The notes under the pieces: generated by a model
Databases searched by the model: none
The model's input: the letters and a program-made list of their open reading frames with translations, nothing else
Told to the model about the DNA's origin: nothing
Translations under genes and position numbers: made by a program
Shown here: in pieces, positions 1 to 64,000 of the stretch
How the letters are laid out: each line of letters opens with the position of its first letter
How positions within the stretch are numbered: position 1 is the first letter of the stretch
Assembly: GCA_013289685.1 (NCBI GenBank)
Contig: JABCZL010000006.1
Span: forward strand, 186,001 to 250,000
DNA length: 64,000 bases
Source: Acidobacteriota bacterium
GTDB taxonomy: Bacteria; Acidobacteriota; Terriglobia; Terriglobales; Acidobacteriaceae
Direction of reading: 5' to 3'

Positions 1-719
1 AATCGTGGATGCCGCCCGGCCCACGGTTCGACGTAACTCGGGGGCACAACGACTCCAATGCCCCGCGCCCCTTTCAAACGAAATTCAGGAGCAAACCTCC
101 GGGCAAGAAATCTCACGGATGGATAATGGACTTGGATGAATGCTCCGTCGGCGATTCTGGCGTTGACCCCCTCTGGCTTGAAGCGACGGAATGCCTTGTC
201 TTTGTCCGCGTGCGCAAGGTACCAGATCATTTCCCATACGCACCGGGGACCCATCCAACACAACACAGCAGTCGCACCTGGTTTGAGCACTCGAGCGAGA
301 CTGTGAGCTACCCGCTCGACGTCATCGACGCAATTCAATGCGCCAAAATTCGAGAAAGCGCCATCGAATAAGTCGTCTGGTGGCAACGTGGAAATATCCT
401 CGCCGCGTAGCACCCGCGTTTTCACAAGGGCTTGCAATCCGTTTTGCCGAACTCGTCGAGCCGCCGCGTCAATCATCTGCGGCGATGAATCGCAAGCCAG
501 GACTGTCACCCCCCGTTCCGCCAGGAAGCACGCGTCTACCCCGGTTCCGCATCCGATTTCCAAGATGTGGTCTCCGGACCGAAATGTCTTCTCCAACTGA
601 CGCCACACCGCCCCGCGTTGGGCCCGACCGATCGTCGACGAGCTGAAGGTCTCGTCGTATCGGTCCGCGACCGCGTCAAACGGAGCAGCAACTCCCTGTA
701 GTTGTTGGGTAGTAGACAT
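1..719 (-). CDS. SAM-dependent class I methyltransferase, 3' end beyond the window
   Basis: Translated from the minus strand, this reading frame begins MSTTQQLQGVAAPFDAVADR at 719 and stays open to the window edge, so the C-terminus is missing (239 codons seen). It carries the Rossmann motif I HILEIGCGTGVD near residues 52-63 and a conserved acidic residue at the end of strand 2 (LACDSS), typical of Methyltransf_11/25 enzymes that use S-adenosylmethionine. It lies only 5 bp behind the radical SAM gene ending at 725 and is the last visible member of that leftward operon. The substrate is unknown; a small lipid, sugar or metabolite handled by the neighbouring radical SAM enzymes is an inference. 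Confidence 0.85.
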   Translation of the reverse strand, partial: MSTTQQLQGVAAPFDAVADRYDETFSSSTIGRAQRGAVWRQLEKTFRSGDHILEIGCGTGVDACFLAERGVTVLACDSSPQMIDAAARRVRQNGLQALVKTRVLRGEDISTLPPDDLFDGAFSNFGALNCVDDVERVAHSLARVLKPGATAVLCWMGPRCVWEMIWYLAHADKDKAFRRFKPEGVNARIADGAFIQVHYPSVRFLARRFAPEFRLKGARGIGVVVPPSYVEPWAGRHPR

Positions 720-724
720 TAAAC

Positions 725-2119
725 TCAAGCCTCGACCTCGGCATGCGTAGCCTGCAGACCAGCCCGCGCCTCGGCGACTCCATTGCGCAGCGCAGCCAGT
801 TGCGCGCCGTCCGCGTCTGGCTTTGGCTGCAGTCGCTTCAGATCCACTTCACTGCGAAGCAACTTGTCAGCAAACCTATAAAACTGGCGCGAGTGCCGGT
901 TGCGAATGCGGAATTCCCGATCCGAGCCTTCGCTCCACTGCTTGAGGCCCTCCACGCGGTCCGCTACCTCGGAAAAATAGGGCGTGCCCTTGATGGGATA
1001 AGCAACCGTAGTGAAGAAGATGTCGGGATCCGTCTTCTTGACGTGCTCCACTGTGGCTTCGATGTCGGACATTTCCTCGCCCTCATAACCCCACATCAGG
1101 AACATCCCGGTTTGAATGCCCGCCGATCGGCAAAGAGCCACGGCCGTTTGCACTTCTTCTACCGTAACGCCGCGCTCCATGGCGTCGAGGATGCGCTGCG
1201 AGCCACTCTCCGAACCAATCCAGACGCGGAAGCATCCCATTTCTGCCAGGGTTTCGACGACTTGAAGATTCAGGCGGTCGGCCCGCGAAATGCATTCGAA
1301 GGGCAACTTTAATCTGCGCCGTTTCAATTCGGCTGCATATTGAAACAGCCAGCCGTGGTGAATGGTGAAGACGTCGTCTGCCATCCACGCCATTTGCGGC
1401 TGGTAGCGGTTGATCAGCCACTCTAGTTCGTCTGCAACCGACACGGGCTTTCTGCGGCGATGCGTTTTCCCAAACACTTCGTGGCTGCACCAGCGGCAAT
1501 GGTACGGACAACCGCGAGCCGTGATCAGTGAAACCGATCCCATCCCGTGGTGCTGGCGCCAGACCTCCACGTAGCGGGACATGTCAATCAATTCCCGAGC
1601 CGGCCAGGGCTGCGCATCGATATCCTTAATCTGCTCGCGTGGCTTGGTGCGGACGACCGAACCATCCGGCCCCAGGAACGCGATCCCGTCAATTTTGTCC
1701 AGCTTGTCGACCGCGTGCGACTGAAGCGCCGGCACCAATTCTTCCAGCGTGATTTCGCCCTCACCGATTACGACTACATCCGCTCCTGCTGCCAGGTATT
1801 CCTGAACATAGGCGCCGGGCTCCGGTCCTCCGACCAATGTTTGCCAGCCGTGTTGTTTGGCGACGCGAAGAATTTCGACCACATTCGGCCGGGTCATCAG
1901 ATTCGCATACACTCCGAGAACCGACGGCGGCCCTTGCTTCAGCAGGTCCCACAAGTCCTGCGGCGATGAAAACGTGGAATCAAACAGTTCGGCATTCACG
2001 CCCTTCTGGCGCAAATGGGAACAAATGTAAAGGATCCCCAGCGGCGGATAAGGCTTCATGATTTGAAGCTCCTTGGGGTCCTCGTAAAGAAAATAGCCGT
2101 GAGTGAGAAGGATGTCCAT
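725..2119 (-). CDS. B12-binding-type radical SAM protein
   Basis: A 464-residue enzyme with an N-terminal cobalamin-binding-like Rossmann domain (about 1-150) and a radical SAM TIM-barrel. The cluster motif ARGCPYHCRWC gives cysteines at 204, 208 and 211, which would bind a [4Fe-4S] cluster for reductive cleavage of S-adenosylmethionine. No DxHxxG base-off B12 motif is visible. The GxIxGxE-type element (VVIGEGEIT, about 117-124) is typical of the class. It starts 8 bp after the stop of the next radical SAM gene, which it resembles closely at the N-terminus (MDILLTHGYFLYED versus MADVLLTHSYHLYYD), so the two are likely duplicates. Methylation, ring contraction or C-C chemistry on an unknown substrate is possible. 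Confidence 0.9.
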   Translation of the reverse strand: MDILLTHGYFLYEDPKELQIMKPYPPLGILYICSHLRQKGVNAELFDSTFSSPQDLWDLLKQGPPSVLGVYANLMTRPNVVEILRVAKQHGWQTLVGGPEPGAYVQEYLAAGADVVVIGEGEITLEELVPALQSHAVDKLDKIDGIAFLGPDGSVVRTKPREQIKDIDAQPWPARELIDMSRYVEVWRQHHGMGSVSLITARGCPYHCRWCSHEVFGKTHRRRKPVSVADELEWLINRYQPQMAWMADDVFTIHHGWLFQYAAELKRRRLKLPFECISRADRLNLQVVETLAEMGCFRVWIGSESGSQRILDAMERGVTVEEVQTAVALCRSAGIQTGMFLMWGYEGEEMSDIEATVEHVKKTDPDIFFTTVAYPIKGTPYFSEVADRVEGLKQWSEGSDREFRIRNRHSRQFYRFADKLLRSEVDLKRLQPKPDADGAQLAALRNGVAEARAGLQATHAEVEA

Positions 2120-2127
2120 GATGGTGG

Positions 2128-3657
2128 CTAACTCGCGAGAACGCCCAACAGCTCGTCGAAGCTTGTCGCGTAACTAGAGTCTTGCAGCTGAACCAATTCG
2201 TGCGCGTGGCTCGCGAATACAGTCGGCCTTGGGTTTCGGCAGGTCCTTTCCAAGTGCATCACGCGCCTCCACAGCTCTTCCGGCTCTTGGCGGGCGCCCT
2301 GTTGTTTTTGCGCGACTGTGGATGAACCCGAGTTCCAACAGTCGACCTGGGCGTGCAAAGCGTCGTGCAATGCGCGATAAAACTCGTTGGTGTAGGCGCC
2401 CTGGAACATCATGGACAAGTCTTCGCTATCGGACCAGTTGGTCTTCTCCCCGAGTTCCGCCTGCACGCGCTCGAAGAACTTGGTACCCGGCAGCGGATAC
2501 GAGACCGAGACGCCAATGTCGTCGGGACGCGTGTCGCGAACCAGCTTGATCGTGTTCTGAATGTCTTTCCAGGTTTCCCCGGGATATCCGAATTGCAGGA
2601 AGTAGCAGGCTCGAATCCCTGCGCGCTTGAGATTTTCGCGGGCCTTGGCGATTTGATCGACGCGCGTGCCTTTGTCCATGGCATCCAAAATCTTTTGCGA
2701 CCCCGATTCAGCGCCCATCCACACCTCGGCACAGCCGGCGCGGCGCAGGGCCGACACATTGTCTGGGCTCATCAAGTCGACGCGAGATTGCATTTTGAAA
2801 GGAATCGCCGCGTCCAACCGTTGTACTTCGGACGCGAGCTCACGAACCCACTTCGGCTGCAATCCAAAAATGTCGTCGGCAAACCAGAGGTGTTCCGCGC
2901 CGAAGTCGTATTTCAGTTGGCGCATCTCTTCGGCGACGCTTGCCGCGGAGCGAACAGAGAATGAGTCTCCATAAATCGGCTTCGCGCACCAATTGCAGCG
3001 GTAAGGACAACCCCGACTGGCTACGATATTCAGAGAAAAATAGCCGTGGGCCGCCTTCCACGCCCTTCGATACTGATCGGTGTCGATAAGATCGCGCGTG
3101 GGAAACGGCAGCTGATCCAGATTGCGCATCAGGCCGCGCCGCTCCGTCTTCACTACGTCTCCCGTCTTTTTATGCAGATATGCCAGCCCTGCAACCTGCT
3201 CCAGGGCGTCGTCATTTCCCTGCAGGAGCAGGTTGACCGTTTCCAGCAGAGTCCATTCCGCTTCCCCGAGCAACACACACCGGAAACCTTTCTGCAGATA
3301 GTCCAGAGCATGATCGGAAGCATCCGAGCCGTTCACCAACACCGTGGCCCCAGCCAGCTGAGAGGTCTCGAGAATTTGATACGCGACGTCGCGCATTCGC
3401 GTCAGGCACATCTTGGAGAGAAAGTTGAAATTGTCTTCATAGACCACGACAATTCTCGGCCGATGTTGCTCGAGGGCGGTCTGAAATTCTGCCTCCGGAT
3501 CGTTCAGCATGGTGTCGAACACCGCGACAGACAAGCCTGCGTTCCGCAGGAGCGAGGCGGCATAGAGCGTACCCAGCGGAGGATAGGGTTGCATCTTCCG
3601 CATTTGTTTGCGGTCGTAATAAAGGTGGTAGGAATGAGTGAGTAGAACGTCCGCCAT
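2128..3657 (-). CDS. B12-binding-type radical SAM protein
   Basis: A 509-residue radical SAM protein with the same architecture as its downstream neighbour: N-terminal B12-binding-like fold with the PYPPLGTLYAASLL signature, then a CxxxCxxC motif (ASRGCPYRCNWC; Cys 217, 221, 224) and a barrel containing WMGAESGSQKILDAM, the usual SAM-contacting strand. The C-terminal 80 residues (after about 420) are not recognised and are longer than in the paralogue. It lies 22 bp after the preceding gene and 8 bp before the next, so all four leftward genes are probably one transcript. Function beyond radical SAM chemistry cannot be assigned. Confidence 0.9.
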   Translation of the reverse strand: MADVLLTHSYHLYYDRKQMRKMQPYPPLGTLYAASLLRNAGLSVAVFDTMLNDPEAEFQTALEQHRPRIVVVYEDNFNFLSKMCLTRMRDVAYQILETSQLAGATVLVNGSDASDHALDYLQKGFRCVLLGEAEWTLLETVNLLLQGNDDALEQVAGLAYLHKKTGDVVKTERRGLMRNLDQLPFPTRDLIDTDQYRRAWKAAHGYFSLNIVASRGCPYRCNWCAKPIYGDSFSVRSAASVAEEMRQLKYDFGAEHLWFADDIFGLQPKWVRELASEVQRLDAAIPFKMQSRVDLMSPDNVSALRRAGCAEVWMGAESGSQKILDAMDKGTRVDQIAKARENLKRAGIRACYFLQFGYPGETWKDIQNTIKLVRDTRPDDIGVSVSYPLPGTKFFERVQAELGEKTNWSDSEDLSMMFQGAYTNEFYRALHDALHAQVDCWNSGSSTVAQKQQGARQEPEELWRRVMHLERTCRNPRPTVFASHAHELVQLQDSSYATSFDELLGVLAS

Positions 3658-3679
3658 TTTCAGTTGCCCCTGAATTGAA

Positions 3680-5185
3680 TCAACCCACTTCCTGCGTGCG
3701 CTCGGCCAGAGGTTGCCCGGTCAAAAGCGAACGCCGGGTGACGACTTTCTCCACGGCGCGCGACAACCACAACTCCCACGGAAACGAGTAGCGACTCTTG
3801 CCGATTCGCCAACGGACGGGCGCTCCCAGCAGCCGCTGCACGCCGCGTCGGGCCCATGGAATCTTTCTGGTGACCTTTCGAATCTGGTTGTTCAAAAGAA
3901 AGTACTCCAGACTTCGGCGCAATCGCCGCAGCTCTTCCCCGCGCAGCCAGGGCAGGACGTTCGTGCCCAAGGCCAGGGTTTCCCACTCCTCAAGAGATTG
4001 CGGCTCATAGACGCCCATCTCCTTCAGCTGTGGCCAAATGGGAATCCCCGGATAAGGAGTAAAAATGTTCGGCGAAAAACTGACGTTGGGATACTCCCTG
4101 GCAATATCGCTCATGACCCGAAACGTCTGCTGGCGGTGGGCATCAGTCTCGCCGGGGTAACCCAGAATGATGTTGAAGACCACATGAATGCCCGCCAGGT
4201 TCGTCTTGCGGGCGGTTTCCACCATCTGCTCCACGTGCTGAAACCGCTTGTTCATCAGGGCCAGCACCTCCTGAGAGGCCGACTCGGTGCCAAATCCGAT
4301 GTGGTGCACACCGCTTTCGGCCAGCAATTGCACGTCGTCTTCGCTCATCAGCGCAAGAAAATCTGTGGAGGTCTGGAAATCCCACTGGAACTTGACTCCG
4401 CTGGCAACGATTCCCTTCGCAATCGCTACGGCACGCTTGCGATCAACCAGGAAATTGGAATCGAACAGAGGGACGTGCTCAATGTTGTGGCGCGGAACTA
4501 ATTCGGCGAGTTCGTTGACCACCCGTTCGACTTGATAGGCGTTAAAACGGCGTTTGTAAAACACCTGGTCGGTACAGTAATTGCACTGGTACGGGCAGCC
4601 CACGCTGCTGGTATAGGCAAGTTGCCGCACGCCAGAGGCAGCGGCATAAGTGCCTGGATCGGCGAGATGGTAAGCGGGCGCTGGCAACGTATTGATGTCC
4701 GCGACCGGCCGTTCCGGCTCGTGAACGATTCGTCCGTCGCCATCTTTGAATGACAGGCCGCGGATGCCGTGCCAATCCTGCCGGTTGGCGAGGCGCTGAG
4801 CCAGTTCGAGCAGGGTCAACTCACCCTGGCCCCTCACAATCGCATCCACAAAGGGCTCACGCAAAGTCTGGTGCGTAGCGAGACTGGCGTGCCACCCCCC
4901 GAACACAATGGGCAAGTTTGGCCGCAGCTTCTTGACCGCTTTCGAGACTCGCACCGCGGCCCCGATATGCGGCCCGGTCAGAACCGAGATACCGAGCAGA
5001 AGCGCATCTTCCGACTCGTGCAGAATGGTCGCCTCGTAATCCGGGGCAATCAGATTATCGACGAGCTTGACTTCGAATCCAGCCTGCAATAGAGGGGATG
5101 CGAGACAAAGCAGGGATAAGGGCGCACCCAACGGGGGACCGTCGTAGGGCGGGTAAAACAACACGACTTTGTTCGTCCCGGGCAA
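3680..5185 (-). CDS. B12-binding-type radical SAM protein, first gene of the leftward operon
   Basis: A 501-residue protein. The B12-binding-like domain covers about 1-150 (GISVLTGPHIGAAVRVSKAV, PIVFGGWHASL) and the radical SAM motif is SVGCPYQCNYC with Cys 197, 201 and 204. GFGTESASQEVLALMNK follows in the barrel. It is much closer to the rightward protein at 9310-10821 than to its own operon partners: both share the LGISxxTGP and GGWHxSL strings, similar length and a PxELWxxR ending. The start is the ATG at 5185. A phased repeat element with GACA units lies 59 bp upstream on the same strand (5245-5270), so this is probably the promoter-proximal gene. Confidence 0.9.
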   Translation of the reverse strand: MPGTNKVVLFYPPYDGPPLGAPLSLLCLASPLLQAGFEVKLVDNLIAPDYEATILHESEDALLLGISVLTGPHIGAAVRVSKAVKKLRPNLPIVFGGWHASLATHQTLREPFVDAIVRGQGELTLLELAQRLANRQDWHGIRGLSFKDGDGRIVHEPERPVADINTLPAPAYHLADPGTYAAASGVRQLAYTSSVGCPYQCNYCTDQVFYKRRFNAYQVERVVNELAELVPRHNIEHVPLFDSNFLVDRKRAVAIAKGIVASGVKFQWDFQTSTDFLALMSEDDVQLLAESGVHHIGFGTESASQEVLALMNKRFQHVEQMVETARKTNLAGIHVVFNIILGYPGETDAHRQQTFRVMSDIAREYPNVSFSPNIFTPYPGIPIWPQLKEMGVYEPQSLEEWETLALGTNVLPWLRGEELRRLRRSLEYFLLNNQIRKVTRKIPWARRGVQRLLGAPVRWRIGKSRYSFPWELWLSRAVEKVVTRRSLLTGQPLAERTQEVG

Positions 5186-5244
5186 AGCGCTTCACTTTGG
5201 AGACTTCGGCTCACAAAAACTCTAGGTTGCAAGTCCCGGTGATT

Positions 5245-5270
5245 TGTCATCGGATTGTCAAATGTCTGTC
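5245..5270 (-). promoter_or_regulatory. Phased GACA direct repeat upstream of the leftward radical SAM operon
   Basis: On the minus strand GACA occurs at 5270-5267, 5259-5256 and 5248-5245, that is three copies at exactly 11-bp spacing, one helical turn. The element ends 59 bp before the ATG at 5185. The same GACA/11-bp pattern stands ahead of the genes starting at 5474, 9310 and 21395. This reads as a binding site for a multimeric regulator on one DNA face; the regulator is unknown. Confidence 0.5.
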
Positions 5271-5348
5271 ACTTATGACAGCGCTGAAATATGCCATTTT
5301 CGGCGTACGAGGAGCCGCGAATTTCAATGCGATGGCAACCATTGAAAA

Positions 5349-5377
5349 TTGCAGAATTTTGACAAAACTGAGACAAA
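5349..5377 (+). promoter_or_regulatory. 29-bp promoter-type element with phased GACA repeat
   Basis: GACA at 5361-5364 and 5372-5375 (11 bp apart) sits in a 29-bp block that matches 9195-9223 at 26 of 29 positions. The block lies 96 bp upstream of the ATG at 5474. It includes a TTGACA that could act as a -35 box, but no good -10 box is found 16-18 bp downstream, so a regulator-binding role is favoured. Confidence 0.55.
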
Positions 5378-5473
5378 CCGCCGCCTCGCAATTGGTAGGT
5401 TAGCTGCCGTACTAAATCTCAAATCGTGGGCCGGTCTTGCCGGTGCAACACCGGTGGGTTTGAGTGTCGGCAG

Positions 5474-6937
5474 ATGATCCTTTTCTATAATCCGAAAGCA
5501 ACCCGGCCGCGCAATCGCCGATTTCCTTTGTCGATTCTAGCCATCGCAGCGGTTGTGGAAGGCAAAGAAGAATACGCCATCGTCGATGGCAATCTCGACC
5601 CACATCCCACTGAAAGTCTCATTGCCCTCATCAAGGAACGCGGAGCAGAACTCCTTGCGGTTACGGTCATGCCGGGGCCGCAGACCGTCGGCGCAGTGGC
5701 AAGCTGTCGCGAAATTCGCGCTCGGTTTCCCCAGTTGCCCATTGTTTGGGGAGGCTATTTTGCCTCCAACTACACTGCCGCCGCACTCAACGCGAACTAT
5801 GTGGACTATGCGGTGCGAGGCCAGGGGGAGCAGACGTTCCTCGAACTGCTCGAAGTAATTCGCGGACACCGCGACCCCAAAGACGTTCCCGGACTCTCCT
5901 ACAAAACTCCCGACGGGACGATGCGCCAGAATCCGGAGCGCCCCATGCGGAGTCTCGACGACTTCCCCTGGTATCCGTATCACCGCCTGCCCGCGGAGCA
6001 ATACCTTCTACCCACGTTTCTAGGCCGGCGGACAGCGGTTCATCAGGCCAGCCTGGGTTGCCCTTATCGCTGCAGCTTCTGCGGCGTGGTGAACTTTTCC
6101 GGCAGCCGGGAAAAGATGGAAGCGCCCGCCCGCACTGAAGGCATGCTGCGGCATCTGGTCAAGACTTACCGAGTCGACGCCGTACAGTTTTACGACAACA
6201 ACTTCTTCCTGAAGGAAGACCACACCCGGGAACTCGCGGACCGCCTGGCGCCGCTCAATCTGCGCTGGTGGTGTGAAGGGCGAGCCGACATCATGATGAA
6301 ACATTCGGACAGCACGTTAGAGGCGCTGCGACGGGCCGGCTGCACCATGATTTTCTTTGGGGCGGAGTCAGGCTCAAACGCAATCCTGAAGGAGATGAAC
6401 AAAGATCTCCGTGCGGAAGACACTCTGGCGCTGGCTTCGCGCATACGGCGGTTTGGCATTATCCCCGAATTCTCCATCATCTTTGGAAATCCGAAAGATC
6501 CGGAAGGCGACACTCGCGATTGCATCGGGTTTATACGGCAACTGAAGCGCTTGAATCCCGATGCCGAGATCATCGTCGAACACTACACTCCTGTGCCACA
6601 GCGCGCTCGCATGTACGGTGAGGTGGAGGACAAAGTTCAGTTTCCGACAACGCCCGACGAATGGGCGACGGAGCACTGGCAGCGTTTCGCCACGCAGAAA
6701 GACCCGCAGACACCATGGCTGCGACCTACCACGAAACAGTTGATCGACAATTTTGAGCTGGTGGTGTCGTCCCGTTGGCCGACGGTCCAGGACATAAGAT
6801 TGCCGAATTGGGGGCGACTCGCGTTGAAAGCGCTGAGCAGTTGGCGCTATCGCCTCGGAGTGTACGGATCGCCGCTGGAATTGAAATGGATGCAGCAGGT
6901 CATCGAATTGCGAAAACCGAAGGCAGAGAGCCTGTGA
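5474..6937 (+). CDS. B12-binding-type radical SAM protein
   Basis: The ATG at 5474 (MILFYNPKATRPRNRRFPLS) is preferred over an upstream in-frame ATG at 5426, because homology-like sequence begins here and the other radical SAM proteins start with the same hydrophobic strand. The 487-residue product has a B12-binding-like domain (about 1-150; VWGGYFASNY, YAVRGQGEQTFLELL) and the radical SAM motif SLGCPYRCSFC with Cys 196, 200 and 203. IFFGAESGSNAILKEMNKDL follows in the barrel. A methyltransferase gene overlaps its stop codon by 3 bp. Substrate unknown. Confidence 0.9.
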   Translation: MILFYNPKATRPRNRRFPLSILAIAAVVEGKEEYAIVDGNLDPHPTESLIALIKERGAELLAVTVMPGPQTVGAVASCREIRARFPQLPIVWGGYFASNYTAAALNANYVDYAVRGQGEQTFLELLEVIRGHRDPKDVPGLSYKTPDGTMRQNPERPMRSLDDFPWYPYHRLPAEQYLLPTFLGRRTAVHQASLGCPYRCSFCGVVNFSGSREKMEAPARTEGMLRHLVKTYRVDAVQFYDNNFFLKEDHTRELADRLAPLNLRWWCEGRADIMMKHSDSTLEALRRAGCTMIFFGAESGSNAILKEMNKDLRAEDTLALASRIRRFGIIPEFSIIFGNPKDPEGDTRDCIGFIRQLKRLNPDAEIIVEHYTPVPQRARMYGEVEDKVQFPTTPDEWATEHWQRFATQKDPQTPWLRPTTKQLIDNFELVVSSRWPTVQDIRLPNWGRLALKALSSWRYRLGVYGSPLELKWMQQVIELRKPKAESL

Positions 6938-7713
6938 GCGTTGCGACCAATATCGATCGTGATTTTGTTACCGATAGTAAACATGAACATCCCGCGCCCG
7001 GCGCGTCTCGCACAGTCCGTGCCGCGGAGGGTTATGAATGTTGGGCTCCCATCTATGACCACGCTCCCAATCCACTCTTGGCACGTGAAGAACGTCATCT
7101 GTTGCCTTTGCTCACCGACCTTCGCAACAAATCGACCCTGGACTTGGCGTGCGGCACAGGCCGTTGGCTGGAGAGATTAATGACGCACGGCTGTGAATCG
7201 GGAATAGGAATTGATTGCTCCAGCGCGATGCTGCGAGTCGCAAGAAAGAAAACTGCCATCCGAGGGCGACTCGCAACAGCGGACTGCGAGCAGCTTCCCC
7301 TTCCCAACGCAGCCTTCGATCTGACGATTTGTTCATTCGCGGTGGGACATATCCGTGACTTGGAATCCATGGTGCGCGAGTTGGCACGCGTGACGAAACG
7401 TGGAGCGGATATCTTCGTGAGCGATCTTCATCCTGAAGCCTACGCGCATGGTTGGCGGGTCGGTTTTCGGGACCGCGGCACGGCTGTTCAAATCGACATG
7501 CATTCCCGCACAGCTGAGGAGATCGTGCGCGTCTTTTGCACCAACGGCTTCAAGTGCGAAACGCATGAGCCTCTTTGGCTAGGCGAACCAGAAAGGCCGC
7601 TTTTCGCGCAAGCCGGCAAGTCTCATTCCTTCGTAGAGGCTTGCAAATTACCCGCAGTCCTCGTTTGCCACTTCCGGCGGCTTGGATCATCGGACCGACC
7701 GAGTGCAGAATGA
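6934..7713 (+). CDS. SAM-dependent class I methyltransferase
   Basis: The reading frame is open from further upstream, but the GTG at 6934 overlaps the stop of the radical SAM gene (GTGA arrangement), which fits translational coupling and gives a normal 259-residue methyltransferase. Motif I is STLDLACGTGRWLERL and the acidic loop is GIGIDCSSAML. Later elements (CEQLPLPNAAFDLTICSFAVGHI, LARVTKRGADIFVSDLHPE) are typical of Methyltransf_11/25. It mirrors the methyltransferase at 1-719, which also sits directly behind radical SAM genes, so both operon arms pair radical SAM enzymes with a methyltransferase. Substrate unknown. Confidence 0.88.
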   Translation: MSVATNIDRDFVTDSKHEHPAPGASRTVRAAEGYECWAPIYDHAPNPLLAREERHLLPLLTDLRNKSTLDLACGTGRWLERLMTHGCESGIGIDCSSAMLRVARKKTAIRGRLATADCEQLPLPNAAFDLTICSFAVGHIRDLESMVRELARVTKRGADIFVSDLHPEAYAHGWRVGFRDRGTAVQIDMHSRTAEEIVRVFCTNGFKCETHEPLWLGEPERPLFAQAGKSHSFVEACKLPAVLVCHFRRLGSSDRPSAE

Positions 7714-9106
7714 ATTCTCCACGAACACGCTGCCCAATCGCGCTGCGACGCCCGTTGGAGGTGCATGGGTGAAGCCCACTCCAGTTGAGAACGTCGTTGG
7801 ATTCCTGAGTTTCTCGCGCGACCACCGCGATCGAGTCAACGCGATTGAGACGTTCAGTCGCCGGGAGTGGAATCATGTTCTGCAGTGGCTGGACGACGCA
7901 GGGTTAGCCTTCTACTTCCTGCAGAGGCTCAAGGACACACACGCAGGCGACGTCGTCCCGCCTGTGGTGCTGTCTCGTCTGGAACGGAATTTCGCGTCCA
8001 ACCAGTTGCGGGTTGATGACATGTCGCATCGATTCGACGCGATCAATAAGAGCTTCGATCATGCCGGCGTGCAGTACGTGGTGATAAAAGGTTTCTCTCT
8101 CGTTCCGCAGTTTTGTCCATATGCTCCCCTCCGGCATCAGGCAGACCTCGATTACCTGGTAGACGAGCAGTCTTTACCGCCTGCATGCCGCGGATTGATC
8201 GACGTGGGTTACAGCTCGCAAAAGTCCCCGTCGAGCAAGGATTCGATCTTTATCATTCCGGGAGGGTCGGCATCACGCGGCGATGATCAATATTCACCGC
8301 AAGCGCCACACGCAGTTGAATTGCACACGGACATAATGGACAGCAAGATGCTCGGGTTGCCGCCGATTCCAAGCCTGTTCTCGGTGGCGCAAGCGAGAAC
8401 GCGTCACTGGAATGGCTTCGCGTTTCCCGCTCAAGCGGACGAGAATGCCTTTCTGCTGCAGGTATTACACGCCTGCAACCATTTCTTCGGTCAATGGATA
8501 CGCATGTCTTGCTTGTTTGAGATCGCTTATTTCCTGCATCGGCGGACTTCGGACACGGAATTGTGGAGGGGGATTGAGCAGCGAGTCGGCGACAGCGCCG
8601 TACTGCGGGAATTCGTCGTAATCGTAACGGAAGTGGCCGCCCAACTCTTTGCCGTGCCCCTCCCCAAGTTGGTGCAAAGTTGGAGCACCACGATCCGTCC
8701 GGGACCTCGCACCTGGATTGAATATTACGCACGGAATTGGGCTTTGTGTGATCTCCCGCGTTACGAGTTTAACTTGTTTCCCAGCGCAAAGCTCGCTCTG
8801 TTTCTCCATCACCAGTACAGAAGCGCATCGTGGGATCTGCAATCCCGGCATCAAAAGGAATCGCTGTGCTCGCGCCTTTCGCGCGTCGCGTCGTCCATAA
8901 AGAGTGACCCCTCCCTTGTTTTGAACGCAGGTTGGTGGAGACGCCAACGCCTGATCCGGCGAACTTTTTATTATGCATCAGCGGGGCTGCGCTACGTCTG
9001 CGAGATTCCGCGCTGGCGGTGGCGGAATCGTGCGCTACGGCAAACCGCCACCGCGGCCTCGATTCCATGGACGGGCGATTCACTTCCGTCAAAAAAGGCT
9101 TCGTGA
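7682..9106 (+). CDS. NTP_transf_5-family nucleotidyltransferase-like protein
   Basis: A 474-residue protein of the uncharacterised nucleotidyltransferase family PF14907. The family signature is visible as YVVIKGFSLVPQF, then APLRHQADLDYLV, that is KG(x)n then R-x-x-D-x-D, where the paired aspartates would bind the metal of a nucleotidyltransferase fold. The ATG at 7682 overlaps the previous gene by 32 bp; a later GTG near 7769 is an alternative start. Such genes are often found in exopolysaccharide/exosortase loci beside HPr-kinase-like genes, as here (19264-21395). The enzymatic product is not known for the family. Confidence 0.75.
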   Translation: MDHRTDRVQNEFSTNTLPNRAATPVGGAWVKPTPVENVVGFLSFSRDHRDRVNAIETFSRREWNHVLQWLDDAGLAFYFLQRLKDTHAGDVVPPVVLSRLERNFASNQLRVDDMSHRFDAINKSFDHAGVQYVVIKGFSLVPQFCPYAPLRHQADLDYLVDEQSLPPACRGLIDVGYSSQKSPSSKDSIFIIPGGSASRGDDQYSPQAPHAVELHTDIMDSKMLGLPPIPSLFSVAQARTRHWNGFAFPAQADENAFLLQVLHACNHFFGQWIRMSCLFEIAYFLHRRTSDTELWRGIEQRVGDSAVLREFVVIVTEVAAQLFAVPLPKLVQSWSTTIRPGPRTWIEYYARNWALCDLPRYEFNLFPSAKLALFLHHQYRSASWDLQSRHQKESLCSRLSRVASSIKSDPSLVLNAGWWRRQRLIRRTFYYASAGLRYVCEIPRWRWRNRALRQTATAASIPWTGDSLPSKKAS

Positions 9107-9194
9107 GCCAGAAAGTATGGGCAATCGTCATGCTTTCGTCACGAAACTAGGCCTGAATTGAACTGGCATGCAGCGGTACCTGGTCGATTGAATT

Positions 9195-9223
9195 TTGCAG
9201 AGTTTTGACAATTCTGAGACAAA
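9195..9223 (+). promoter_or_regulatory. 29-bp promoter-type element with phased GACA repeat (second copy)
   Basis: GACA at 9207-9210 and 9218-9221 is spaced by 11 bp. The 29-bp block differs from 5349-5377 at only three positions, although the surrounding intergenic DNA is not obviously similar. It lies 86 bp upstream of the GTG at 9310. Conservation of a short block ahead of two paralogous genes points to shared regulation. Confidence 0.55.
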
Positions 9224-9309
9224 TGCCGGGCTACCGATTGCTACCTTTTGAATCTCACTTCTTCGCGTTCGATCTGTGATTTTGCTCGTACACGACGAAA
9301 GGCACTGCC

Positions 9310-10821
9310 GTGAAATCGTCGAAAAAAATCGTATTCTTCGTTGCGTCATTCTCCAGCATTGAGGCCACTGCTCCCCTCGGCATCCTTGCCATCGCGACTC
9401 CTCTCTTAGAAGCGGGATACCAGATCTGCATTATCGACGCGTCGATTACTCCGGACTACAAAAAACGAATCATGGAGGAAGTAAAAGATGCCCTCTGCCT
9501 GGGCATTTCCCTGGTCACCGGGCCCATGATTCGCGAGACCGTTGAAGTTGCCCGCGCCATCAAGAAGTGGGACCCTGATTTTCCGATTGTTCTGGGCGGA
9601 TGGCACCCTTCTCTGCTTCCCACGCAGACGCTCGAAGCACCTTACGTAGACATCGTGGTTCGTGCCCAGGGTGAGGAAAGCATGCTGGCGGTAGCCGACC
9701 GCTTGCGGGATGATGCTTCCCTGGCGGATGTTCTCGGCGTCGGATTCAAGATCGACGGCAAACTCCACTTCACTCCAGACCGACCGCTAAAGAGGCTGGA
9801 GCAAATGCCGGCCAAGGCGTATCACCTGGCGGACTTTGATGCTTACGAGAAAATCTGTGGCCGCCGCTGGGCCATGTACGTGTCCAGTCTGGCGTGTCCG
9901 TTCAATTGCGCCTACTGCACGAACGCCGGTGTTTACGGACGCAAGTGGAACTGCCTCCCGGTCGAGCAAGTAGTCGCTGAAACCATCGAACTGACGCGAC
10001 GTTACCGCCTCGATCTCTTGTGGCTGGCCGATGACAATTTCCTGGTGGACCTCGACCGTTCGCTCAAGATCGCAGAAGGTTTGATTAAGGCGGGAGCCAA
10101 CTTTAAGTGGAGTATTCAAGCCACGACCAATCTAACAGCTCGTCTCAGCATCAGCGAGTTGACCCTGTTGCGTCGTTCCGGGCTGCATCAGATCTGTCAG
10201 GGGATCGAGACGGCTTCTCCCACCGTCATGAAGCTGATGAACAAAGATTTTCAGGTTCTTGGCGACATCTATCAATCCACGGAGCGTTGCATCAAGGCGG
10301 GAGTGATCCCGTCATTCAACATCATTTTTGGGTTTCCCGGCGAAGGCCCGAAAGAAAGACGCGAGACCGTCAACTTCATGATGGACATTTGCCGGAAGTT
10401 TCCCGGCGCAGAATTCTGGACGAACATCTTTACGCCATATCCGGGTTCGCCAATCTTTCATCAGACGGCCCAACTGGGAATCGAAGTCCCAAAAACTCTG
10501 GAAGGCTGGGCGGACTATTTCCCGCGCTACACGGTTCTGCCCTGGCTCAAAGGCAGCGATCACCAGCGCGTTCAGACCATGCGCGATTACCTGCGCATCG
10601 CCTTCGATCGCGAACCCATCGCCACCACCGGCCACGGACGATTCGCCAAGGCGATTCAGCACCTGACGGCCTACCCGGCGCGCGTACGCCTGAATTTCGA
10701 CTTTTACAGTTTCCCGGTCGAACTGTGGATTAATCGTCAGCTGAAGAACATTGTGAAATTACCCAAGCCGAGCGTGGACGCGAAAAGGCTGCAGCCGGAA
10801 ACGGCGCCGACCTGCACGTGA
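9310..10821 (+). CDS. B12-binding-type radical SAM protein
   Basis: A 503-residue protein starting at a GTG. The N-terminal B12-binding-like domain contains LGISLVTGPMIRETVEVARA and PIVLGGWHPSL; the radical SAM motif SLACPFNCAYC has Cys 196, 200 and 203, with Ala in place of the usual Gly before the first cysteine. ICQGIETASPTVMKLMNKDF and the FTPYPGSPIF loop match the protein at 3680-5185, its closest relative in the window. It is preceded by the GACA-repeat element at 9195-9223 and followed by a 125-bp gap, so it may be a single-gene unit. Substrate unknown. Confidence 0.9.
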   Translation: MKSSKKIVFFVASFSSIEATAPLGILAIATPLLEAGYQICIIDASITPDYKKRIMEEVKDALCLGISLVTGPMIRETVEVARAIKKWDPDFPIVLGGWHPSLLPTQTLEAPYVDIVVRAQGEESMLAVADRLRDDASLADVLGVGFKIDGKLHFTPDRPLKRLEQMPAKAYHLADFDAYEKICGRRWAMYVSSLACPFNCAYCTNAGVYGRKWNCLPVEQVVAETIELTRRYRLDLLWLADDNFLVDLDRSLKIAEGLIKAGANFKWSIQATTNLTARLSISELTLLRRSGLHQICQGIETASPTVMKLMNKDFQVLGDIYQSTERCIKAGVIPSFNIIFGFPGEGPKERRETVNFMMDICRKFPGAEFWTNIFTPYPGSPIFHQTAQLGIEVPKTLEGWADYFPRYTVLPWLKGSDHQRVQTMRDYLRIAFDREPIATTGHGRFAKAIQHLTAYPARVRLNFDFYSFPVELWINRQLKNIVKLPKPSVDAKRLQPETAPTCT

Positions 10822-10946
10822 TTGCTTCAAGCGCTATCTCTCCGCGCAAGGCGACAGCTTATGATGCGGTCTCGGCATAGACCGAAACGCCGCCCTTGAA
10901 AAGGGCGTCGGCCAATCTTGGGCAAGACATTGCGTTCGCTTCCTGC

Positions 10947-13085
10947 ATGCATCAAGCAACCGAAATCCGCCTCAGCACCGACTCTTCTGACATCGATAAC
11001 TTGTCGGCAAGCCCGCCGCCATCACCAAAATTCCTCAATTGGTTACCTGCCGTCGAATGGTGCATAATCGCGATTCTGGCAGTGGCCTTCGTCGGGCTTA
11101 CCCTTGTGCCAGGATGGCGGCATCTGAAAAGTGAATTCCCGGATTACTACCTGGCAGCAGAACTCTATCACCAGGGTACTCCACTCGACCGCGTTTATGA
11201 ATGGACCTGGTTCCAACGTCAAAACGATCACCTGGGAGTGCTCGAAGGTCTGGTAAGCTTTGCGCCCAACCCTCCGACGTCGATACTTCCGCTGCTGCCG
11301 CTGACAAGGTTGAAGCCGCTTGCTGCGAAGCGCGTCTGGATCGTATCGAATCTTGTACTTCTTGCTCTTTCATTGTTCACGCTTCGTTATACGACACTAT
11401 TGGGCTGGCGCCGTCTCATCCTTATCACTCTGCTATGCACTCTTCCGCTCAGGGTCGATTTCATGTTTGCGCGATACTACGTATTGATCCTGTTTCTTAT
11501 CTGCGCTGCTTACTATGTCTCGTACCGAAACAGGCATTGGGCTGCGGGAGTGGTATGGTCCGCTGCAGCGGCAATGAAGCTATTCCCGGCAATTTGTGTG
11601 ATCTTATTCATTCGGAAGCGAAATTGGCGAGCCCTGACTGGCTTTGTGATTGGAGCAATGACGCTTGTGGCCATTTCGATCGGCCTGTTCGGGGCAGAAG
11701 TCCACCAAGTCTTCGTCCGAGAAGTCTTGCCTCAAGCCTCGCGGGGGGACTGGCTCGGGCCTTACTACTTGTCTCAGAACTCCTTTATCACTCTCTGGAG
11801 CCATTTGTTTCTAATGGAACCGGAACTCAATCCGACGCCCTTGATCAATTCGTCCGTCCTTTACGCACTGGCGACGGCAACAACGGTCGCGGCGCTGGTG
11901 TTTGGGTTCCTGATATCGGCAAAAAGCGACAATACTTCACATGCCGAAGCATTGCGATGGGCGGCGCTGCTGCCCCTGATGTTATTGCTTTCCACGTATG
12001 CGAGTGCGGATCACTCGTGCCTCCTGATCTTTACTGCCATTGTTGGTTTTGACGCCTTGCTCGCCATCGGCAACTTCAAGACAGCCTTCACACTCCTTGT
12101 CCTGTATGTGATTGCCGCTGCACCAATACCGCTGAGGATGACGGACTGGTTTCCACACAGGCTCATCGCTATCAGCGCTCTCTACACATTGCTGCTGTAT
12201 AGCTTGTGGGACGATGCGGCTAAGCGGCAGGCAAGGCGCTGGTGGGCTATCGGCGTGATTGCGGTCATGGTTCTAGCAATCCACAACTATCACCTCGCGA
12301 ACCGTACCGAAGACTTCAGCCGCCGCCTGCAGACCGGTAGCAATGGATATCGATTCGCCAATCCTGTTCCTGTGGCCAATGGAGTGGCCTTTACAGAAAT
12401 GGAGATCGATAAGTACCGGCCGATACTTCTCACCAACGGCGCGGCGAACGACATGTCGCTGCCAGGAGATGCTCTCTCGGTTGCTGGCTCGCGGAGCAGC
12501 GATCTGCTCTATTCTGAACTAGCGGGCCAGAGATCACAGCTCGTCAAGATTCCGACTGCAGGCGTTTCCGAAACTATCACCGAAGGCCAGGATCCCGCTC
12601 TGTCACCCAATGGAAAGTGGCTGGTTTTCATCCGAGAGGAGCAAGGAATCCGGACGGGATGGCTGTTGGCAACCGATTCTCCCGGTGCCACTCAACTTGT
12701 TCTGCCAAAAACGTACCAGCCTCTCGACGTAACGGTAACGAATGATGGAGATGTGATCGCAGCCGCTGGAAGCGTCAGTGATCCGCATTTTTTGCTCGTC
12801 CGTCGCGAAACGCCCGAAGTGACACAATTGTCGGATTTTCGCGCTCCCATCAGGTATCCAGCAATATCGCCTGACGGCAAGCGACTGGCATTCAGCCGGC
12901 GCGAGCGCGGGTCGTGGCACTTGTTTGCCAGAACATTGGGAACTGGATCCGAACAACAGCTAACCCACACGCCTTGCAATGCGATTTCTCCCTCATGGGC
13001 AGATAATCACACTCTGCTGTACGCGACCGATTGCGGCCGCGGCGTGGGCTTGAGCGCCATCGCACGCGTCGTTCTGCCGGATTAG
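10947..13085 (+). CDS. GT87 (DUF2029) membrane glycosyltransferase fused to a TolB-type beta-propeller
   Basis: The first about 460 residues form a polytopic membrane protein (roughly ten hydrophobic segments) with the DUF2029/GT87 signature: FPDYYLAAELYHQGTPLDR in the first periplasmic loop, which carries the catalytic Asp of this family, and ARYYVLILFLICAAYY. GT87 enzymes use polyprenyl-phosphate sugars on the periplasmic face. Residues from about 480 hold PD40/TolB repeats (DPALSPNGKWLVFIREEQ, YPAISPDGKRLAFSRRERG, the latter ending in a WHLFARTLGTG strand). The ATG at 10947 is chosen; an in-frame TTG at 10896 would add 17 residues. The propeller may bind a glycan or protein partner outside the membrane. 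The next gene starts 3 bp later. Confidence 0.75.
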   Translation: MHQATEIRLSTDSSDIDNLSASPPPSPKFLNWLPAVEWCIIAILAVAFVGLTLVPGWRHLKSEFPDYYLAAELYHQGTPLDRVYEWTWFQRQNDHLGVLEGLVSFAPNPPTSILPLLPLTRLKPLAAKRVWIVSNLVLLALSLFTLRYTTLLGWRRLILITLLCTLPLRVDFMFARYYVLILFLICAAYYVSYRNRHWAAGVVWSAAAAMKLFPAICVILFIRKRNWRALTGFVIGAMTLVAISIGLFGAEVHQVFVREVLPQASRGDWLGPYYLSQNSFITLWSHLFLMEPELNPTPLINSSVLYALATATTVAALVFGFLISAKSDNTSHAEALRWAALLPLMLLLSTYASADHSCLLIFTAIVGFDALLAIGNFKTAFTLLVLYVIAAAPIPLRMTDWFPHRLIAISALYTLLLYSLWDDAAKRQARRWWAIGVIAVMVLAIHNYHLANRTEDFSRRLQTGSNGYRFANPVPVANGVAFTEMEIDKYRPILLTNGAANDMSLPGDALSVAGSRSSDLLYSELAGQRSQLVKIPTAGVSETITEGQDPALSPNGKWLVFIREEQGIRTGWLLATDSPGATQLVLPKTYQPLDVTVTNDGDVIAAAGSVSDPHFLLVRRETPEVTQLSDFRAPIRYPAISPDGKRLAFSRRERGSWHLFARTLGTGSEQQLTHTPCNAISPSWADNHTLLYATDCGRGVGLSAIARVVLPD

Positions 13086-13088
13086 GTA

Positions 13089-14381
13089 ATGATTAATTCA
13101 GTCGAGCTCGAAGAGCGATCACACTCCGCAGACCGGGGCTCGACTGGTGCCTTGACGATCGACACCCGAGCTGTTCAATCTCGAATAATATCGCCTCTCC
13201 TGAGATTCTTGTCACGCTGCTGCTTTGGACTGGGCTACACCATTGTCGCCGTAGCGGTTCTGGCATCTTTCGTCGAGTGTGTGTCCTGGATGATTTGTTC
13301 CCTCCACCCACTTACACGGCAGGCTCAATTTGAGAATCAGAAAGCAAGTCCGGTGTATAAGGAAGCGGAGTGGGCGCACGAATTCTGGATACAGGAAGGT
13401 TTGCGGCAAGAAAAGCCCAGAGCTTACGTACCATTTCGGCTCTGGGGTGTCACCGAGTGGCACAGCAAGTACATCAACAACGACTTGGGAGTGGGAGGAT
13501 TTTGGCGCAGAACGATGAACCCAGGCAACTGCGTCACATCAAACTCTTTGAATGTATGGACGTTTGGCGGATCGACCATGTATGGGGTGGGCGTGCCGGA
13601 CTGGGCCACTATGCCGTCGTACTTCTCACGTGAATTGAACGCTGGCGGGCAGAATTGCGTGCTCGTCTCCAATTTCGGAGTTGAAGGCTACGTCACGGAT
13701 CAGGAGTTGATCCTGCTCGAAGAACAGCTCAAGGTAGGAGGGCATCCCGATGTCGTGATCTTCTATGACGGCCTCAACGATTCTATGTCGCAGTGCGCTA
13801 CGGGCCCTCCACCGCCGCATGGCGCGTACCGAACTATCAAGTCTCGGGTTGAGGGGTCTCCGTCTGCCAGGCTCGATTTCCTCCAGAAGTCCTACGCTGT
13901 GCGGCTTGCGGGGGAACTCTTAGTGCGTTTCCATCGTCCACGCTCGGTTGCGCTTCAGGCTTCGGAAGTGCAGCCGAGAATCATGAACGTAGTGTCCAAG
14001 TATGAGGCAAATGTGCTGCTGGTGCGAGCCCTCGCCGGGGCATACGGATTTAAGCTGTATCCCTTCTGGCAGCCACTCCTTACGTACGGACACACGCCAC
14101 TTGTTCCCTTTGAACAACGCCTGGCAAGAGCGGATGCCAGCGACATTCCGGCAGACAATGCCTGCCTTCTCATGATGGCGGCAACGTACCATGAGGCGGA
14201 GCGCCGCGCTGCGCAGGAGGGAAACTTTGTTTTTCTCGGTGGCGTGTTCGATTCGACGAAGGAACCCGTTTATATTGATCAAGGCCATCTCGGTCCTCGC
14301 GGTAACGAAGTCGTGGCACAAGCAATCGCAAACTACATGCGTGATCATCCCGGAAAACAGCAATCCGCTCCGCGGAATTAA
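13089..14381 (+). CDS. Membrane-anchored SGNH/GDSL-like hydrolase
   Basis: A 430-residue protein with one transmembrane segment near 45-66 and a periplasmic SGNH-type domain. Block I is WTFGGSTMYG with the candidate nucleophile Ser162; block II is SNFGVEGYVT; block III is FYDGLND (227-231); the C-terminal YIDQGHLGPRGNEVV supplies the Asp-x-x-His pair. SGNH proteins of polysaccharide loci act as O-acetyl esterases or transferases. A clear paralogue is encoded on the opposite strand at 17297-18523, sharing VPDWATxPSYxxRELNA-type strings. It follows the GT87 gene by 3 bp and precedes DUF5989 by 11 bp, so it belongs to the carbamoyltransferase operon. Confidence 0.75.
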   Translation: MINSVELEERSHSADRGSTGALTIDTRAVQSRIISPLLRFLSRCCFGLGYTIVAVAVLASFVECVSWMICSLHPLTRQAQFENQKASPVYKEAEWAHEFWIQEGLRQEKPRAYVPFRLWGVTEWHSKYINNDLGVGGFWRRTMNPGNCVTSNSLNVWTFGGSTMYGVGVPDWATMPSYFSRELNAGGQNCVLVSNFGVEGYVTDQELILLEEQLKVGGHPDVVIFYDGLNDSMSQCATGPPPPHGAYRTIKSRVEGSPSARLDFLQKSYAVRLAGELLVRFHRPRSVALQASEVQPRIMNVVSKYEANVLLVRALAGAYGFKLYPFWQPLLTYGHTPLVPFEQRLARADASDIPADNACLLMMAATYHEAERRAAQEGNFVFLGGVFDSTKEPVYIDQGHLGPRGNEVVAQAIANYMRDHPGKQQSAPRN

Positions 14382-14392
14382 GAAAAGGAATT

Positions 14393-14581
14393 ATGGGTAT
14401 CGCGAATACTGCACGGACCACGGCAGCCCGTTTTGGAATCGTCGGCGAATTGTTTTCCTTTTTTTGGAACAACAAAAGATGGTGGCTTGTGCCCATGTTG
14501 GTCGCTCTGTTCCTAATTGGTGCACTCATTCTTCTGGCACAGAGCTCCGCTGTAGCACCCTTTATCTACACGTTGTTCTAG
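14393..14581 (+). CDS. DUF5989 family small membrane protein
   Basis: A 62-residue protein with the DUF5989 layout: a short amphipathic N-terminus (FGIVGELFSFFWNNKRWWLV) and one transmembrane helix (about 33-52). Members are usually found immediately upstream of a carbamoyltransferase and a second small membrane protein, exactly the order seen here. The function is unknown; membrane anchoring or partner recruitment for the carbamoyltransferase is an inference from conserved gene order. Confidence 0.8.
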   Translation: MGIANTARTTAARFGIVGELFSFFWNNKRWWLVPMLVALFLIGALILLAQSSAVAPFIYTLF

Positions 14582-14589
14582 GGCACCCC

Positions 14590-14808
14590 ATGCTCAAGCA
14601 AGTCTGGCAAAGATGGAAACGAATAGCTCGGGCAGTGGGAACGTTTCAGGCGCGAATACTGCTTACCGTTTTCTACGCGGTGCTTGTGCTCCCTTTTGGT
14701 ATCGTTGTGCGCCTGTTCTCGGACCCTTTGCGAATACAGCGTCGGCCTACCCAATGGCTCGAACGTCCTGACGAGACCCACGATCTTCAGTGGGCCAAAA
14801 GGCAGTGA
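14590..14808 (+). CDS. Small membrane protein of a carbamoyltransferase operon
   Basis: A 72-residue product starting MLKQVWQRWKRIARAVGTFQ. It has one hydrophobic helix (ARILLTVFYAVLVLPFGIVV, residues about 21-40) followed by a polar tail containing RPDETHDLQWAKRQ. It begins 8 bp after DUF5989 and ends 3 bp before the carbamoyltransferase. The position and shape match the small membrane proteins (SxtJ-like or unnamed) commonly seen in such trios, but the length is shorter than typical SxtJ proteins. Function unknown. Confidence 0.7.
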   Translation: MLKQVWQRWKRIARAVGTFQARILLTVFYAVLVLPFGIVVRLFSDPLRIQRRPTQWLERPDETHDLQWAKRQ

Positions 14809-14811
14809 ACG

Positions 14812-16590
14812 GTGTACGTCCTCGGAGTTTCCTGCTATTACCATGATGCCGCGGCAGCCCTCCTCCACGACGGAATGCTCGTGGCGGCCGCGGAGGAAGA
14901 GCGGTTCTCGCGGGTGAAGCATGACTTCGGCTTTCCCCGGAACGCAATTCGTTTCTGCCTCGAGCAAGCCGAAATCGAAGGCAGGGATCTGGACTACGTA
15001 GTTTTCTTTGAAAAACCCTTCCGCAAGTTCGACCGCATTCTGATGGCTACCCTGCAGACTTACCCCCAATCTTGGAAGGTGTTTCGCGAGTCTATGATTT
15101 CGTGGATGGTCGACAAACTCTGGGTCGGAACTACGCTCCAAACCGAACTCGGCGTAAGCAAGGACAAAGTACTTTTTTGCGAGCATCACCTCTCGCATGC
15201 GGCGAGCGCCTATCTGTGCTCCCCTTTCGACGAAGCGGCGATTCTTACTGTCGATGGCGTTGGAGAATGGGTCACTGCAGCGTACGGCGTCGGCCAGGGA
15301 AGTGAGATTCGCCTCTTAAAGCAGATTGAGTTTCCTCACTCGCTCGGACTCCTCTACAGCGCCTTCACCGCATTTCTCGGTTTCGAGGTGAACGAGGGCG
15401 AGTACAAGGTCATGGGCATGGCCCCGTATGGCGTGCCTCGTTACGTGGACAAGGTCTGGAGGCTGGTCACGCAGAACCGCGACGGATCCTTTTCGCTGAA
15501 CATGGATTACTTCTGCTTCCACAATTCGACTGACCAGACTTACAACCAACGGTTTGTCGCCCTCTTTGGTAAACCGCGGCCGAGTGAGCTGCAATTTTTC
15601 ACAAAAGTAACGGGTTTCCCGAAGTACTTCGGCGAGCCGCCGGGAAGCTACAATGAACTCTGCTACGTCAATCAGCATTACGCCGACATCGCCGCCAGCA
15701 TTCAACGAGCGACGGAAGACCTTCTGTTGAACATGGCGAACCATCTGCATCGCGACACGGGTCTAAGGCGGCTTTGCATCGCAGGCGGCGTTGCCCTGAA
15801 CAGCGTAGCGAATGCTCGCATCCTTAAAGAGACTCCTTTTGAAGAGCTGTTCGTGCAACCGGCGGCGGGCGATGGGGGCGGAGCTTTAGGAGCGGCTTTG
15901 TGGGCCTACAACAGCTTGCTCGGCAAACCTCGCCTCTTCACCATGCAGCACGCCTATTGGGGCCGCCCCAATTCTGATGCGCAGATTGGTGATTTTCTGC
16001 GTCAACACGCCATCCCATTTCGGCATTTCGATGATGAGAACGAACTGCTTGACCAGGTCGTTGACCGCCTGACGCAAGGCAAGGTTATCGGCTGGTCCCA
16101 AGGACGATTCGAGTGGGGACCGCGGGCACTCGGCAACCGGAGCATTCTTGCTGATCCGCGAAACCCTGGGATGAAAGACATCGTAAACGCGAAGATCAAG
16201 TTCCGCGAACCATACCGTCCCTTCGCGCCCTCAGTCCTCGCAGAATGCGCGGAAAAATATTTTGACCTGCCGCAAGCACAGAGCCACCACCCGGCCCGAT
16301 ACATGCTCTACGTCGCTCCGGTCCGAGAGAGCCAGCGAAGTGCATTGCCGGCGATCACTCACGTGGACGGGACCGCACGGTTGCAAACGGTTTTTCGCGA
16401 CCAGAACCCGCGATACTATCGGTTGATCGAGCGTTTCGGACAAGCGACCGGTGTTCCGGTCGTGCTCAACACTTCGTTTAATCTTCGAGGCGAGCCGATC
16501 GTGAATACCGCAGCCAACGCCTTTCAAACATTCTCCAACAGCGAGATGGATACTCTCGTATTGGAGACTTTCTTGGTGGATAAGAAGTAA
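14812..16590 (+). CDS. Carbamoyltransferase (NodU/CmcH family)
   Basis: A 592-residue enzyme with a GTG start 3 bp after the previous stop. The N-terminal domain opens with VLGVSCYYHDAAAALLHDG and EEERFSRVKHD, and ILTVDGVGEWVTAAYG forms the ASKHA-type nucleotide site. Around residue 320 IAGGVALNSVANARI appears, and the C-terminal domain has WSQGRFEWGPRALGNRSILADPR followed by LNTSFNLRGEPIV (the first string shown without its final four motif residues). These enzymes transfer a carbamoyl group from carbamoyl phosphate to a hydroxyl of a sugar or polyketide, through carbamoyl-adenylate. Length and motifs are complete, so it should be active. The substrate could be a glycan or lipid head group made nearby. 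Confidence 0.93.
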   Translation: MYVLGVSCYYHDAAAALLHDGMLVAAAEEERFSRVKHDFGFPRNAIRFCLEQAEIEGRDLDYVVFFEKPFRKFDRILMATLQTYPQSWKVFRESMISWMVDKLWVGTTLQTELGVSKDKVLFCEHHLSHAASAYLCSPFDEAAILTVDGVGEWVTAAYGVGQGSEIRLLKQIEFPHSLGLLYSAFTAFLGFEVNEGEYKVMGMAPYGVPRYVDKVWRLVTQNRDGSFSLNMDYFCFHNSTDQTYNQRFVALFGKPRPSELQFFTKVTGFPKYFGEPPGSYNELCYVNQHYADIAASIQRATEDLLLNMANHLHRDTGLRRLCIAGGVALNSVANARILKETPFEELFVQPAAGDGGGALGAALWAYNSLLGKPRLFTMQHAYWGRPNSDAQIGDFLRQHAIPFRHFDDENELLDQVVDRLTQGKVIGWSQGRFEWGPRALGNRSILADPRNPGMKDIVNAKIKFREPYRPFAPSVLAECAEKYFDLPQAQSHHPARYMLYVAPVRESQRSALPAITHVDGTARLQTVFRDQNPRYYRLIERFGQATGVPVVLNTSFNLRGEPIVNTAANAFQTFSNSEMDTLVLETFLVDKK

Positions 16591-17192
16591 TGGAAAACAG
16601 GGATCAGGAAATCAGCTTCTCCACTAATCGGTCTTTCGGTGCCGCACCAGGTCAGATCCCTCGCGCAAAGAATCGCCTCTCTGCAAAGCATGCCTTGTTC
16701 TTTGTGTTGGGCCTTATGACTCTATTCGTCTTGTACCACAACGAACAATTCTTCATAGACCACAGGTCAAACACCTGGAAGTTTTTCTCCCCGGTCTTCG
16801 GCAAGCTGATGGTTCACGCCTTGGGAGGTGCGACGGCGTTAGTGCTGGGTGCTGTTCAGTTTTCCACGAGGCTGCGCCAGCATCACCCTGCGGTTCATCG
16901 CTGGTGTGGCCGTTGTTATATAGCAGGTGTGCTGCTTGCGGCGCCCATGGCGGTCTATCTGTCATTCACTCACGGTATACGGACAATGTCGACTGAAACC
17001 GTCGTGCAATCTTTGCTATGGGCGCTTACCAGCTTGATGGCACTTCGTGCAGCCCGAAGACGGAACTTTGAAGTGCACAGGCAATGGGTTATGAGGAGCT
17101 ATGCGGTCACGCTGATATTTGTAGTAAACCGTGTCATACTGGACCTGCCCTTTGCGCCAACCACTGATGTCGGAGCCGAACGCCTGACCTAG
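16590..17192 (+). CDS. DUF2306 membrane protein, apparently truncated by an in-frame amber codon
   Basis: Its ATG overlaps the carbamoyltransferase stop (TAATG). The product has several transmembrane helices and the DUF2306 pattern: LVHALGGATALVLGAVQF-like helix, HPAVHRWCGRCYIAGVL, and a RRNFEVHRQWVMRSYAVTL string near the end. The frame stops at TAG 17190-17192, but reading on in frame gives 25 further residues (TLVVGAVFVPQLIINWQQLF then AQRTL) up to TAA at 17268-17270. Those residues look like the missing last helix of the family, so the TAG is probably a recent nonsense mutation or sequencing error. Function of DUF2306 is unknown. Confidence 0.75.
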   Translation: MENRDQEISFSTNRSFGAAPGQIPRAKNRLSAKHALFFVLGLMTLFVLYHNEQFFIDHRSNTWKFFSPVFGKLMVHALGGATALVLGAVQFSTRLRQHHPAVHRWCGRCYIAGVLLAAPMAVYLSFTHGIRTMSTETVVQSLLWALTSLMALRAARRRNFEVHRQWVMRSYAVTLIFVVNRVILDLPFAPTTDVGAERLT

Positions 17193-17296
17193 ACACTTGT
17201 TGTTGGTGCAGTGTTCGTGCCTCAATTGATCATCAATTGGCAGCAGTTGTTCGCACAGCGCACCCTCTAATCAGAACTCCTGCCCTGCAGGCGATC

Positions 17297-18523
17297 TTAT
17301 TGCATACCTCCGCCGAGCCGCATCACCCGCGCAATGGAATCAGCCATAATCTTGTTGCCACGCGGGTCCAGATGAAACTCGTCGACATATATCGGCTGTC
17401 TTTCATCATCAAATGCATGACCGAGAAACACGAAACTTCCCGACGCTTCAGAACGGCGTTCAGCCTGCTCATAGACGGCTTTGAGGCCACGCCGAACCCG
17501 ACCACCTAACTCTGGGCCACGGGCTTCTTTTAGTTTCTGCTCGAAGGGCACCAGCGGCTTATTTCCATACGCCAAAACTGGCTGCCAGAAGAAATAGGTC
17601 TTGAAGCCGTATTCCTTCGCAAACATCCTCACGATCCTCAAGTTTGATTCGTAGTTTTCGAGGGTTGCCTGAGCCTTGGCAGCCAGTTCGCTACTGGAAA
17701 ACGTCGGGTATTGATCTAGGCTATCGTTCTGCTTTAGCTGAGCGATCAATTGCACGGCGTAAGTCACCTTCAGGACACTCAGCCTGCTGGTCTCGGGATT
17801 TTCAAATTTGGCTCTGATCGCGTCAAAGTTCCAGTGTTTGGTTGGAACTCCGGGTGAGAACCCGCCCACCAGTGATTCATTGACGCCATCATAGAAAATC
17901 GCAACATCAGGCCGCCGCCCAGCCTTGAGCTGCTGCATGAGCAAGATCGCCTCCTGGTTCGTGACATAACCCTCAGCCCCTAAGTTCGTAACCTCCCAAC
18001 AGGCCGAAGAATCAGCATTGAGTTCCCGCGCCAAGTACGATGGGATCGTTGCCCAATCTGGAGTCCCTATTCCATACACGGTTGATCCGCCGAAGACCCA
18101 AACCTTCCGCGCAGTCGTCTTCTTACACGCGTCGCCGGCAGCCTGGACTGTTCTTCGCCACGTCCCCATCTCCACTTCGTCTGTGTTGATGTATTTCCCA
18201 TGCCATTTCCTCACACTCCAAACCGTAAATGGAAGGTAGTTACTGCGGGCTTTGGACCAAAAAGTGGATTGTTCTGCCCAAAACTCGCGACTCCACTTTT
18301 CGTTATCGTAGGCTGGGCTCTGTTGCGGAACGAGGGGATCGCGGTGGAGCCTACCGTAGATGTTGAGCGCGGCGTATGAAGATACCTCTACCAAAATAGC
18401 AATCACAATAAAAGCGGTGAGCGAACGGCCGACGATCGCAAAGAACTTTTCGCCAGCGGCGACTAGGCGGGTATGTTCCACGGTAGCGCTCCCTTCCCCC
18501 TGCGACTGCCGCAACCTGCGCAC
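17297..18523 (-). CDS. Membrane-anchored SGNH/GDSL-like hydrolase (paralogue)
   Basis: A 408-residue protein with a GTG start, one transmembrane helix (about 34-55) and a periplasmic SGNH-type domain. Block I is VWVFGGSTVYGIG with Ser147, block II TNLGAEGYVTNQE, block III FYDGVNES (Glu replaces the final Asp of the paralogue's FYDGLND) and the C-terminal YVDEFHLDPRGNKIM gives the Asp-x-x-His dyad. It is a clear paralogue of the protein at 13089-14381; both share PDWATxPSYxxRELNA and SFVFLG/NFVFLG elements. It runs convergent to the DUF2306 gene and follows the methyltransferase at 18557 by 33 bp. Likely an acyl esterase or transferase of an envelope glycan. Confidence 0.75.
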   Translation of the reverse strand: MRRLRQSQGEGSATVEHTRLVAAGEKFFAIVGRSLTAFIVIAILVEVSSYAALNIYGRLHRDPLVPQQSPAYDNEKWSREFWAEQSTFWSKARSNYLPFTVWSVRKWHGKYINTDEVEMGTWRRTVQAAGDACKKTTARKVWVFGGSTVYGIGTPDWATIPSYLARELNADSSACWEVTNLGAEGYVTNQEAILLMQQLKAGRRPDVAIFYDGVNESLVGGFSPGVPTKHWNFDAIRAKFENPETSRLSVLKVTYAVQLIAQLKQNDSLDQYPTFSSSELAAKAQATLENYESNLRIVRMFAKEYGFKTYFFWQPVLAYGNKPLVPFEQKLKEARGPELGGRVRRGLKAVYEQAERRSEASGSFVFLGHAFDDERQPIYVDEFHLDPRGNKIMADSIARVMRLGGGMQ

Positions 18524-18556
18524 CGTGTTTACCCAACGGCGCAGTGATTTCTTGAA

Positions 18557-19252
18557 CTAGTAGATTCCGGGAATTACCTTTGCTGTGGTCCGCGCGTATG
18601 ATTCATAGGGCGGCCCAAACACTTTCCTCAAATGCCTTTCTTCGACTGCGATCTTATTCAGCAGAAGCAAACCCCAGGCGATGACCAGCAACCATCCGAC
18701 AACGCTTGCAAAGATGAGGGCCATTGCTGCCTTTCCCACAATCGCTGCCGCATACCGTGGATGACGCACGTAGCGATACGGTCCCCGGTTCATCGGTAGT
18801 AGTGTCTGTTGATTTCGACTGAAATATTGCGCGAGGTAGGAGTCGGTCCAGATCTGCCACAAGGTGACCACGAGATAAAGGACGATTCCAAGCGTCTGCA
18901 GCGCAGGACGCGCCAACCCGGGAGTGAGGCGGAAGTGACCGTAGTCGAGGAAGACCGCCAAATCGAGTACCATCAAAACCATCACCCATCGGGGCCCGGT
19001 GGGATCCGAATCTAGCGCCCACCATTGCTTCTTCACTTGGGACGAATAAAACGCCCTCCGACTGGACGAAAGAGAATAAATCGACCCGAAAAAGCGCAAT
19101 GCCAGATAGCCCCCAGAAAAATAATCCAGGTGTAACAAGGGCCGCGGATGGCGCCACTGAGCCAGACAGGACAGTACAAGAAGCAGGTAACCGAGAGAGC
19201 ACGTCAGAGTTGTCCAAAAGCTTGTTTTCATAGTCCTCAACTTCATAGACAC
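18557..19252 (-). CDS. Isoprenylcysteine carboxyl methyltransferase-like membrane protein
   Basis: A 231-residue integral membrane protein with about five helices. The C-terminal third carries the ICMT/PEMT signature GPYRYVRHPRYAAAIVGKAA, then VEERHLRKVFGPPYESYART, where the Arg-His-Pro and the Glu-Glu-x-x-Leu elements form the SAM-binding site. Bacterial members methylate isoprenoid or lipid substrates, and many are uncharacterised. It ends 33 bp before the second SGNH gene and follows the HPr-kinase-like gene by 11 bp, so 17297-21395 is probably one leftward operon. Confidence 0.8.
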   Translation of the reverse strand: MSMKLRTMKTSFWTTLTCSLGYLLLVLSCLAQWRHPRPLLHLDYFSGGYLALRFFGSIYSLSSSRRAFYSSQVKKQWWALDSDPTGPRWVMVLMVLDLAVFLDYGHFRLTPGLARPALQTLGIVLYLVVTLWQIWTDSYLAQYFSRNQQTLLPMNRGPYRYVRHPRYAAAIVGKAAMALIFASVVGWLLVIAWGLLLLNKIAVEERHLRKVFGPPYESYARTTAKVIPGIY

Positions 19253-19263
19253 CTAGACTGCGG

Positions 19264-20373
19264 TCATGGTCGAGTGTTTTGGCTGCCCAGTAGCTCCCGA
19301 CCTGGGTCGGTGTAGTTTTGTGCTGCGAGCAAGTCCCGCATCGTGGCTGCGGCTACGGCGGGGTTACTCCCATAGCGCAACACGTACGCTGGTAGTCCTT
19401 CGAGGGCATTCAGAACCTTGGCCTGCCGCTCGCGAAAACGCTCGTCGTCCTGGAACAGGACACTGTCAGCTAGCAGCCTCGCCAAGTCGTGGCGGGCAAC
19501 CCGTGAGACGCTGGGGATTTCGGAAGCTTGTCGCTCAAGGAAGAGGCAGCAAAGCGGTTGAATCGACGAACCCGAACCGCTCCGCGGACGCTGTTTGACC
19601 AGGTGATAGACGACGAAATCCCGATGAAAGCAGCAATCGGTCCGATCCTTGAGATCCGGAAAGAATTGCAGGGCTTCCGGACGAAAAGTAGCGGGCCAAA
19701 ATCCGCCCCAGCTCCGCAGAACTCCGGAATCAAGCTCTATAAACGCTCCCTCGTCTGAATGGAAGTCGAGCCCAAGTATTTCCGCGGCATAGCTGGCGCT
19801 CGTCTTTCCGCTATTGGCTTCGCCGAACAGCAATATTCCCCTATGCTCGCGTGCCACACAGTTTGCCCAGAGCGGGACGATCCCGAGGGCACCAACCGTC
19901 AAACAAAACAGGTTGTCAAGAAACGGGCTAGTAAGTCCAAGTTTGTCTTCCATGAGGCTTTCGGAAACAAATCCGATCCCCGCCCTCACTTCGAGGTCGA
20001 CTGCCAGGAAATTCCTCTGCCCAAACTGGGCAAAACGAAGTCCGTCGTCCGAGAAGGTGGATCTTCGCGGCCAGGGCTGCCCGAACTTTACGTCCGAATC
20101 CACCACAATCTTCCAGAGAAACTTCGGACACCGGTCGGGTGCTCCCGGATAACGAGCAAACAGTTCAACCATGTGGCTTAGGAGCTTGGGACGGTTCGTC
20201 TCTAAGCGCACCGTGCTTCCCATCACTGGCAGGCAGGCAGCGTAGGGAGTCGACACGAAGCGGCGCATCGGATCGTTCTTGACCTCTTCCGCGTGAACGT
20301 TCTCTCCCATAGCCATCCCTGCTCCCGCATGCATCGCAGTTTGGATCGAAGGAGTGCCGACAGCATGTTTCAT
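19264..20373 (-). CDS. HPr-kinase-like P-loop protein
   Basis: The ATG at 20373 is chosen because the longer frame (to 20502) would overlap the upstream gene. In the 369-residue product the Walker A motif is LLFGEANSGKTSAS (184-191), followed by LGLDFHSDEGAFIELD at 202-215, in which Asp-Glu corresponds to the Asp-Asp/Glu of HPr kinase/phosphorylase catalytic loops. The N-terminal half is poorly conserved. Such HprK-related proteins occur in exosortase/EPS and peptide-modification loci, but no HPr or PqqD-like partner is found in this window. The protein may phosphorylate a small molecule or peptide. It is a paralogue of the next gene. Confidence 0.75.
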   Translation of the reverse strand: MKHAVGTPSIQTAMHAGAGMAMGENVHAEEVKNDPMRRFVSTPYAACLPVMGSTVRLETNRPKLLSHMVELFARYPGAPDRCPKFLWKIVVDSDVKFGQPWPRRSTFSDDGLRFAQFGQRNFLAVDLEVRAGIGFVSESLMEDKLGLTSPFLDNLFCLTVGALGIVPLWANCVAREHRGILLFGEANSGKTSASYAAEILGLDFHSDEGAFIELDSGVLRSWGGFWPATFRPEALQFFPDLKDRTDCCFHRDFVVYHLVKQRPRSGSGSSIQPLCCLFLERQASEIPSVSRVARHDLARLLADSVLFQDDERFRERQAKVLNALEGLPAYVLRYGSNPAVAAATMRDLLAAQNYTDPGRELLGSQNTRP

Positions 20374-20426
20374 ATTCCCGTACCCACTGTCCCGACTTTC
20401 GCTCGTTCGCCCCTGGCTTTGGATCG

Positions 20427-21395
20427 TCAGAATTCCGCAAGATGCCGGGAAATCTGGCGGGCGACCAGGTGGGGCTGCCCCCCATACTGTAAGAGCCAGC
20501 ATGGAAGTTCGACTACCCCCTTGAGTGTCCTCGAGCGCCTCGCCGCTGCTTCGGGAAGTTCCATCGTCAGTTCACGTTCCAGCCGGCTCAGCGCCTCTCT
20601 GGACGACATTGAACTCAAGCGGAATTCCGAAGTGTCCCGTCGGTCCAAAAAGATCAGTGAGGTTGGTCGACATTGTCGCACCCGTTTCACTCCGATAATC
20701 TGTTCGGGTTCAAGCCAAAAAGCCGGGTCCCCGCTCCGCCTATCGATTAAGCGCTCCCTCTGCAATTCGTCAAACCATAGGGTCGCTTCAGGGCGCAATT
20801 TGAGAGGAGTTGGCATACCCCAGCTTTGTATTTGAGCTTTCTCTAACGAGCAAAACGTGCGGTCGTCCGAAAGGAACCCGAAACCCTGTTGGGAGAGTGC
20901 TAGTGCCAGCGTCGACTTTCCAGACCCAGACGGACCGGCCACGAGTACGCCGTCCTGCTCCTTCGCGACACAAGCACAGTGCAATTCCGCAATGCCCACC
21001 GACGCGCTCACCACCGTGAGCAGCATGGGGAAGATCACGGCCTGCCAATATGCAAGATCCGAAGCCATGCCCGTCGAGAATCGCCCGATGACGCTACATG
21101 TACGAAGATCGGCCAGCATCGAACTTCCCTCGTCAAAGCCTGCAAAGACGAGATGGTCCAGTCCCCTCACGTACGGCTTCGGCCAAGGCGGTTGTGATGC
21201 GTCCGTATCGTCAACCCAAAACCGTAGGCGGAAGTCGGCCGGGCCTGGCTGAACTCCAAGCGCATGGAACGTGTTGCGTGCGGCGTCGAGCACCCGCTCG
21301 GAATTGGTCGAAAGACTGCAGAGCGCGCCGGCTGCGATGTAATGTTCGCAGAGCTTCGTCTCAGCGTCCTTGTGCAAGAAATCCGGGGGATGCAT
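20427..21395 (-). CDS. HPr-kinase-like P-loop protein (paralogue)
   Basis: The ATG at 21395 (MHPPDFLHKDAETK) has a GGAAAG ribosome-binding site 7 bp upstream and is preferred over the ATG at 21443. In the 322-residue product Walker A is VLVAGPSGSGKSTLA (154-161) and the second acidic loop is FGFLSDDRTFC (175-179), closer to true HPr kinase than in the paralogue. The end PCWLLQYGGQPHLVARQISRHL resembles the partner's PAYVLRYGSNPAVAAATMRDLL. It is the first gene of a leftward operon with the paralogue, the ICMT-like enzyme and an SGNH protein. A GACA/11-bp element sits 73 bp upstream. Confidence 0.78.
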   Translation of the reverse strand: MHPPDFLHKDAETKLCEHYIAAGALCSLSTNSERVLDAARNTFHALGVQPGPADFRLRFWVDDTDASQPPWPKPYVRGLDHLVFAGFDEGSSMLADLRTCSVIGRFSTGMASDLAYWQAVIFPMLLTVVSASVGIAELHCACVAKEQDGVLVAGPSGSGKSTLALALSQQGFGFLSDDRTFCSLEKAQIQSWGMPTPLKLRPEATLWFDELQRERLIDRRSGDPAFWLEPEQIIGVKRVRQCRPTSLIFLDRRDTSEFRLSSMSSREALSRLERELTMELPEAAARRSRTLKGVVELPCWLLQYGGQPHLVARQISRHLAEF

Positions 21396-21468
21396 ATAGA
21401 GTCTTTCCGGCCAAGCGGGAAAGCCCCTCCGAAAAACGCACAATTTTCGCCGAGCCGGGTGAGCGGCT

Positions 21469-21483
21469 TGTCACGTTCTTGTC
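21469..21483 (-). promoter_or_regulatory. Phased GACA repeat upstream of the HPr-kinase-like operon
   Basis: On the minus strand GACA lies at 21483-21480 and 21472-21469, 11 bp apart, embedded in TTGACAAGAACGTGACAAG. It is 73 bp upstream of the ATG at 21395 and matches the pattern found at 5361, 9207 and 5245-5270. Confidence 0.5.
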
Positions 21484-21712
21484 AACAACTTGTAACCTTT
21501 TCATTGGCGGGCTGCGGATATTCTGGCCGGCGCTGTCACGTTCCAATTTTGCGTTCTTTTCTTTCTGGTCGGCCAACCTCTCGAACCTTGCCGGCAACCT
21601 TTAACAAAACGAGCACGGTCTCACCTCCGTGAGGATCGATGACAAGATGTTTCTACAGGCTCCTGGTGCACTTAGAAACTGCTGACGGGTCGTTCCAATT
21701 CGGGATTTTTAT

Positions 21713-21738
21713 GACAGTTTATTTACATTTCTCAGACA
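21713..21738 (+). promoter_or_regulatory. Degenerate phased GACA repeat facing the nusG-like gene
   Basis: GACA at 21713-21716 and 21735-21738 are 22 bp (two helical turns) apart, with TACA at 21724-21727 on the intermediate 11-bp phase. The last unit is part of CTCAGACAA, close to the CTGAGACAA of the two rightward elements. It lies about 375 bp upstream of the gene at 22113, so its target is less clear. Confidence 0.35.
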
Positions 21739-22027
21739 ATTCCGTACTGCAGGCGGGGTATTCTCTGCTCGCTACTAACTGTTCAGGTTGTTGCGTGCTG
21801 CTCGTGATTCAAGATAGAAGTCCCGGCCTCGGCCTGAGGATAAATTCTCGTCCCCTTTCGTCGAGTCGTCTTCATCGTACGAACACGGATTCAACAGCCG
21901 TTCGGATGCAGGCATCCTAGTTGCTGTCGTGGGAATTCAGCCTTCGTTCGCACGTGCCAACTTAACGGGCCACCTGCAAGAGAGCGCCGGATGTGCGTTC
22001 TTGAAGTTGGTAAGTACAAGGGTTTAG

Positions 22028-22060
22028 CTCACCGTACCCTGTAAGTGAGGCGGCGAAGCT
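22028..22060 (+). promoter_or_regulatory. Hairpin plus GGCGAAGCT leader of nusG-like gene 1
   Basis: CTCAC (22028-22032) pairs with GTGAG (22045-22049) around a loop that contains CCCTGT; GGCGAAGCT follows at 22052-22060. The same order, with the identical strings CCCTGT, GTAAGT and GGCGAAGCT, occurs ahead of the second nusG-like gene (24607-24650). GGCGAAGCT is reminiscent of the RfaH-recruiting ops sequence (GGCGGTAGC), which also lies in a hairpin. A role in recruiting the antiterminator, or autoregulation, is inferred. Confidence 0.45.
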
Positions 22061-22112
22061 ATATCCATCGCAATCGATTCAAGGTGTATCCAGCTGCACG
22101 TCGAGAGCTGCT

Positions 22113-22649
22113 ATGAGTACACTTACAATTACGACGGCACCGCAATCCGAAACCTGCGGGGCCAACTGGTACGCGCTCTACACCGCCCCGCGTCACGAAA
22201 AGCAGGTCGCCGACCAGATCAACCGACAAGGTATCCCTTGCTACTTACCTCTTTACCGCTCGGTGCGCCGGTGGAAGGACCGCCGCAAAGAGCTGGCATT
22301 AGTTTTGTTCCCCGGTTACGTTTTCGTGCAAATGGCTTTGCAGCATCGGTTGCGCGTGCTGCGACTTCCCGGCGCCGTGCGACTGGTGACCTTTAACGGG
22401 CGGCCCGTTCCCGTGCCAGAAGAGGATATTCAAAACCTGCAAAACCATCTCTCACGCTCTGGAAACATAGAGCCGCACCCATACCTGAGCGTCGGACGCC
22501 GCGTCCGAGTGCGGAGCGGTCCTCTGAGAGGATTGGAGGGTATCATCCAGCGCACCAAGGACCGCTGCCGCATTGTCTTGTCGATTCATTTGATCATGAG
22601 ATCGGTGGCAGTCGAAGTGGATGACGCGGATGTGGAATTCATCGCCTGA
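22113..22649 (+). CDS. NusG/RfaH/UpxY-type transcription antiterminator 1
   Basis: A 178-residue NusG paralogue. The NGN domain covers about 18-115 (NWYALYTAPRHEKQVADQI, CYLPLYRSVRRWKDRRKEL, LVLFPGYVFVQM) and the KOW motif about 128-150 (VGRRVRVRSGPLRGLEGIIQ). The sequence is closer to EPS-specific NusG-like regulators than to housekeeping NusG, which normally sits by ribosomal genes. Such proteins bind RNA polymerase paused at an operon leader and suppress termination. It is about 67 percent similar by eye to the paralogue at 24675-25220. It is convergent with the NarL-type gene. Confidence 0.88.
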   Translation: MSTLTITTAPQSETCGANWYALYTAPRHEKQVADQINRQGIPCYLPLYRSVRRWKDRRKELALVLFPGYVFVQMALQHRLRVLRLPGAVRLVTFNGRPVPVPEEDIQNLQNHLSRSGNIEPHPYLSVGRRVRVRSGPLRGLEGIIQRTKDRCRIVLSIHLIMRSVAVEVDDADVEFIA

Positions 22650-22712
22650 GTTCGTTTCGAGCCGCGTTGCTAAGCTCAAACGGCAGCAGCGCCCCGACCG
22701 GACCCCGAGAAC

Positions 22713-23369
22713 TTAACCAGCCAGTGTGAGAGATTGCAGGTCGTAGCACTCGACGATGGCGAGGCGGTCGGCGGCACCGATCTTTCGTAGCATGCGATGC
22801 ACGTGATTTTTCACTGTCTGTTCTGACAAGTTCAGTTTCGCAGCGATTTCCTTGTTGGTAAGCCGCTCACGCAGCAGCACTACCAGATCCTGCTCCCGGC
22901 GGCTCAGTATTTGGGTGGTCCCTGACGGGAGCAACCGATGCTGGACCACATGAAAGAGGGCCATCGAGAGAGGCGGTGGGCAAACGGCTTCTCCTGCGGC
23001 AATGGCTCGGATCATACCTGCCACTTCCGCGGCAGAGGCATCCTTAAGGACATATCCAACCACGCCCTCACGAACCGCCCTCAAGAATGTGCACTGATCC
23101 AGTTCCATGTCGATCATGGCGACCCGCACACCGGGGATCGCAGCCTGCAGCATAGCCACCAGGCGAACTTCGGAAAAAATAGGACCAACGGAATCCAGCA
23201 GAACAATGCTAGGGCGAGTGCCGATGATTTGTTCCTGCGCGGCCGGAGAATAAGGGGCAGCTCCCACAACGCGGATATCACTCTTCTTCGTTAGGATCCG
23301 GATGAGCGATTCGCGCAGCAGCCGGTTTTCAGCTAGGAGGAAGACTTCAGAGATGAGTTGTGGCTCCAT
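22713..23369 (-). CDS. NarL/FixJ-type response regulator (receiver plus LuxR HTH)
   Basis: A 218-residue regulator. The receiver domain (about 7-125) has the phosphoacceptor SIVLLDSVG (Asp59) and the conserved lysine in VVGYVLKDAS, but only one acidic residue (Glu14) where most receivers have two, so metal binding may be altered. The LuxR-type HTH is at about 150-210 (LSRREQDLVVLLRERLTNKE, LSEQTVKNHVHRML). No histidine kinase is encoded in the window. Its position between the two nusG-like genes suggests control of the EPS locus, and it is a candidate for binding the phased repeats nearby. Confidence 0.85.
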   Translation of the reverse strand: MEPQLISEVFLLAENRLLRESLIRILTKKSDIRVVGAAPYSPAAQEQIIGTRPSIVLLDSVGPIFSEVRLVAMLQAAIPGVRVAMIDMELDQCTFLRAVREGVVGYVLKDASAAEVAGMIRAIAAGEAVCPPPLSMALFHVVQHRLLPSGTTQILSRREQDLVVLLRERLTNKEIAAKLNLSEQTVKNHVHRMLRKIGAADRLAIVECYDLQSLTLAG

Positions 23370-24168
23370 CGAGCACTCCTTTGGCCACTATGATGCATGA
23401 CCCTCAACAGACGTGGGCGTGCCCCCTAACACGCCACGTCTAATTCGTTCCTAACGATTCGTTGGGCTACGATTCGTCTAGATGATGCTCCAAGAACGAT
23501 TTTGAATAGCTCACGGCCGAGATTCGATTCCTTGCGGAGGTTGAGCCGCCAAAGACATTGAACTCCATTCTCGAAATAAAGTTGTGCCAACCAGTCCCTG
23601 CGGAGACACAACGCTCCCGACACCTAAGCCTCTGGAATCTTCGGACCTATAAGTTTACGCGAATGGTCCGTCGTGTCAAGCGACATCTGCGCCATTTTTC
23701 AACTGGCAACCATTCGTTTTCCTAGAACCGGTCGTGCTGTTGTTGGTACAAGTTAGTGTCGGCCTCGAAGGGCATAATCTGATCGTCGAAGTACCTGACT
23801 CGCTAAAGCGGCTGCGCGTGTAGATCTCGACCGACGCTTACTCTTTGTGAAGTCCTGGATGTTAAAAGGTGTGGCGCTGACCACGGTGTCGAGCTCCGAT
23901 CATCGAAAAGGAAGCGCGAAGAAGGTTAGCACCCCGGTTATCGCCAGATCGGCTTAGGCGGCAGAGACGGCGGGATTGGTACCGACTTAGTACTACAACG
24001 GTACTTCATCAGTACCAGCACGAGTGCTCTGACGAGTACCCAGACAACCTTCCGAGAAGTACGTAAAGGAGTGAACGGTGCCCATCAGATAGCTCCGATT
24101 TGAACCTTGTCTCGGAGTGATTCCGGCTCTATCGTACGGCTAACGCCGGCAACGCGATTGGAGTAATC
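23370..24168. other. Long intergenic region with a phased GTAC array
   Basis: 799 bp separate the divergent NarL-type and receiver-like genes. One short minus-strand frame (23426-23623) has no recognisable family and no good start context, so it is not called. The 3' part contains the GTAC array at 23979-24062. The rest shows no obvious repeat, RNA gene or terminator. Confidence 0.6.
23979..24062 (+). promoter_or_regulatory. Phased array of GTAC half-sites
   Basis: GTAC occurs at 23979, 23990, 24001, 24012, 24036 and 24059, with GTGC at 24024. Successive spacings are 11, 11, 11, 12, 12 and then 23 bp, so seven of eight helical-phase positions are filled over 84 bp. Most units read AGTACC/T or GGTACC/T. 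The array ends about 107 bp upstream of the ATG at 24169. It resembles an iterated operator on one DNA face; the binding protein is unknown. Confidence 0.5.
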
Positions 24169-24549
24169 ATGAAGCGAGTCCGCGTCCTCGTTGCAAATCA
24201 GCCTCGCCTGATGAGGGAACTCATCATGACCACAATCGCCGAACAGCCCGACATCGAGCTAGTTGGGGAAGTTGGGAAACAGGATGACCTTGCCGAGGTC
24301 GTCGAACAAGTCCGGCCGGACGTGCTCATTCTGGCCATCGACAAACGGGAGGAGCACCGTGCTCAGTGCGGTTTCCTGCTCGGACGCTACCCCGAAATGA
24401 GGATTCTTGCGCTGGCTCCAGAACAAAATCGTGCCCTGTTTTACTGGGCCATCGTAGACATCCGCAGCAAACCGCTGGAAAGCTCTGAGGCGGGCATCTT
24501 GAATGCCGTGCGGCAACGGGCGCCTTTGGTCGGCTTAACTCCGGTCTAG
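24169..24549 (+). CDS. Stand-alone receiver-like protein without output domain
   Basis: A 126-residue protein whose start (RVRVLVANQPRLMRELIMTT) and middle (QVRPDVLILAID, Asp58) align with the receiver domain of NarL-type regulators, and which keeps the Lys-Pro near residue 101. The acidic pair after strand 1 is missing (VLVANQP) and the switch Ser/Thr region is atypical, so phosphorylation is doubtful. No HTH follows. It precedes the second nusG-like gene, 125 bp away, and may act as a pseudo-receiver partner of the NarL-type regulator at 22713 or of the antiterminator; this is an inference. Confidence 0.7.
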   Translation: MKRVRVLVANQPRLMRELIMTTIAEQPDIELVGEVGKQDDLAEVVEQVRPDVLILAIDKREEHRAQCGFLLGRYPEMRILALAPEQNRALFYWAIVDIRSKPLESSEAGILNAVRQRAPLVGLTPV

Positions 24550-24606
24550 ATTCACCTGGATGGTCCGGCAAATTGCGCGCTGTTGCTTGCAAGTATCTGA
24601 AAAATA

Positions 24607-24650
24607 GTGACTTAGATCACTGCGCCCTGTGTAAGTCACGGGGCGAAGCT
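24607..24650 (+). promoter_or_regulatory. Hairpin plus GGCGAAGCT leader of nusG-like gene 2
   Basis: A perfect 8-bp inverted repeat, GTGACTTA (24607-24614) and TAAGTCAC (24632-24639), encloses a 17-nt loop with CCCTGT, and GGCGAAGCT follows at 24642-24650. The arrangement matches 22028-22060 ahead of the first nusG-like gene, although the stem sequences differ, which suggests conservation of structure. It ends 24 bp before the start codon. Confidence 0.5.
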
Positions 24651-24674
24651 GCACCTAGCCGACGAAGGATCGGA

Positions 24675-25220
24675 ATGATGGCGTTAGCAACAGGAATCGA
24701 CCGTCCGGCAGTGGCGCCTCACGAGGCTGGATCAGAGAGTTGGTATGCCCTTTACACTTGTCCGCGCCACGAGAAGCGCGTGGCCGAGCAGATCGAGCAG
24801 CGCCGCATCTCCTGCTTTCTGCCTCTGTATCGGTCGGTACGACGGTGGAAGGACCGCCGCAAAGAACTGGAACTCGTCTTGTTTCCCGGGTATGTCTTCG
24901 TGCACATGGCGTTCCAGGACAAGCTGCAGGTACTGAAGGTCCCGGGCGCTGTACGGCTGGTGACCTTCAACGGCCAGCCCGTCGCGTTGCCGGAGCAGGA
25001 AATCGAGTGTCTCAGAAACCGGCAATCCAGCTCCAACCTCGAACCACATCCATACCTGCGCGTGGGACGCCGGGTGCGCGTCCGTAGCGGACCCATGCAA
25101 GGGCTGGAAGGCATCATCCGCCGCAACAAGGACAAATGCCGCTTGGTTTTCTCGCTCGATCTGATCATGCGCTCCGTGGCCGTCGAAGTGGACGAGGCCG
25201 ACGTCGAGTTAGTCGCCTGA
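24675..25220 (+). CDS. NusG/RfaH/UpxY-type transcription antiterminator 2
   Basis: Two adjacent ATGs at 24675 and 24678 follow an AAGGA ribosome-binding site at 24665-24669; an upstream start at 24573 would cover the leader hairpin and is rejected. The product of about 181 residues has the NGN domain (SWYALYTCPRHEKRVAEQIE, FLPLYRSVRRWKDRRKELEL) and KOW motif (VGRRVRVRSGPMQGLEGIIR). It is a near duplicate of the gene at 22113. It lies 71 bp before the SLBB export gene, the usual place for an antiterminator that controls a long polysaccharide operon. Confidence 0.88.
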   Translation: MMALATGIDRPAVAPHEAGSESWYALYTCPRHEKRVAEQIEQRRISCFLPLYRSVRRWKDRRKELELVLFPGYVFVHMAFQDKLQVLKVPGAVRLVTFNGQPVALPEQEIECLRNRQSSSNLEPHPYLRVGRRVRVRSGPMQGLEGIIRRNKDKCRLVFSLDLIMRSVAVEVDEADVELVA

Positions 25221-25291
25221 CACGAGAGTTCAACGCGTTTCGTCCGCAAGCTTAGACCTCCCAAGAAATCTTAAGTACGTCGGAAACTATA

Positions 25292-28200
25292 ATGTTCACC
25301 AACCACAGGAACCGTAACAGGTTTTTCCCGAACGCACTTTGCGGGATTCTGCTGCTCCTGCTTGGTCATGCGTTGCATGGTCAGATGAGCGACGGGCCCC
25401 GCCCCCCTCGAGACGATGCCCGCAGGAATTCCACGGCGGACACGTCTGACCTTGCCAAAGACAACTTCAATCGCGTAGCGGCGTCCGCGGTTCAGATTCG
25501 AGCAGTTCTCGCGAAAGATGCAGGACTCCTGGTGGAACTGAAGCGCTGGATTGCGAAAGAAGCCACCGACGACGGACAAGTGGTGGAGGATGCGAAGCTG
25601 CTCGACGAGGCGATATTCGACCGTCTCAACCGGGATGTAGAATTTCGAGCGGTGGCGACCCGACTGCTGCAGCGCTACGGCTACCTGATGCCTTCGCCGA
25701 ATCCAGATTCAAGTTACGGCAAAGAGGAAGACATTCTTCTGAAGGAGCGTGCCCGCCGTTTGGTCCAGATTGAAGCGCAGGAAGATATCGAAGCCCTCCA
25801 GCCCGGCAAGAATAGTAACAATCAGGCGGTAGAGCGTACGGCGACCTGCGATCCACGACAGGACGAAAACTGCGACAAACCCGCTACCACAAGCCGGCGC
25901 TCGAACCGTCCATCCACGAACGAAACTCCTATTCCGGATGAAAACCCCGGCGCTACGCCCGGAGACGGATCGCCCTCGTACTCACCGAATCCCTCGCGAA
26001 CGCTCCGAACTCAGTTGAATTCAGATGAGCAGGAACCAGGCCAGCGCGACGGCATCTCGTCGTCACAGATCGAACTAGCCTCGATTGCGCCGAAGTCGGG
26101 CTCGGATCTTTCTCCCGATCAACCAAACATCCCCTCGCTGCCTAACGGCCTTTCAGGGCCACGGGATACGATCGCGGACGCAGATCGAAACAGCCCGCGC
26201 GAGGCCAACCCCTCTCAGTCGATGCGTCAGAAGCGCCCCAGAGTTCAACAACCCGAAGAAGAAGACGTGACGCCGGTAAAGATGGTTCGCCGGGCAAATC
26301 CGTATTCCGACATACCGTCTCTTTACGATATGTACGTTCAATCGGCGGCTTGGCAGCGCCCCGCAGAGAGGTTCGGTTCGGAAATATTCCGGAACTCGAT
26401 CAACCAGCCGGACGTGATTCCCATGGATCTGCCCGTAGGACCCGACTACGTGGTAGGAACGGGCGATAGTCTGTCCATTGATCTGTGGGGCAGCGTCACG
26501 CAGCGACTGGTTCGCCTGGTGGATCGGGAAGGAAGGATCGCATTACCCGAAACGGGTCCGGTGCTGGTAACCGGCAAGAGCCTCGGGGATGTGCAACTGG
26601 AAGTTCAGCACGCGCTCAGAAGCGCGTTCCGGGATGTATCTGCCGACGTCTCGGTTTCCCGCCTGCGCACCGTACGAGTCTATGTGGTTGGAGAGGTCGC
26701 GCAACCGGGCGCTTACGACATCAGTTCCCTTTCAACGCCACTCAATGCGCTGTTTGCCGCAGGAGGCGTCACTGGCCGCGGGTCCTTACGGGCTCTCAAA
26801 CACTACCGTGGCAAAGAACTAGTTGAGGAAGTGGACGCCTATGATCTCCTCCTCCACGGCATTCGCGGGGACCTGAAGCGACTCGAGAACGGCGACACGT
26901 TGCTGGTCCCTCCGATCGGACCTCAAGCCACCGTCGACGGGATGGTGCGCCGCCCGGCGGTGTACGAACTGCTGAATGAGAATTCATTGGACGAAGTTCT
27001 GGAACTGGCAGGCGGAATTCTGCCAGCCGCGGCCCTGCGCCACATCGAGGTGCAGCGACTCGAAGCACACGACAAGCGAACCATGTTGACCTTGGATCTG
27101 ACGGCGACCAGCGATCCGGATCAGATCACCAAGCAACTCGAAGCATTCAAGATCCGCGATGGGGATCAGGTACACATCTTCCCCATCGCCGCCTACAACG
27201 AAGACGCCATTTACCTTCTGGGCCACGTGTTGCGTCCCGGTCGATATTCGTACAAGCCGGGAATGAAGTTGACCGACCTGATCTCATCTTACGGAGATCT
27301 GTTGCCCGAACCGGCGGCTCATTACGCTGAAATCATCCGTCTGAACAAGCCTGACTTCCACCCTAGCGTAGAAAGCATCGATCTCTCGGCTGCACTTGCG
27401 GATCCCGCCTCGGCGCCGGTCCTAAAGCCCCTGGACACGGTACGGATCTTCAGCCGGTTCGATTTTGAGCCCGCTCCAGACGTGTGGGTAGGTGGAGAAG
27501 TTCGGTCCCCAGGGAAATATCGCACCTCGGGCCAGGCCCATTTGCGAGATGCGATCTACTTGTCGGGAGGCGTAACCCCCGATGCATCCCTCGATTCGGC
27601 GCAGCTGTTTCGTACCGAGAGCGATGGAACTCTGCGGATTCTCAGCGTCGATCTGCACCAGGCGCTCGATGGAAACCCGGTCGACAATCTCCTTCTGCAG
27701 TCGCGCGACCGAATTCTGGTACATCGAAACCAGGCACAAGTGGAAGCGCCGACCGTGTACATCAAGGGGGAAGTCGCAAAACCCGGGCGGTATCCGCTAC
27801 CTTCCAATATGCGCGTTGCGGACTTGGTAAGAGTTGCCGGAGGGCCGACGAGATCTGCATTCCTCGATGCCGCAGACCTAACCCGATTCGCCGCGAGCAC
27901 GGCGCCCGGTCACTCGAGCCAACGTCTCGAAGTCAAACTGGCAGCGGTGTTGTCAGGGGACTCCAGCGAGGACGTGCCACTGAGCAACGGAGACGTCCTC
28001 ACCGTTCGACAGATCGCACAATGGAATGATCTCGGCTCTTCGGTCTCGGTGCGAGGCGAAGTTCAACATCCCGCCAGCTACGGGATTGAGCCCGGCGAGC
28101 GGCTGAGTTCCGTGCTGAAGCGTTGCGGTGGCTTTACCCAACAAGCCTACCCCTATGGCGCGGTGTTGATCCGCCGCGAGGTGCGCGACCTGGAAATGAC

Positions 28201-28804
28201 AGCCCACATCGAGTTGGTGAACCGCGTCAAGAACGAGGAAAGTTATTTGAAGACCTTGCCCGAGGCTGGCACGGATCAGAAAAATGCGAAACTTACAGCG
28301 GTGGCGCAGGTTGAAACCACGCTGCAACAGCTGGAAGCTACACCGCCCATCGGGAGAGTCGTGATTCACATTCCCTCGAACATGAAGAGCCTGGATGCGT
28401 TGACAGGCAGTACTGCCGACGTCCCGCTCCGCGACGGGGACGAACTCGTCATTCCGAAGAAGGCGAACTACGTACTCGTGAGTGGTCAGGTTTTCAATCC
28501 TACGGCTGTTAGTTATCTCCCTGGAAGGAGCGCAAAGTGGTACCTGAGCCAGTCGGGAGGGCTGACCCAAGTTGCGGACAAGAATGCGATGTTCGTGGTC
28601 CGAGCCGATGGGTCGGTTCTGTCGGCAAAGAACAACTCCGGATTCTGGTCGGGTGACCCCATGAGCGCCGTGTTGAAGCCGGGGGATTCGATCGTCGTGC
28701 CGGAGAAGGCGCCTAGAATCGGCACCCGCAATTGGACCGCGATATTGCAGGCGGCTCAGGTCGCATCGTCAGCTGCTCTCACGGTGGCGTACATTCACCC
28801 GTAG
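25292..28804 (+). CDS. Large SLBB-repeat polysaccharide export protein (Wza-like)
   Basis: A 1170-residue protein with an N-terminal signal peptide (ALCGILLLLLGHALHGQ, cleavage near 31). Residues about 35-375 form a long, polar, Pro/Ser/Asn-rich region not found in classical Wza. The Poly_export domain begins near 385 (VGPDYVVGTGDSLSIDLWGS) and at least six SLBB-type units follow, each with a VxGEVxxPGxY-like strand (VYVVGEVAQPGAYDIS, VWVGGEVRSPGKYRTS, VYIKGEVAKPGRYPLP, VSVRGEVQHPASYGIE). A hydrophobic segment lies at the very C-terminus. It should form the outer-membrane/periplasmic conduit for the polysaccharide. Length is about three times E. coli Wza. No lipobox cysteine is seen. Confidence 0.88.
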   Translation: MFTNHRNRNRFFPNALCGILLLLLGHALHGQMSDGPRPPRDDARRNSTADTSDLAKDNFNRVAASAVQIRAVLAKDAGLLVELKRWIAKEATDDGQVVEDAKLLDEAIFDRLNRDVEFRAVATRLLQRYGYLMPSPNPDSSYGKEEDILLKERARRLVQIEAQEDIEALQPGKNSNNQAVERTATCDPRQDENCDKPATTSRRSNRPSTNETPIPDENPGATPGDGSPSYSPNPSRTLRTQLNSDEQEPGQRDGISSSQIELASIAPKSGSDLSPDQPNIPSLPNGLSGPRDTIADADRNSPREANPSQSMRQKRPRVQQPEEEDVTPVKMVRRANPYSDIPSLYDMYVQSAAWQRPAERFGSEIFRNSINQPDVIPMDLPVGPDYVVGTGDSLSIDLWGSVTQRLVRLVDREGRIALPETGPVLVTGKSLGDVQLEVQHALRSAFRDVSADVSVSRLRTVRVYVVGEVAQPGAYDISSLSTPLNALFAAGGVTGRGSLRALKHYRGKELVEEVDAYDLLLHGIRGDLKRLENGDTLLVPPIGPQATVDGMVRRPAVYELLNENSLDEVLELAGGILPAAALRHIEVQRLEAHDKRTMLTLDLTATSDPDQITKQLEAFKIRDGDQVHIFPIAAYNEDAIYLLGHVLRPGRYSYKPGMKLTDLISSYGDLLPEPAAHYAEIIRLNKPDFHPSVESIDLSAALADPASAPVLKPLDTVRIFSRFDFEPAPDVWVGGEVRSPGKYRTSGQAHLRDAIYLSGGVTPDASLDSAQLFRTESDGTLRILSVDLHQALDGNPVDNLLLQSRDRILVHRNQAQVEAPTVYIKGEVAKPGRYPLPSNMRVADLVRVAGGPTRSAFLDAADLTRFAASTAPGHSSQRLEVKLAAVLSGDSSEDVPLSNGDVLTVRQIAQWNDLGSSVSVRGEVQHPASYGIEPGERLSSVLKRCGGFTQQAYPYGAVLIRREVRDLEMTAHIELVNRVKNEESYLKTLPEAGTDQKNAKLTAVAQVETTLQQLEATPPIGRVVIHIPSNMKSLDALTGSTADVPLRDGDELVIPKKANYVLVSGQVFNPTAVSYLPGRSAKWYLSQSGGLTQVADKNAMFVVRADGSVLSAKNNSGFWSGDPMSAVLKPGDSIVVPEKAPRIGTRNWTAILQAAQVASSAALTVAYIHP

Positions 28805-28823
28805 AAGTGGGGGCCCCTTAAAG

Positions 28824-31325
28824 TTGAGAGTGCATACCCAATTTCTGGCTGGCGTTCTGACTGCTGCTACGACACTTTACATCGTGCCCGAAGCACATTC
28901 TCAGGATTCAGGGAAAGACGTCAAACCGGTGGCGCCGAGTGCTTCTGCCGACTCGAAGAAATCCACAGCGAGCTCGCCGCTGGCCGACAGTAAGCCGTCT
29001 GAGAGTGCAACAAAGAAGTTCTTCGGCGGCGCGATCAAGGACTTCGCGCAAGACCAGGAGCACATCTGGACGAGTCCAGCACACATCCGCCTGGTTGACG
29101 CCACCTGGCTGGTGCCCTTGGCGGGAGTTACAGCTGGCCTGTTCGTAACGGATAAACAGTACAGCGCTTCATTGCCGACGAACCCCACCACCATTAGTCA
29201 TTACAAGAGCGTGTCGAATGTCGGTATTGCCAGTCTCGCTGGAGCCGGCGCAGCCATGTATCTAATGAGCTTTCCCAGCCACAACGAACACTGGCGCGAA
29301 ACCGGCTTCCTCGCGGGCGAGGCAGCCATCGATGCTCTCATACCGATCGAGGTCATGAAATATTCATTCCGGCGGGAACGCCCCTATCAGGGAAACGGGA
29401 GCGGCGCCTTTTTTCAAGGGGGCACGTCGTTTCCATCGGAACATTCCGCTGCAGCATGGGCGATTGCCGGAGTAATTGCACATGAGTATGACGGTACATT
29501 GCCGAGGCTGTTCGCCTACGGGATGGCTTCGGCCGTCAGTTTCTCGAGAGTTCGGGCCCGGCAGCATTTTCCTTCGGATGTTCTGGTGGGAAGCATCTTG
29601 GGATATCTGGTGTCACAAAGCGTCTACAGCAGGCGGCACGACGCCGAAATCGGTGGCGCAGTGTTTGAGTCACCGCGAGAAGCTGTAAGCGGGGAGAGAA
29701 TGCGGACGCCTTCGTTCATGGGCTCGCCCTACGTTCCGCTGGATAGCTGGATCTACCCGGCGCTGGAGCGAATGGCGTCCCTCGGCTACGTGAAAACCGT
29801 AAGTCTGGGAATGCGCCCCTGGACTCGACTGGAGTGCGCCCGGTTGTTAAGTGAAGCCGGGGAACTCGAACCCGAGACGGATGCACCGGCGGAAGTCCAG
29901 CAACTTTACTCCGCGCTTTCAGAAGAGTTCGCGCGCGATTCCGAGTTAATGAGTGGCGAAACCAATCGCAGCGCACAACTCGAGTCGGTCTATGTCCGCG
30001 CCTTGGGAATCGCGGGGAAGCCGCTGACCGACAATTATCACTTCGGCCAGACAATACTGAACGACTATGGCAGGCCTTACGAAGAAGGCTTCAACAGTGT
30101 GGCAGGAGTCTCCGGTTGGACGACTTTGGGGCCATTCGTGGTCTACACCCGCGGAGAATATGAGTCCGCACCGTCCGCTCCGTCGCCTTCGGCGGCAGCG
30201 CTCAACTTCATAAGCAATGTCGATGGTTTGCCGCCGAATCCACCGCCCATGCCCGTTGCGGACGTGAGCCGCTTTCGGCTCTTGGACGTGTACGCGGGCA
30301 TGAACATCGACAATTGGCAATTCTCGTTCGGCAGGCGCAGCTTGTGGTGGGGACCGAGTGAGAGCGGGACGATGATTTTTACGAACAACATTGCTCCGCT
30401 TAACAACATGTTCAGCATCGATCGGATCACACCCTTTCGATTGCCCTGGCTTTTTGGCTATCTGGGCGATATACGCTTGACGGGCTTTATCGGGCAGCTC
30501 TCGGGACAACGGTTTTTGAGTACGACTTTCAGCGGCAAGACCGGTCCAGACATCGGACAGTACGGGCACGAATTGCGACCTCAGCCGTTTCTCAGCGGCG
30601 GAAGGATTACTTTCAAGCTGACGCAGAACTTCGAGTTTGGCCTGTCCTTGACGTCGAAGTATGGAGGCCCTGGACAACCTCTCACCCCGACCACGATGTT
30701 CAAGTCTTTTTTCGGCATCCATGTTCACGGCGATCCCTTGGGTGATGGACGCTCCGGTGCCGATTTCTCTTATCGGATTCCGAAATTGCGAGACTGGCTG
30801 ACCTTTTATGGGGAGGCCATGAGCGAAGATGAGCCTTCTCCGATTCCTTACCCGACGCAGTCCATCTTTCAAGGCGGGATCTACCTAGCCAAAGTCCCGC
30901 ACGTCCCAAAGCTCGATTTGAGGCTGGAAGGTGGGTTTACCGACCCTCCAGTCCAGTACTATACGCCGGGCTATTTTTACACCAACTCTCAATATGTCGA
31001 TGGCTACACAAACGATGGTCGATTAATAGGGACATGGTTAGGGCGAGCGGCACAAGGTGAAACTGTGCGGATGAACTATTGGCTCTCTGCAAAAAATAAG
31101 ATCGGGCTGGAGTTTCGGCATCGGAAAGTCGATCAGACATTCATTCCGCAAGGCGGAACGCAAAATGACGTGGCCGTCAACGCGGACATCTTCTCGCGCT
31201 CGGGTTTTCGGTTTTCCGGCAGCCTACAGTACGAGCGTTGGCAGATCCCACTGTTGGCCTTAAACCATCAATCCAATGTGGCGGCGTCGTTTGAGTTTGG
31301 CTTCTGGCCGGTCGCACACCATTAA
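28824..31325 (+). CDS. PAP2 phosphatase fused to Wzi-like capsule assembly barrel
   Basis: An 833-residue protein starting at TTG (an in-frame GTG lies two codons later), with a signal peptide ending near AHSQ. Residues about 90-270 form a PAP2-type lipid phosphatase with all three motifs: KYSFRRERP (179-187), PSEHS (204-208) and SRVRARQHFPSD (241-252). Residues about 300-833 match capsule assembly protein Wzi, a beta-barrel rich in alternating strands (WQFSFGRRSLWWGPSESG) and ending in an aromatic strand. The first part could act on undecaprenyl pyrophosphate or another lipid phosphate, and the barrel could hold polymer at the surface. It starts 19 bp after the SLBB gene. Confidence 0.85.
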   Translation: MRVHTQFLAGVLTAATTLYIVPEAHSQDSGKDVKPVAPSASADSKKSTASSPLADSKPSESATKKFFGGAIKDFAQDQEHIWTSPAHIRLVDATWLVPLAGVTAGLFVTDKQYSASLPTNPTTISHYKSVSNVGIASLAGAGAAMYLMSFPSHNEHWRETGFLAGEAAIDALIPIEVMKYSFRRERPYQGNGSGAFFQGGTSFPSEHSAAAWAIAGVIAHEYDGTLPRLFAYGMASAVSFSRVRARQHFPSDVLVGSILGYLVSQSVYSRRHDAEIGGAVFESPREAVSGERMRTPSFMGSPYVPLDSWIYPALERMASLGYVKTVSLGMRPWTRLECARLLSEAGELEPETDAPAEVQQLYSALSEEFARDSELMSGETNRSAQLESVYVRALGIAGKPLTDNYHFGQTILNDYGRPYEEGFNSVAGVSGWTTLGPFVVYTRGEYESAPSAPSPSAAALNFISNVDGLPPNPPPMPVADVSRFRLLDVYAGMNIDNWQFSFGRRSLWWGPSESGTMIFTNNIAPLNNMFSIDRITPFRLPWLFGYLGDIRLTGFIGQLSGQRFLSTTFSGKTGPDIGQYGHELRPQPFLSGGRITFKLTQNFEFGLSLTSKYGGPGQPLTPTTMFKSFFGIHVHGDPLGDGRSGADFSYRIPKLRDWLTFYGEAMSEDEPSPIPYPTQSIFQGGIYLAKVPHVPKLDLRLEGGFTDPPVQYYTPGYFYTNSQYVDGYTNDGRLIGTWLGRAAQGETVRMNYWLSAKNKIGLEFRHRKVDQTFIPQGGTQNDVAVNADIFSRSGFRFSGSLQYERWQIPLLALNHQSNVAASFEFGFWPVAHH

Positions 31326-31575
31326 TGGAACCGCTCCCGCTTCACCTCCGATCTTCTAATCTTTGGATTGAAAAAAGCAGGGCACTCGCAGATGTTGACA
31401 TGGCTCGCATGAGACTGCCGGTTGATGGGGATAGACCTTTGGCCGCCAGATTGGGATCTTTCGTCGGAACTAGTCCAAGCGTTTGCAGGAATGTGACCGC
31501 TGCGAGGATTCTGTTCAGGTCGCAGAGATTGTTCCGGCATTCTGGCTCGGGCGTGCCCGGCGTGGTGGACCAACG

Positions 31576-32937
31576 ATGAACCGCACAAGCATCGCTCCTG
31601 CCCGGCAGCCTATGCCGGAGCTTCCGGAACAAATTCTGACCGTTGGGCCGCCCGAGCAGCGCTCTCGGGAAAGCCATCCCTCAGTCTTTTACCTGGCGCA
31701 ACTCTGGCAACAGAGGAGGCCACTTGCTCGCACTGCGCTTTATGGACTTCTTGCGAGCACCATTTTGGCCTTTCTAATCCCGATGCGATTTGAATCGACC
31801 GCGCGTCTCATGCCTCCAGATGGTGGGCAGCCGGGCGGCCTCGCCATGGCCGCCGCACTTTCTGGCAGCGTAGGAGGGTTAGGAGGCATCGCCAGTGAAA
31901 TGCTCGGCCTCAAAAGCACCAGCGACGTTTTCGTCGGCATTTTGTCCAGCCGTACAGTCCAGGACAGACTCATCGAACAGTTCGACCTGAAGGGACTCTA
32001 CGGGGCCCGCCGGATGGAGGACGCGCGTTCGCAGCTCGCTCAACACACGGGCATTTCGGTCGACCCCAAGAGTCAAATCATCACGATCAGTGTGATGGAC
32101 CATGACCCAAAGCGCGCGGCAGCCATGTGCCAGGCCTACGTTGAACAGCTCAACCGTCTTGTCGCGGATCTCTCCACATCCTCTGCCCGTCGTGAGCGCA
32201 TCTTTCTGGAAGAGCGCTTGCAAACAGTAAATAAGGACCTGGAATCGGCAGAAAAAGAATTCAGTCAGTTCTCCAGCAAGAACACGGCGATCGATATTAA
32301 GGAACAAGGAAAAGCAATGGTCGAAGCAGCCGCGACGCTGCAAGGCAAGCTCATTGCCGCACAGTCAGAGCTGCAAGGCCTTCGGCAGATTTACGCCGAT
32401 AACAACGTGCGCGTCCGCTCTGTGCGGGCACGCATTGATGAATTGAGCCAACAACTCGAAAAAATGGGAGGCAAGGGTGAGGATGCGACTGGATCCTCCG
32501 GGCAGCAAGGAGACTCTCTTTATCCATCGATCCGGCAGCTCCCCTTGCTCGGCGTTACTTATGCGGATCTGTATCGTCGCACAAGAGTGCAGGAGGCAGT
32601 TTTTGAGACTCTAACCAAGGAATATGAGTTAGCGAAGGTCCAGGAAGCAAAAGAGATTCCAACCGTAAAGGTGCTCGACGCTCCGAATATTCCAGAGAAA
32701 AAATCGTTCCCTCCGCGTCTGGTCATCATGCTTTTGGGAACTGCATTTGCGTTTTCTCTGGCGTTGACTTGGTCGCTGGGCAAGACAGCCTGGGCAGGGG
32801 TCGACGCAAGTGATCCGCGGAAAGCACTGGCGCAAGAAGTGGTTACGACAATGCAAGCAAGCCTCCCGAAGTTTTCGCGGAACGGAACGGGAGCAGAATC
32901 TAACAGGCGCTGGCATTTCAGGGTGCAGCGCAAATAG
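31576..32937 (+). CDS. Wzz-type chain-length determinant / polysaccharide co-polymerase
   Basis: The ATG at 31576 is preferred; a TTG-initiated frame from 31483 is less likely. The 453-residue product has transmembrane helices near 52-70 and 390-412 with a long coiled-coil periplasmic region between them (ERLQTVNKDLESAEKEFSQF and SELQGLRQIYADNN). The Pro-rich KKSFPPRLVIM motif stands before the second helix, as in Wzz proteins. No Walker motifs follow, so there is no fused tyrosine kinase. It regulates polymer length with the Wzy polymerase and contacts the export protein. Confidence 0.88.
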   Translation: MNRTSIAPARQPMPELPEQILTVGPPEQRSRESHPSVFYLAQLWQQRRPLARTALYGLLASTILAFLIPMRFESTARLMPPDGGQPGGLAMAAALSGSVGGLGGIASEMLGLKSTSDVFVGILSSRTVQDRLIEQFDLKGLYGARRMEDARSQLAQHTGISVDPKSQIITISVMDHDPKRAAAMCQAYVEQLNRLVADLSTSSARRERIFLEERLQTVNKDLESAEKEFSQFSSKNTAIDIKEQGKAMVEAAATLQGKLIAAQSELQGLRQIYADNNVRVRSVRARIDELSQQLEKMGGKGEDATGSSGQQGDSLYPSIRQLPLLGVTYADLYRRTRVQEAVFETLTKEYELAKVQEAKEIPTVKVLDAPNIPEKKSFPPRLVIMLLGTAFAFSLALTWSLGKTAWAGVDASDPRKALAQEVVTTMQASLPKFSRNGTGAESNRRWHFRVQRK

Positions 32938-33089
32938 CTGCTTGTGGACTTGTTCGGATGCGGATATTTCATCAGTAGCTAGTGAACTATGCTTAGGGGC
33001 CTCGGGACGGTCATCCTGAAATCGCCGGCAGTTCTTTCTGACCCCGTCCAATTTCTAAGCCGGATCTGCGGACTGGACTGTGTCCATCG

Positions 33090-34391
33090 ATGAAATGCCC
33101 GGAGGAACTTCGACTATCTCGACTCTCACGCCATACGCTGGTCCATAATACCATCTCGCTTTATGCCGTTTACTTACCGAACTACTTCATCCCTCTGCTG
33201 GTTATTCCCTACCTCGCGCGGGTGCTGGGCGCGGCCGGCTGGGGCCTAGTCGCCTTTACTCAGGCATTTGGGACTTATTTGAGCGTCGTTATCGAATTCG
33301 GCTTCTTCTTATCGGCGAATCGGGAAGTGGCGCGCCACCGCGAGGATCGCGTCAAGCTGGGGAAAATACTGGCTGACGTACTGGGAGCGCGGGTATTTTT
33401 GTGCTTGGCGTGCATCGGGCCGGCCCTGGCGGCGGGTATCTGGTTTCCGATCTTTCGCGAACACCCCCGCCTCTTCTGGGCTGGGATGTTCTGGGGAGCG
33501 GTGCAGGGTTTCAGCATGAGCTGGTTTTTCCAGGGACTGGAGCGTATGCGGCTGGTTGCAGCCCTGGAAACCCCAGCGCAATTCTCGGGCATCATTGCGA
33601 TCTTGTTATTTGTCCACCGGCTCCAGGACGCATGGCTTGTGCTTGTGATTCAGGGGCTGGCCTACGGCCTACCGGCAGTGGTCGAACTGGTGTTGGCTTA
33701 CCGCGAAGTGCCATTCCTCCTGCCCACATTCCGCTCCATTTGGGAAGGCCTCCGCTTGGGCACCAGCATGTTCCTCTATCGGGGCTCGCTTGAACTGTAT
33801 GCCAAAGGAAACGCGCTCATTCTGGGGCTGTTCGTCGCACCTCAATTGGTTGGTTACTATGCGGCCGCTGAAAAAATCTCCCGAGCGTCCTATCGGCTTT
33901 TGAATCCGGTCACACAGGCGTTGTATCCACGAATGAGTTATCTCCTCCATCACGCCAGGAAGAAGGCCCATCGACTGGCGCGCATGGGAATCATTCTCGT
34001 GGGGGCCGGCGGGCTGGCCTTGTCTCTTCTTGTTTACCTGTCCGCGCCCTGGCTGATACGGATCATCGTGGGTCCGGAATTTGCGCCCGCGGTTCCTCTC
34101 CTTCGAATCCTGGCTCTGATGCCGGCTCTGATCGCGTTTGGGCAGGGGTACGGAACTCAGTGGATGCTCCCTCTAGGCCTGGACCGGTTGTTCAATTCCG
34201 TCATGCTGCTGGCGGGGGCCGTCGATATAGCGCTCGCACTGATTCTGGCGCCTCGTTACGCCGATCTCGGAATGGCCTGGGTTGCGGTCCTCACTGAGGC
34301 TTTGATCGCAGCTGGTTTCTATCTCGTCCTCCGGTTCTATCGCCTTGATCCGATGCGCGCGGCGGTTGCGAGCGAGGGCGAAGTTGCATAG
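33090..34391 (+). CDS. Wzx-type oligosaccharide flippase
   Basis: A 433-residue polytopic protein with about twelve helices, of the MOP superfamily (polysaccharide_synt). Typical features are SLYAVYLPNYFIPLLVIPYL and ARVLGAAGWGLVAFTQAFGT in the first helices and YYAAAEKISRASYRLLNPV in the middle. It would flip lipid-linked repeat units across the inner membrane. The start ATG at 33090 follows a 152-bp gap after wzz. It precedes the polymerase gene by 22 bp. Confidence 0.9.
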   Translation: MKCPEELRLSRLSRHTLVHNTISLYAVYLPNYFIPLLVIPYLARVLGAAGWGLVAFTQAFGTYLSVVIEFGFFLSANREVARHREDRVKLGKILADVLGARVFLCLACIGPALAAGIWFPIFREHPRLFWAGMFWGAVQGFSMSWFFQGLERMRLVAALETPAQFSGIIAILLFVHRLQDAWLVLVIQGLAYGLPAVVELVLAYREVPFLLPTFRSIWEGLRLGTSMFLYRGSLELYAKGNALILGLFVAPQLVGYYAAAEKISRASYRLLNPVTQALYPRMSYLLHHARKKAHRLARMGIILVGAGGLALSLLVYLSAPWLIRIIVGPEFAPAVPLLRILALMPALIAFGQGYGTQWMLPLGLDRLFNSVMLLAGAVDIALALILAPRYADLGMAWVAVLTEALIAAGFYLVLRFYRLDPMRAAVASEGEVA

Positions 34392-34413
34392 CGAATCGGG
34401 GAACGCCGGGAAA

Positions 34414-35895
34414 ATGGCGGAAAACAGAGCCAATGCGACAACCTTAACTGCGGGAATTGCTCCCATATATGAAAGTGCAGTCGCAGTTCTTCTCGCGCTG
34501 CTGGGTGTGGGTGCGGCGTACGCTTTGGCTCCATTCGCTAACGAGAAACCAGCGGTAGTGGCTGTTGCCGTCGTCTTCCCTATTCTCCTCGTTGCCATGC
34601 TCGGCATGCCGGCCTTGCAATGCTTGAGGCTTGGGCCAAGAATTCTTTTGATTCTTCTGGCTTTGCGTCCGCTGGTCGATGTTTCAATTACACCGTTCCA
34701 GACGAATTCCGCGGGGTTCACTCTGAAAGCATCCTCGGGACTCTCTTTGCAGGAGGGTTTTGCCGCGGTGTTTGCCATCTTGCTGGTGGCGGTTTGGGTG
34801 GCCGAGGGTCGTCATAGTGAATACGCCAAGACACCAAACCAATTCCTCACCATGCTGCTCGGGCTTACCACTCTCTCCTGGCTGATTGGCGGGCTGAGCG
34901 AAGGCGCCCGCGGGTTTGCCCGCACCGCGTGGGGTCTGGTGGTCGCGCTGCTGCTCGGATCCCTTTTCCGCACCGAGAAGCAGATCGACATTCTTATCCG
35001 TGCCGTTTTCTACTCCTCGTTCTTCGTTTTGATGACTCTCGGCTTATACCTGGGAAAAGGTGTCGAGGGCGTGTCTGGCAACGCAGTGGATGAAGTTTGG
35101 CGACTGGCCGGCCAGTACGGTTCCCCCAACGCCTTGGCTGGTGTGGCTCTCTCATTTTTTCTGTGCGGACTCTATGTGTTCGGACGGGCTCACACGGCTT
35201 TCCGCAGGTTACTCAGTTTGCTGCTCCTCTCCATGCTGGCAGTGGTTATTGTTTCCACCCAAAGCCGGACGGTCGGCGGACTGATGCTCGTCTCGGTCGG
35301 TCTATGGCTCTGGGCCGGCGGTCGTCGCCGGCTGCTGTATGGGATTGCCCTGCCGTCGCTGGGTTTGGCGCTGGCATCCAGCACGGGAATCGGCTGGCGC
35401 TTGTTCTCCAGCTTTTCTCGGACGAACGAGCAGATCAACCCCAACGTTCTGACTCTTCAGGGAAGGGTCGTGCTATGGGGCGAGTGGATGGTGAACTATT
35501 CGCACGCCAATCTGTTTCACCAGGTCTTCGGCCTGGGCTGGGGCGAGGTAGTGCGGGATTTCCTGTCTATGAAGTTCTTCACCTCGAGTGTTACCGAGAG
35601 CTCCTTCCTCTGGTTTCTCCTGGGAACCGGCGCGCTCGGGCTGCTGGCTTTCTGTGCTTACCTGTTCTGGATTCTTTTCAAATCATGGGGCGCGTGGCGC
35701 AGAACATCCAGCGATTTCGAGAGGCAGTTCGCTTTGCTGGCCTTTTTGACCACCCTCTCGTTTGTGATCGAGGCCTTCACCACAGATATCGCCTCCTCGC
35801 CAAACGCCAACGTGTATATGTTCGCGGTGATGTCGATGTTCGTCTTTTGGAGAACGTCTGTGACGTCGCGACGAAAGAACGAGGAAACCCCATGA
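34414..35895 (+). CDS. O-antigen ligase/polymerase-like (Wzy) membrane protein
   Basis: The ATG at 34414, 22 bp after wzx, is preferred to 34345, which would overlap wzx. The 493-residue product has about eleven hydrophobic helices and the Wzy_C/WaaL-type large periplasmic loop: GQYGSPNALAGVALSFFLCG and STQSRTVGGLMLVSVGLW, then SSTGIGWRLFSSF and LQGRVVLWGEWM in the loop. These proteins polymerise lipid-linked repeat units in the periplasm. It is the last of the five export/assembly genes in a row. Confidence 0.85.
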   Translation: MAENRANATTLTAGIAPIYESAVAVLLALLGVGAAYALAPFANEKPAVVAVAVVFPILLVAMLGMPALQCLRLGPRILLILLALRPLVDVSITPFQTNSAGFTLKASSGLSLQEGFAAVFAILLVAVWVAEGRHSEYAKTPNQFLTMLLGLTTLSWLIGGLSEGARGFARTAWGLVVALLLGSLFRTEKQIDILIRAVFYSSFFVLMTLGLYLGKGVEGVSGNAVDEVWRLAGQYGSPNALAGVALSFFLCGLYVFGRAHTAFRRLLSLLLLSMLAVVIVSTQSRTVGGLMLVSVGLWLWAGGRRRLLYGIALPSLGLALASSTGIGWRLFSSFSRTNEQINPNVLTLQGRVVLWGEWMVNYSHANLFHQVFGLGWGEVVRDFLSMKFFTSSVTESSFLWFLLGTGALGLLAFCAYLFWILFKSWGAWRRTSSDFERQFALLAFLTTLSFVIEAFTTDIASSPNANVYMFAVMSMFVFWRTSVTSRRKNEETP

Positions 35896-36104
35896 AACAG
35901 GCAAAGAAGACAGGCTTTACTCTTTCCGCTCGCGTGGTGGCAAATCCATAAGTAGACGACTCCAAATAGCGAACTAACAAGGGCTTCCACCATATATGGT
36001 CCCAACCCTTCGAAGAGGCGCAGTTCAGCTTAACGTCGGATCGCGCAACATAGCCGTTCCTACGGGACACACGGCGCCACTGCAGAATCGCTGAGGCCAA
36101 AGAC

Positions 36105-36737
36105 ATGGTAGATGAGCCAGAAACAGGGGGTAGGGGAGACAGTGCCGAGATAAAAGAACCTAGCGCCCCGGCTGTCATTGTCGTCCCGCAAGGCGATACC
36201 CAAAAGGCGCAAGGTCAGGGCCAAACGGACAACTCCGGCAAGACCAGAAAGTACACCCGATATATAGTGTGGCCTATCGTAGCACTCTGGCGACTCGTCC
36301 GATGGCTCTTCGTGCTGGCCGACGGACATGATGGCGTCATCACGGCTCTTGCGACTATCGCAATCGTCGTACTGACATACTTTTACGTTTCATACTCCAA
36401 GGATCAGTGGACGACCATGAATCAGCAACTTGACCTCGCGAGACGCGAAGCGCGATTGACCCATTGCTGCCCATACCTTGATCGCCGTGACATAGGAGCA
36501 AAATACGACGACAAAACGAAGGAGATGTGGGGAACTTTCACCGCGATAAACATTGGGGAACAAGACGCCGAGAACATAGAGGTCGCCTTGCGAATTGATG
36601 TCCTTGCTTCCCCGCCAACACCAGAGCGACGAAAATTCGAGGATCGGGATTTCAAGAGCACTATACCGGCAAGATTGGGGAAGAAAGTTGAGAAGGTTGA
36701 TAGAGACGGTAAGCCCTCGATCCCACTAAGGCCGTAG
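36105..36737 (+). CDS. Hypothetical membrane protein, probably frameshifted
   Basis: A 210-residue product: a Pro/Gln-rich cytoplasmic start, hydrophobic helix region at about 55-75, a second helix at about 79-96 (ITALATIAIVVLTYFYVSY) followed by SKDQWTTMNQQLDLARREA, and a beta-rich domain. This shape is common in unassigned membrane proteins of environmental bacteria. The frame stops at 36737, but the next frame continues with a similar type of beta sequence (see the tail entry), so the C-terminal domain has probably been lost to a one-base indel near 36720. It is not related to EPS genes and looks like an insertion between wzy and the GT4 gene. Confidence 0.6.
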   Translation: MVDEPETGGRGDSAEIKEPSAPAVIVVPQGDTQKAQGQGQTDNSGKTRKYTRYIVWPIVALWRLVRWLFVLADGHDGVITALATIAIVVLTYFYVSYSKDQWTTMNQQLDLARREARLTHCCPYLDRRDIGAKYDDKTKEMWGTFTAINIGEQDAENIEVALRIDVLASPPTPERRKFEDRDFKSTIPARLGKKVEKVDRDGKPSIPLRP

Positions 36738-36958
36738 CTCAAGAACGATATGTGGCTCATCAACGATATGGGCTTATATACGTTCCTAGCCAGAACGACG
36801 CTTCGGGAAAGCTGGTCTATGTTTGGGGAACGATTCGCTATAAGGATTTTGCTGGAATCGGGGACTCCCTTCAATTCTGCGGATTTGGGACCTCCAAGGA
36901 CGTATTGGCTTCTGGCCCTAGTGGAAGCGGCTTCAACAAAGACGCACGTTGCGAATAA
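36722..36958 (+). pseudogene. Out-of-frame C-terminal tail of the preceding membrane protein
   Basis: In the frame beginning at 36722 the translation runs PTKAVAQERYVAHQRYGLIY and then reaches LVYVWGTIRYKDFAGIGDSL and QFCGF before its stop at 36958. The VWGTIRYKDF-FC pattern is the usual ending of membrane proteins of this kind, and the join falls where the upstream frame stops. A one-base frameshift is therefore likely. The stretch up to 37075 shows nothing else. Confidence 0.5.
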
Positions 36959-37075
36959 GGTAGTTATCAAAAGTAAGAAAGCCAGCCTGTTCACGGAGCC
37001 ACAGCAGCATGCGCGTCAAGTCTATTGTGCCACGGGTGGTTGGCGGCTCGCTGGCCTATACGGTGTGCTGAAGCG

Positions 37076-38332
37076 ATGAGCGCGAATAAAATCCGGATCG
37101 GGATCGTGCTGGGCACCGATTTTCAAGGGCGAGAGGGCGGCGGCAGTCAGCCGACCATCAAGATCTTCCTGAAACACGCGAAGGAAAGACCGTTCGAGAT
37201 TTTCCTGCTCGGCATGAGCACGACCAAAGACGAGCCAGTCGGTCAACTTTCCAAACGCGTGATCTACGGGCGCGAGTATCCTTTTATCCCTCTTTTTCAT
37301 CACGACCTGGCACGCTATGCAAATCGCAAGCCCCTTGTACCTGTGCGCGCACAAACCTTCCTGGCCTACCTCTTTCGGCGACGCCTGGTGGACGCTCTTG
37401 ACCTCGATATTCTGTATTTGAATGCCCCACAATCGCTTCCGTTTTTCTGGTCCAAACGCCAGCCGATTCTCTACCACATGCACAATCCCCAGGGAGCCGA
37501 AATCACTTACTCCCGCTATGCAATAGCTCGAACGCGGGCCTTCGGGTACCTGTATGGCAAAGTGGTTCGGAGGATTCTCGAGGGTGCCGACGAGTTCATT
37601 GTCATCGACCAGGAGAGCTACGATCTTTACACGGAGAGAGTGCCAGCGAGGAAAGAGCGTTTTCATCTTCTGCCAACCTCGATTGACAAAGACGAATTCC
37701 GGCCGATTCCCGGCTTCGACTGCGAGCAGGCTCGTCGCCACTTTGGTTTGCCCACGAAAGGAAGAATTCTGTTGTGCGTTGGCAGACTGGCGTGGAAGAA
37801 GGGCGTGGATTTGGTGTTGCGGGCATTCTCGCTCGTAGCCAACCAGGTTCCGGATGCGTTTCTGGCGATTGCCGGCGATGGCGATGAGCGCCCTAAATTG
37901 GGGGCGTTGGCACACGAGTTGGGACTGGATGGAAGAGTCTTTTTTCTGGGATACATTCCGCAGCCCCCAAGCCCCAATCTTCCTCAGCTCTACAACTGCA
38001 CCGATGGTTTAGTCCTTGGGTCTTTCCACGAAAGTCTGGCGCTCGTGCTCGCAGAGGCTTTGGCCTGCGGAAAGCCGGTGATCTCTACCCCTGTGGGAAT
38101 TGCACCCCAGGTGGTCCAGGAGGGGGTCACGGGCTACCTGGTCCAATCCCGCGAACCGGCAGAGATGTCCATTCGCATGCTCCAAGTGTTGGGCAGCGTT
38201 GAGTTCGACCCGAGCACTTGTGTCGACGCCGCGCGAAAGTATGCGGGTGCCTCTGAGCAGATCTGTGACGTCATCGAGAAAATGAGTTCTGTACGAAGGA
38301 AGGTTTCGGTGAATGCGCCCACCGCCGCTTGA
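37076..38332 (+). CDS. GT4-family glycosyltransferase
   Basis: The ATG at 37076 (MSANKIRIGIVLGTDFQGRE) is used; the earlier ATG at 37025 adds a non-conserved extension. The 418-residue GT-B fold enzyme has the Gly-rich N-terminal loop (GREGGGSQPTIKIF), the nucleotide-binding domain start (ILLCVGRLAWKKGVDLVLRA), and the C-terminal Glu-x7-Glu motif in FHESLALVLAEALACGKPV. It should transfer a sugar from a nucleotide donor to the growing lipid-linked repeat unit on the cytoplasmic side. It overlaps the next gene by 20 bp. Confidence 0.9.
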   Translation: MSANKIRIGIVLGTDFQGREGGGSQPTIKIFLKHAKERPFEIFLLGMSTTKDEPVGQLSKRVIYGREYPFIPLFHHDLARYANRKPLVPVRAQTFLAYLFRRRLVDALDLDILYLNAPQSLPFFWSKRQPILYHMHNPQGAEITYSRYAIARTRAFGYLYGKVVRRILEGADEFIVIDQESYDLYTERVPARKERFHLLPTSIDKDEFRPIPGFDCEQARRHFGLPTKGRILLCVGRLAWKKGVDLVLRAFSLVANQVPDAFLAIAGDGDERPKLGALAHELGLDGRVFFLGYIPQPPSPNLPQLYNCTDGLVLGSFHESLALVLAEALACGKPVISTPVGIAPQVVQEGVTGYLVQSREPAEMSIRMLQVLGSVEFDPSTCVDAARKYAGASEQICDVIEKMSSVRRKVSVNAPTAA

Positions 38333-39272
38333 AAATACAGATTCCCCAACACCAGCGCGATTGCGCGTGGCTCGGTGGCTTGGCCACCAACCTTGGATCC
38401 CGCACGGGCACGTCTCCCTCGTACGCCTTCTGTGTTCACCCGATGCGGCGCCCGACTTCCACTTCGAAGTCAACTTCTATGGTCTACGCTACCCTGGCAA
38501 TCTGCGAAATTACCTGGACTGGGGCGTGTTCTTTTTCGGCGCGCACGCGAAGTCCGAACTCGATGTCATGGCTCATGCAGCAAAATGCCTTCGTTCCTCT
38601 GGACGGCCCGTTGTCTACCTCGATGTGGGTGCCAATGTGGGCCACCATCTCCTTTTTATGAGCGCGCACGCCGACCGGGGATATGGGTTTGAACCGTGGA
38701 GCCCTGTACTCGAACGGGCCCGTGCTCTTCTAGCTCTCAACAACGTCCGCAACGTGCAGCTATTTCCCGTCGCTTTAGGGGAAACCAACGATATACGGCG
38801 ATATTACCCTCCGCGAACCAACAACCAAGGCTCGGGATCATTTGTGGAGGACTGGTTTGACCTGAATGATCACGAGGCAGCGCCGGTTTTGCTCGACGTG
38901 CGCAACGGCGATGAGTTTCTCAGGTCGGCCAACATCAGTGGCGTGGGCATTGTGAAGATCGACGTTGAGGGTTCGGAAGCATCGGTCTGCAGAGGATTGA
39001 GAAAGACGATCCAGCGCGACCGCCCGTTCATCCTAATGGAGGTCTCCGGTCAAGCCGCGCGTGAGTTTGGTTCGGAACGGAGTCTAAGAGATTGTCTGTA
39101 CGACAATGCTCATTTGTTTCGCCTGAGCGGCGGGCGGCATAAGACTCACCTCGAGCCCTATTGTTTCGACGAGTCTCTGAAGAACAACACATCGGACTTG
39201 GCGGAGGTGTTGGTAGTACCTCCTGAGCAAAGGCAGAGGTTGACTTTAAGCTTCAGACGGGTCGCCGCATGA
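38313..39272 (+). CDS. FkbM-family methyltransferase
   Basis: A 319-residue protein with the FkbM signature: VYLDVGANVGHHLLFMSAHA (motif I, about 109-128) and GIVKIDVEGSEASVCRGL about 100 residues later. An N-terminal extension of roughly 100 residues precedes the SAM domain. FkbM enzymes O-methylate sugars or other hydroxyls, which fits capping or decorating a polysaccharide repeat. Its start overlaps the GT4 gene, so the two are probably co-translated. Confidence 0.88.
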   Translation: MRPPPLENTDSPTPARLRVARWLGHQPWIPHGHVSLVRLLCSPDAAPDFHFEVNFYGLRYPGNLRNYLDWGVFFFGAHAKSELDVMAHAAKCLRSSGRPVVYLDVGANVGHHLLFMSAHADRGYGFEPWSPVLERARALLALNNVRNVQLFPVALGETNDIRRYYPPRTNNQGSGSFVEDWFDLNDHEAAPVLLDVRNGDEFLRSANISGVGIVKIDVEGSEASVCRGLRKTIQRDRPFILMEVSGQAAREFGSERSLRDCLYDNAHLFRLSGGRHKTHLEPYCFDESLKNNTSDLAEVLVVPPEQRQRLTLSFRRVAA

Positions 39273-39334
39273 TTCCAGTGCTTGGAAGACTGATCAAGGG
39301 TTCTGAAACCCACACCTAGTCGCTTAGATTTCCC

Positions 39335-40129
39335 ATGAAGCCCTCAGAACAGTCCTGGTTCGCGGAGCGTGTGCAACGAAGAGCCGCGAAGGAGTCGCGA
39401 GCCTGGTATTCCCGGGGCGATGCAAAGCTCCTTTACGAATTTCTCCCGGATGACAGCTCCGTTCAGAGTCATAGCTTGCGGGAGGCCTTCGCAGTTTTCG
39501 ACCAAGTCTCCGCCCACGGGAACGGTGTAACGATCGTTGATTTGGGGTGTGGAACGGGAGCAAGCTACGATGCCTTCCGTCGGAGGAGCCGGAACACACG
39601 GTGGCTGGGCCTCGACATCGCGGATTCACCGGAAGCCAATGCACAAGCGAAGCGACCTCTGTGCTTTTGCACCTACGACGGAGTTCGTATCCCGCTGGCA
39701 GAGAATTCCGTCGACATCGTGTACTCGCGCCAAGTCTTCGAGCACGTGAGGCATCCCGAGGCGCTCCTGTCGGAAACACACAGGGTGCTGAAACCTGGAG
39801 GAGTTTTTGTCGGTTCTACTTCTCACCTGGAACCGCTTCACTCTCGGAGTTTTTGGAACTACACGCCTTACGGATTCTGCACGCTGCTACGTGACGCGGG
39901 CTTTGTGTCCATCCGGGTTCGGCCGGGAATTGATTCTCTGACTCTAATCACTCGCCGTCTTCTTGGCTTGGTCGGGCTTTCCGATCTATTTGCTCCATTT
40001 TTCACACTGGAGTCACCCGCAAACCTGTTTCTGGAAGTGGGGCTCCGCTTGCTGAGGCAGCCGGTAAAAAGGCGGAATTTTTTCAAGTTGCTGTTCTCTG
40101 GTCACTTTTGTTTTCTAGCGCGGAAGTGA
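39335..40129 (+). CDS. Class I SAM-dependent methyltransferase
   Basis: A 264-residue Methyltransf_11-type enzyme. Motif I is VTIVDLGCGTGASYDAF (about 65-81), the acidic loop is WLGLDIADS, motif IV-like is VDIVYSRQVFEHVRHPEALL, and LKPGGVFVGSTSH follows. The His in FEHV is typical of Ubi-like methyltransferases. It lies 62 bp after the FkbM gene. The substrate is probably a sugar or lipid-linked intermediate, as it lies inside the EPS operon, but this is an inference. Confidence 0.85.
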   Translation: MKPSEQSWFAERVQRRAAKESRAWYSRGDAKLLYEFLPDDSSVQSHSLREAFAVFDQVSAHGNGVTIVDLGCGTGASYDAFRRRSRNTRWLGLDIADSPEANAQAKRPLCFCTYDGVRIPLAENSVDIVYSRQVFEHVRHPEALLSETHRVLKPGGVFVGSTSHLEPLHSRSFWNYTPYGFCTLLRDAGFVSIRVRPGIDSLTLITRRLLGLVGLSDLFAPFFTLESPANLFLEVGLRLLRQPVKRRNFFKLLFSGHFCFLARK

Positions 40130-40190
40130 GTGCCAAAACACCCGATAACTGCCGCACTAATTTCGGCAAGGCTTAAAGGATAGCCCTCGC

Positions 40191-41360
40191 ATGCGAATTT
40201 GGATTGATATGGATAATTCGCCGCACGTGTTGCTCTTTGCACCACTGATTCGCGAATTGCGGCGTAATGGGCTGGATTTCATCCTCACCGTGCGCGATTT
40301 TTCCCAGACTCGCAGTCTCGCCGAGAAGCATGGCTTGGAGTTCACGATGGTGGGACGTCATTGTCAAAGTTCGTCTCTGACGCGAAAGGTTACCAGCACG
40401 CTCGGCCGCGCGTGGCAGTTGCGGCACATGGTTGCAAAGCACTGCGTTGCAGCGGCGGTCAGCCATGGTTCCAGGGCGATGATACTCGCTGCTCGGACAC
40501 TCGGTTTGCCCGTCCTAACTCTCGACGACTATGAGTATTCCTCCGTCAAACTGCAAAACATCCTTTCTGACCGAATTCTTGTCCCGGAGGTCATACCCGA
40601 GGCTCGTTTGGCGGCTCAAGGTTTGAATCTGCAGAAGCTCGTTCGCTATCCAGGCCTCAAGGAAGAGGTGTATGTGTACGAATTCAGACCGGATGCGAGT
40701 GTTCTGGAAAAGTTGCAGTTAGATCCTCGTAGGGTCATTGTTACGGTACGGCCACCTGCCACGTGGGCTCATTATCATGACGCACTTGGGGACTTGCTAT
40801 TTCGCGCGCTTTTGAACCGCCTCGCACGGGAGCCCGGCATCCAAGTCGTCGTGTCTGCCCGAACGGAAGCTCAGGAATTAGAACTGCGTCAGCGGTACGG
40901 GCTTTCCTCGGAGAAGTTCACTGTTTCGGCGCAGGCTGTAGATGGCTTGAGTCTGATGTGGTTTTCCGATGTCGTATTCAGCGGCGGCGGAACGATGGTC
41001 CGGGAAGCAGCCTTGCTCGGCCTTAATGTCTATAGCTTTTTTGGCGGCCAAATCGCGGCGGCCGACGAATACCTCGTTTCCCAGGGCCGGCTGCGGCTGC
41101 TGCGCGAGCCAAGCGAAATTGACGCGCTTCCATTGCCCTCAAGGCGCACTGATCGCCCCGTCGCCCCTAATGGGCGCAGCATGGCACCCTTCATTGCTGG
41201 GGAGATTCTTCGCTTCGTCCGCGAGACCTCGGGAGCTCGCTTCCAGCAAGTGGGAAACCCACCACAGGCGACGACATTCCCCGAGCGAACACTTGAATTG
41301 TTGGATGGCGGCGCGCTGGTGGTTGAGGGAAATAGCCCGAAACAGCATCGTTCACCATGA
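40191..41360 (+). CDS. DUF354 family GT-B-like protein
   Basis: A 389-residue protein with the DUF354 start RIWIDMDNSPHVLLFAPLIR and the strings VSHGSRAMILAARTLGLPVL and LVPEVIPE. The second half has VVFSGGGTMVREAALLGLNV and YSFFGGQIAAADEYL, similar to UDP-sugar-binding loops in GT-B enzymes such as MurG and WecB-type proteins. Members occur in archaeal and bacterial surface-glycan loci, but their reaction has not been established to my knowledge. The stop overlaps the next start by 4 bp. Confidence 0.85.
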   Translation: MRIWIDMDNSPHVLLFAPLIRELRRNGLDFILTVRDFSQTRSLAEKHGLEFTMVGRHCQSSSLTRKVTSTLGRAWQLRHMVAKHCVAAAVSHGSRAMILAARTLGLPVLTLDDYEYSSVKLQNILSDRILVPEVIPEARLAAQGLNLQKLVRYPGLKEEVYVYEFRPDASVLEKLQLDPRRVIVTVRPPATWAHYHDALGDLLFRALLNRLAREPGIQVVVSARTEAQELELRQRYGLSSEKFTVSAQAVDGLSLMWFSDVVFSGGGTMVREAALLGLNVYSFFGGQIAAADEYLVSQGRLRLLREPSEIDALPLPSRRTDRPVAPNGRSMAPFIAGEILRFVRETSGARFQQVGNPPQATTFPERTLELLDGGALVVEGNSPKQHRSP

Positions 41361-42406
41361 AGATATTCACCCTGGATCCGTTACGTGACCCGCGGTGGGA
41401 ACGCTTCGTCGAGCGACACCCGCGTGCCTCGATCTTTCACACTCGCGGATGGCTCGAGGTGTTGCAGCGCACGTATTGCTACGAGCCAGTAGTCTACACA
41501 ACAGCCTCGCAAGCCGAGGAGCTGAGGAACGGCGTAGTCCTTTGTCGGATAGAAAGCTGGCTCACCGGACGGCGGCTGGTTTCGCTGCCCTTCTCGGACC
41601 ACTGCGAACCGCTTGTGGATACTAAGGAAGAATGGGAATCGCTGGTGGCATCCCTGATTGACGCGTCGAGTTCACAACATTGCAAATACGTGGAGATGAG
41701 GCCGAAGGGAGGGAGCGAACTGATCTCCGCCGATGAAAGCGGAATGGCACGATATCGGTCTTTCTATTTCCATACTTTGGACATACAGTCGGAGCAGGAA
41801 GACCTCTTCCAAAGCTTCCACCGGAAAGCCGTGCAGCAGCCGATTAAACGCGCTGAGCGGGAGAAGATTTCGTCGGCGGAAGGGCGCTCGCCAGAACTTA
41901 TTCGTTGCTTCTACCGACTCCTGATCCGAACGCGACGCCGGCATGCGGTTCCACCTCAGCCGCTTAAATGGTTTCAGAATCTTGTCGACTGCTTGGGCAG
42001 ACAGATCACTATTCGCGTCGCATCGAAAGCCGGAGAACCGATTGCGAGTATTCTCACGCTTTCTTTCAACGAGCAGGTGTATTACAAATATGGCTGCACG
42101 GATGAACGATTCCATAATCTGGGCGGGATTCAACTTTTGCTCTGGGAAGCTATAAGGGCCGAGAAGCAGCGAGGTGCCCGAGTGCTGGACATGGGGCGTT
42201 CCGACATCGAACAGGCCAATCTCGTGAAGTTCAAGGAGCGCTGGGGTAGCATCCGTACCGTGTTGACCTACTACCGTCACCCTCAGGCACATCGTGAACA
42301 GAACGTGCGAACATGGCCCGGGCAAGTCGCGGGCTATGCGTTTGCGCGCTTGCCAGATTCGCTTCTCACCGCAGTGGGTGGGCTGTTATATCCCCACATG
42401 GGCTAG
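41357..42406 (+). CDS. FemAB/GNAT-type acyltransferase
   Basis: A 349-residue protein with a double-GNAT layout. The start resembles FemAB-like proteins of EPS loci (SIFHTRGWLEVLQRTYCYEP), the middle has FQSFHRKAVQQPIKRAERE, and the acetyl-CoA/aminoacyl binding region is near 240-290 (LTLSFNEQVYYKYGCTDERF, GGIQLLLWEAIRAEKQRGA, LDMGRSD). Related proteins are commonly seen with exosortase/EPS genes and may add acyl or aminoacyl groups to sugars. The exact donor is unknown. It overlaps the DUF354 gene and precedes the deacetylase gene by 9 bp. Confidence 0.82.
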   Translation: MKIFTLDPLRDPRWERFVERHPRASIFHTRGWLEVLQRTYCYEPVVYTTASQAEELRNGVVLCRIESWLTGRRLVSLPFSDHCEPLVDTKEEWESLVASLIDASSSQHCKYVEMRPKGGSELISADESGMARYRSFYFHTLDIQSEQEDLFQSFHRKAVQQPIKRAEREKISSAEGRSPELIRCFYRLLIRTRRRHAVPPQPLKWFQNLVDCLGRQITIRVASKAGEPIASILTLSFNEQVYYKYGCTDERFHNLGGIQLLLWEAIRAEKQRGARVLDMGRSDIEQANLVKFKERWGSIRTVLTYYRHPQAHREQNVRTWPGQVAGYAFARLPDSLLTAVGGLLYPHMG

Positions 42407-42415
42407 ACCTATCTC

Positions 42416-43822
42416 ATGCTTACGCTCAACCAGCTCCTGACTGAGCATTTCCGTTGTCCCGACCCGGGCGTCGATTTCGTCGGCCCTGCTGCCGGCGAAT
42501 CCCGCACTGGCTATTTTCTGTTTGGGGAGAACGTGGTTTGCTACGGTCGAACCAATGCACCGCGCGTGGCACGAACGGTTGACGAGCCTCTGGACGACAC
42601 ATTCGCCAACACGCAATTCGAACCGGGGCGATGCCTGCTTTCATTTGATGCAGTCGACGCCGTAGAGAATCTTCGCCACGAGCGATACGTCTCGAATGGA
42701 AAATCTCATATAAACGGCGGAAGACTCCACGGCTTGAGCCGCGGCCTTTACTACCGGGTTCGCCCGTTGCTGCCGATTTCGATTCGCAAACATTTTCAAC
42801 GATGGGTTCTAGCCCCGCGAATGAAAACGCAATTTCCGAGCTGGCCTGTCGACCGTACGGCAGACCGCCTGCTCGAGAACTTGCTCGCCGTGTGGATCAG
42901 GGCACAGGGCCAGCAGCAGATCCCGTTTATCTGGTTCTGGCCGGATGGACATTCGAGTGCTGCCATTGTGACACACGATGTAGAAACGCAAGCGGGAGTG
43001 CGATTTTGCTCCAGTCTAATGAATCTAGACGAGGCGTTTCGCATCCCCTCTTCATTCCAAATTGTTCCTGAGTGCCGCTATAGCGCTCCCGAATCGTTAC
43101 TGGACGAGTTTCGGCAGCGAGGCTTTGAAATCAACGTGCATGACCTGAACCATGACGGCCGTCTGTACTGGGAACATCAGGAATTCCTGCACCGAGTGAA
43201 AAGGATCAACGCCTATGGGCGAGAGTTTCAAGCCAAGGGATTTCGATCGGGGGCGCTGTATCGAAACTTGGATTGGTATGGTGCACTTGACTTCTCCTAT
43301 GATATGTCTGTCCCCAACGTAGCTCACTTGGATCCGCAAGGCGGTGGTTGCTGCACGGTGATGCCATTTTTCGTCGGGAACATTCTCGAGCTCCCGGTCA
43401 CAACCATCCAGGATTATCCTTTGTTTCACATCCTCGGCGAGTACTCCATCGACCTATGGAAACACCAGATCCAGCTCATCCAGGAGGGCCATGGGCTCAT
43501 CAGTATCATTGCCCATCCTGACTATCTTCAGGAGAGTCGCGCCCAAGAAACGTACTCCGAACTGCTCGGTCACCTCGCGCGGCTGCGTTCCGATACGGAT
43601 CTGTGGATTGCCCTTCCTTCGGAGGTCAATGACTGGTGGCGAGTGAGGAATCGGTTGGAATTGGTTCACGAGAACGGCCGGTGGCAGATTGACGGACCCG
43701 GAAAAGAGCGGGCTCGGATCGCTTACGCCCACCTAGCCGAAGATGGCGTGTACTTTCAGCTCCCGAAAAACGAGGACTTGGTGGAAAGAAGTACGGAAAC
43801 CGCAAGTTCCACATTTTTATGA
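42416..43822 (+). CDS. Polysaccharide deacetylase-like protein
   Basis: A 468-residue protein. Residues about 1-170 are not recognised. The NodB-like part starts with AAIVTHDVETQAGVRFCSSL, whose Asp is the usual first metal ligand; EINVHDLNHDG supplies further His/Asp residues and FRSGALYRNLDW matches the Arg motif. SIIAHPDYL provides a late His. The ligand set is close to but not identical with NodB (HDVE instead of DDG), as in EPS-locus variants. It would remove acetyl groups from a glycan or may have lost this role. Confidence 0.75.
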   Translation: MLTLNQLLTEHFRCPDPGVDFVGPAAGESRTGYFLFGENVVCYGRTNAPRVARTVDEPLDDTFANTQFEPGRCLLSFDAVDAVENLRHERYVSNGKSHINGGRLHGLSRGLYYRVRPLLPISIRKHFQRWVLAPRMKTQFPSWPVDRTADRLLENLLAVWIRAQGQQQIPFIWFWPDGHSSAAIVTHDVETQAGVRFCSSLMNLDEAFRIPSSFQIVPECRYSAPESLLDEFRQRGFEINVHDLNHDGRLYWEHQEFLHRVKRINAYGREFQAKGFRSGALYRNLDWYGALDFSYDMSVPNVAHLDPQGGGCCTVMPFFVGNILELPVTTIQDYPLFHILGEYSIDLWKHQIQLIQEGHGLISIIAHPDYLQESRAQETYSELLGHLARLRSDTDLWIALPSEVNDWWRVRNRLELVHENGRWQIDGPGKERARIAYAHLAEDGVYFQLPKNEDLVERSTETASSTFL

Positions 43823-44033
43823 GTCTTCAAGCCCTTGCCAGACTTGTCCATAACCTTCGTGAAATGAATCACTTGTCTTCTTCCTGCGAGAGGCTTACTC
43901 ACAATTCAACACGGGTAGGCAAAGTAAGCCCAGCAGATCATCCGTCGACAGATTGTTGATTTCGCCGAGCACTATGTCCCCACAATTTGCTGTTCCCGCC
44001 ACGGTTTGACATGTAGAGGAGTTGAAAGAACAT

Positions 44034-45167
44034 ATGGCAACCACCTGCGACACAGTTCAGAGCGTGACCGTTCCGTTTCTCGACCTGCAACAACAGTACA
44101 GGAATTTGGCGCCGGGCTTAAACGAAGCGGTCCATGGGGTCTTGACTTCGGCTAACTATATTCAAGGTCCGAAGGTTGCGGAATTTGAGCGAGCCTTTGC
44201 CGAGTATTGTGGGGTCAAAGAAGCAATTGCTGTCGACTCCGGCACCGCTGCGCTACACCTGACGCTACTGGCGTTGGATATTGGTCCTGGGGATGAGGTC
44301 GTCGTTCCTGCGAATACTTTCATCGCGACCGCCGCAGCGGTTTGCGCGACGGGGGCCAGGCCCGTCTTCTTGGAAGCAGATCTCGAGAATTGGCAAATGG
44401 ATGTGGGTAAACTACCGGAGGTGCTTTCAGCACGATGTCGCGCTGTCATCGGGGTTCATCTATACGGCCAACCACTCCTCTTGCAACCTGCGTTGACGAT
44501 CTGCGCCGACAAAGGTATACATTTCATTGAAGATGCTGCTCAGGCTCACGGGGCTCGCTTCGAAGATCGTCGAGTGGGTTCTATCGGTCGCGCAGCTTGT
44601 TTCAGCTTTTACCCCGGTAAGAATCTGGGTGCGTTCGGCGATGGCGGAGCAATTACCACGGATGATCTTGCGCTTAGCGACCGCGTCCGTCGCCTTCGCG
44701 ATCACGGTCACCTCAGTAAGTACGAGCACCAGGAGGTCGGTTTCAACTACCGGATGGACGCCATTCAGGGCGCGGTATTGAACTACAAGTTGGGTTTTCT
44801 CGACGCATGGAATCAGAAAAGGAGATTTTGGGCGGCTCACTACCGGGAACGTTTGGCGAGTTTGCCACTGCTTTTTCCTTCAAGCATTTCAAACACTGAA
44901 CCCGTACACCATTTGTTCCCCCTCCGTTGTGAACGGCGCGACGCGCTCGCAGAGTTTCTTCGAGGCCGCGCCATCCAAACCGGTATCCACTACCCCATTC
45001 CCTTGCACCTTCAGCCTGCCTTCAAAGTTTTGGGCTACCAGAAGGGCGATTTTCCGATCGCTGAGAAGATCGCGGACGAAGTGCTTTCTCTACCACTTTT
45101 CCCTGAGATGACTGAGCAACAATTCGATCATGTCTGCCATTCCACCGCTGATTTCTTCGCCAGCTGA
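44034..45167 (+). CDS. DegT/DnrJ/EryC1/StrS-type sugar aminotransferase
   Basis: A 377-residue PLP enzyme; the ATG at 44034 is preferred over a TTG at 44022. The catalytic lysine is Lys196 in SFYPGKNLGAFGDGGAITTD, with the ring-stacking region IEDAAQAHGARF (Asp167) and the SGTAALHLTLLAL start. With the adjacent Gfo/Idh/MocA dehydrogenase and hexapeptide acetyltransferase it forms the dehydrogenase-aminotransferase-N-acetyltransferase set used to make 2,3-diacetamido sugars from UDP-GlcNAcA (Wlb/Wbp pathway). The last residues overlap the next gene by 38 bp. Confidence 0.9.
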   Translation: MATTCDTVQSVTVPFLDLQQQYRNLAPGLNEAVHGVLTSANYIQGPKVAEFERAFAEYCGVKEAIAVDSGTAALHLTLLALDIGPGDEVVVPANTFIATAAAVCATGARPVFLEADLENWQMDVGKLPEVLSARCRAVIGVHLYGQPLLLQPALTICADKGIHFIEDAAQAHGARFEDRRVGSIGRAACFSFYPGKNLGAFGDGGAITTDDLALSDRVRRLRDHGHLSKYEHQEVGFNYRMDAIQGAVLNYKLGFLDAWNQKRRFWAAHYRERLASLPLLFPSSISNTEPVHHLFPLRCERRDALAEFLRGRAIQTGIHYPIPLHLQPAFKVLGYQKGDFPIAEKIADEVLSLPLFPEMTEQQFDHVCHSTADFFAS

Positions 45168-45852
45168 GGAACATCGAGACCGCGATGGTGAGCTGCTGGA
45201 TCCGGTGGCGCTTGCCCCTCAACCGTTCTTCCATGCCTGCAAGCGCTGCTTCGATTTTCTTCTGGCTCTCGTGATGCTCGTGCTCTTGACGCCGCTGTGG
45301 CTATTGATCGCGGTCCTGATTGAGATTGACTCCAACGGACCAGTGCTGTTTGTGAACCGCGCTGTCGGACAATATGGCAGAGAATTTCGTCTCTACAAGT
45401 TCCGCAGCATGCATCCGGCCGAGCGGTCCGACGTGGCACGGGCTGATGTGTCAAGAAACATACTGAACGGCACGCCGACGACATATGTAGTGGGCAAGCC
45501 AGTTTATAAGACGGCACTTGCGGAGCGCGCGAGGATAACCCGCATCGGCCGTTTCTTGCGCCGCACCAGCTTCGACGAACTTCCTCAACTTTGGAATATC
45601 CTTCGGGGGGACTTGAGTTTCGTTGGACCACGGCCTTCCCTGCCCGATGAAGTTAGCCAGTACAGGGAGTGGCAAAAGCAGCGCCTGCTGGTTCCCCAGG
45701 GGCTGACCGGCTTATACCAGGTGAGCGCGCGCAACCGTGTGTCGATAGAGGAGATGATTCGGATCGACTTGGAATATATTCGCCGGCGCTCCTTTTGGGT
45801 GGATTTGAACATTATCTTTAAGACGCCTCGTGCAATGCTCTCTGGTTTGTAA
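45130..45852 (+). CDS. Phosphoglycosyl transferase (bacterial sugar transferase) 1
   Basis: A 240-residue monotopic sugar transferase. One membrane helix at about 41-64 is followed by the catalytic domain with LYKFRSM (89-94), RTSFDELPQLWNILRGDLSF and VGPRP, then GLTGLYQVSARN. This family attaches a sugar 1-phosphate to undecaprenyl phosphate and begins repeat-unit synthesis. It has no N-terminal multi-helix region, unlike the second such enzyme at 49440-50879. Two initiating enzymes in one locus suggest two glycans or alternative priming sugars. Confidence 0.9.
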   Translation: MSAIPPLISSPAEEHRDRDGELLDPVALAPQPFFHACKRCFDFLLALVMLVLLTPLWLLIAVLIEIDSNGPVLFVNRAVGQYGREFRLYKFRSMHPAERSDVARADVSRNILNGTPTTYVVGKPVYKTALAERARITRIGRFLRRTSFDELPQLWNILRGDLSFVGPRPSLPDEVSQYREWQKQRLLVPQGLTGLYQVSARNRVSIEEMIRIDLEYIRRRSFWVDLNIIFKTPRAMLSGL

Positions 45853-45876
45853 TCAGCGGGAGTCAACGTTTTCACA

Positions 45877-46929
45877 ATGACTAAATCTTCAGTTCGTGTC
45901 GGCGTTATCGGTTGCGGTTATTGGGGTCCGAACCTAGTTCGCACGCTTGCCGGGATGGAAGATGTGCAATTGGCCCGAATCAGCGACATTCGGCCGGGTC
46001 GTCTGGATTTCATCGCTAAGCGCTATCCAGATATTGTCGGATCTTGCGATGCGATGACCGTTATCTCGGATCCGAGTATCGATGCGATAGTAATTGCGAC
46101 GCCCCCAACCACACATCACAAACTGGCCATCGCAGCACTGCGAGCCGGCAAACACGTCATGGTCGAGAAACCGCTGGCCACTTCCGTCGAAGAAGGACGG
46201 CAGATGGTGCTGGTAGCGGCGCAAGCAAGCAGGATCCTCGCTGTGGGCCACCTATTTCTCTACGCACCTGCAGTCACTCGAATTCGATCCTTGTTTGATG
46301 AAGGCAGACTAGGGGATATCTATTACATATCTGCGGTTCGGACCAATGTCGGCCCCCCGGACCCTCAAGTAGATGCACTTTGGGACCTGGCGCCTCACGA
46401 TATCTCAGTCATTCTTAATCTGATGAAGGGAGTACCAGAAGAGGTTATCGCCTACGGTGCATCGTTTACCAATCGGAATTTGGCGGAGGCTGTATTTGTG
46501 ACTTTACGTTTCGGAGACGGCCGACTGGCCCAGGTTCATGTAGGCTGGCTTACTTCCAACAAGACCCGACTGATGCGTATAGTATGCAGTCAAGGGGAGG
46601 TGGTATATGACGAGATGCACCCCACGGACAAAGTACAGGTCCACAATCCCTCCATCGACAATCGACTGCAGGCCGGGGCTACGGATGCAACTCTCAGCTA
46701 TAGGTCAGGTGGCGTCTGGTGTCCGACCTTGCACAATTACGAACCGCTTCGTGCCGAATGCCGGGACTTTATCGACAGCATTTTGCAAGGTAGGCGTCCC
46801 ATTAGCGATGGTGAAACCGGGTTGTCGGTGGTGCACGTGCTCGAACTAGCTGCCAAGTGCATGCAGAATGGTGGTCGCTCAGTCTTGCAGTCTCTAAGCT
46901 CTGTCGCTCGTGCTGAGGCAATCGTATGA
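45877..46929 (+). CDS. Gfo/Idh/MocA-family sugar dehydrogenase (WlbA-like)
   Basis: A 350-residue NAD-dependent oxidoreductase. The Rossmann start is VRVGVIGCGYWGPNLVRTLA, followed by IVIATPPTTHHKLAI and HVMVEKPLATSVEEG, the Glu-Lys-Pro motif typical of the family. It sits between a sugar transferase and a hexapeptide acyltransferase, near an aminotransferase, which is the order of the UDP-GlcNAc(3NAc)A pathway. It would oxidise C3 of a UDP-N-acetylhexosaminuronate. The next gene's start overlaps its stop by 4 bp. Confidence 0.88.
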   Translation: MTKSSVRVGVIGCGYWGPNLVRTLAGMEDVQLARISDIRPGRLDFIAKRYPDIVGSCDAMTVISDPSIDAIVIATPPTTHHKLAIAALRAGKHVMVEKPLATSVEEGRQMVLVAAQASRILAVGHLFLYAPAVTRIRSLFDEGRLGDIYYISAVRTNVGPPDPQVDALWDLAPHDISVILNLMKGVPEEVIAYGASFTNRNLAEAVFVTLRFGDGRLAQVHVGWLTSNKTRLMRIVCSQGEVVYDEMHPTDKVQVHNPSIDNRLQAGATDATLSYRSGGVWCPTLHNYEPLRAECRDFIDSILQGRRPISDGETGLSVVHVLELAAKCMQNGGRSVLQSLSSVARAEAIV

Positions 46930-47513
46930 GTGACAGCGACTTCTTTGTTCACCCGCAAGCGATCGTCGAAACCGCCGACATTGGCTATGGCACGCGCGTC
47001 TGGGCTTTCTCACATGTCATGAAAACTGTTCGCCTCGGTACGAATTGCAACGTTGGAGAGCACTGCTATCTTGAATCACGCGTCGTAATTGGCAATGACG
47101 TAGTGATAAAGAATGGAGTGGCGTTGTGGGAGGGGGTCACGATTGAAGATCGCGCGTTCTTAGGTCCCAATTGTGTCTTTACCAACGATCTTTATCCCCG
47201 AAGCAAGGTGGTCAATGATCGACTCCAGACTGTCGTTCGCGAAGGTGCGAGCATTGGCGCCAACGCCACGATTCTTTGTGGTCATGAAATTGGGCGGTAC
47301 TCTCTGATTGGGGCTGGAGCGGTGGTCACGCACGACGTGCCCGACTTTGCACTCGTCACCGGAAACCCTGCTCAGCTCAGAGGGTATGTCTGTCGCTGCG
47401 GAGAAAAGCTGCTCTTTTCGACAGACGAGCAGGCACATTGCGAGTGCGGTGTCACCTTCCAACGACAAGGATTTGGAGTCCGTATTCTTGTCGAATCGGA
47501 AACCTTCGGGTGA
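46926..47513 (+). CDS. Hexapeptide-repeat N-acetyltransferase (WlbB/WbpD-like)
   Basis: A 195-residue left-handed beta-helix protein with repeated hexads (VGEHCYLESRVVIGNDVVIK, IEDRAFLGPNCVFTND, IGANATILCGHEIGRYSLIG) and NPAQLRGYVCRCGEKL at the end of the helix. Cys-x-Cys-Gly and HCECGV form a possible zinc ribbon, common in this subfamily. It likely acetylates the 3-amino group of a UDP-sugar made by the adjacent dehydrogenase and aminotransferase. It overlaps the upstream gene by 4 bp, which supports one operon. Confidence 0.9.
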   Translation: MSDSDFFVHPQAIVETADIGYGTRVWAFSHVMKTVRLGTNCNVGEHCYLESRVVIGNDVVIKNGVALWEGVTIEDRAFLGPNCVFTNDLYPRSKVVNDRLQTVVREGASIGANATILCGHEIGRYSLIGAGAVVTHDVPDFALVTGNPAQLRGYVCRCGEKLLFSTDEQAHCECGVTFQRQGFGVRILVESETFG

Positions 47514-47577
47514 CCCGCGCGTGATAAACATCAACTTTTAACTCTACACCACGAATCGAAACGGTTAGGAGACACAC

Positions 47578-48690
47578 GTGCGCGTCCTGGTAACCGGCGG
47601 TGCAGGATTTATCGGTTCTCATCTAGTTGACCGCTTCTTGAGGGAAGGCTTCCGCGTCCGGGTTCTTGACAGCCTGGATTCAAAAGTTCACCCCAACGGC
47701 TGTCCGACCTATTTGCCATCACAGATCGAATTCATTCACGGCAGTGTTACAGATAAAGCGGTGCTGAGGGAGGCTCTCAAGGGCGTGGACGTAGTGTCCC
47801 ATCAGGCTGCGTATCAGGATTACATGCCGGATTTCTCCAGATTCCTTCACGTCAACGCTGTTGGAACAGCGCTGATCTACGAATTGATCGTACAGGATCG
47901 TTTGCCAGTGAAGAAGGTGATTGTGGCGTCCTCTCAAGCCGTTTACGGAGAAGGACAATACGATTGCTTTGAGCACGGATTCTTGCTGGCAACGCCTCGG
48001 TCGCAGCAACAACTCGCGCGTGGCCAGTGGGACTTATTGTGTCCGCATTGTAAACATCCAGCATGCCCCCGACTGCTCGAAGAGGAACACACGAATCCCT
48101 ACAACCAGTACGCAGTTTCAAAGTTGGCGGGAGAGAAGATCGCCTTAGGACTCGGCTGGATCCACGGAATCCCGACGGTTAGTCTGCGATACTCAATTAC
48201 CCAGGGGCCCCGACAGTCTTTGTTCAACCACTATTCAGGGATCTGTCGGATCTTTGTCAGTCGCGCCTTGTCCGGAGATCCTTTGGTTATCTACGAGAAC
48301 GGTTGTCAGACGCGCGACTTCGTCCATATTGAAGACGTGGTGAACGCCCATATGCTGGTTCTGGAAAAAGATGCCGCGAATGGGCAAGCCTTCAATGTTG
48401 GGAGTGGCCGGGCGACCTCAGTCATCGAGTACGCGCAGTTGGTGCGCGACAAGGTCGGGAATGACGTCGAATTTCGCATCCCCGCCGAGTACCGAACCGG
48501 CGATAACCGCCACAGCGTATCATCCATCGTAAAACTTCAGGTGTTGGGCTGGGCTCCTAAACACACTCTGTCTGACATTCTGGACGACTTCATAGATTGG
48601 ATCGCAAAGAGCGGCGGCGTTCCCGAGCAGATCCAGGACGCCTACTCTGATATGAAACAGGCCGGCGTGGTGCTAGCCGCCAGCAAATAG
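47578..48690 (+). CDS. NAD-dependent sugar epimerase/dehydratase (extended SDR) with Cys-rich insertion
   Basis: A 370-residue extended SDR starting at GTG 47578, after an AGGAGA ribosome-binding site. The cofactor motif is LVTGGAGFIGSHLVDRF (Gly7, Gly10, Gly13), the catalytic Ser is in VIVASSQAVYG and Tyr178/Lys182 lie in NPYNQYAVSKLAGEK. Between these, residues 155-163 form CPHCKHPAC, a likely metal-binding loop not seen in classic epimerases. It immediately precedes a GmhA-like gene, so a role in modifying a heptose or another nucleotide sugar is plausible. Confidence 0.85.
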   Translation: MRVLVTGGAGFIGSHLVDRFLREGFRVRVLDSLDSKVHPNGCPTYLPSQIEFIHGSVTDKAVLREALKGVDVVSHQAAYQDYMPDFSRFLHVNAVGTALIYELIVQDRLPVKKVIVASSQAVYGEGQYDCFEHGFLLATPRSQQQLARGQWDLLCPHCKHPACPRLLEEEHTNPYNQYAVSKLAGEKIALGLGWIHGIPTVSLRYSITQGPRQSLFNHYSGICRIFVSRALSGDPLVIYENGCQTRDFVHIEDVVNAHMLVLEKDAANGQAFNVGSGRATSVIEYAQLVRDKVGNDVEFRIPAEYRTGDNRHSVSSIVKLQVLGWAPKHTLSDILDDFIDWIAKSGGVPEQIQDAYSDMKQAGVVLAASK

Positions 48691-48721
48691 CCTTACCGGA
48701 AGCTCGGAGAGTCCTTTTCTA

Positions 48722-49426
48722 ATGTTCAAAGTCCCACCAGAGGTAAACCCGAATATGAGCACAGCGTCTAAACTGCGAATTAGTGATGTCGATTCTTGTC
48801 CTTCTTCGGCGCCTCACGAACTCACCCGCTCGGAAACATACTTCTTGGGCGTTGAGTCTGTTATTCGGGGGTTGCCATTTGCCCTTATCGATCGCGTTGC
48901 CGACGTACTATGGCACGCTTACCTTGAAGATCGAACTGTCTACGTACTCGGCAACGGTGGCAGCGCTGCGCTCGCCTCTCACTGTGCCTGTGATCTCGGT
49001 AAGGGGACCGTTGTGAACGGCAACCGCCGCTTCCGAGTATTGGCGCTCACGGATAACCTGCCACTGATGACGGCATGGGCGAATGACGCTTCTTACGAAG
49101 AAGTATTTGCTGAGCAGTTAGCGACCTTTGTTGCCAAGAAGGACATCGTTCTGGCAATCAGCGGAAGCGGCAACTCGCCGAATGTGCTTAGGGCCCTTAA
49201 GGTTGCTAAGGCCGCCGGCGCCTTCACCATCGGGCTGACCGGTTTTCAAGGTGGCCGGATGAAACCTCTCTGCGACCTGTGCGTGATTGTTCCGTCCGAC
49301 AACATGCAGATCATTGAAGACCTTCACGTTGGTGTGAACCACGCGATCTTTTGCGCCGTAAGGGCACGGATGTGCAACTCGGTTGTTAACACTTCGGCTC
49401 GCGATAAGGTTGATGCCTCGGCTTGA
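48722..49426 (+). CDS. SIS-domain phosphoheptose isomerase-like (GmhA-like)
   Basis: A 234-residue SIS protein. VYVLGNGGSAALASHCACDL is the sugar-phosphate loop, and VLAISGSGNSPNVLRALKVA with IIEDLHVGVNHAIFC completes the GmhA signature (the His/Glu near the end bind the substrate or metal). GmhA converts sedoheptulose 7-phosphate to D-glycero-D-manno-heptose 7-phosphate. Matching kinase, nucleotidyltransferase and phosphatase genes follow at 50848-53377. An ATG at 48755 is an alternative start. Confidence 0.85.
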   Translation: MFKVPPEVNPNMSTASKLRISDVDSCPSSAPHELTRSETYFLGVESVIRGLPFALIDRVADVLWHAYLEDRTVYVLGNGGSAALASHCACDLGKGTVVNGNRRFRVLALTDNLPLMTAWANDASYEEVFAEQLATFVAKKDIVLAISGSGNSPNVLRALKVAKAAGAFTIGLTGFQGGRMKPLCDLCVIVPSDNMQIIEDLHVGVNHAIFCAVRARMCNSVVNTSARDKVDASA

Positions 49427-49439
49427 GTTGGAACTCTCG

Positions 49440-50879
49440 ATGACTACCCGCAACCTGCGAAATACTGTTCTGACTGCGGACCTCGCGTGGGGTGTGCTCG
49501 CTATGCCCCTTGCTTACCTGCTCCGTTACGGCTGGGCCTGGCACGGTTCTGCGGATAGTTCAGCGCTAACTTTCGTTCCGCCCCTGATGGCGACGCTTTT
49601 GTTTTGGAGCGTGATGTCCGCTTGGGTGCGACTCGATGGCTTTAGGGCCGGTTGGGTGTTCTCTGCTGTCGTGTCCCAACTCTCTCTCGCAGTTTCAGCT
49701 CTCATGTGCGCGCTCTTTACTCTCGCTTATTTGCTGCAAGAATATATTTCCCGGCTCGCGCTCGGGTACTTCGGTCTATTGCTCTTTTTAGGGTTTCTGG
49801 TGATCCGGGTTATAGCGAGATCAATCCTCGCTTCGCGACGAGCTCGAGGGCTCATCCGGAAGGTTGTGATCGTCGGAAACGGTCCGCTGGCTCGCGAGAT
49901 GGTCACCAAAATCAGGTGCCATCCCGAAGTACTTAGGGAAGTTGTTGGCTTCCTTAGCCCAGGTGAGGATGCTTGCCCGAATCTTCCTTCGGCGAACCGC
50001 AAGGATGCGATCACACTCCAAAGCTCCGACGTCGCTGAGCTACTTCAGTCCCGGGGGGTAGATGAAATCATTCTGACCGTCGCGACGCCTGGACATCCTG
50101 AAATAGTGGACCTCACGTCACGCTGTAATCGCAGAGGAATTGCCGTGAGTATGGTTCCGCAGCCCTATGAGCTTTATCTTACGAAACACGAACTGAGCGA
50201 TCTCGATGGCGTCCCCTTACTGCAATTGGTGCCAGTTACTTCCAGTGATGCCGAACCACTCTGGAAGCGTCCCTTCGACGTTGGCATCGCGTTAATCCTA
50301 CTTCCAGTGTGCCTGGTGCCAATGCTGGCTGCGGGAGCGCTTCTCAGATTCAAGAAAGGGCGGGCATTCCGTACCGAACGTCGGTTCGGCAAGAATGGCG
50401 TGCAATTCGGCATTTACCGTCTGAATTCGCCCCGTGCGGCGGGTTGTCTGCCGCGTTATGAACGAGTGCTTCAAAAGCTTAGCATTACGGAATTACCTCA
50501 ATTGTTGAATGTCTTGCGAGGTGATATGAGCCTTGTCGGACCAAGGCCTGAAGGACTCGACCGAGCGCTACGTTACACTGAGTGGAATCGCCAACGGCTT
50601 AAAGTTAAACCGGGGATCACAGGTCTTGCGCAGGTGTACGGGTTGCGCCATCAGCACTCCTCCGAAGATAAGACTCGCTATGACTTGCAATACATTCTTC
50701 GTCGCTCACTCTTTCAGGATGTCTCGCTGTTACTCCAAACAGCATGGACGCTGATTCTGCGAATGTTCCGCGAGCAGAGCCCAGATGCTGCCTCGGAGGT
50801 TATACCAGAGGAACCCGCGGACCTTGCCTTACAGGAGAGTTTGGTTCATGCTCATAGTTCGCAGTCCAGTGCGGATTAG
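49440..50879 (+). CDS. Phosphoglycosyl transferase (WbaP/WcaJ-type, multi-helix) 2
   Basis: The ATG at 49440 (MTTRNLRNTVLTADLAWGVL) is preferred, as earlier starts overlap the isomerase gene. The 479-residue protein has four N-terminal helices, a CoA-binding-like domain (VVIVGNGPLAREMVTKIR), a fifth membrane segment (about 276-302) and the sugar transferase domain with LSITELPQLLNVLRGDMSLV and GPRPEG, then GITGLAQVYGLR. One usual motif is altered: FGIYRLNS stands in place of the family's YKFRSM-type string. It primes undecaprenyl phosphate with a hexose 1-phosphate. Confidence 0.85.
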   Translation: MTTRNLRNTVLTADLAWGVLAMPLAYLLRYGWAWHGSADSSALTFVPPLMATLLFWSVMSAWVRLDGFRAGWVFSAVVSQLSLAVSALMCALFTLAYLLQEYISRLALGYFGLLLFLGFLVIRVIARSILASRRARGLIRKVVIVGNGPLAREMVTKIRCHPEVLREVVGFLSPGEDACPNLPSANRKDAITLQSSDVAELLQSRGVDEIILTVATPGHPEIVDLTSRCNRRGIAVSMVPQPYELYLTKHELSDLDGVPLLQLVPVTSSDAEPLWKRPFDVGIALILLPVCLVPMLAAGALLRFKKGRAFRTERRFGKNGVQFGIYRLNSPRAAGCLPRYERVLQKLSITELPQLLNVLRGDMSLVGPRPEGLDRALRYTEWNRQRLKVKPGITGLAQVYGLRHQHSSEDKTRYDLQYILRRSLFQDVSLLLQTAWTLILRMFREQSPDAASEVIPEEPADLALQESLVHAHSSQSSAD

Positions 50880-51927
50880 TTTCGGGGGTGGCGGCACTGA
50901 CCTGCCGGCCTACTATGAACAGTTTGGTGGGTCAGTTTTAAGTGTAGCCATCAACAAGTATTTCTATACCTTCCTGACATCGCGCTCGGACTCCCGCATT
51001 CAAGTGATTTCCTCTGACTTGAGGGTGTTCGAGACTTGGCATGACATCGCCAAAATGAACTTGAGTCGAAGTTCGCTGGAGATCCCGTTGGCGGTATTAA
51101 AGGAGATGAATTGCAATATTGCGGTTGATCTTTTCCTGGCGTCGGAGATTCCGCCAGGCACCGGCCTTGGGTCTTCTGCGAGCGTGTGCGTCAACATTCT
51201 AAAAACCTTGACCGCATACCTCCAGCAACCGATTTCAAAGTACGATCTAGCCGAGCGCTCATTTCACATCGCGCGTCGCATTCTCAGGAAACCCGTAGGA
51301 AAGCAAGACGAATATGCGGCTGCGTTTGGAGGCTTGAACTTCATCTCATTTCATCCGGACGGCAGCACAGAAGTTGAACCTGTCGATCTGAACCCTTCTG
51401 TTCTAGCAGAACTCCAGCGGAATCTGATGCTCTTCTTTACCGGCTCGTCCCATAACTCCTGGGGCATACTTCAGGAACAGGAGTCATCGTCCCGTAGCCA
51501 AGCCGGAACTACCGTTGACGCTTTGCACGAGGTAAAAGAGTTGGGAATCCGCATGCGTAGCGCTCTTCGGCAGGGAGATATAAGAGAACTAGGTACACTG
51601 CTTGATAAAGGATGGCAAGCCAAGCGTCGAATCTCGACAAAGATCTCTACGCCCCATATCGATGAACTCTATAGCCTCGCCCTGCGCAACGGTGCACTGG
51701 GAGGCAAAATTACCGGAGCTGGCGGCGGCGGGTTCCTGCTTCTCTATTGCGAACCTGAATTCCAGGGGAGCGTTCGAGAGGCGATGCGACAACAAGGCGT
51801 CCACGAGATGAATTTTGGATTTGATATGCAGGGTGCACAGGCCATCGCGAACGATCCGTTCGTGAATCGTGATGAACGCGGCGGTTGCCGCTGGACTTTT
51901 GTCCCGACGCAAGTGCCTGTCGCGTAG
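50848..51927 (+). CDS. GHMP kinase, heptose-7-phosphate kinase-like (HddA-like)
   Basis: The ATG at 50848 has an AGGAGAG site upstream and overlaps the previous gene by 32 bp. The 359-residue kinase has RSPVRISFGGGGTDLPAYYE at the start, the ATP loop PPGTGLGSSASVCVN (102-116) and KITGAGGGGFLLLYC near the end, as in D-glycero-D-manno-heptose 7-phosphate kinase HddA. Together with the GmhA-like and HddC-like genes it would feed GDP-D-glycero-D-manno-heptose into the polysaccharide. Confidence 0.88.
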   Translation: MLIVRSPVRISFGGGGTDLPAYYEQFGGSVLSVAINKYFYTFLTSRSDSRIQVISSDLRVFETWHDIAKMNLSRSSLEIPLAVLKEMNCNIAVDLFLASEIPPGTGLGSSASVCVNILKTLTAYLQQPISKYDLAERSFHIARRILRKPVGKQDEYAAAFGGLNFISFHPDGSTEVEPVDLNPSVLAELQRNLMLFFTGSSHNSWGILQEQESSSRSQAGTTVDALHEVKELGIRMRSALRQGDIRELGTLLDKGWQAKRRISTKISTPHIDELYSLALRNGALGGKITGAGGGGFLLLYCEPEFQGSVREAMRQQGVHEMNFGFDMQGAQAIANDPFVNRDERGGCRWTFVPTQVPVA

Positions 51928-51945
51928 GATCAGCTGACATTTTCC

Positions 51946-52659
51946 ATGAAGGCCTTTCTCTTAGCTGCTGGTCACGGCACCAGGCTTCGGCCTATTACCG
52001 ATCGTATCCCAAAGTGCCTCGTGCCAATTCGAGGCATACCGATGCTGGCTATCTGGCTCACGTTGTGCAAGAAGCTTGGCATCAACGAGGTATTGATCAA
52101 CCTTCACGCACATGCCGATGCGGTACGGACTTTTCTGCGCGAATTGGCAGATGGCGATGTGCGCGTCACAGTTGCGGAGGAAACCCGACTGTTGGGAAGT
52201 GCTGGAACACTGCGCGCCAATCGCAGCTGGGTCGATGGAGAGGAACTGTTCTGGGTGTTTTACGCGGACGTTCTTCATTGTGCCGATCTGGCAGCGATGT
52301 TGCACTTACACCGCCAGCGCACGGTCGCAGCAACCCTTGGCGTCTACGAAGTTCCTGACCCGTCGCGCTGCGGAATCATTACGGCTAATTCTCAGGACAT
52401 TATCGAGACTTTCGTTGAAAAGCCCGAACTTCCAACCAGCAACCTCGCATTTTCGGGACTCATGATTGCAACCCCCGCCTTGTTGGATGTTATTCCTGAG
52501 CGTGTCCCCTCTGACATTGGATTTGATGTGTTGCCAACACTCAAGAATCGAATGCTGGCCTTTCGGATAACCGACTATCTGATCGATGTTGGAACAATGG
52601 AGAACTATCAACGAGCGCAAACCACATGGCCTGGGTACACAACCTTTGAGAATGACTGA
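51946..52659 (+). CDS. Sugar-1-phosphate nucleotidyltransferase (HddC-like)
   Basis: A 237-residue enzyme with the NTP_transferase signature LLAAGHGTRLRPITDRIPKC (residues 5-24) and LVPIRG, plus EKPELPTS and YLIDVGTMENYQRA towards the end. It lies 18 bp after the HddA-like kinase, and HddC activates heptose 1-phosphate with GTP. Its stop overlaps the next start (ATGACTGA), so kinase, nucleotidyltransferase and phosphatase are closely coupled. Confidence 0.88.
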   Translation: MKAFLLAAGHGTRLRPITDRIPKCLVPIRGIPMLAIWLTLCKKLGINEVLINLHAHADAVRTFLRELADGDVRVTVAEETRLLGSAGTLRANRSWVDGEELFWVFYADVLHCADLAAMLHLHRQRTVAATLGVYEVPDPSRCGIITANSQDIIETFVEKPELPTSNLAFSGLMIATPALLDVIPERVPSDIGFDVLPTLKNRMLAFRITDYLIDVGTMENYQRAQTTWPGYTTFEND

Positions 52660-53377
52660 TTCTATGTTCGAGGGGGTGGTTTTCGATTTGGATGGCGTTA
52701 TCGTTGACAGCCACCCTCTACACAAGGAGTCTTGGCGTGCCTTTCTTGCTTATCTCGGGAAGGAGGTGCCGGAAGCGGATCTGGACTTCATTCTTGAAGG
52801 ACGGAAGCGGAGAGAGATTCTCGTTCATTTTCTCGGCGAACTTTCGGATTCCGAGATTCGGCTATACGGTAATAAAAAGGATGAATTCTTCCGGCGGGCC
52901 TCTGCAGATCTCAGACCTATGAGCGGCAGCGTCGAATTCATCAAAAATGCCAGGCAGGCTGGCCTATCCATGGCCGTTGCTACATCTGCGAGCCGGCAAC
53001 GCGCACGTTGGACACTTGAGCAACTCGATCTCGAGGAATATTTCGGCGTCGTGGTGAGCGGTGATGATGTAGCCCTGGGTAAACCTAATCCCGCGGTTTA
53101 CCGAATTGCAGCTCGCCGTCTCTCCCTTTCCCCCAAATGTCTTCTCGCCGTTGAAGACTCCGTCTCAGGAGTTCGCTCGGCAATCGCGGCAGGACTCCGC
53201 TGCATTGCCATCGCGGTACCTGAGAACGCCAGTCCATTGTCGGAGGCCGGCGCTGATCGCGTGGTCCGATCCCTGGTGAATTTGTCCATTCAAGATCTGG
53301 AGGAAATGTTCAGTAGCCAGCGAACTGGTCAACGCGTCAAGTCCCAGCGCGTGAAAACCGTTTCAGTGTCTCAATAG
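52652..53377 (+). CDS. HAD-IA phosphatase/phosphomutase-like
   Basis: The ATG at 52652 is the overlap start; ATG 52664 is possible. The 241-residue HAD enzyme has VVFDLDGVIVDSHPLHKESW (nucleophile Asp12, acid/base Asp14), VATSASRQRARW and LAVEDSVSGVRSAIAAGL. It resembles beta-phosphoglucomutase-type HADs. In this setting it may replace GmhB in removing the 7-phosphate of heptose 1,7-bisphosphate, but no GmhB zinc loop is visible. The last 30 residues are Ser/Thr/Val-rich and unremarkable. Confidence 0.82.
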   Translation: MTDSMFEGVVFDLDGVIVDSHPLHKESWRAFLAYLGKEVPEADLDFILEGRKRREILVHFLGELSDSEIRLYGNKKDEFFRRASADLRPMSGSVEFIKNARQAGLSMAVATSASRQRARWTLEQLDLEEYFGVVVSGDDVALGKPNPAVYRIAARRLSLSPKCLLAVEDSVSGVRSAIAAGLRCIAIAVPENASPLSEAGADRVVRSLVNLSIQDLEEMFSSQRTGQRVKSQRVKTVSVSQ

Positions 53378-53442
53378 GGCGGCCGGTCGTTTCGCAACGA
53401 AATTTCTTCGGCAGAACGGTAACTCCCAAAACTGCGCGGCAA

Positions 53443-54570
53443 ATGAATATTACCAGGGAGTCGGCATACCGAGGCGGGAAGGGCGCGGCAGCAATGAAAT
53501 TCGCGGATTCTCGCGAACATCTTGAGAGCCGAGGAAGAGTATTCCAATTAACCATTGGAATGGTACTGCTGGTGTTCGTTGCAGCCGCCGCAACGATGGA
53601 CGCTCAGGCTCTTCAAGACTTAATCCCTGAATCTCCAGCGGTCGATGAAATCTCGCAACCACTAAAACGTGTCGGGCACTTTGGTTCTGAAATCGAGCCA
53701 GGCCACGCTCACGAAGGCTCGGGTTTAGCGGAAGGTGAGGTAGATAGGGCGGCGATTATCTCTTCGGAGGTATCCTGTGCGATGAAGGTTTCTGGCTCTG
53801 TTGTAGCCGGGTGCCCAAAAACTGCTTCCCGTACAGATTTATTCGGGGCTCAAGAGCTGTTGCAGGGGTCAGCCGGACCAAGGCTGCTGCTGGCAACGAT
53901 GTACGATTCGTCTCGGGAGAATTCAAACGCATCGGCTGTCGAACCGTCTCCCTCCCCGCCTGACTTCAATCGCAATATTTACTACAAAAACAAGCTCGAA
54001 TTCTCACTGGACGGCGGATGGCTCCCCATCAACATACCTTTTGTTTTCGATGTTTTTCTGGGCGATGGGTATACCATGACCTCGCTGAAGTATACGCTGG
54101 TCCCCATCATTGGCTCTCTCCGCTGGCAAATCGATGACGTGGGCGGCCCTTGGATTCTTCGGGGCAACTGGGACCTTGAGTGCAGCGGGGCTGTCACTCT
54201 TATTCCCCGCGGACCAGAGACTCGCTATTTTGCTTGGATCCTCGGCTTTCGACGGAATTTCGTGCCGCGGAGAGGAAGGATCGCTCCCTACTTTGACGGA
54301 CGAGTGGGCCTCGGAAATATTGACGCGAAAGGGCCGCTCGGTGTCTTGTACGCCCAGGGGCAGGATTTTACCTTTACCCTAAACATGGGCAGTGGAGTTC
54401 GCTATAACTTCAATCCGCGATATGCGATCTCGGCTGGCTTGAACTGGATGCATATCTCCAACCTGTATCTGTCCGAACCGAAGTTTTCCAATTATGGCAT
54501 CAATGTTTACGGACCGATGTTCGGAATTAATGTTCGATTGGGCAAGCTTGGCCGCCATAGCTCAGAGTAG
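53443..54570 (+). CDS. PagL-like outer-membrane acyloxyacyl hydrolase
   Basis: A 375-residue protein with a hydrophobic signal region at about 36-56, a low-complexity linker and a C-terminal beta-barrel. Near the end, LNWMHISNLYLSEPKFSNYG contains the His337-Ser339-Asn340 set that matches the PagL His-Ser active site (HxSN). Such enzymes remove the 3-O-linked acyl chain of lipid A. The barrel is longer than PagL because of the N-terminal extension. An alternative start is 53494. It may modify envelope lipids in the same surface programme. Confidence 0.72.
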   Translation: MNITRESAYRGGKGAAAMKFADSREHLESRGRVFQLTIGMVLLVFVAAAATMDAQALQDLIPESPAVDEISQPLKRVGHFGSEIEPGHAHEGSGLAEGEVDRAAIISSEVSCAMKVSGSVVAGCPKTASRTDLFGAQELLQGSAGPRLLLATMYDSSRENSNASAVEPSPSPPDFNRNIYYKNKLEFSLDGGWLPINIPFVFDVFLGDGYTMTSLKYTLVPIIGSLRWQIDDVGGPWILRGNWDLECSGAVTLIPRGPETRYFAWILGFRRNFVPRRGRIAPYFDGRVGLGNIDAKGPLGVLYAQGQDFTFTLNMGSGVRYNFNPRYAISAGLNWMHISNLYLSEPKFSNYGINVYGPMFGINVRLGKLGRHSSE

Positions 54571-54583
54571 ATGCCGGCCTCGA

Positions 54584-54958
54584 TTGTCCCGTCATCTCCG
54601 GCTGTCCGCGTTGATGACGGCTATCGGATTATCGATGGCATCCGGCTGCGCGACCCCTCATGCCGTTCTTACTTTCACAGCTCCCTCCACTGCAACCGCG
54701 GGTGCCCCCTTTACTGTTACCGTGACCGCAACCATCGACGGAAGGAGGGACACGATTATCAACAGCGATATTACCTTCACCAGTTCCGATCCGGCCGCGA
54801 TCCTTCCCAGTCAATACCGCTTTACTCAAGCGGATGCAGGGTCCCATACGTGGACCAACGGCTTCACCTTGATGACTGCGGGCAATCAGAGCGTATCCGC
54901 AACCATCTTTGATGCTACGGGCATCAACGGAACCGCCGAAGTGACCGTTTCTCCATGA
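54584..54958 (+). CDS. Putative lipoprotein with Ig-like fold
   Basis: The TTG at 54584 gives a positively charged start (SRHLRLSALMTAIGLSMASG) with a lipobox ending in Cys near residue 22; ATG 54614 is an alternative but lacks the charged region. The mature 100 residues look like a single bacterial Ig-like domain (TFTAPSTATAGAPFTVTVTA, TFTSSDPAAILP). It is only 14 bp past the PagL-like gene. The final 52 bp are repeated at 58422-58473, in a decayed copy. Confidence 0.6.
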   Translation: MSRHLRLSALMTAIGLSMASGCATPHAVLTFTAPSTATAGAPFTVTVTATIDGRRDTIINSDITFTSSDPAAILPSQYRFTQADAGSHTWTNGFTLMTAGNQSVSATIFDATGINGTAEVTVSP

Positions 54959-54989
54959 CCACGATTCACCCCTCCGGAAACCGTCGCCG

Positions 54990-55178
54990 CTAAGAAGAGT
55001 TGATGGTGGCCGTGTGAAATAAGGATCCGCGGTGAACTTTCGGTGGGCAACCGGTGCGCATCGTGATCCGGTTCAGGGCAGATTCCTCCCGAAAATGGCT
55101 GCGAAACTGTTGATGGTGTAGCTCCGGATTATTAATCTCACCGCATCGTTGGAATGCCAGTTGTCTCGAGGAACGCAA
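54990..55178 (-). pseudogene. Decayed HNH endonuclease fragment
   Basis: Translation gives PELHHQQFRSHFREESALNR and then TGCPPKVHRGSLF, which aligns with the end of the intact HNH gene at 58765-59001 (LEVHHQQFRSHSGHDSEENL and CHAGAHRVSF). The second CxxC pair and the zinc-binding start are lost. It lies 32 bp beyond the lipoprotein stop, as the intact copy lies beyond a decayed lipoprotein tail. The gap to 55286 contains nothing further. Confidence 0.55.
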
Positions 55179-55286
55179 GAGCCTGACGCGAGCACTGGGA
55201 GTTAGCCTGTGCTACTCTCACCGCCTGAAAAAACGGACCTATCACGTGCTGTCTCAACAAGACAAGTCCTGTTAAGGAGGGCTGCC

Positions 55287-58271
55287 ATGCGCAGAAGTAT
55301 CCTGCTGGTCCTCGTATACGCTCTTCTCTTGTTCCTAGTCTCGTATACGCTTGTGGGTCAGGTTTCGTTCTTTCAACCGCTTGCGAATCCCTGTTGGCCA
55401 CAATCTCCTTTCGTGGCAGACTTCAACGGAGATGGCAAGCCCGACCTCCTGTGCAGCGGGACCGTGTATCTCGGCAAAGGTGACGGGACGTTCAGCCCGG
55501 GCATGGCAATTACCGGCACTGCTTTGGCAGTGGCGGACTTCAACGGCGATGGCAAGCCCGATGTGTTGGAGCAGAGCACTGGCACATTACTTGTTTTGCT
55601 CGGGAACGGCGATGGAACCTTTCAATCGCCAGTCAGCACTCCCAGCGGCGCGAGCCTGCAGGTGGTGGCATCCGCCGACCTGAACGGCGACGGCAAAGCC
55701 GATGTGGTCGGATTCTACAACTCCAATTCCAACATCGTGCTTTTTGCCTATCTAAGTAAAGGAGACGGCTCTTTTGCTTCAGGAATTCAGTATACCTTCG
55801 ATGCAAACGCAGCGGCTGGGCAACCTCTCCTGTCGCTTGAAGACGTCAACGGCGACGGCCGAGTGGATCTTCTGTTCAGCGCACCCGGCCAAGAAATCGT
55901 GCTGTTAGGTCAAGGTGACGGAACATTTGGGAGTCCAATTTATTCTGCGGGAGTCACCGCCCCAGTGGCCGTTGCGGTCGCAGACTTCAATCGTGATGGG
56001 AAAGTGGATGCGGCGGTTACTGATTCAACCTGCCGCGCATCATGTGGCAGCCCAAATGGCACATACGTTCTAATCGGCAATGGAGACGGTAGTTTCCAGC
56101 CGCCATCTGCTGCTCTTCCTGTCACGCTCGGGGGGGCGCTGGCAGCTGCAGATGTGAACGGCGACGGCAACCCGGACTTGCTCGTTCAGAGTGATTTTGA
56201 CGTGGTCCAGGTTTATCTCTCAAACGGCGACGGCACGTTTACCAACACCAACAGTTATGTTGCGGGTGTTAGCCAGGGCGGGGACCAGAATGTACCGGGG
56301 ACGTCAATTCCCGGAGTTCTTGTAGTGGCTGATTTCAATTCAGACGGCAAGATGGACCTCGTAGCGAGTACCGGCCTTCTCTTGGGAAACGGCGATGGCA
56401 CTTTCGAAGCAGTGCCGCTAGTCGTTCTGAACTCCCGCAATACTGGGGGTGGGAACGAAGGCCCACTCGTCGGCGTTTTCGACAAGACTAAGCCACCGGG
56501 AGTGGCGGTGCTGGCGGATTCCGATGTCGACATCCTCAGCAATAATGGATTAGGCCAGTTGTCGTTGGCTCACACTTACCCAATATCTAATCTCGTAGCG
56601 GCATCCCTTCTGGTGGCCGGCGATTTTAACGGAGACGGCAACCTCGATCTGATCGTGACCTCCGACCAGAGCTATAACCTGCTTTTGGGAAACGGCGATG
56701 GCAGTTTTCAATCACCAGTTTCATATCCGCAGAGTCTCGGTTCGGTGGTCCAGGCAGTCGACTTCAATAACGACAACAAACTGGATCTGTTGTCGACTGT
56801 ACCGGCTTCCGGGGTTAGCCAGGGAACAGTTGCGGTTCTTTTGGGAAACGGCGATGGGACCTTCGCGAGTCCCGTCATTTATTATGCTGCCGGATACGTC
56901 CCTTTTTCAGTCGCCGACTTCAATAGTGACGGAAAACTCGATATCGCCTGCATAGGCGGTTCAGTCGGCGGGACACCGGGCCAGGGCCTGTCGTTCCTGT
57001 TTGGCAATGGCGACGGAACGTTCCAGGCAGCGGTCTTCCCTAGCCTGTCAAACGGTTTTACTAACGCGCCGTTTACCGCCGACCTCAATGGCGATGGTAA
57101 ACCTGACTTGGTGGATTTTTACGGTTTGGTGGCTTTGGGCAATGGCGATGGCACATTTCAATTTAAGACGGGAATATCCGGTTCGGACGATGGAACGTAC
57201 GCAGTTGCCGATCTGAACGGAGATGGCAAGCAGGATTTACTAGCACTTCGAGCGTATTATTCTTCGGTCTTTCCAGGCAACGGAGACGGCAGTTTCGGGT
57301 CTCCTCTGGCAATTAATGGCCCGTTCCGCAGGCCGGTTGTAATTGCAGATATGAATAAAGATGGCGAGCCCGACATCGTTTTTCCGGTAGGGACAAATGT
57401 GTTCGGGATAGCTGTGCAACTCAATACCACCCCACCCGGTTTTATATTCTCGGCAACCGTGTTAAGCCCCTCCTCTGTTATTGCGGGTACTTTTGCCACA
57501 TCAACGGTCACAGCCGCGCCAACCTTTGGATTCCATAGTGCGGTCACACTCTCGTGTTCCGGCTTGCCAAGTGGCGCCAGTTGTGGATTCAGTCCGGCTT
57601 CGATCAGCAACAGCTCCGGAACATCGGTGGTGACCATTACAACCGGCACGAGCACGCAGGCTGGCACATACCCTGTCCAGGTTCAGGGCGCTTCAGGCTC
57701 AATAGTTAATGCCGTCACGCTGTCGCTTGTGGTGCAGGCGCCGCCAGACTTTACGATGGGCCCGGCTCCCGGATCACCGAGTTCCCAGACCATAAGTGCC
57801 GGACAGACGGCGAGCTTCAGCCTGGCGCTTTCTGGAACCGGATCGTTCACCGGGACGGTCAACTTGAGTTGCAGCATCAGCCCGGCGGTGTCCCTAGGTC
57901 CGACCTGCAGCGTGCCCTCTTTTGTGCAGATCAGCGGCGGAACCCAAACGGCGAATGTGCAGGTGGCAACGACGAAGCCGACGACCACAGGGGCTGTGCC
58001 TAACATTGACCTTCCGCCGGGAACAGTGCCTCTGGTGTGGACCTTCACGTTTCTGGGCTTGGCTTCGCTATGGCTCCGGAAGTCCGAGCGCGTCTCGATC
58101 GTTGCCGCGCCGGCGATGGTACTGGCATTCGTGGTATGCGTGTCGTGCGGTGGAAGCGGTCCATCCACTCACAGTAAGCCTGGGACGCCATCGGGAACCT
58201 ACAATGTAACGATCACAGCGACTTCCGGCAGTCTGGACCATAATACGGTTCTACAGGTTGTAGTTCAATGA
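55287..58271 (+). CDS. Large FG-GAP/VCBS repeat surface protein
   Basis: The ATG at 55287 has a strong AAGGAGG site 6 bp upstream, better than the longer frame from 55209. The 994-residue product has a signal peptide (ILLVLVYALLLFLVSYTLVG), about a dozen FG-GAP/VCBS blades with the DFNGDGKPD and LGNGDGTFQ calcium-loop pattern, then two Ig-like domains from about 740 and a hydrophobic C-terminus (LVWTFTFLGLASLWLRKSER, then VVCVSCGGSGP) ending in a further Ig-like strand set. The architecture suggests a calcium-stabilised adhesin or glycan-binding surface protein. The C-terminal pattern is typical of acidobacterial secreted proteins. Confidence 0.85.
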   Translation: MRRSILLVLVYALLLFLVSYTLVGQVSFFQPLANPCWPQSPFVADFNGDGKPDLLCSGTVYLGKGDGTFSPGMAITGTALAVADFNGDGKPDVLEQSTGTLLVLLGNGDGTFQSPVSTPSGASLQVVASADLNGDGKADVVGFYNSNSNIVLFAYLSKGDGSFASGIQYTFDANAAAGQPLLSLEDVNGDGRVDLLFSAPGQEIVLLGQGDGTFGSPIYSAGVTAPVAVAVADFNRDGKVDAAVTDSTCRASCGSPNGTYVLIGNGDGSFQPPSAALPVTLGGALAAADVNGDGNPDLLVQSDFDVVQVYLSNGDGTFTNTNSYVAGVSQGGDQNVPGTSIPGVLVVADFNSDGKMDLVASTGLLLGNGDGTFEAVPLVVLNSRNTGGGNEGPLVGVFDKTKPPGVAVLADSDVDILSNNGLGQLSLAHTYPISNLVAASLLVAGDFNGDGNLDLIVTSDQSYNLLLGNGDGSFQSPVSYPQSLGSVVQAVDFNNDNKLDLLSTVPASGVSQGTVAVLLGNGDGTFASPVIYYAAGYVPFSVADFNSDGKLDIACIGGSVGGTPGQGLSFLFGNGDGTFQAAVFPSLSNGFTNAPFTADLNGDGKPDLVDFYGLVALGNGDGTFQFKTGISGSDDGTYAVADLNGDGKQDLLALRAYYSSVFPGNGDGSFGSPLAINGPFRRPVVIADMNKDGEPDIVFPVGTNVFGIAVQLNTTPPGFIFSATVLSPSSVIAGTFATSTVTAAPTFGFHSAVTLSCSGLPSGASCGFSPASISNSSGTSVVTITTGTSTQAGTYPVQVQGASGSIVNAVTLSLVVQAPPDFTMGPAPGSPSSQTISAGQTASFSLALSGTGSFTGTVNLSCSISPAVSLGPTCSVPSFVQISGGTQTANVQVATTKPTTTGAVPNIDLPPGTVPLVWTFTFLGLASLWLRKSERVSIVAAPAMVLAFVVCVSCGGSGPSTHSKPGTPSGTYNVTITATSGSLDHNTVLQVVVQ

Positions 58272-58764
58272 CCTTGAAGTGCGGCACTGTTCCAGTTTCT
58301 GAAGAATAGTAGTTATTGTTGCAGCGAGAAGATGAGATCCAGAACTCGGATGCGCCGGGGTACAAATGCGCTGCCCGGTTGCGGCGCCGCACCTGAAGCG
58401 GCGATTGCGCTGGGCAATGTAATCTTTGACGCCACGGGTATCAACGGAACCACCGAGGTGACCGTTTCTCCATACCACAACGACACCCTTCAAAGATGGC
58501 TGTCCGCCTCCCGAGGGGCAGACTCATCCCGACATACCTCTTCCCTGCCCGCCGCCGTGCGCTCACCAGCATCGGCGGCTGTTGATCTATAGCCATAGAA
58601 AGGCGGTGCCCGTGGCCGATGTCGCGGAACTATTCGATGTCCCTAACGGATTCTCAGTGTGGAACGTGGGATTGACGCGGACTCAGAGCCCAAGAACTGG
58701 AACTGAAGGAAATTAGAGGCATCTAAGGCGGAACAGTCCTGGGAAAGGAAAAGAGACGAAGGGC
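58272..58764. other. Intergenic region with decayed lipoprotein tail
   Basis: 493 bp contain no convincing intact gene. At 58422-58473 the sequence matches the end of the lipoprotein gene (54905-54956) at 47 of 52 positions; four of the five changes fall in third codon positions. Reading in the matching frame gives FDATGINGTTEVTVSP. The rest shows no repeats or RNA features. Confidence 0.6.
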
Positions 58765-59001
58765 TCACTCGAAAGATACTCGATGCGCGCCGGCGTGACA
58801 GACTGCGCACAGTGTGATCAAGTTCTCTTCGGAATCGTGGCCGGAGTGACTCCGAAACTGTTGGTGATGGACTTCTAGGTTCGACATCGTGCCGCATGAT
58901 TGACACCGCCAGCCGTCCCGACGCAGGACCTGCTGGCGCAAAGCCTCGTACGATTCCGGATCGAGTCGCAAGCGCGAAGGATCGGGGCTCGTCGAACTCA
59001 T
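58765..59001 (-). CDS. HNH endonuclease
   Basis: A 78-residue protein with a complete small HNH module: RCQSCGTMSNLEVHHQQFRS has the first Cys pair and the double His, and LITLCAVCHAGAHRV the second Cys pair and the final His. The start ATG overlaps the stop of the upstream gene by 4 bp (ATGA). It is the last gene of a leftward recombination-type cassette (58765-61680). It probably nicks or cuts DNA; its target is unknown. A decayed copy is at 54990-55178. Confidence 0.82.
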   Translation of the reverse strand: MSSTSPDPSRLRLDPESYEALRQQVLRRDGWRCQSCGTMSNLEVHHQQFRSHSGHDSEENLITLCAVCHAGAHRVSFE

Positions 59002-59696
59002 GATGCCTTCTCGTTTAGGCCTTCCAAAAATGCTTCCCTCTGTGCTCCTGGTAGGAATTTGAAGAACCTCGCCATCGAGAACAGAAGCGTCTCCGGATCT
59101 CCGTTATCCAGGTTGGCTCCCGCCAGAAAGTCTGCACAGATCATCTCCAGGCAGTAGCCTCGGGATCGGTCGCTGCCCAGCATGAGCGCCGTGGTCTCGA
59201 GGGCGCGATCGATGACGGGAATCTGGCTCTGATAGAGTTTGAAGTAGACAATTTCCCACGGCTCTGTTATTTTTCCGGTGAGTTCTTTCCCGACCGCCCG
59301 CTGAAAATCCTCCTTCGACAAGTCACGAGCTTTGTGCAACCAGGTTGCACAATCGAAGTTCTGCCGGTCCCGGCGCGCCAGCTTCGCCAACTCGAGCCCC
59401 TTCGCCCAGCCCACCTTCTTTAGTTCCTTCCTCGCCTGCGGTGGCAGGTTCTCGTGGATCGACATCAGGTAGTAGGCTTTCCTCCTCGATCCAGGAAACC
59501 GCCTCTCCAAGAAATCATCAAAAGACTTTAGGTTTTCTACCTTCCAGTACTGTCCCGCCCGCACCTCGCATAGATAGCGCCCCAGTTCAACGAACTTGGT
59601 GTCGCGCTCCATCTCCTTCCGCTGCTCCCAGGCCAGAATCTCGTCAATCTTATTCAGGACAAATATCGCGCGACTGCGATTGAACTTCGGCGGCAT
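58998..59696 (-). CDS. Hypothetical protein of the recombination cassette
   Basis: The ATG at 59696 has an AGGAA site upstream; the frame is open further because the shifted frame of the nuclease gene continues into it. The 232-residue product is rich in Lys/Arg and Leu: WEQRKEMERDTKFVELGRYL and FLERRFPGSRRKAYYLMSIH suggest a DNA-associated helical protein, and RFFKFLPGAQREAFLEGL ends it. No family is recognised. It overlaps the HNH gene by 4 bp. Confidence 0.6.
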   Translation of the reverse strand: MPPKFNRSRAIFVLNKIDEILAWEQRKEMERDTKFVELGRYLCEVRAGQYWKVENLKSFDDFLERRFPGSRRKAYYLMSIHENLPPQARKELKKVGWAKGLELAKLARRDRQNFDCATWLHKARDLSKEDFQRAVGKELTGKITEPWEIVYFKLYQSQIPVIDRALETTALMLGSDRSRGYCLEMICADFLAGANLDNGDPETLLFSMARFFKFLPGAQREAFLEGLNEKAS

Positions 59697-59769
59697 GGGC
59701 GGATTCCTATAATTAAGCTCGTCAATCCAACCAAGATCTTCTGCTCCTGGACGCCGCACCACCGCGGCG

Positions 59770-60510
59770 TCAATCATCGCTTGCTTTCCAAGACAGAGCC
59801 CCACGTACGGGCAGCTGCTGCACGGATTCTGGGGGAAAACGGATGCCACTATGCGGCGGAAAGTCCGCCGATTCGATGCGGCGGATCGTGCCTTCCACAA
59901 AATGGCCGAACTCCTGCCGTTGCTCGTCAGTGATAGTAGTGCTCAGGTACTGGACCTCGACCATGCTCTTGCGGACGAATACGACGTGGGCGACCTCCGC
60001 AATGCCGGTGATCCAGGAGTAGCAAACCAGCTGCGGATCCAGAGACAGCAGTCCCTCCGGTTCTTCCGGGTATCGACTGGAAGAGGTCTTCCACTCCAGC
60101 AGGCAGCGCGTGCCGTCGAGTCTTCCGATGGCATCGATATAGGCGACGAAATCGTTCTTTTCGCCGATGGGCCGGGTGAACTTGATCTGCAGATTCCGTT
60201 GAGGCTGCAGGACCCGGACACGATCGTCCTGCCAGAACCGTGTTAAGAGCATGAGGCCTTGCCGGAGCATGCGCTCCCAGGAGTCTCGTTTGGAGTAGTG
60301 CAGCTCTTGGCTCTGGCAGGCAGACCACTCAGAAAATAGGACGGCTCCGGGATCTTCCCAGCGAAACAGCGCACCCAGGGCGCGTTCGAAGGCACGGCCG
60401 AACAGCATCGCTGCCCGGGTGTCCTTCTCCTTCCAGCCATCGAGATAGCGGTGCCGATACCGCCGCGGGCAGGCGAGGTAGTGGCTGATCTGGGTGTAGC
60501 TGTAGGTCAT
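59770..60510 (-). CDS. PD-(D/E)XK (Cas4/RecB-like) nuclease with 3' frameshift
   Basis: The ATG at 60510 begins MTYSYTQISHYLACPRRYRH, whose Cys is the first Fe-S ligand of Cas4/AddB-type nucleases. GRAFERALGALFRW, YIDAIGRLDGTRCLLEWKTS and QLVCYSWITGI give the Glu, Asp and Glu-x-Lys of the catalytic core. In frame, the protein ends SVQQLPVRGALSWKASDD at 59770. One base fewer in the C-run at 59829-59833 would give FPQNPCSSCPYVGLCLGKQA, the expected Cys-x2-Cys-x5-Cys cluster. The observed form therefore lacks three of four Fe-S cysteines and is probably inactive, unless +1 frameshifting occurs there. Confidence 0.75.
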   Translation of the reverse strand: MTYSYTQISHYLACPRRYRHRYLDGWKEKDTRAAMLFGRAFERALGALFRWEDPGAVLFSEWSACQSQELHYSKRDSWERMLRQGLMLLTRFWQDDRVRVLQPQRNLQIKFTRPIGEKNDFVAYIDAIGRLDGTRCLLEWKTSSSRYPEEPEGLLSLDPQLVCYSWITGIAEVAHVVFVRKSMVEVQYLSTTITDEQRQEFGHFVEGTIRRIESADFPPHSGIRFPPESVQQLPVRGALSWKASDD

Positions 60511-60511
60511 T

Positions 60512-60940
60512 TCAGGCCACCTGCGGATTGTCCAGGTTTGCGGGGGAAAGTTCGTCCCAACGGCCGGCGGGAGCAAAACCATCGAGCCTGAGCAGGGAAG
60601 CGCCGTTAAAGTCGATGTGGCTGATCTTGACCACGCCCTTCAGACCTACAAGCTGCCTCTCATCGACTTCGTCGCGTCCGAGGAGTTCGGTGTCGTAGCC
60701 GAAGTCGCGCAGAAACCAGTTCAACTTCCAGAGGGCTTTAGGGCTGCAATAGAGCCGGCTCGAAAAGATGTGGCCGGAGAACCGGCTGGGCTCCAGAATA
60801 GCCAGACTGAGCGTGTAATAAGGTTTCTGTGCTTGCCGCTGAAACCTGACTCATTGCACCTGGACCAGGAAGAGGCCGTCTGGTATCTGGTCCGAGGCAC
60901 AGCGATCGGCGGCGTGTAGGCCGGTGATCTGGCGTTTCAT
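60512..60940 (-). pseudogene. Conserved hypothetical gene broken by an in-frame TGA
   Basis: The start codon at 60940 overlaps the preceding stop (ATGA) and gives MKRQITGLHAADRCASDQIP followed by DGLFLVQVQ, then TGA at 60853-60851. The same frame then continues without a further stop to 60512 (113 more codons), with a family-like end (KALWKLNWFLRDFGYDTELL, then VKISHIDFNGASLL). The stop is thus a nonsense mutation in a 142-codon gene. The function is not recognised; the conserved core suggests a DNA-replication or recombination accessory protein of a mobile element. Confidence 0.7.
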
Positions 60941-61680
60941 GCGGCACCTTCTTTCTGGCCGACGTAGCTGTTGAGCTGGCAGAGCAGGGCATTACAATCC
61001 TTCTCGGCCCAATCGGCCAGGTGCGTGACGAAGGCTTCTACCTGTTCACGCGTGGCATCGCGAAGCGCCTTCACAGCGCAGAAGTCGGTGGCATAGGCCT
61101 TGACCAGGTTGGGTTCGAGTTGATGCTGGCGAATGATCTGGAAAAGGCGGTCACGCACCTTCGGGCTGCCGTGACCATTTCCGTTGGCTGGTTGTGGCGG
61201 GAGCTTCTTCGGCTCTCGGGAAAATTGCGGTGGTTCGCCGAAGGATCCGATTTCCTCAACGGAGCAGATGCCGATTCCGTAGGCTTTGCGCAAAGCGCGG
61301 TTGACGGCGCGGGTTTCTGCCACTCGCATTTCTGCACCGTGCACGAGGAACGAGACATTTGAAGGATCGGCGTCGCCGTAGCCGACAAAGCCTCTACAGA
61401 CCTTAGACTTATAGACAGTCGCTTTGAACGCCCAGCGGGAGGCGCTCGGATCGCTGAGTCCCAGCGCTGGTCGCACTTGAATTCCTGAGCAACGATGACG
61501 AGTCGCGATTCTCAAGAGTACCGAGTGTGTGACGTACCACTTTCCATCTAAGTACAGGAGTTCACCGAAGGCGACCCGCAGCGAGTACCTTTTCGTGAGA
61601 TCCTCCAACACATCGAGCGCGACTTGGGACATTTTCCCCCACAGGGCTTCAGCCATTGTCGCATTACTTTGGTAGGTCAT
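60937..61680 (-). CDS. Rad52/ERF-like single-strand annealing protein candidate
   Basis: A 247-residue protein. RVAETRAVNRALRKAYGIGI near the middle resembles the Ala-Glu-Thr-Arg-Ala-x-Asn-Arg-Ala motif found in phage and bacterial single-strand annealing proteins. The N-terminal part has alternating strand/helix sequence (RVAFGELLYLDGKWYVTHSV), and the region after about 155 is a Pro/Asn/Gly linker and a helical tail. The partner genes (PD-(D/E)XK nuclease, HNH nuclease) support a recombination role, as in Red-like pairs. Assignment is tentative. Confidence 0.5.
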   Translation of the reverse strand: MTYQSNATMAEALWGKMSQVALDVLEDLTKRYSLRVAFGELLYLDGKWYVTHSVLLRIATRHRCSGIQVRPALGLSDPSASRWAFKATVYKSKVCRGFVGYGDADPSNVSFLVHGAEMRVAETRAVNRALRKAYGIGICSVEEIGSFGEPPQFSREPKKLPPQPANGNGHGSPKVRDRLFQIIRQHQLEPNLVKAYATDFCAVKALRDATREQVEAFVTHLADWAEKDCNALLCQLNSYVGQKEGAA

Positions 61681-61795
61681 TGTTCACTCCTAATTTTTCC
61701 GTCTCGGTTGCGCTCTGCCGATCCCGCTGAGTTAATTGGCAAGATGGTGGTGGATCGGTTAGGTTCAAAGTGCCTGTTGTGTGCGTCGGCAGCAT

Positions 61796-61823
61796 ATTCT
61801 ATGCAGAATATTCTATATGGAAT
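61796..61823. promoter_or_regulatory. Two abutting palindromic operators
   Basis: ATTCTATGCAGAAT (61796-61809) is palindromic in its outer five bases, and ATTCTATATGGAAT (61810-61823) is nearly so. They lie back to back, 14 bp centre to centre, between the divergent annealing-like gene (start 61680) and the XRE regulator (start 61849). This layout is typical of phage-type repressor operators covering divergent promoters. Confidence 0.7.
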
Positions 61824-61848
61824 ACAAATAAAATTCAAGAGGTAGTTC

Positions 61849-62076
61849 TTGCTCCCCCGGAAACCCAAAGCAGACTTGACCGCGATAGGTTCTCGGATTA
61901 GGGCCCTAAGGGGTGACGTGCCTCAGGAGGAACTAGCGGATTATCTGTACATCCGCCAAGGGCAGTTGTCGAAAATTGAAAACGGAAAGGCCGCGCCGAG
62001 CATAGATGTTCTGATCCTGCTATCCGAGCGATTTCACAAGAGCGTGGATTGGATACTGCGTGGCAGAGTGAACTAG
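61849..62076 (+). CDS. XRE-family (Cro/CI-like) transcriptional regulator
   Basis: A 75-residue HTH_3 protein starting at TTG 61849 after an AGAGGT site. The helix-turn-helix is at about 12-66 (IGSRIRALRGDVPQEELADY, IRQGQLSKIENGKAAPSIDV). It is divergent from the recombination cassette and reads away from its two operators at 61796-61823, so it probably represses the cassette and itself. Confidence 0.85.
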   Translation: MLPRKPKADLTAIGSRIRALRGDVPQEELADYLYIRQGQLSKIENGKAAPSIDVLILLSERFHKSVDWILRGRVN

Positions 62077-62519
62077 CCAGACTCGCTATCCTGGTTAAGC
62101 GCCGGCGACTCGCACCGAGCTTCTGTGCTGTCTCATCCGAAATTCCTCAGTCGAGCTTTGACCTTGGACCGATTCGCAAGAACCTGCAGGCCTACAAGAA
62201 GGAAGGGCCCAAGTTCATGCAGCACTTGGTTGCCAAGCAGAAGGCCAAGGTTAAGGAGTTATGATGTCGTCCTTGTGTGTGGCGGAAGCGACGTAGTCAT
62301 AGCCTCGAAGCCACAGATTCCTTGATCTTCGAATCAAATCAAACTGGTCACTTACCAAATGAGCCGTTCGTCTCGCATCAGGTCGGCAAGAAGGGATGCC
62401 GCGAATGCGGCGCATCTTCAAATGATTGGTCAGACGCGATCGGCAGCGTACAGTCAAGTGATCTGGCGGCTCACGCGACCCCTTACTTTCTGGCCGACAT
62501 CGCTGTTGATCAGCTCATG
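62077..62519. other. Short remnant-like coding stretch and unassigned DNA
   Basis: 443 bp without a clear gene. A short rightward frame ending at 62264 has coding-like composition (IRKNLQAYKKEGPKFMQHLV then AKQKAKVKEL), which could be the tail of a decayed gene, but no start or family can be supported. The rest shows nothing recognisable. Confidence 0.4.
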
Positions 62520-62766
62520 TCAAGGACCGTCGTTCCCTAAGCGGTACCCAACCCAGCCTTGCGCCGTCCAGACGATCGTGCGACCGGTGCCCTTTTGAAG
62601 GGCAATAATCGGCTCGTCTTCGTCGCTCTGAACAAAGTCGTAGTCGTCGGGCAAGCGAAGACGGGCTCGCAGCTCCAGTTCACGGTAGTATTCGAATACT
62701 CCGTACCTGGGCGAATTCTGTTTTGCCCAATCGAGCAGAGCGTTCCAGCGTGGCGGATTGCCGGGT
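62520..62766 (-). pseudogene. Start-less fragment of a hypothetical gene overlapping the methyltransferase end
   Basis: In the minus-strand frame ending at 62520 the translation includes RWNALLDWAKQNSPRYGVFE, LPDDYDFVQSDEDEPIIALQ and GRTIVWTAQGWVGYRLGNDG, which looks like real protein. No ATG, GTG or TTG start precedes it before a TAG near 62790, so it seems to have lost its start. It overlaps the decayed methyltransferase tail. Confidence 0.4.
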
Positions 62767-63970
62767 GAATGTCTGCCAGCGCCGAACGATCGTGTCTACA
62801 CGCTGAGGATCCAACTCGATACCATAACCCTCACGACCCGTACGCTCAGCCGCCATGACGGTTGTGCCACTGTCCAGAAACGGATCGAGAACAATATCGA
62901 GGCGGGATGTGCAATCCATGATGGCGTCCGCTACGAGAGCGACGGGCTTCATCGTCGGATGCAATTCGAGTAGATTTCCTTCGTCACGGGAACGAGAGAA
63001 CGAATCCACTCCTCGGTAGTGCCAGACATTCGTTCTGCACCGCCCGTGCTGGCCAAACTGAACCTTGTTGCGATCACCTTCCTTACCGGTCCTGAATACG
63101 AAAATGAGTTCGTGCTGGCCCCGGTACAGTGAACCCCTGCCGATGTTGTCCTTCACCCAAACGCAAACGTTCATCAACTCCGAATAGACCTGCTTCCCAG
63201 CTGAAAGTAGCTCCGGCATGTGCCGCCAATCCGTGAATGCATAGTGGAGTGAACCGTCGACGCTATAGGATGCGCTCCGTTGCAAGACTTGGGCCAGGAA
63301 GTCGGTGAATTCAGGTTCCGTCATTTCGCCGGAGGCCATTTGGGAATTTCTGTGGCGAAAGGTCCCGAGTCAGGTGGCATGCCCATCCACCATGGCATTG
63401 AACGCTGGGTCCGCGATGACCATGGCCGCACGATGGGATTCCATCAGTGCAGAGTAGCTGTCGGAATTGAGAGCGTTTCCGCAGTAGATCCGGTGTGGAC
63501 CCGCGAGCCAAAGATCGCCTGCATGTGTTACTTCAACCGGCTTCCTCTCAGGCAAGTCATCTGCAGGGTCAGGCGAGACACCCTCGATTAGAACATCAAT
63601 CTCACCCACCTCGAAGCCTGTGGCCTCGAGATCAAAATCCAGTTCTACCGAGCAGAGTTCCTTGAACTGTTCGGCAAGTAGCTGCTCGTCCCAAGAAGCC
63701 TGCTCAGCGAGCCGGTTGTCAGCAATCATGAATGCTCGCCGCTGGGATTCCGACAGGTGAAGAAATGCTAATCGTGGGTACCTCTTGGACCCCAAGACGT
63801 TTGGCAGCCTCAATCCGGCCGTGGCCCGCGAGGACTCGTCGCCTTCCGTCAATCATGACAGGCCAGAGGAACCCGAAGGTCTTGATGCTCTTCTGAAGCA
63901 GGTTGATCTGCCGCTCGCTGTGAACCCGCGGATTTCTAGGATCGATCTTAAGATCTGCAATGGGGAACAC
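62680..63970 (-). pseudogene. ParB-domain DNA methyltransferase, multiply disrupted
   Basis: Three pieces add up to one gene. A ParB-like start (MFPIADLKIDPRNPRVHSER, GHGRIEAAKRLGVQEVPTIS) is followed by a frameshift near 63760-63785 to LHLSESQRRAFMIADNRLAE. That frame reaches VIADPAFNAMVDGHAT and stops at TGA 63372-63370, then continues in the same frame to MASGEMTEPEFTDFL and ends at 62680. The catalytic DPPF/Y is changed to DPAF, and the SAM-binding motif is FLDSGTT instead of FxGSGTT. The gene is thus dead at several levels. It would have been an adenine/cytosine-N4 DNA methylase of a mobile element. Confidence 0.8.
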
Positions 63971-64000
63971 GAATGATCGTGACAGGCGGGTGATGCATAG

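Follow-up and report, generated by a model that had tools for sequence, protein, structure and literature searches.

Tandem 11-bp repeat arrays as putative operators of an OmpR/PhoB-family response regulator ahead of polysaccharide and surface-protein genes in acidobacteria

Introduction

Response regulators of the OmpR/PhoB family bind direct repeats built from a 7-bp motif and a 4-bp spacer, and for Mycobacterium PhoP, sites with three and four such units are bound better, according to the accessible part of PMC4832192. The same 7-bp-plus-4-bp layout with tandem binding is proposed here for an acidobacterial genome, although the mycobacterial motif, given there as TCACAGC, differs, as do the organism and the targets (PMC4832192, same part). 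Acidobacteria are common soil bacteria whose gene regulation is little described in the literature found, and a search of the open-licence literature, judged by titles and abstract openings, returned no description of the motif or its regulon. A sequence-only reading of the window (the whole 64-kb stretch of DNA analysed) had reported GACA words at 11-bp spacing ahead of four transcription units and proposed an undescribed, activator-type regulon, a proposal that the composite signal described below, together with this literature search, supports well.

Results

Five arrays in the window

Every GACA pair reported earlier was found in the sequence, namely three copies on the minus strand (5245-5259 and 5256-5270), one pair each on the plus strand at 5361-5375 and 9207-9221, and one on the minus strand at 21469-21483. 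The bare pattern GACA-N7-GACA occurred seven times in the window against 2.17 expected, with at least seven reached in 2 of 100 shuffles; the pairs at 35061 and 48244, which lie within ORFs (34345-35895 and 47578-48690) and lack an array-level score, were discarded. We defined a composite signal as three TGACA-like units at 11 bp followed by a 20-bp gap and a TANNNT -10 box, and five such sites, A to E, were found (Table 1), all five having the third unit and a TANNNT-like hexamer exactly 20 bp past the last unit (GAAAAT in one). The four array-preceded units noted earlier were thus all present, and a fifth, site E, had been missed. Site C is a near-copy of site B. A period scan for three TTGACA-like units (score at least 14) gave five matches at period 11, which represent three arrays (A and D on both strands, and E, with B and C scoring lower), and no more than one at each of the other periods between 7 and 19; 10 shuffles gave a mean of 0.4 and a maximum of 2. 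The weight matrix behind the scores in Table 1 served solely as a scanner, its core columns being biased because the source sites were picked by pattern.

No Rfam family matched the window at the gathering threshold. A consensus sigma-70 scan of 5000-22000 gave six sites, where shuffled sequence averaged 7.9; one of them, at 21711, overlaps an array, inside the repeats of site E, and none of the six uses the proposed -10 boxes.

Table 1. Arrays, neighbouring genes and the receiver-less paralogue (window positions unless a contig is given).
Feature	Position	Strand	Layout or context	Matrix score
Site A	5219..5271	-	TGACA-N6-TGACA-N6-TGACA-N20-TAGAGT; 0 mismatches to composite	39.4
Site B	5349..5401	+	TTGCA-N6-TGACA-N6-AGACA-N20-TAGGTT	28.4
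Site C	9195..9247	+	TTGCA-N6-TGACA-N6-AGACA-N20-TACCTT	29.7
Site D	21443..21495	-	TTACA-N6-TGACA-N6-TGACA-N20-GAAAAT	34.1
Site E	21712..21764	+	TGACA-N6-TTACA-N6-AGACA-N20-TATTCT	26.1
B12-binding radical SAM protein	3680..5185	-	behind site A	
B12-binding radical SAM protein	5426..6937	+	behind site B	
B12-binding radical SAM protein	9310..10821	+	behind site C	
HPr-kinase-C-like protein	20427..21443	-	behind site D, heads HprK-like operon	
UpxY-family antiterminator (NusG paralogue)	22113..22649	+	NF033644 125.5 bits, cut-off 100	
SLBB/Poly_export polysaccharide export protein	25292..28804	+	region downstream of site E	
Receiver-less winged-helix protein, 127 aa	G000:C6:181471-181854		4.1 kb left of window, 9.4 kb from site A	

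The targets had been named as three radical SAM genes and an HPr-kinase-like gene, and profile searches agreed: the former encode B12-binding radical SAM proteins, and the latter an HPr-kinase-C-like protein whose matches (PF07475, E 9.3e-06; HprK_rel_A, E 5e-13) both lie below the family cut-off. The gene behind site A is followed by two further B12-binding radical SAM genes (2128-3657 and 725-2119), and the one behind site B by a methyltransferase gene (6775) and one for an NTP_transf_5 protein (7682). Site E lies 348 bp ahead of its target, the UpxY/NusG-type gene, which leads a polysaccharide region. The distances of 59-96 bp given earlier from repeats to gene starts hinge on which start codon is picked; the true start of the HprK-like gene would lie further inside, since the longest-ORF start (21443) overlaps the gene's own -10 box.

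The composite signal across genomes

The bare GACA-N7-GACA pair, offered earlier as the mark of the regulon, occurred 98 times genome-wide against 81 for the reversed pattern; barely exceeding background in its own genome, it was insufficiently specific and was dropped as a marker, and this count would fit chance clustering of a short word. The composite, in contrast, gave 14 matches against 0 for the reversed control in the same genome (up to three mismatches), 134 against 1 in 61 relatives (two mismatches allowed at most; a few of the 134 are the same array read in a shifted register), and, in 151 genomes of the class, 103 against 1, with 35 genomes positive. Related genomes are not independent, and near-identical sites are common to G109, G144 and G148. 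With the conservation in relatives, these counts refute chance for the composite and leave it practically no probability. Of the 37 same-genus genomes, 36 had composite matches. Arrays A to D were nearly identical in two of the relatives (G004 and G016), whereas their flanks diverged; site D has orthologous sites in both. The repeats of site E were kept in G016, its -10 region less so, and no alignment of site E was found in G004.

In other genera, arrays precede HprK-like and B12-radical-SAM genes (G188) or an HprK-like gene and a polysaccharide-export gene (G144). Composite enrichment, conservation in G004 and G016 and these arrays at like genes all uphold the earlier proposal of a regulon joining the radical SAM genes and the HPr-kinase operon.

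Placement and target genes

Placement and secretion were counted on 122 of 126 sites, the excluded ones being a simple repeat (L145) and three window sites (L001, L005 and L006). Only 11 of the 122 lay within ORFs of at least 150 aa (random mean 87), and 82 had a same-strand ORF start within 160 bp (random mean 11.6); 42 of the 122 also had an ORF start on the opposite side, divergent and no more than 160 bp away. Secreted-looking proteins made up 76 of the 82 downstream products by a home-made hydrophobicity rule for signal peptides. Among the nine matches of the genome that lie outside the window, five closely precede a same-strand ORF and four do not. Beyond the radical SAM/HprK link seen earlier, the regulon is far larger, comprising mainly secreted proteins plus the polysaccharide region.

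These targets bear on the possibility that the arrays are Pho boxes of an ordinary phosphate regulon under PhoB. The 11-bp direct repeats with a TAN3T -10 box do match the PhoB layout as given in the accessible parts of PMC4415409 and PMC1906773, one composite match in the genome precedes a phosphoesterase gene, and a three-unit match without a -10 box lies at C3:176586, on the 3' side of a PhoU match and 123 bp past its low-coordinate end. However, the array targets fall mainly under polysaccharide and secreted surface proteins, not under phosphate uptake, and the two response regulators near PhoU genes (L180 and L181) carry neither an array nor a two-unit box. We rejected this reading, which we consider very unlikely, on finding no composite site (score at least 17) in three 18-kb PhoU regions totalling 54 kb (L248-L250).

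Promoter geometry

In 28 arrays detected with no condition on a -10 box (27 distinct, L152 and L175 being one array counted twice), NANNNT stood at exactly +20 in 25 and TANNNT in 16, and across 45 offsets no other position had the hexamer in more than 5 of the 28; this set includes site A (L153) and excludes L169 and L170, which belong to another family. Such a fixed distance to the -10 box would also be expected if the composite were a long promoter read directly by a special sigma factor. Against this stand three units each one helical turn apart, a two-unit box at a regulator gene (described below) that lacks the 20-bp spacing, and the third unit itself, which at 20 bp from the -10 is too distant for a normal -35 and was ruled out as a -35 box. 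Direct reading by a sigma factor is accordingly highly unlikely.

A candidate response regulator

Sequence comparison makes it probable that the arrays are putative operators of an OmpR/PhoB-family response regulator, and the regulator is most likely the one encoded at G000:C2:438784-439524 (the C2 regulator), together with a HAMP/HisKA histidine kinase. Also encoded there are a large envelope-type protein lacking any match in Pfam and a small one that weakly resembles cupredoxins. At the regulator gene there is a two-unit version of the box, in opposite orientation and without a fixed -10, which no other of the 25 PF00486 loci in its genome has. Because its own gene bears this box, we infer that the C2 regulator is probably self-regulating; as the two units are reversed and lack a fixed -10, repression or service to the divergent gene is also possible.

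The regulator box, at 11-bp spacing and within 300 bp upstream, was present in 44 of 49 relatives with at least 54% identity and in none of 29 more distant ones (78 of 79 loci counted, L388 being too short), against 0 to 4 of the 49 at other spacings. By identity, it was found in 43 of 44 relatives at 73% or above (same-genus level) and in 1 of 5 at 54-68%. An independent set from other genera gave 5 of 26 (28 loci, 26 placed), with 0 or 1 at other spacings; there the regulator gene is seldom boxed and instead often stands beside sites. Of 51 sites in the 11 clade-positive genomes assembled in no more than 20 contigs, 21 had the regulator gene within 20 kb, against 0.4 expected. Across the 151 genomes, 27 held both regulator clade and motif, 20 the clade only, 8 the motif only and 96 neither (p ~1e-10), the clade being assigned from the candidates, at most 18, scored per genome. 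Thus 20 of 47 clade-positive genomes had no site at two mismatches, and 7 motif-positive genomes had no clade regulator among the candidates scored; the clade regulator of G188 (56-58% identity) is in two pieces.

The NarL-type protein at 22713 had been put forward as the regulator, and its gene (22713-23369) does adjoin the polysaccharide region. The window scan found no array ahead of that gene, and the sites are associated with an OmpR-family clade; control by the NarL-type protein is extremely unlikely, and an OmpR/PhoB-family regulator encoded outside the window fits.

A receiver-less paralogue near the window

A full array, as opposed to the two-unit box, stands at only one of the 25 PF00486 loci, the gene for a receiver-less winged-helix protein (Table 1). 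That array is kept, with a 21-bp gap, in both other genomes holding the gene, and after these copies the protein is most closely related to the response-regulator clade, sharing 51% identity with the C2 protein. The paralogue could drive the window-cluster sites without a phosphorylation signal. It may tentatively be suggested that it reads the same operator and that its own array makes it a self-sustaining, signal-independent switch atop the two-component surface-remodelling regulon, whose operator, if this is true, occurs in several acidobacterial families.

A related reading, possible though somewhat doubtful, makes the receiver-less protein, and not the two-component regulator, the working activator of the window cluster, cluster-specific and with a shared operator. 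Its gene lies close to site A, is preceded by an array in three of three genomes having it, and shares all three genomes with the radical SAM cluster; the closeness of the protein to the response-regulator clade also agrees. However, 34 other same-genus genomes hold no close copy and arrays occur in 33 of them, so the protein cannot account for the whole regulon.

Discussion

Our best reading is that polysaccharide, B12-radical-SAM, HprK-like and surface-protein genes are joined in an as yet undescribed regulon of familiar type. In soil acidobacteria, the repeat words very probably serve as binding sites for a two-component activator, which would turn on the production of capsule-type sugar along with secreted surface proteins. 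Under this model the operator would consist of three units, with a weak fourth, spaced 11 bp apart, and winged-helix domains would bind head-to-tail, one per TGACA-like unit. The last unit would take roughly the place of a -35 box, with 20 bp between it and a TANNNT -10 of the sigma-70 type, so that RNA polymerase would be recruited by the bound regulator instead of through a -35. What the DNA shows directly is the signal, its placement and conservation, the bias towards secreted proteins and the association with this regulator clade; binding, activation, self-regulation and the sensing of a signal are what we infer for the C2 regulator. The analysis defines a putative operator precisely enough to be tested, names a candidate pair of regulator and kinase for an acidobacterial regulon, and ties B12-radical SAM, HprK-like, NTP_transf_5 and choice-of-anchor genes, all unknowns, to polysaccharide production.

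In their layout, the arrays resemble the Pho boxes of PhoB and cyanobacterial SphR, which the accessible parts of PMC4415409 and PMC1906773 describe as 11-bp head-to-tail repeats of two or three units, with the PhoB box likewise upstream of a TAN3T/A -10. In the same parts of these sources the Pho-box unit is CTGTCAT or CTTAACCT, whereas the array unit is TGACA, and 10 bp is quoted to the -10 for PhoB's 8-bp units, compared with 20 bp from the TGACA core here. Unlike in a PhoB or SphR system, the PhoU loci tested here are without a composite site. The units of the E. coli Pho box have the opposite orientation to the array units.

In organization, there is a likeness to the PrsK/PrsR system of PEP-CTERM/EpsH (Haft 2006, PMC1569441), where, as far as the accessible part describes, a conserved DNA site likewise stands before many secreted-protein genes, in company with polysaccharide clusters, and is likewise paired with a kinase and a response regulator. 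One array target family is TIGR03118, named PEPCTERM_chp_1; exosortase families had no match in the ten ORFs tested (nine in the window, one in G004). The two systems differ in that PrsR is, in that part of PMC1569441, an NtrC-like sigma-54 activator acting at a -24/-12 promoter, whereas the candidate here belongs to the OmpR/PhoB family, and the array site has three 11-bp repeats and a promoter with a TANNNT -10 at fixed distance. This suggests that the coupling of polysaccharide to sorted surface proteins is not confined to Proteobacteria, where it is known to work through sigma-54 and PrsR, and that outside them it is controlled by another regulator class.

Three-unit arrays and their promoter layout

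The sequence-only reading had singled out GACA pairs at 11-bp spacing ahead of several genes, and all of these pairs were confirmed. The bare pair was weakly enriched in the window (7 versus 2.17 in shuffles), and its genome-wide count was 98 versus 81 for the reversed pattern. Scanning the window for three units yielded five matches at period 11, representing three arrays of which two were matched on both strands, and no more than one match at each remaining period in the 7-19 range (shuffle mean 0.4). All five window arrays (Table) shared a common layout, with three TGACA-like units at 11 bp followed after 20 bp by a TANNNT-like hexamer, and their targets were B12-radical SAM, HprK-like and polysaccharide-region genes.

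Table. Coordinates of arrays, genes and related features
Feature	Position (strand)	Remark
Array A	5219-5271 (-)	
Array B	5349-5401 (+)	
Array C	9195-9247 (+)	
Array D	21443-21495 (-)	
Array E	21712-21764 (+)	Absent from the sequence-only finding; upstream of the UpxY/NusG-type gene heading the polysaccharide region
Leader	5403-5478	Between promoter B and the radical SAM gene
NusG-type gene 1	22113-22649	UpxY-family antiterminator
NusG-type gene 2	24573-25220	Alike by eye in DNA
Receiver-like ORF	24169	
Candidate regulator	G000:C2:438784-439524	Source genome
Receiver-less gene	G000:C6:181471-181854	4.1 kb left of the window

To assess the -10 box, arrays were gathered from relatives without requiring one, giving 28 in-genus arrays (27 distinct). 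Exactly 20 bp beyond the arrays, NANNNT occurred in 25/28 and TANNNT in 16/28, versus at most 5 and 1, respectively, at other offsets, and the -10 consensus was TANNCT-like. A weak fourth repeat was observed upstream, with C at the expected place in 78/127. Because the last unit lies at the -35 position yet too far from the -10 box to be a -35 box, the natural reading of the arrays is that an activator would stand in for that element.

By eye, the leader contains nested complementary words (CTGCCG...CGGCAG, CTCAAA...TTTGAG and CCGGTG...CACCGG) and is poorly conserved in G004 and G016, two genomes of the same genus. The two NusG-type genes lie upstream of polysaccharide genes, with a NarL-type regulator and the receiver-like ORF between them.

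Distribution and target genes

With three mismatches allowed, the composite pattern (units, spacing and -10 box) matched the source genome 14 times versus 0 for the reversed control; of the nine matches outside the window, five lay just upstream of a same-strand ORF and four did not, which counts against the proposed regulon. In 61 relatives, with two mismatches allowed, there were 134 matches versus 1, a few of the 134 being shifted registers of one array, and positive genomes comprised 36/37 of the same genus, 1/14 of a sister family and 1/10 of other families. Across 151 genomes of the class, 103 matches versus 1 were found in 35 positive genomes. Arrays A-D were retained in G004 and G016 despite diverged flanks, and array E aligned in G016 only, with a less conserved -10 region. 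In a sister-family genome, TGACATC-type repeats with a palindromic tail (L169, G043) match the pattern and look like a different repeat.

Among 122 located sites, 11 fell within an ORF of at least 150 aa (random mean 87). A same-strand ORF began no more than 160 bp away at 82 sites (random mean 11.6), and at 42 sites a divergent ORF began no more than 160 bp away on the opposite side. Signal-peptide-like N-termini were present in 76/82 downstream proteins versus 65/242 neighbours. By clustering, the downstream proteins fell into families, namely choice-of-anchor Z lipoproteins, TIGR03118, NHL-like, kelch, delta-60 and GloVer repeat proteins, and a ferritin-like family with a twin-arginine-like start (one representative each). 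In G188, from another genus, arrays preceded HprK-like and B12-radical SAM genes within a single polysaccharide cluster, and in G144 they preceded two genes, one HprK-like and one encoding an SLBB export protein. An unexpected non-secreted target, nrdR-like genes, was seen downstream of arrays in three genomes (L094, L110 and L019:5626); of these, only the L019 gene had a Pfam match.

A candidate regulator

Going by excerpts of two papers (PMC4832192, PMC4415409), OmpR/PhoB-family response regulators typically recognise repeats arranged head to tail every 11 bp. Among 25 winged-helix (PF00486) loci in the source genome, only the response regulator C2:438784 had a strict two-unit box, whether the search covered 250 bp around the frame or all 3.2 kb taken per locus. 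The box was present in 44/49 relatives of this regulator with at least 54% identity (0 to 4 of 49 at spacings other than 11 bp) and in 0/29 more distant ones. Since finer bins gave 43/44 at 73% identity or above and 1/5 at 54-68%, and a second set from other genera gave 5/26 (0 or 1 at other spacings), self-regulation is firmly predicted within the genus and patchily beyond it. A point against the proposed regulator-operator model is that the box at the regulator gene has the opposite orientation and does not keep the -10 spacing. Those close relatives of the regulator that carry a name belong mainly to Candidatus Sulfotelmatobacter and other acidobacteria; Edaphobacter and Granulicella are more distant.

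Encoded with the regulator are a HAMP/HisKA kinase and two envelope-type proteins; in G054, from another family, all four genes are adjacent, two of them divergent, and three sites plus the box are present. Arrays pointing away from the regulator gene were also seen upstream of it, three-unit in two relatives (L219:2365, L228:770) and degenerate, immediately upstream of the clade gene, in another genus (L306:2186, G110).

Beyond the genus, the link to the regulator draws more on co-occurrence and on where the sites lie. Over the 151 genomes, to which the window's genus contributes only two, 27 had both clade and motif, 20 the clade only, 8 the motif only and 96 neither (28/20/7/96 after rechecking G188). 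When only clade-positive genomes with 20 contigs or fewer were counted (11 genomes), 21/51 sites lay within 20 kb of the regulator versus 0.4 expected; over all genomes the figure was 31/103, spread over 18 genomes, with G109, G144 and G148 being near-duplicates at these sites. Counting against the link, co-occurrence is imperfect and the genomes are related.

We rate a receiver-less paralogue as the most unusual part of the proposed regulon: this 127-aa winged-helix protein has a full array at its gene, kept, with a 21-bp gap, in both other genomes holding that gene. Downstream of its gene (L024:5471-8802), as of the regulator/kinase operon (L235:3505-8525), are encoded a large Pfam-less protein and a secreted-looking protein of ~240 aa, and the two loci look as if they were related modules.

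Comparison with known systems

Judged by titles and abstract starts, the open-licence literature searched yielded no description of this operator or regulon. Identity with the phosphate regulon was not borne out by a test at PhoU loci; one repeat-only match, lying a short way beyond a PhoU match on its 3' side, counts against the proposed regulon. As an operator, the array is of the same working type as the Pho box. As far as the portion of PMC1569441 considered goes, the PrsK/PrsR site of PEP-CTERM systems follows a parallel logic, whereas its regulator class and promoter class differ from those of the arrays.
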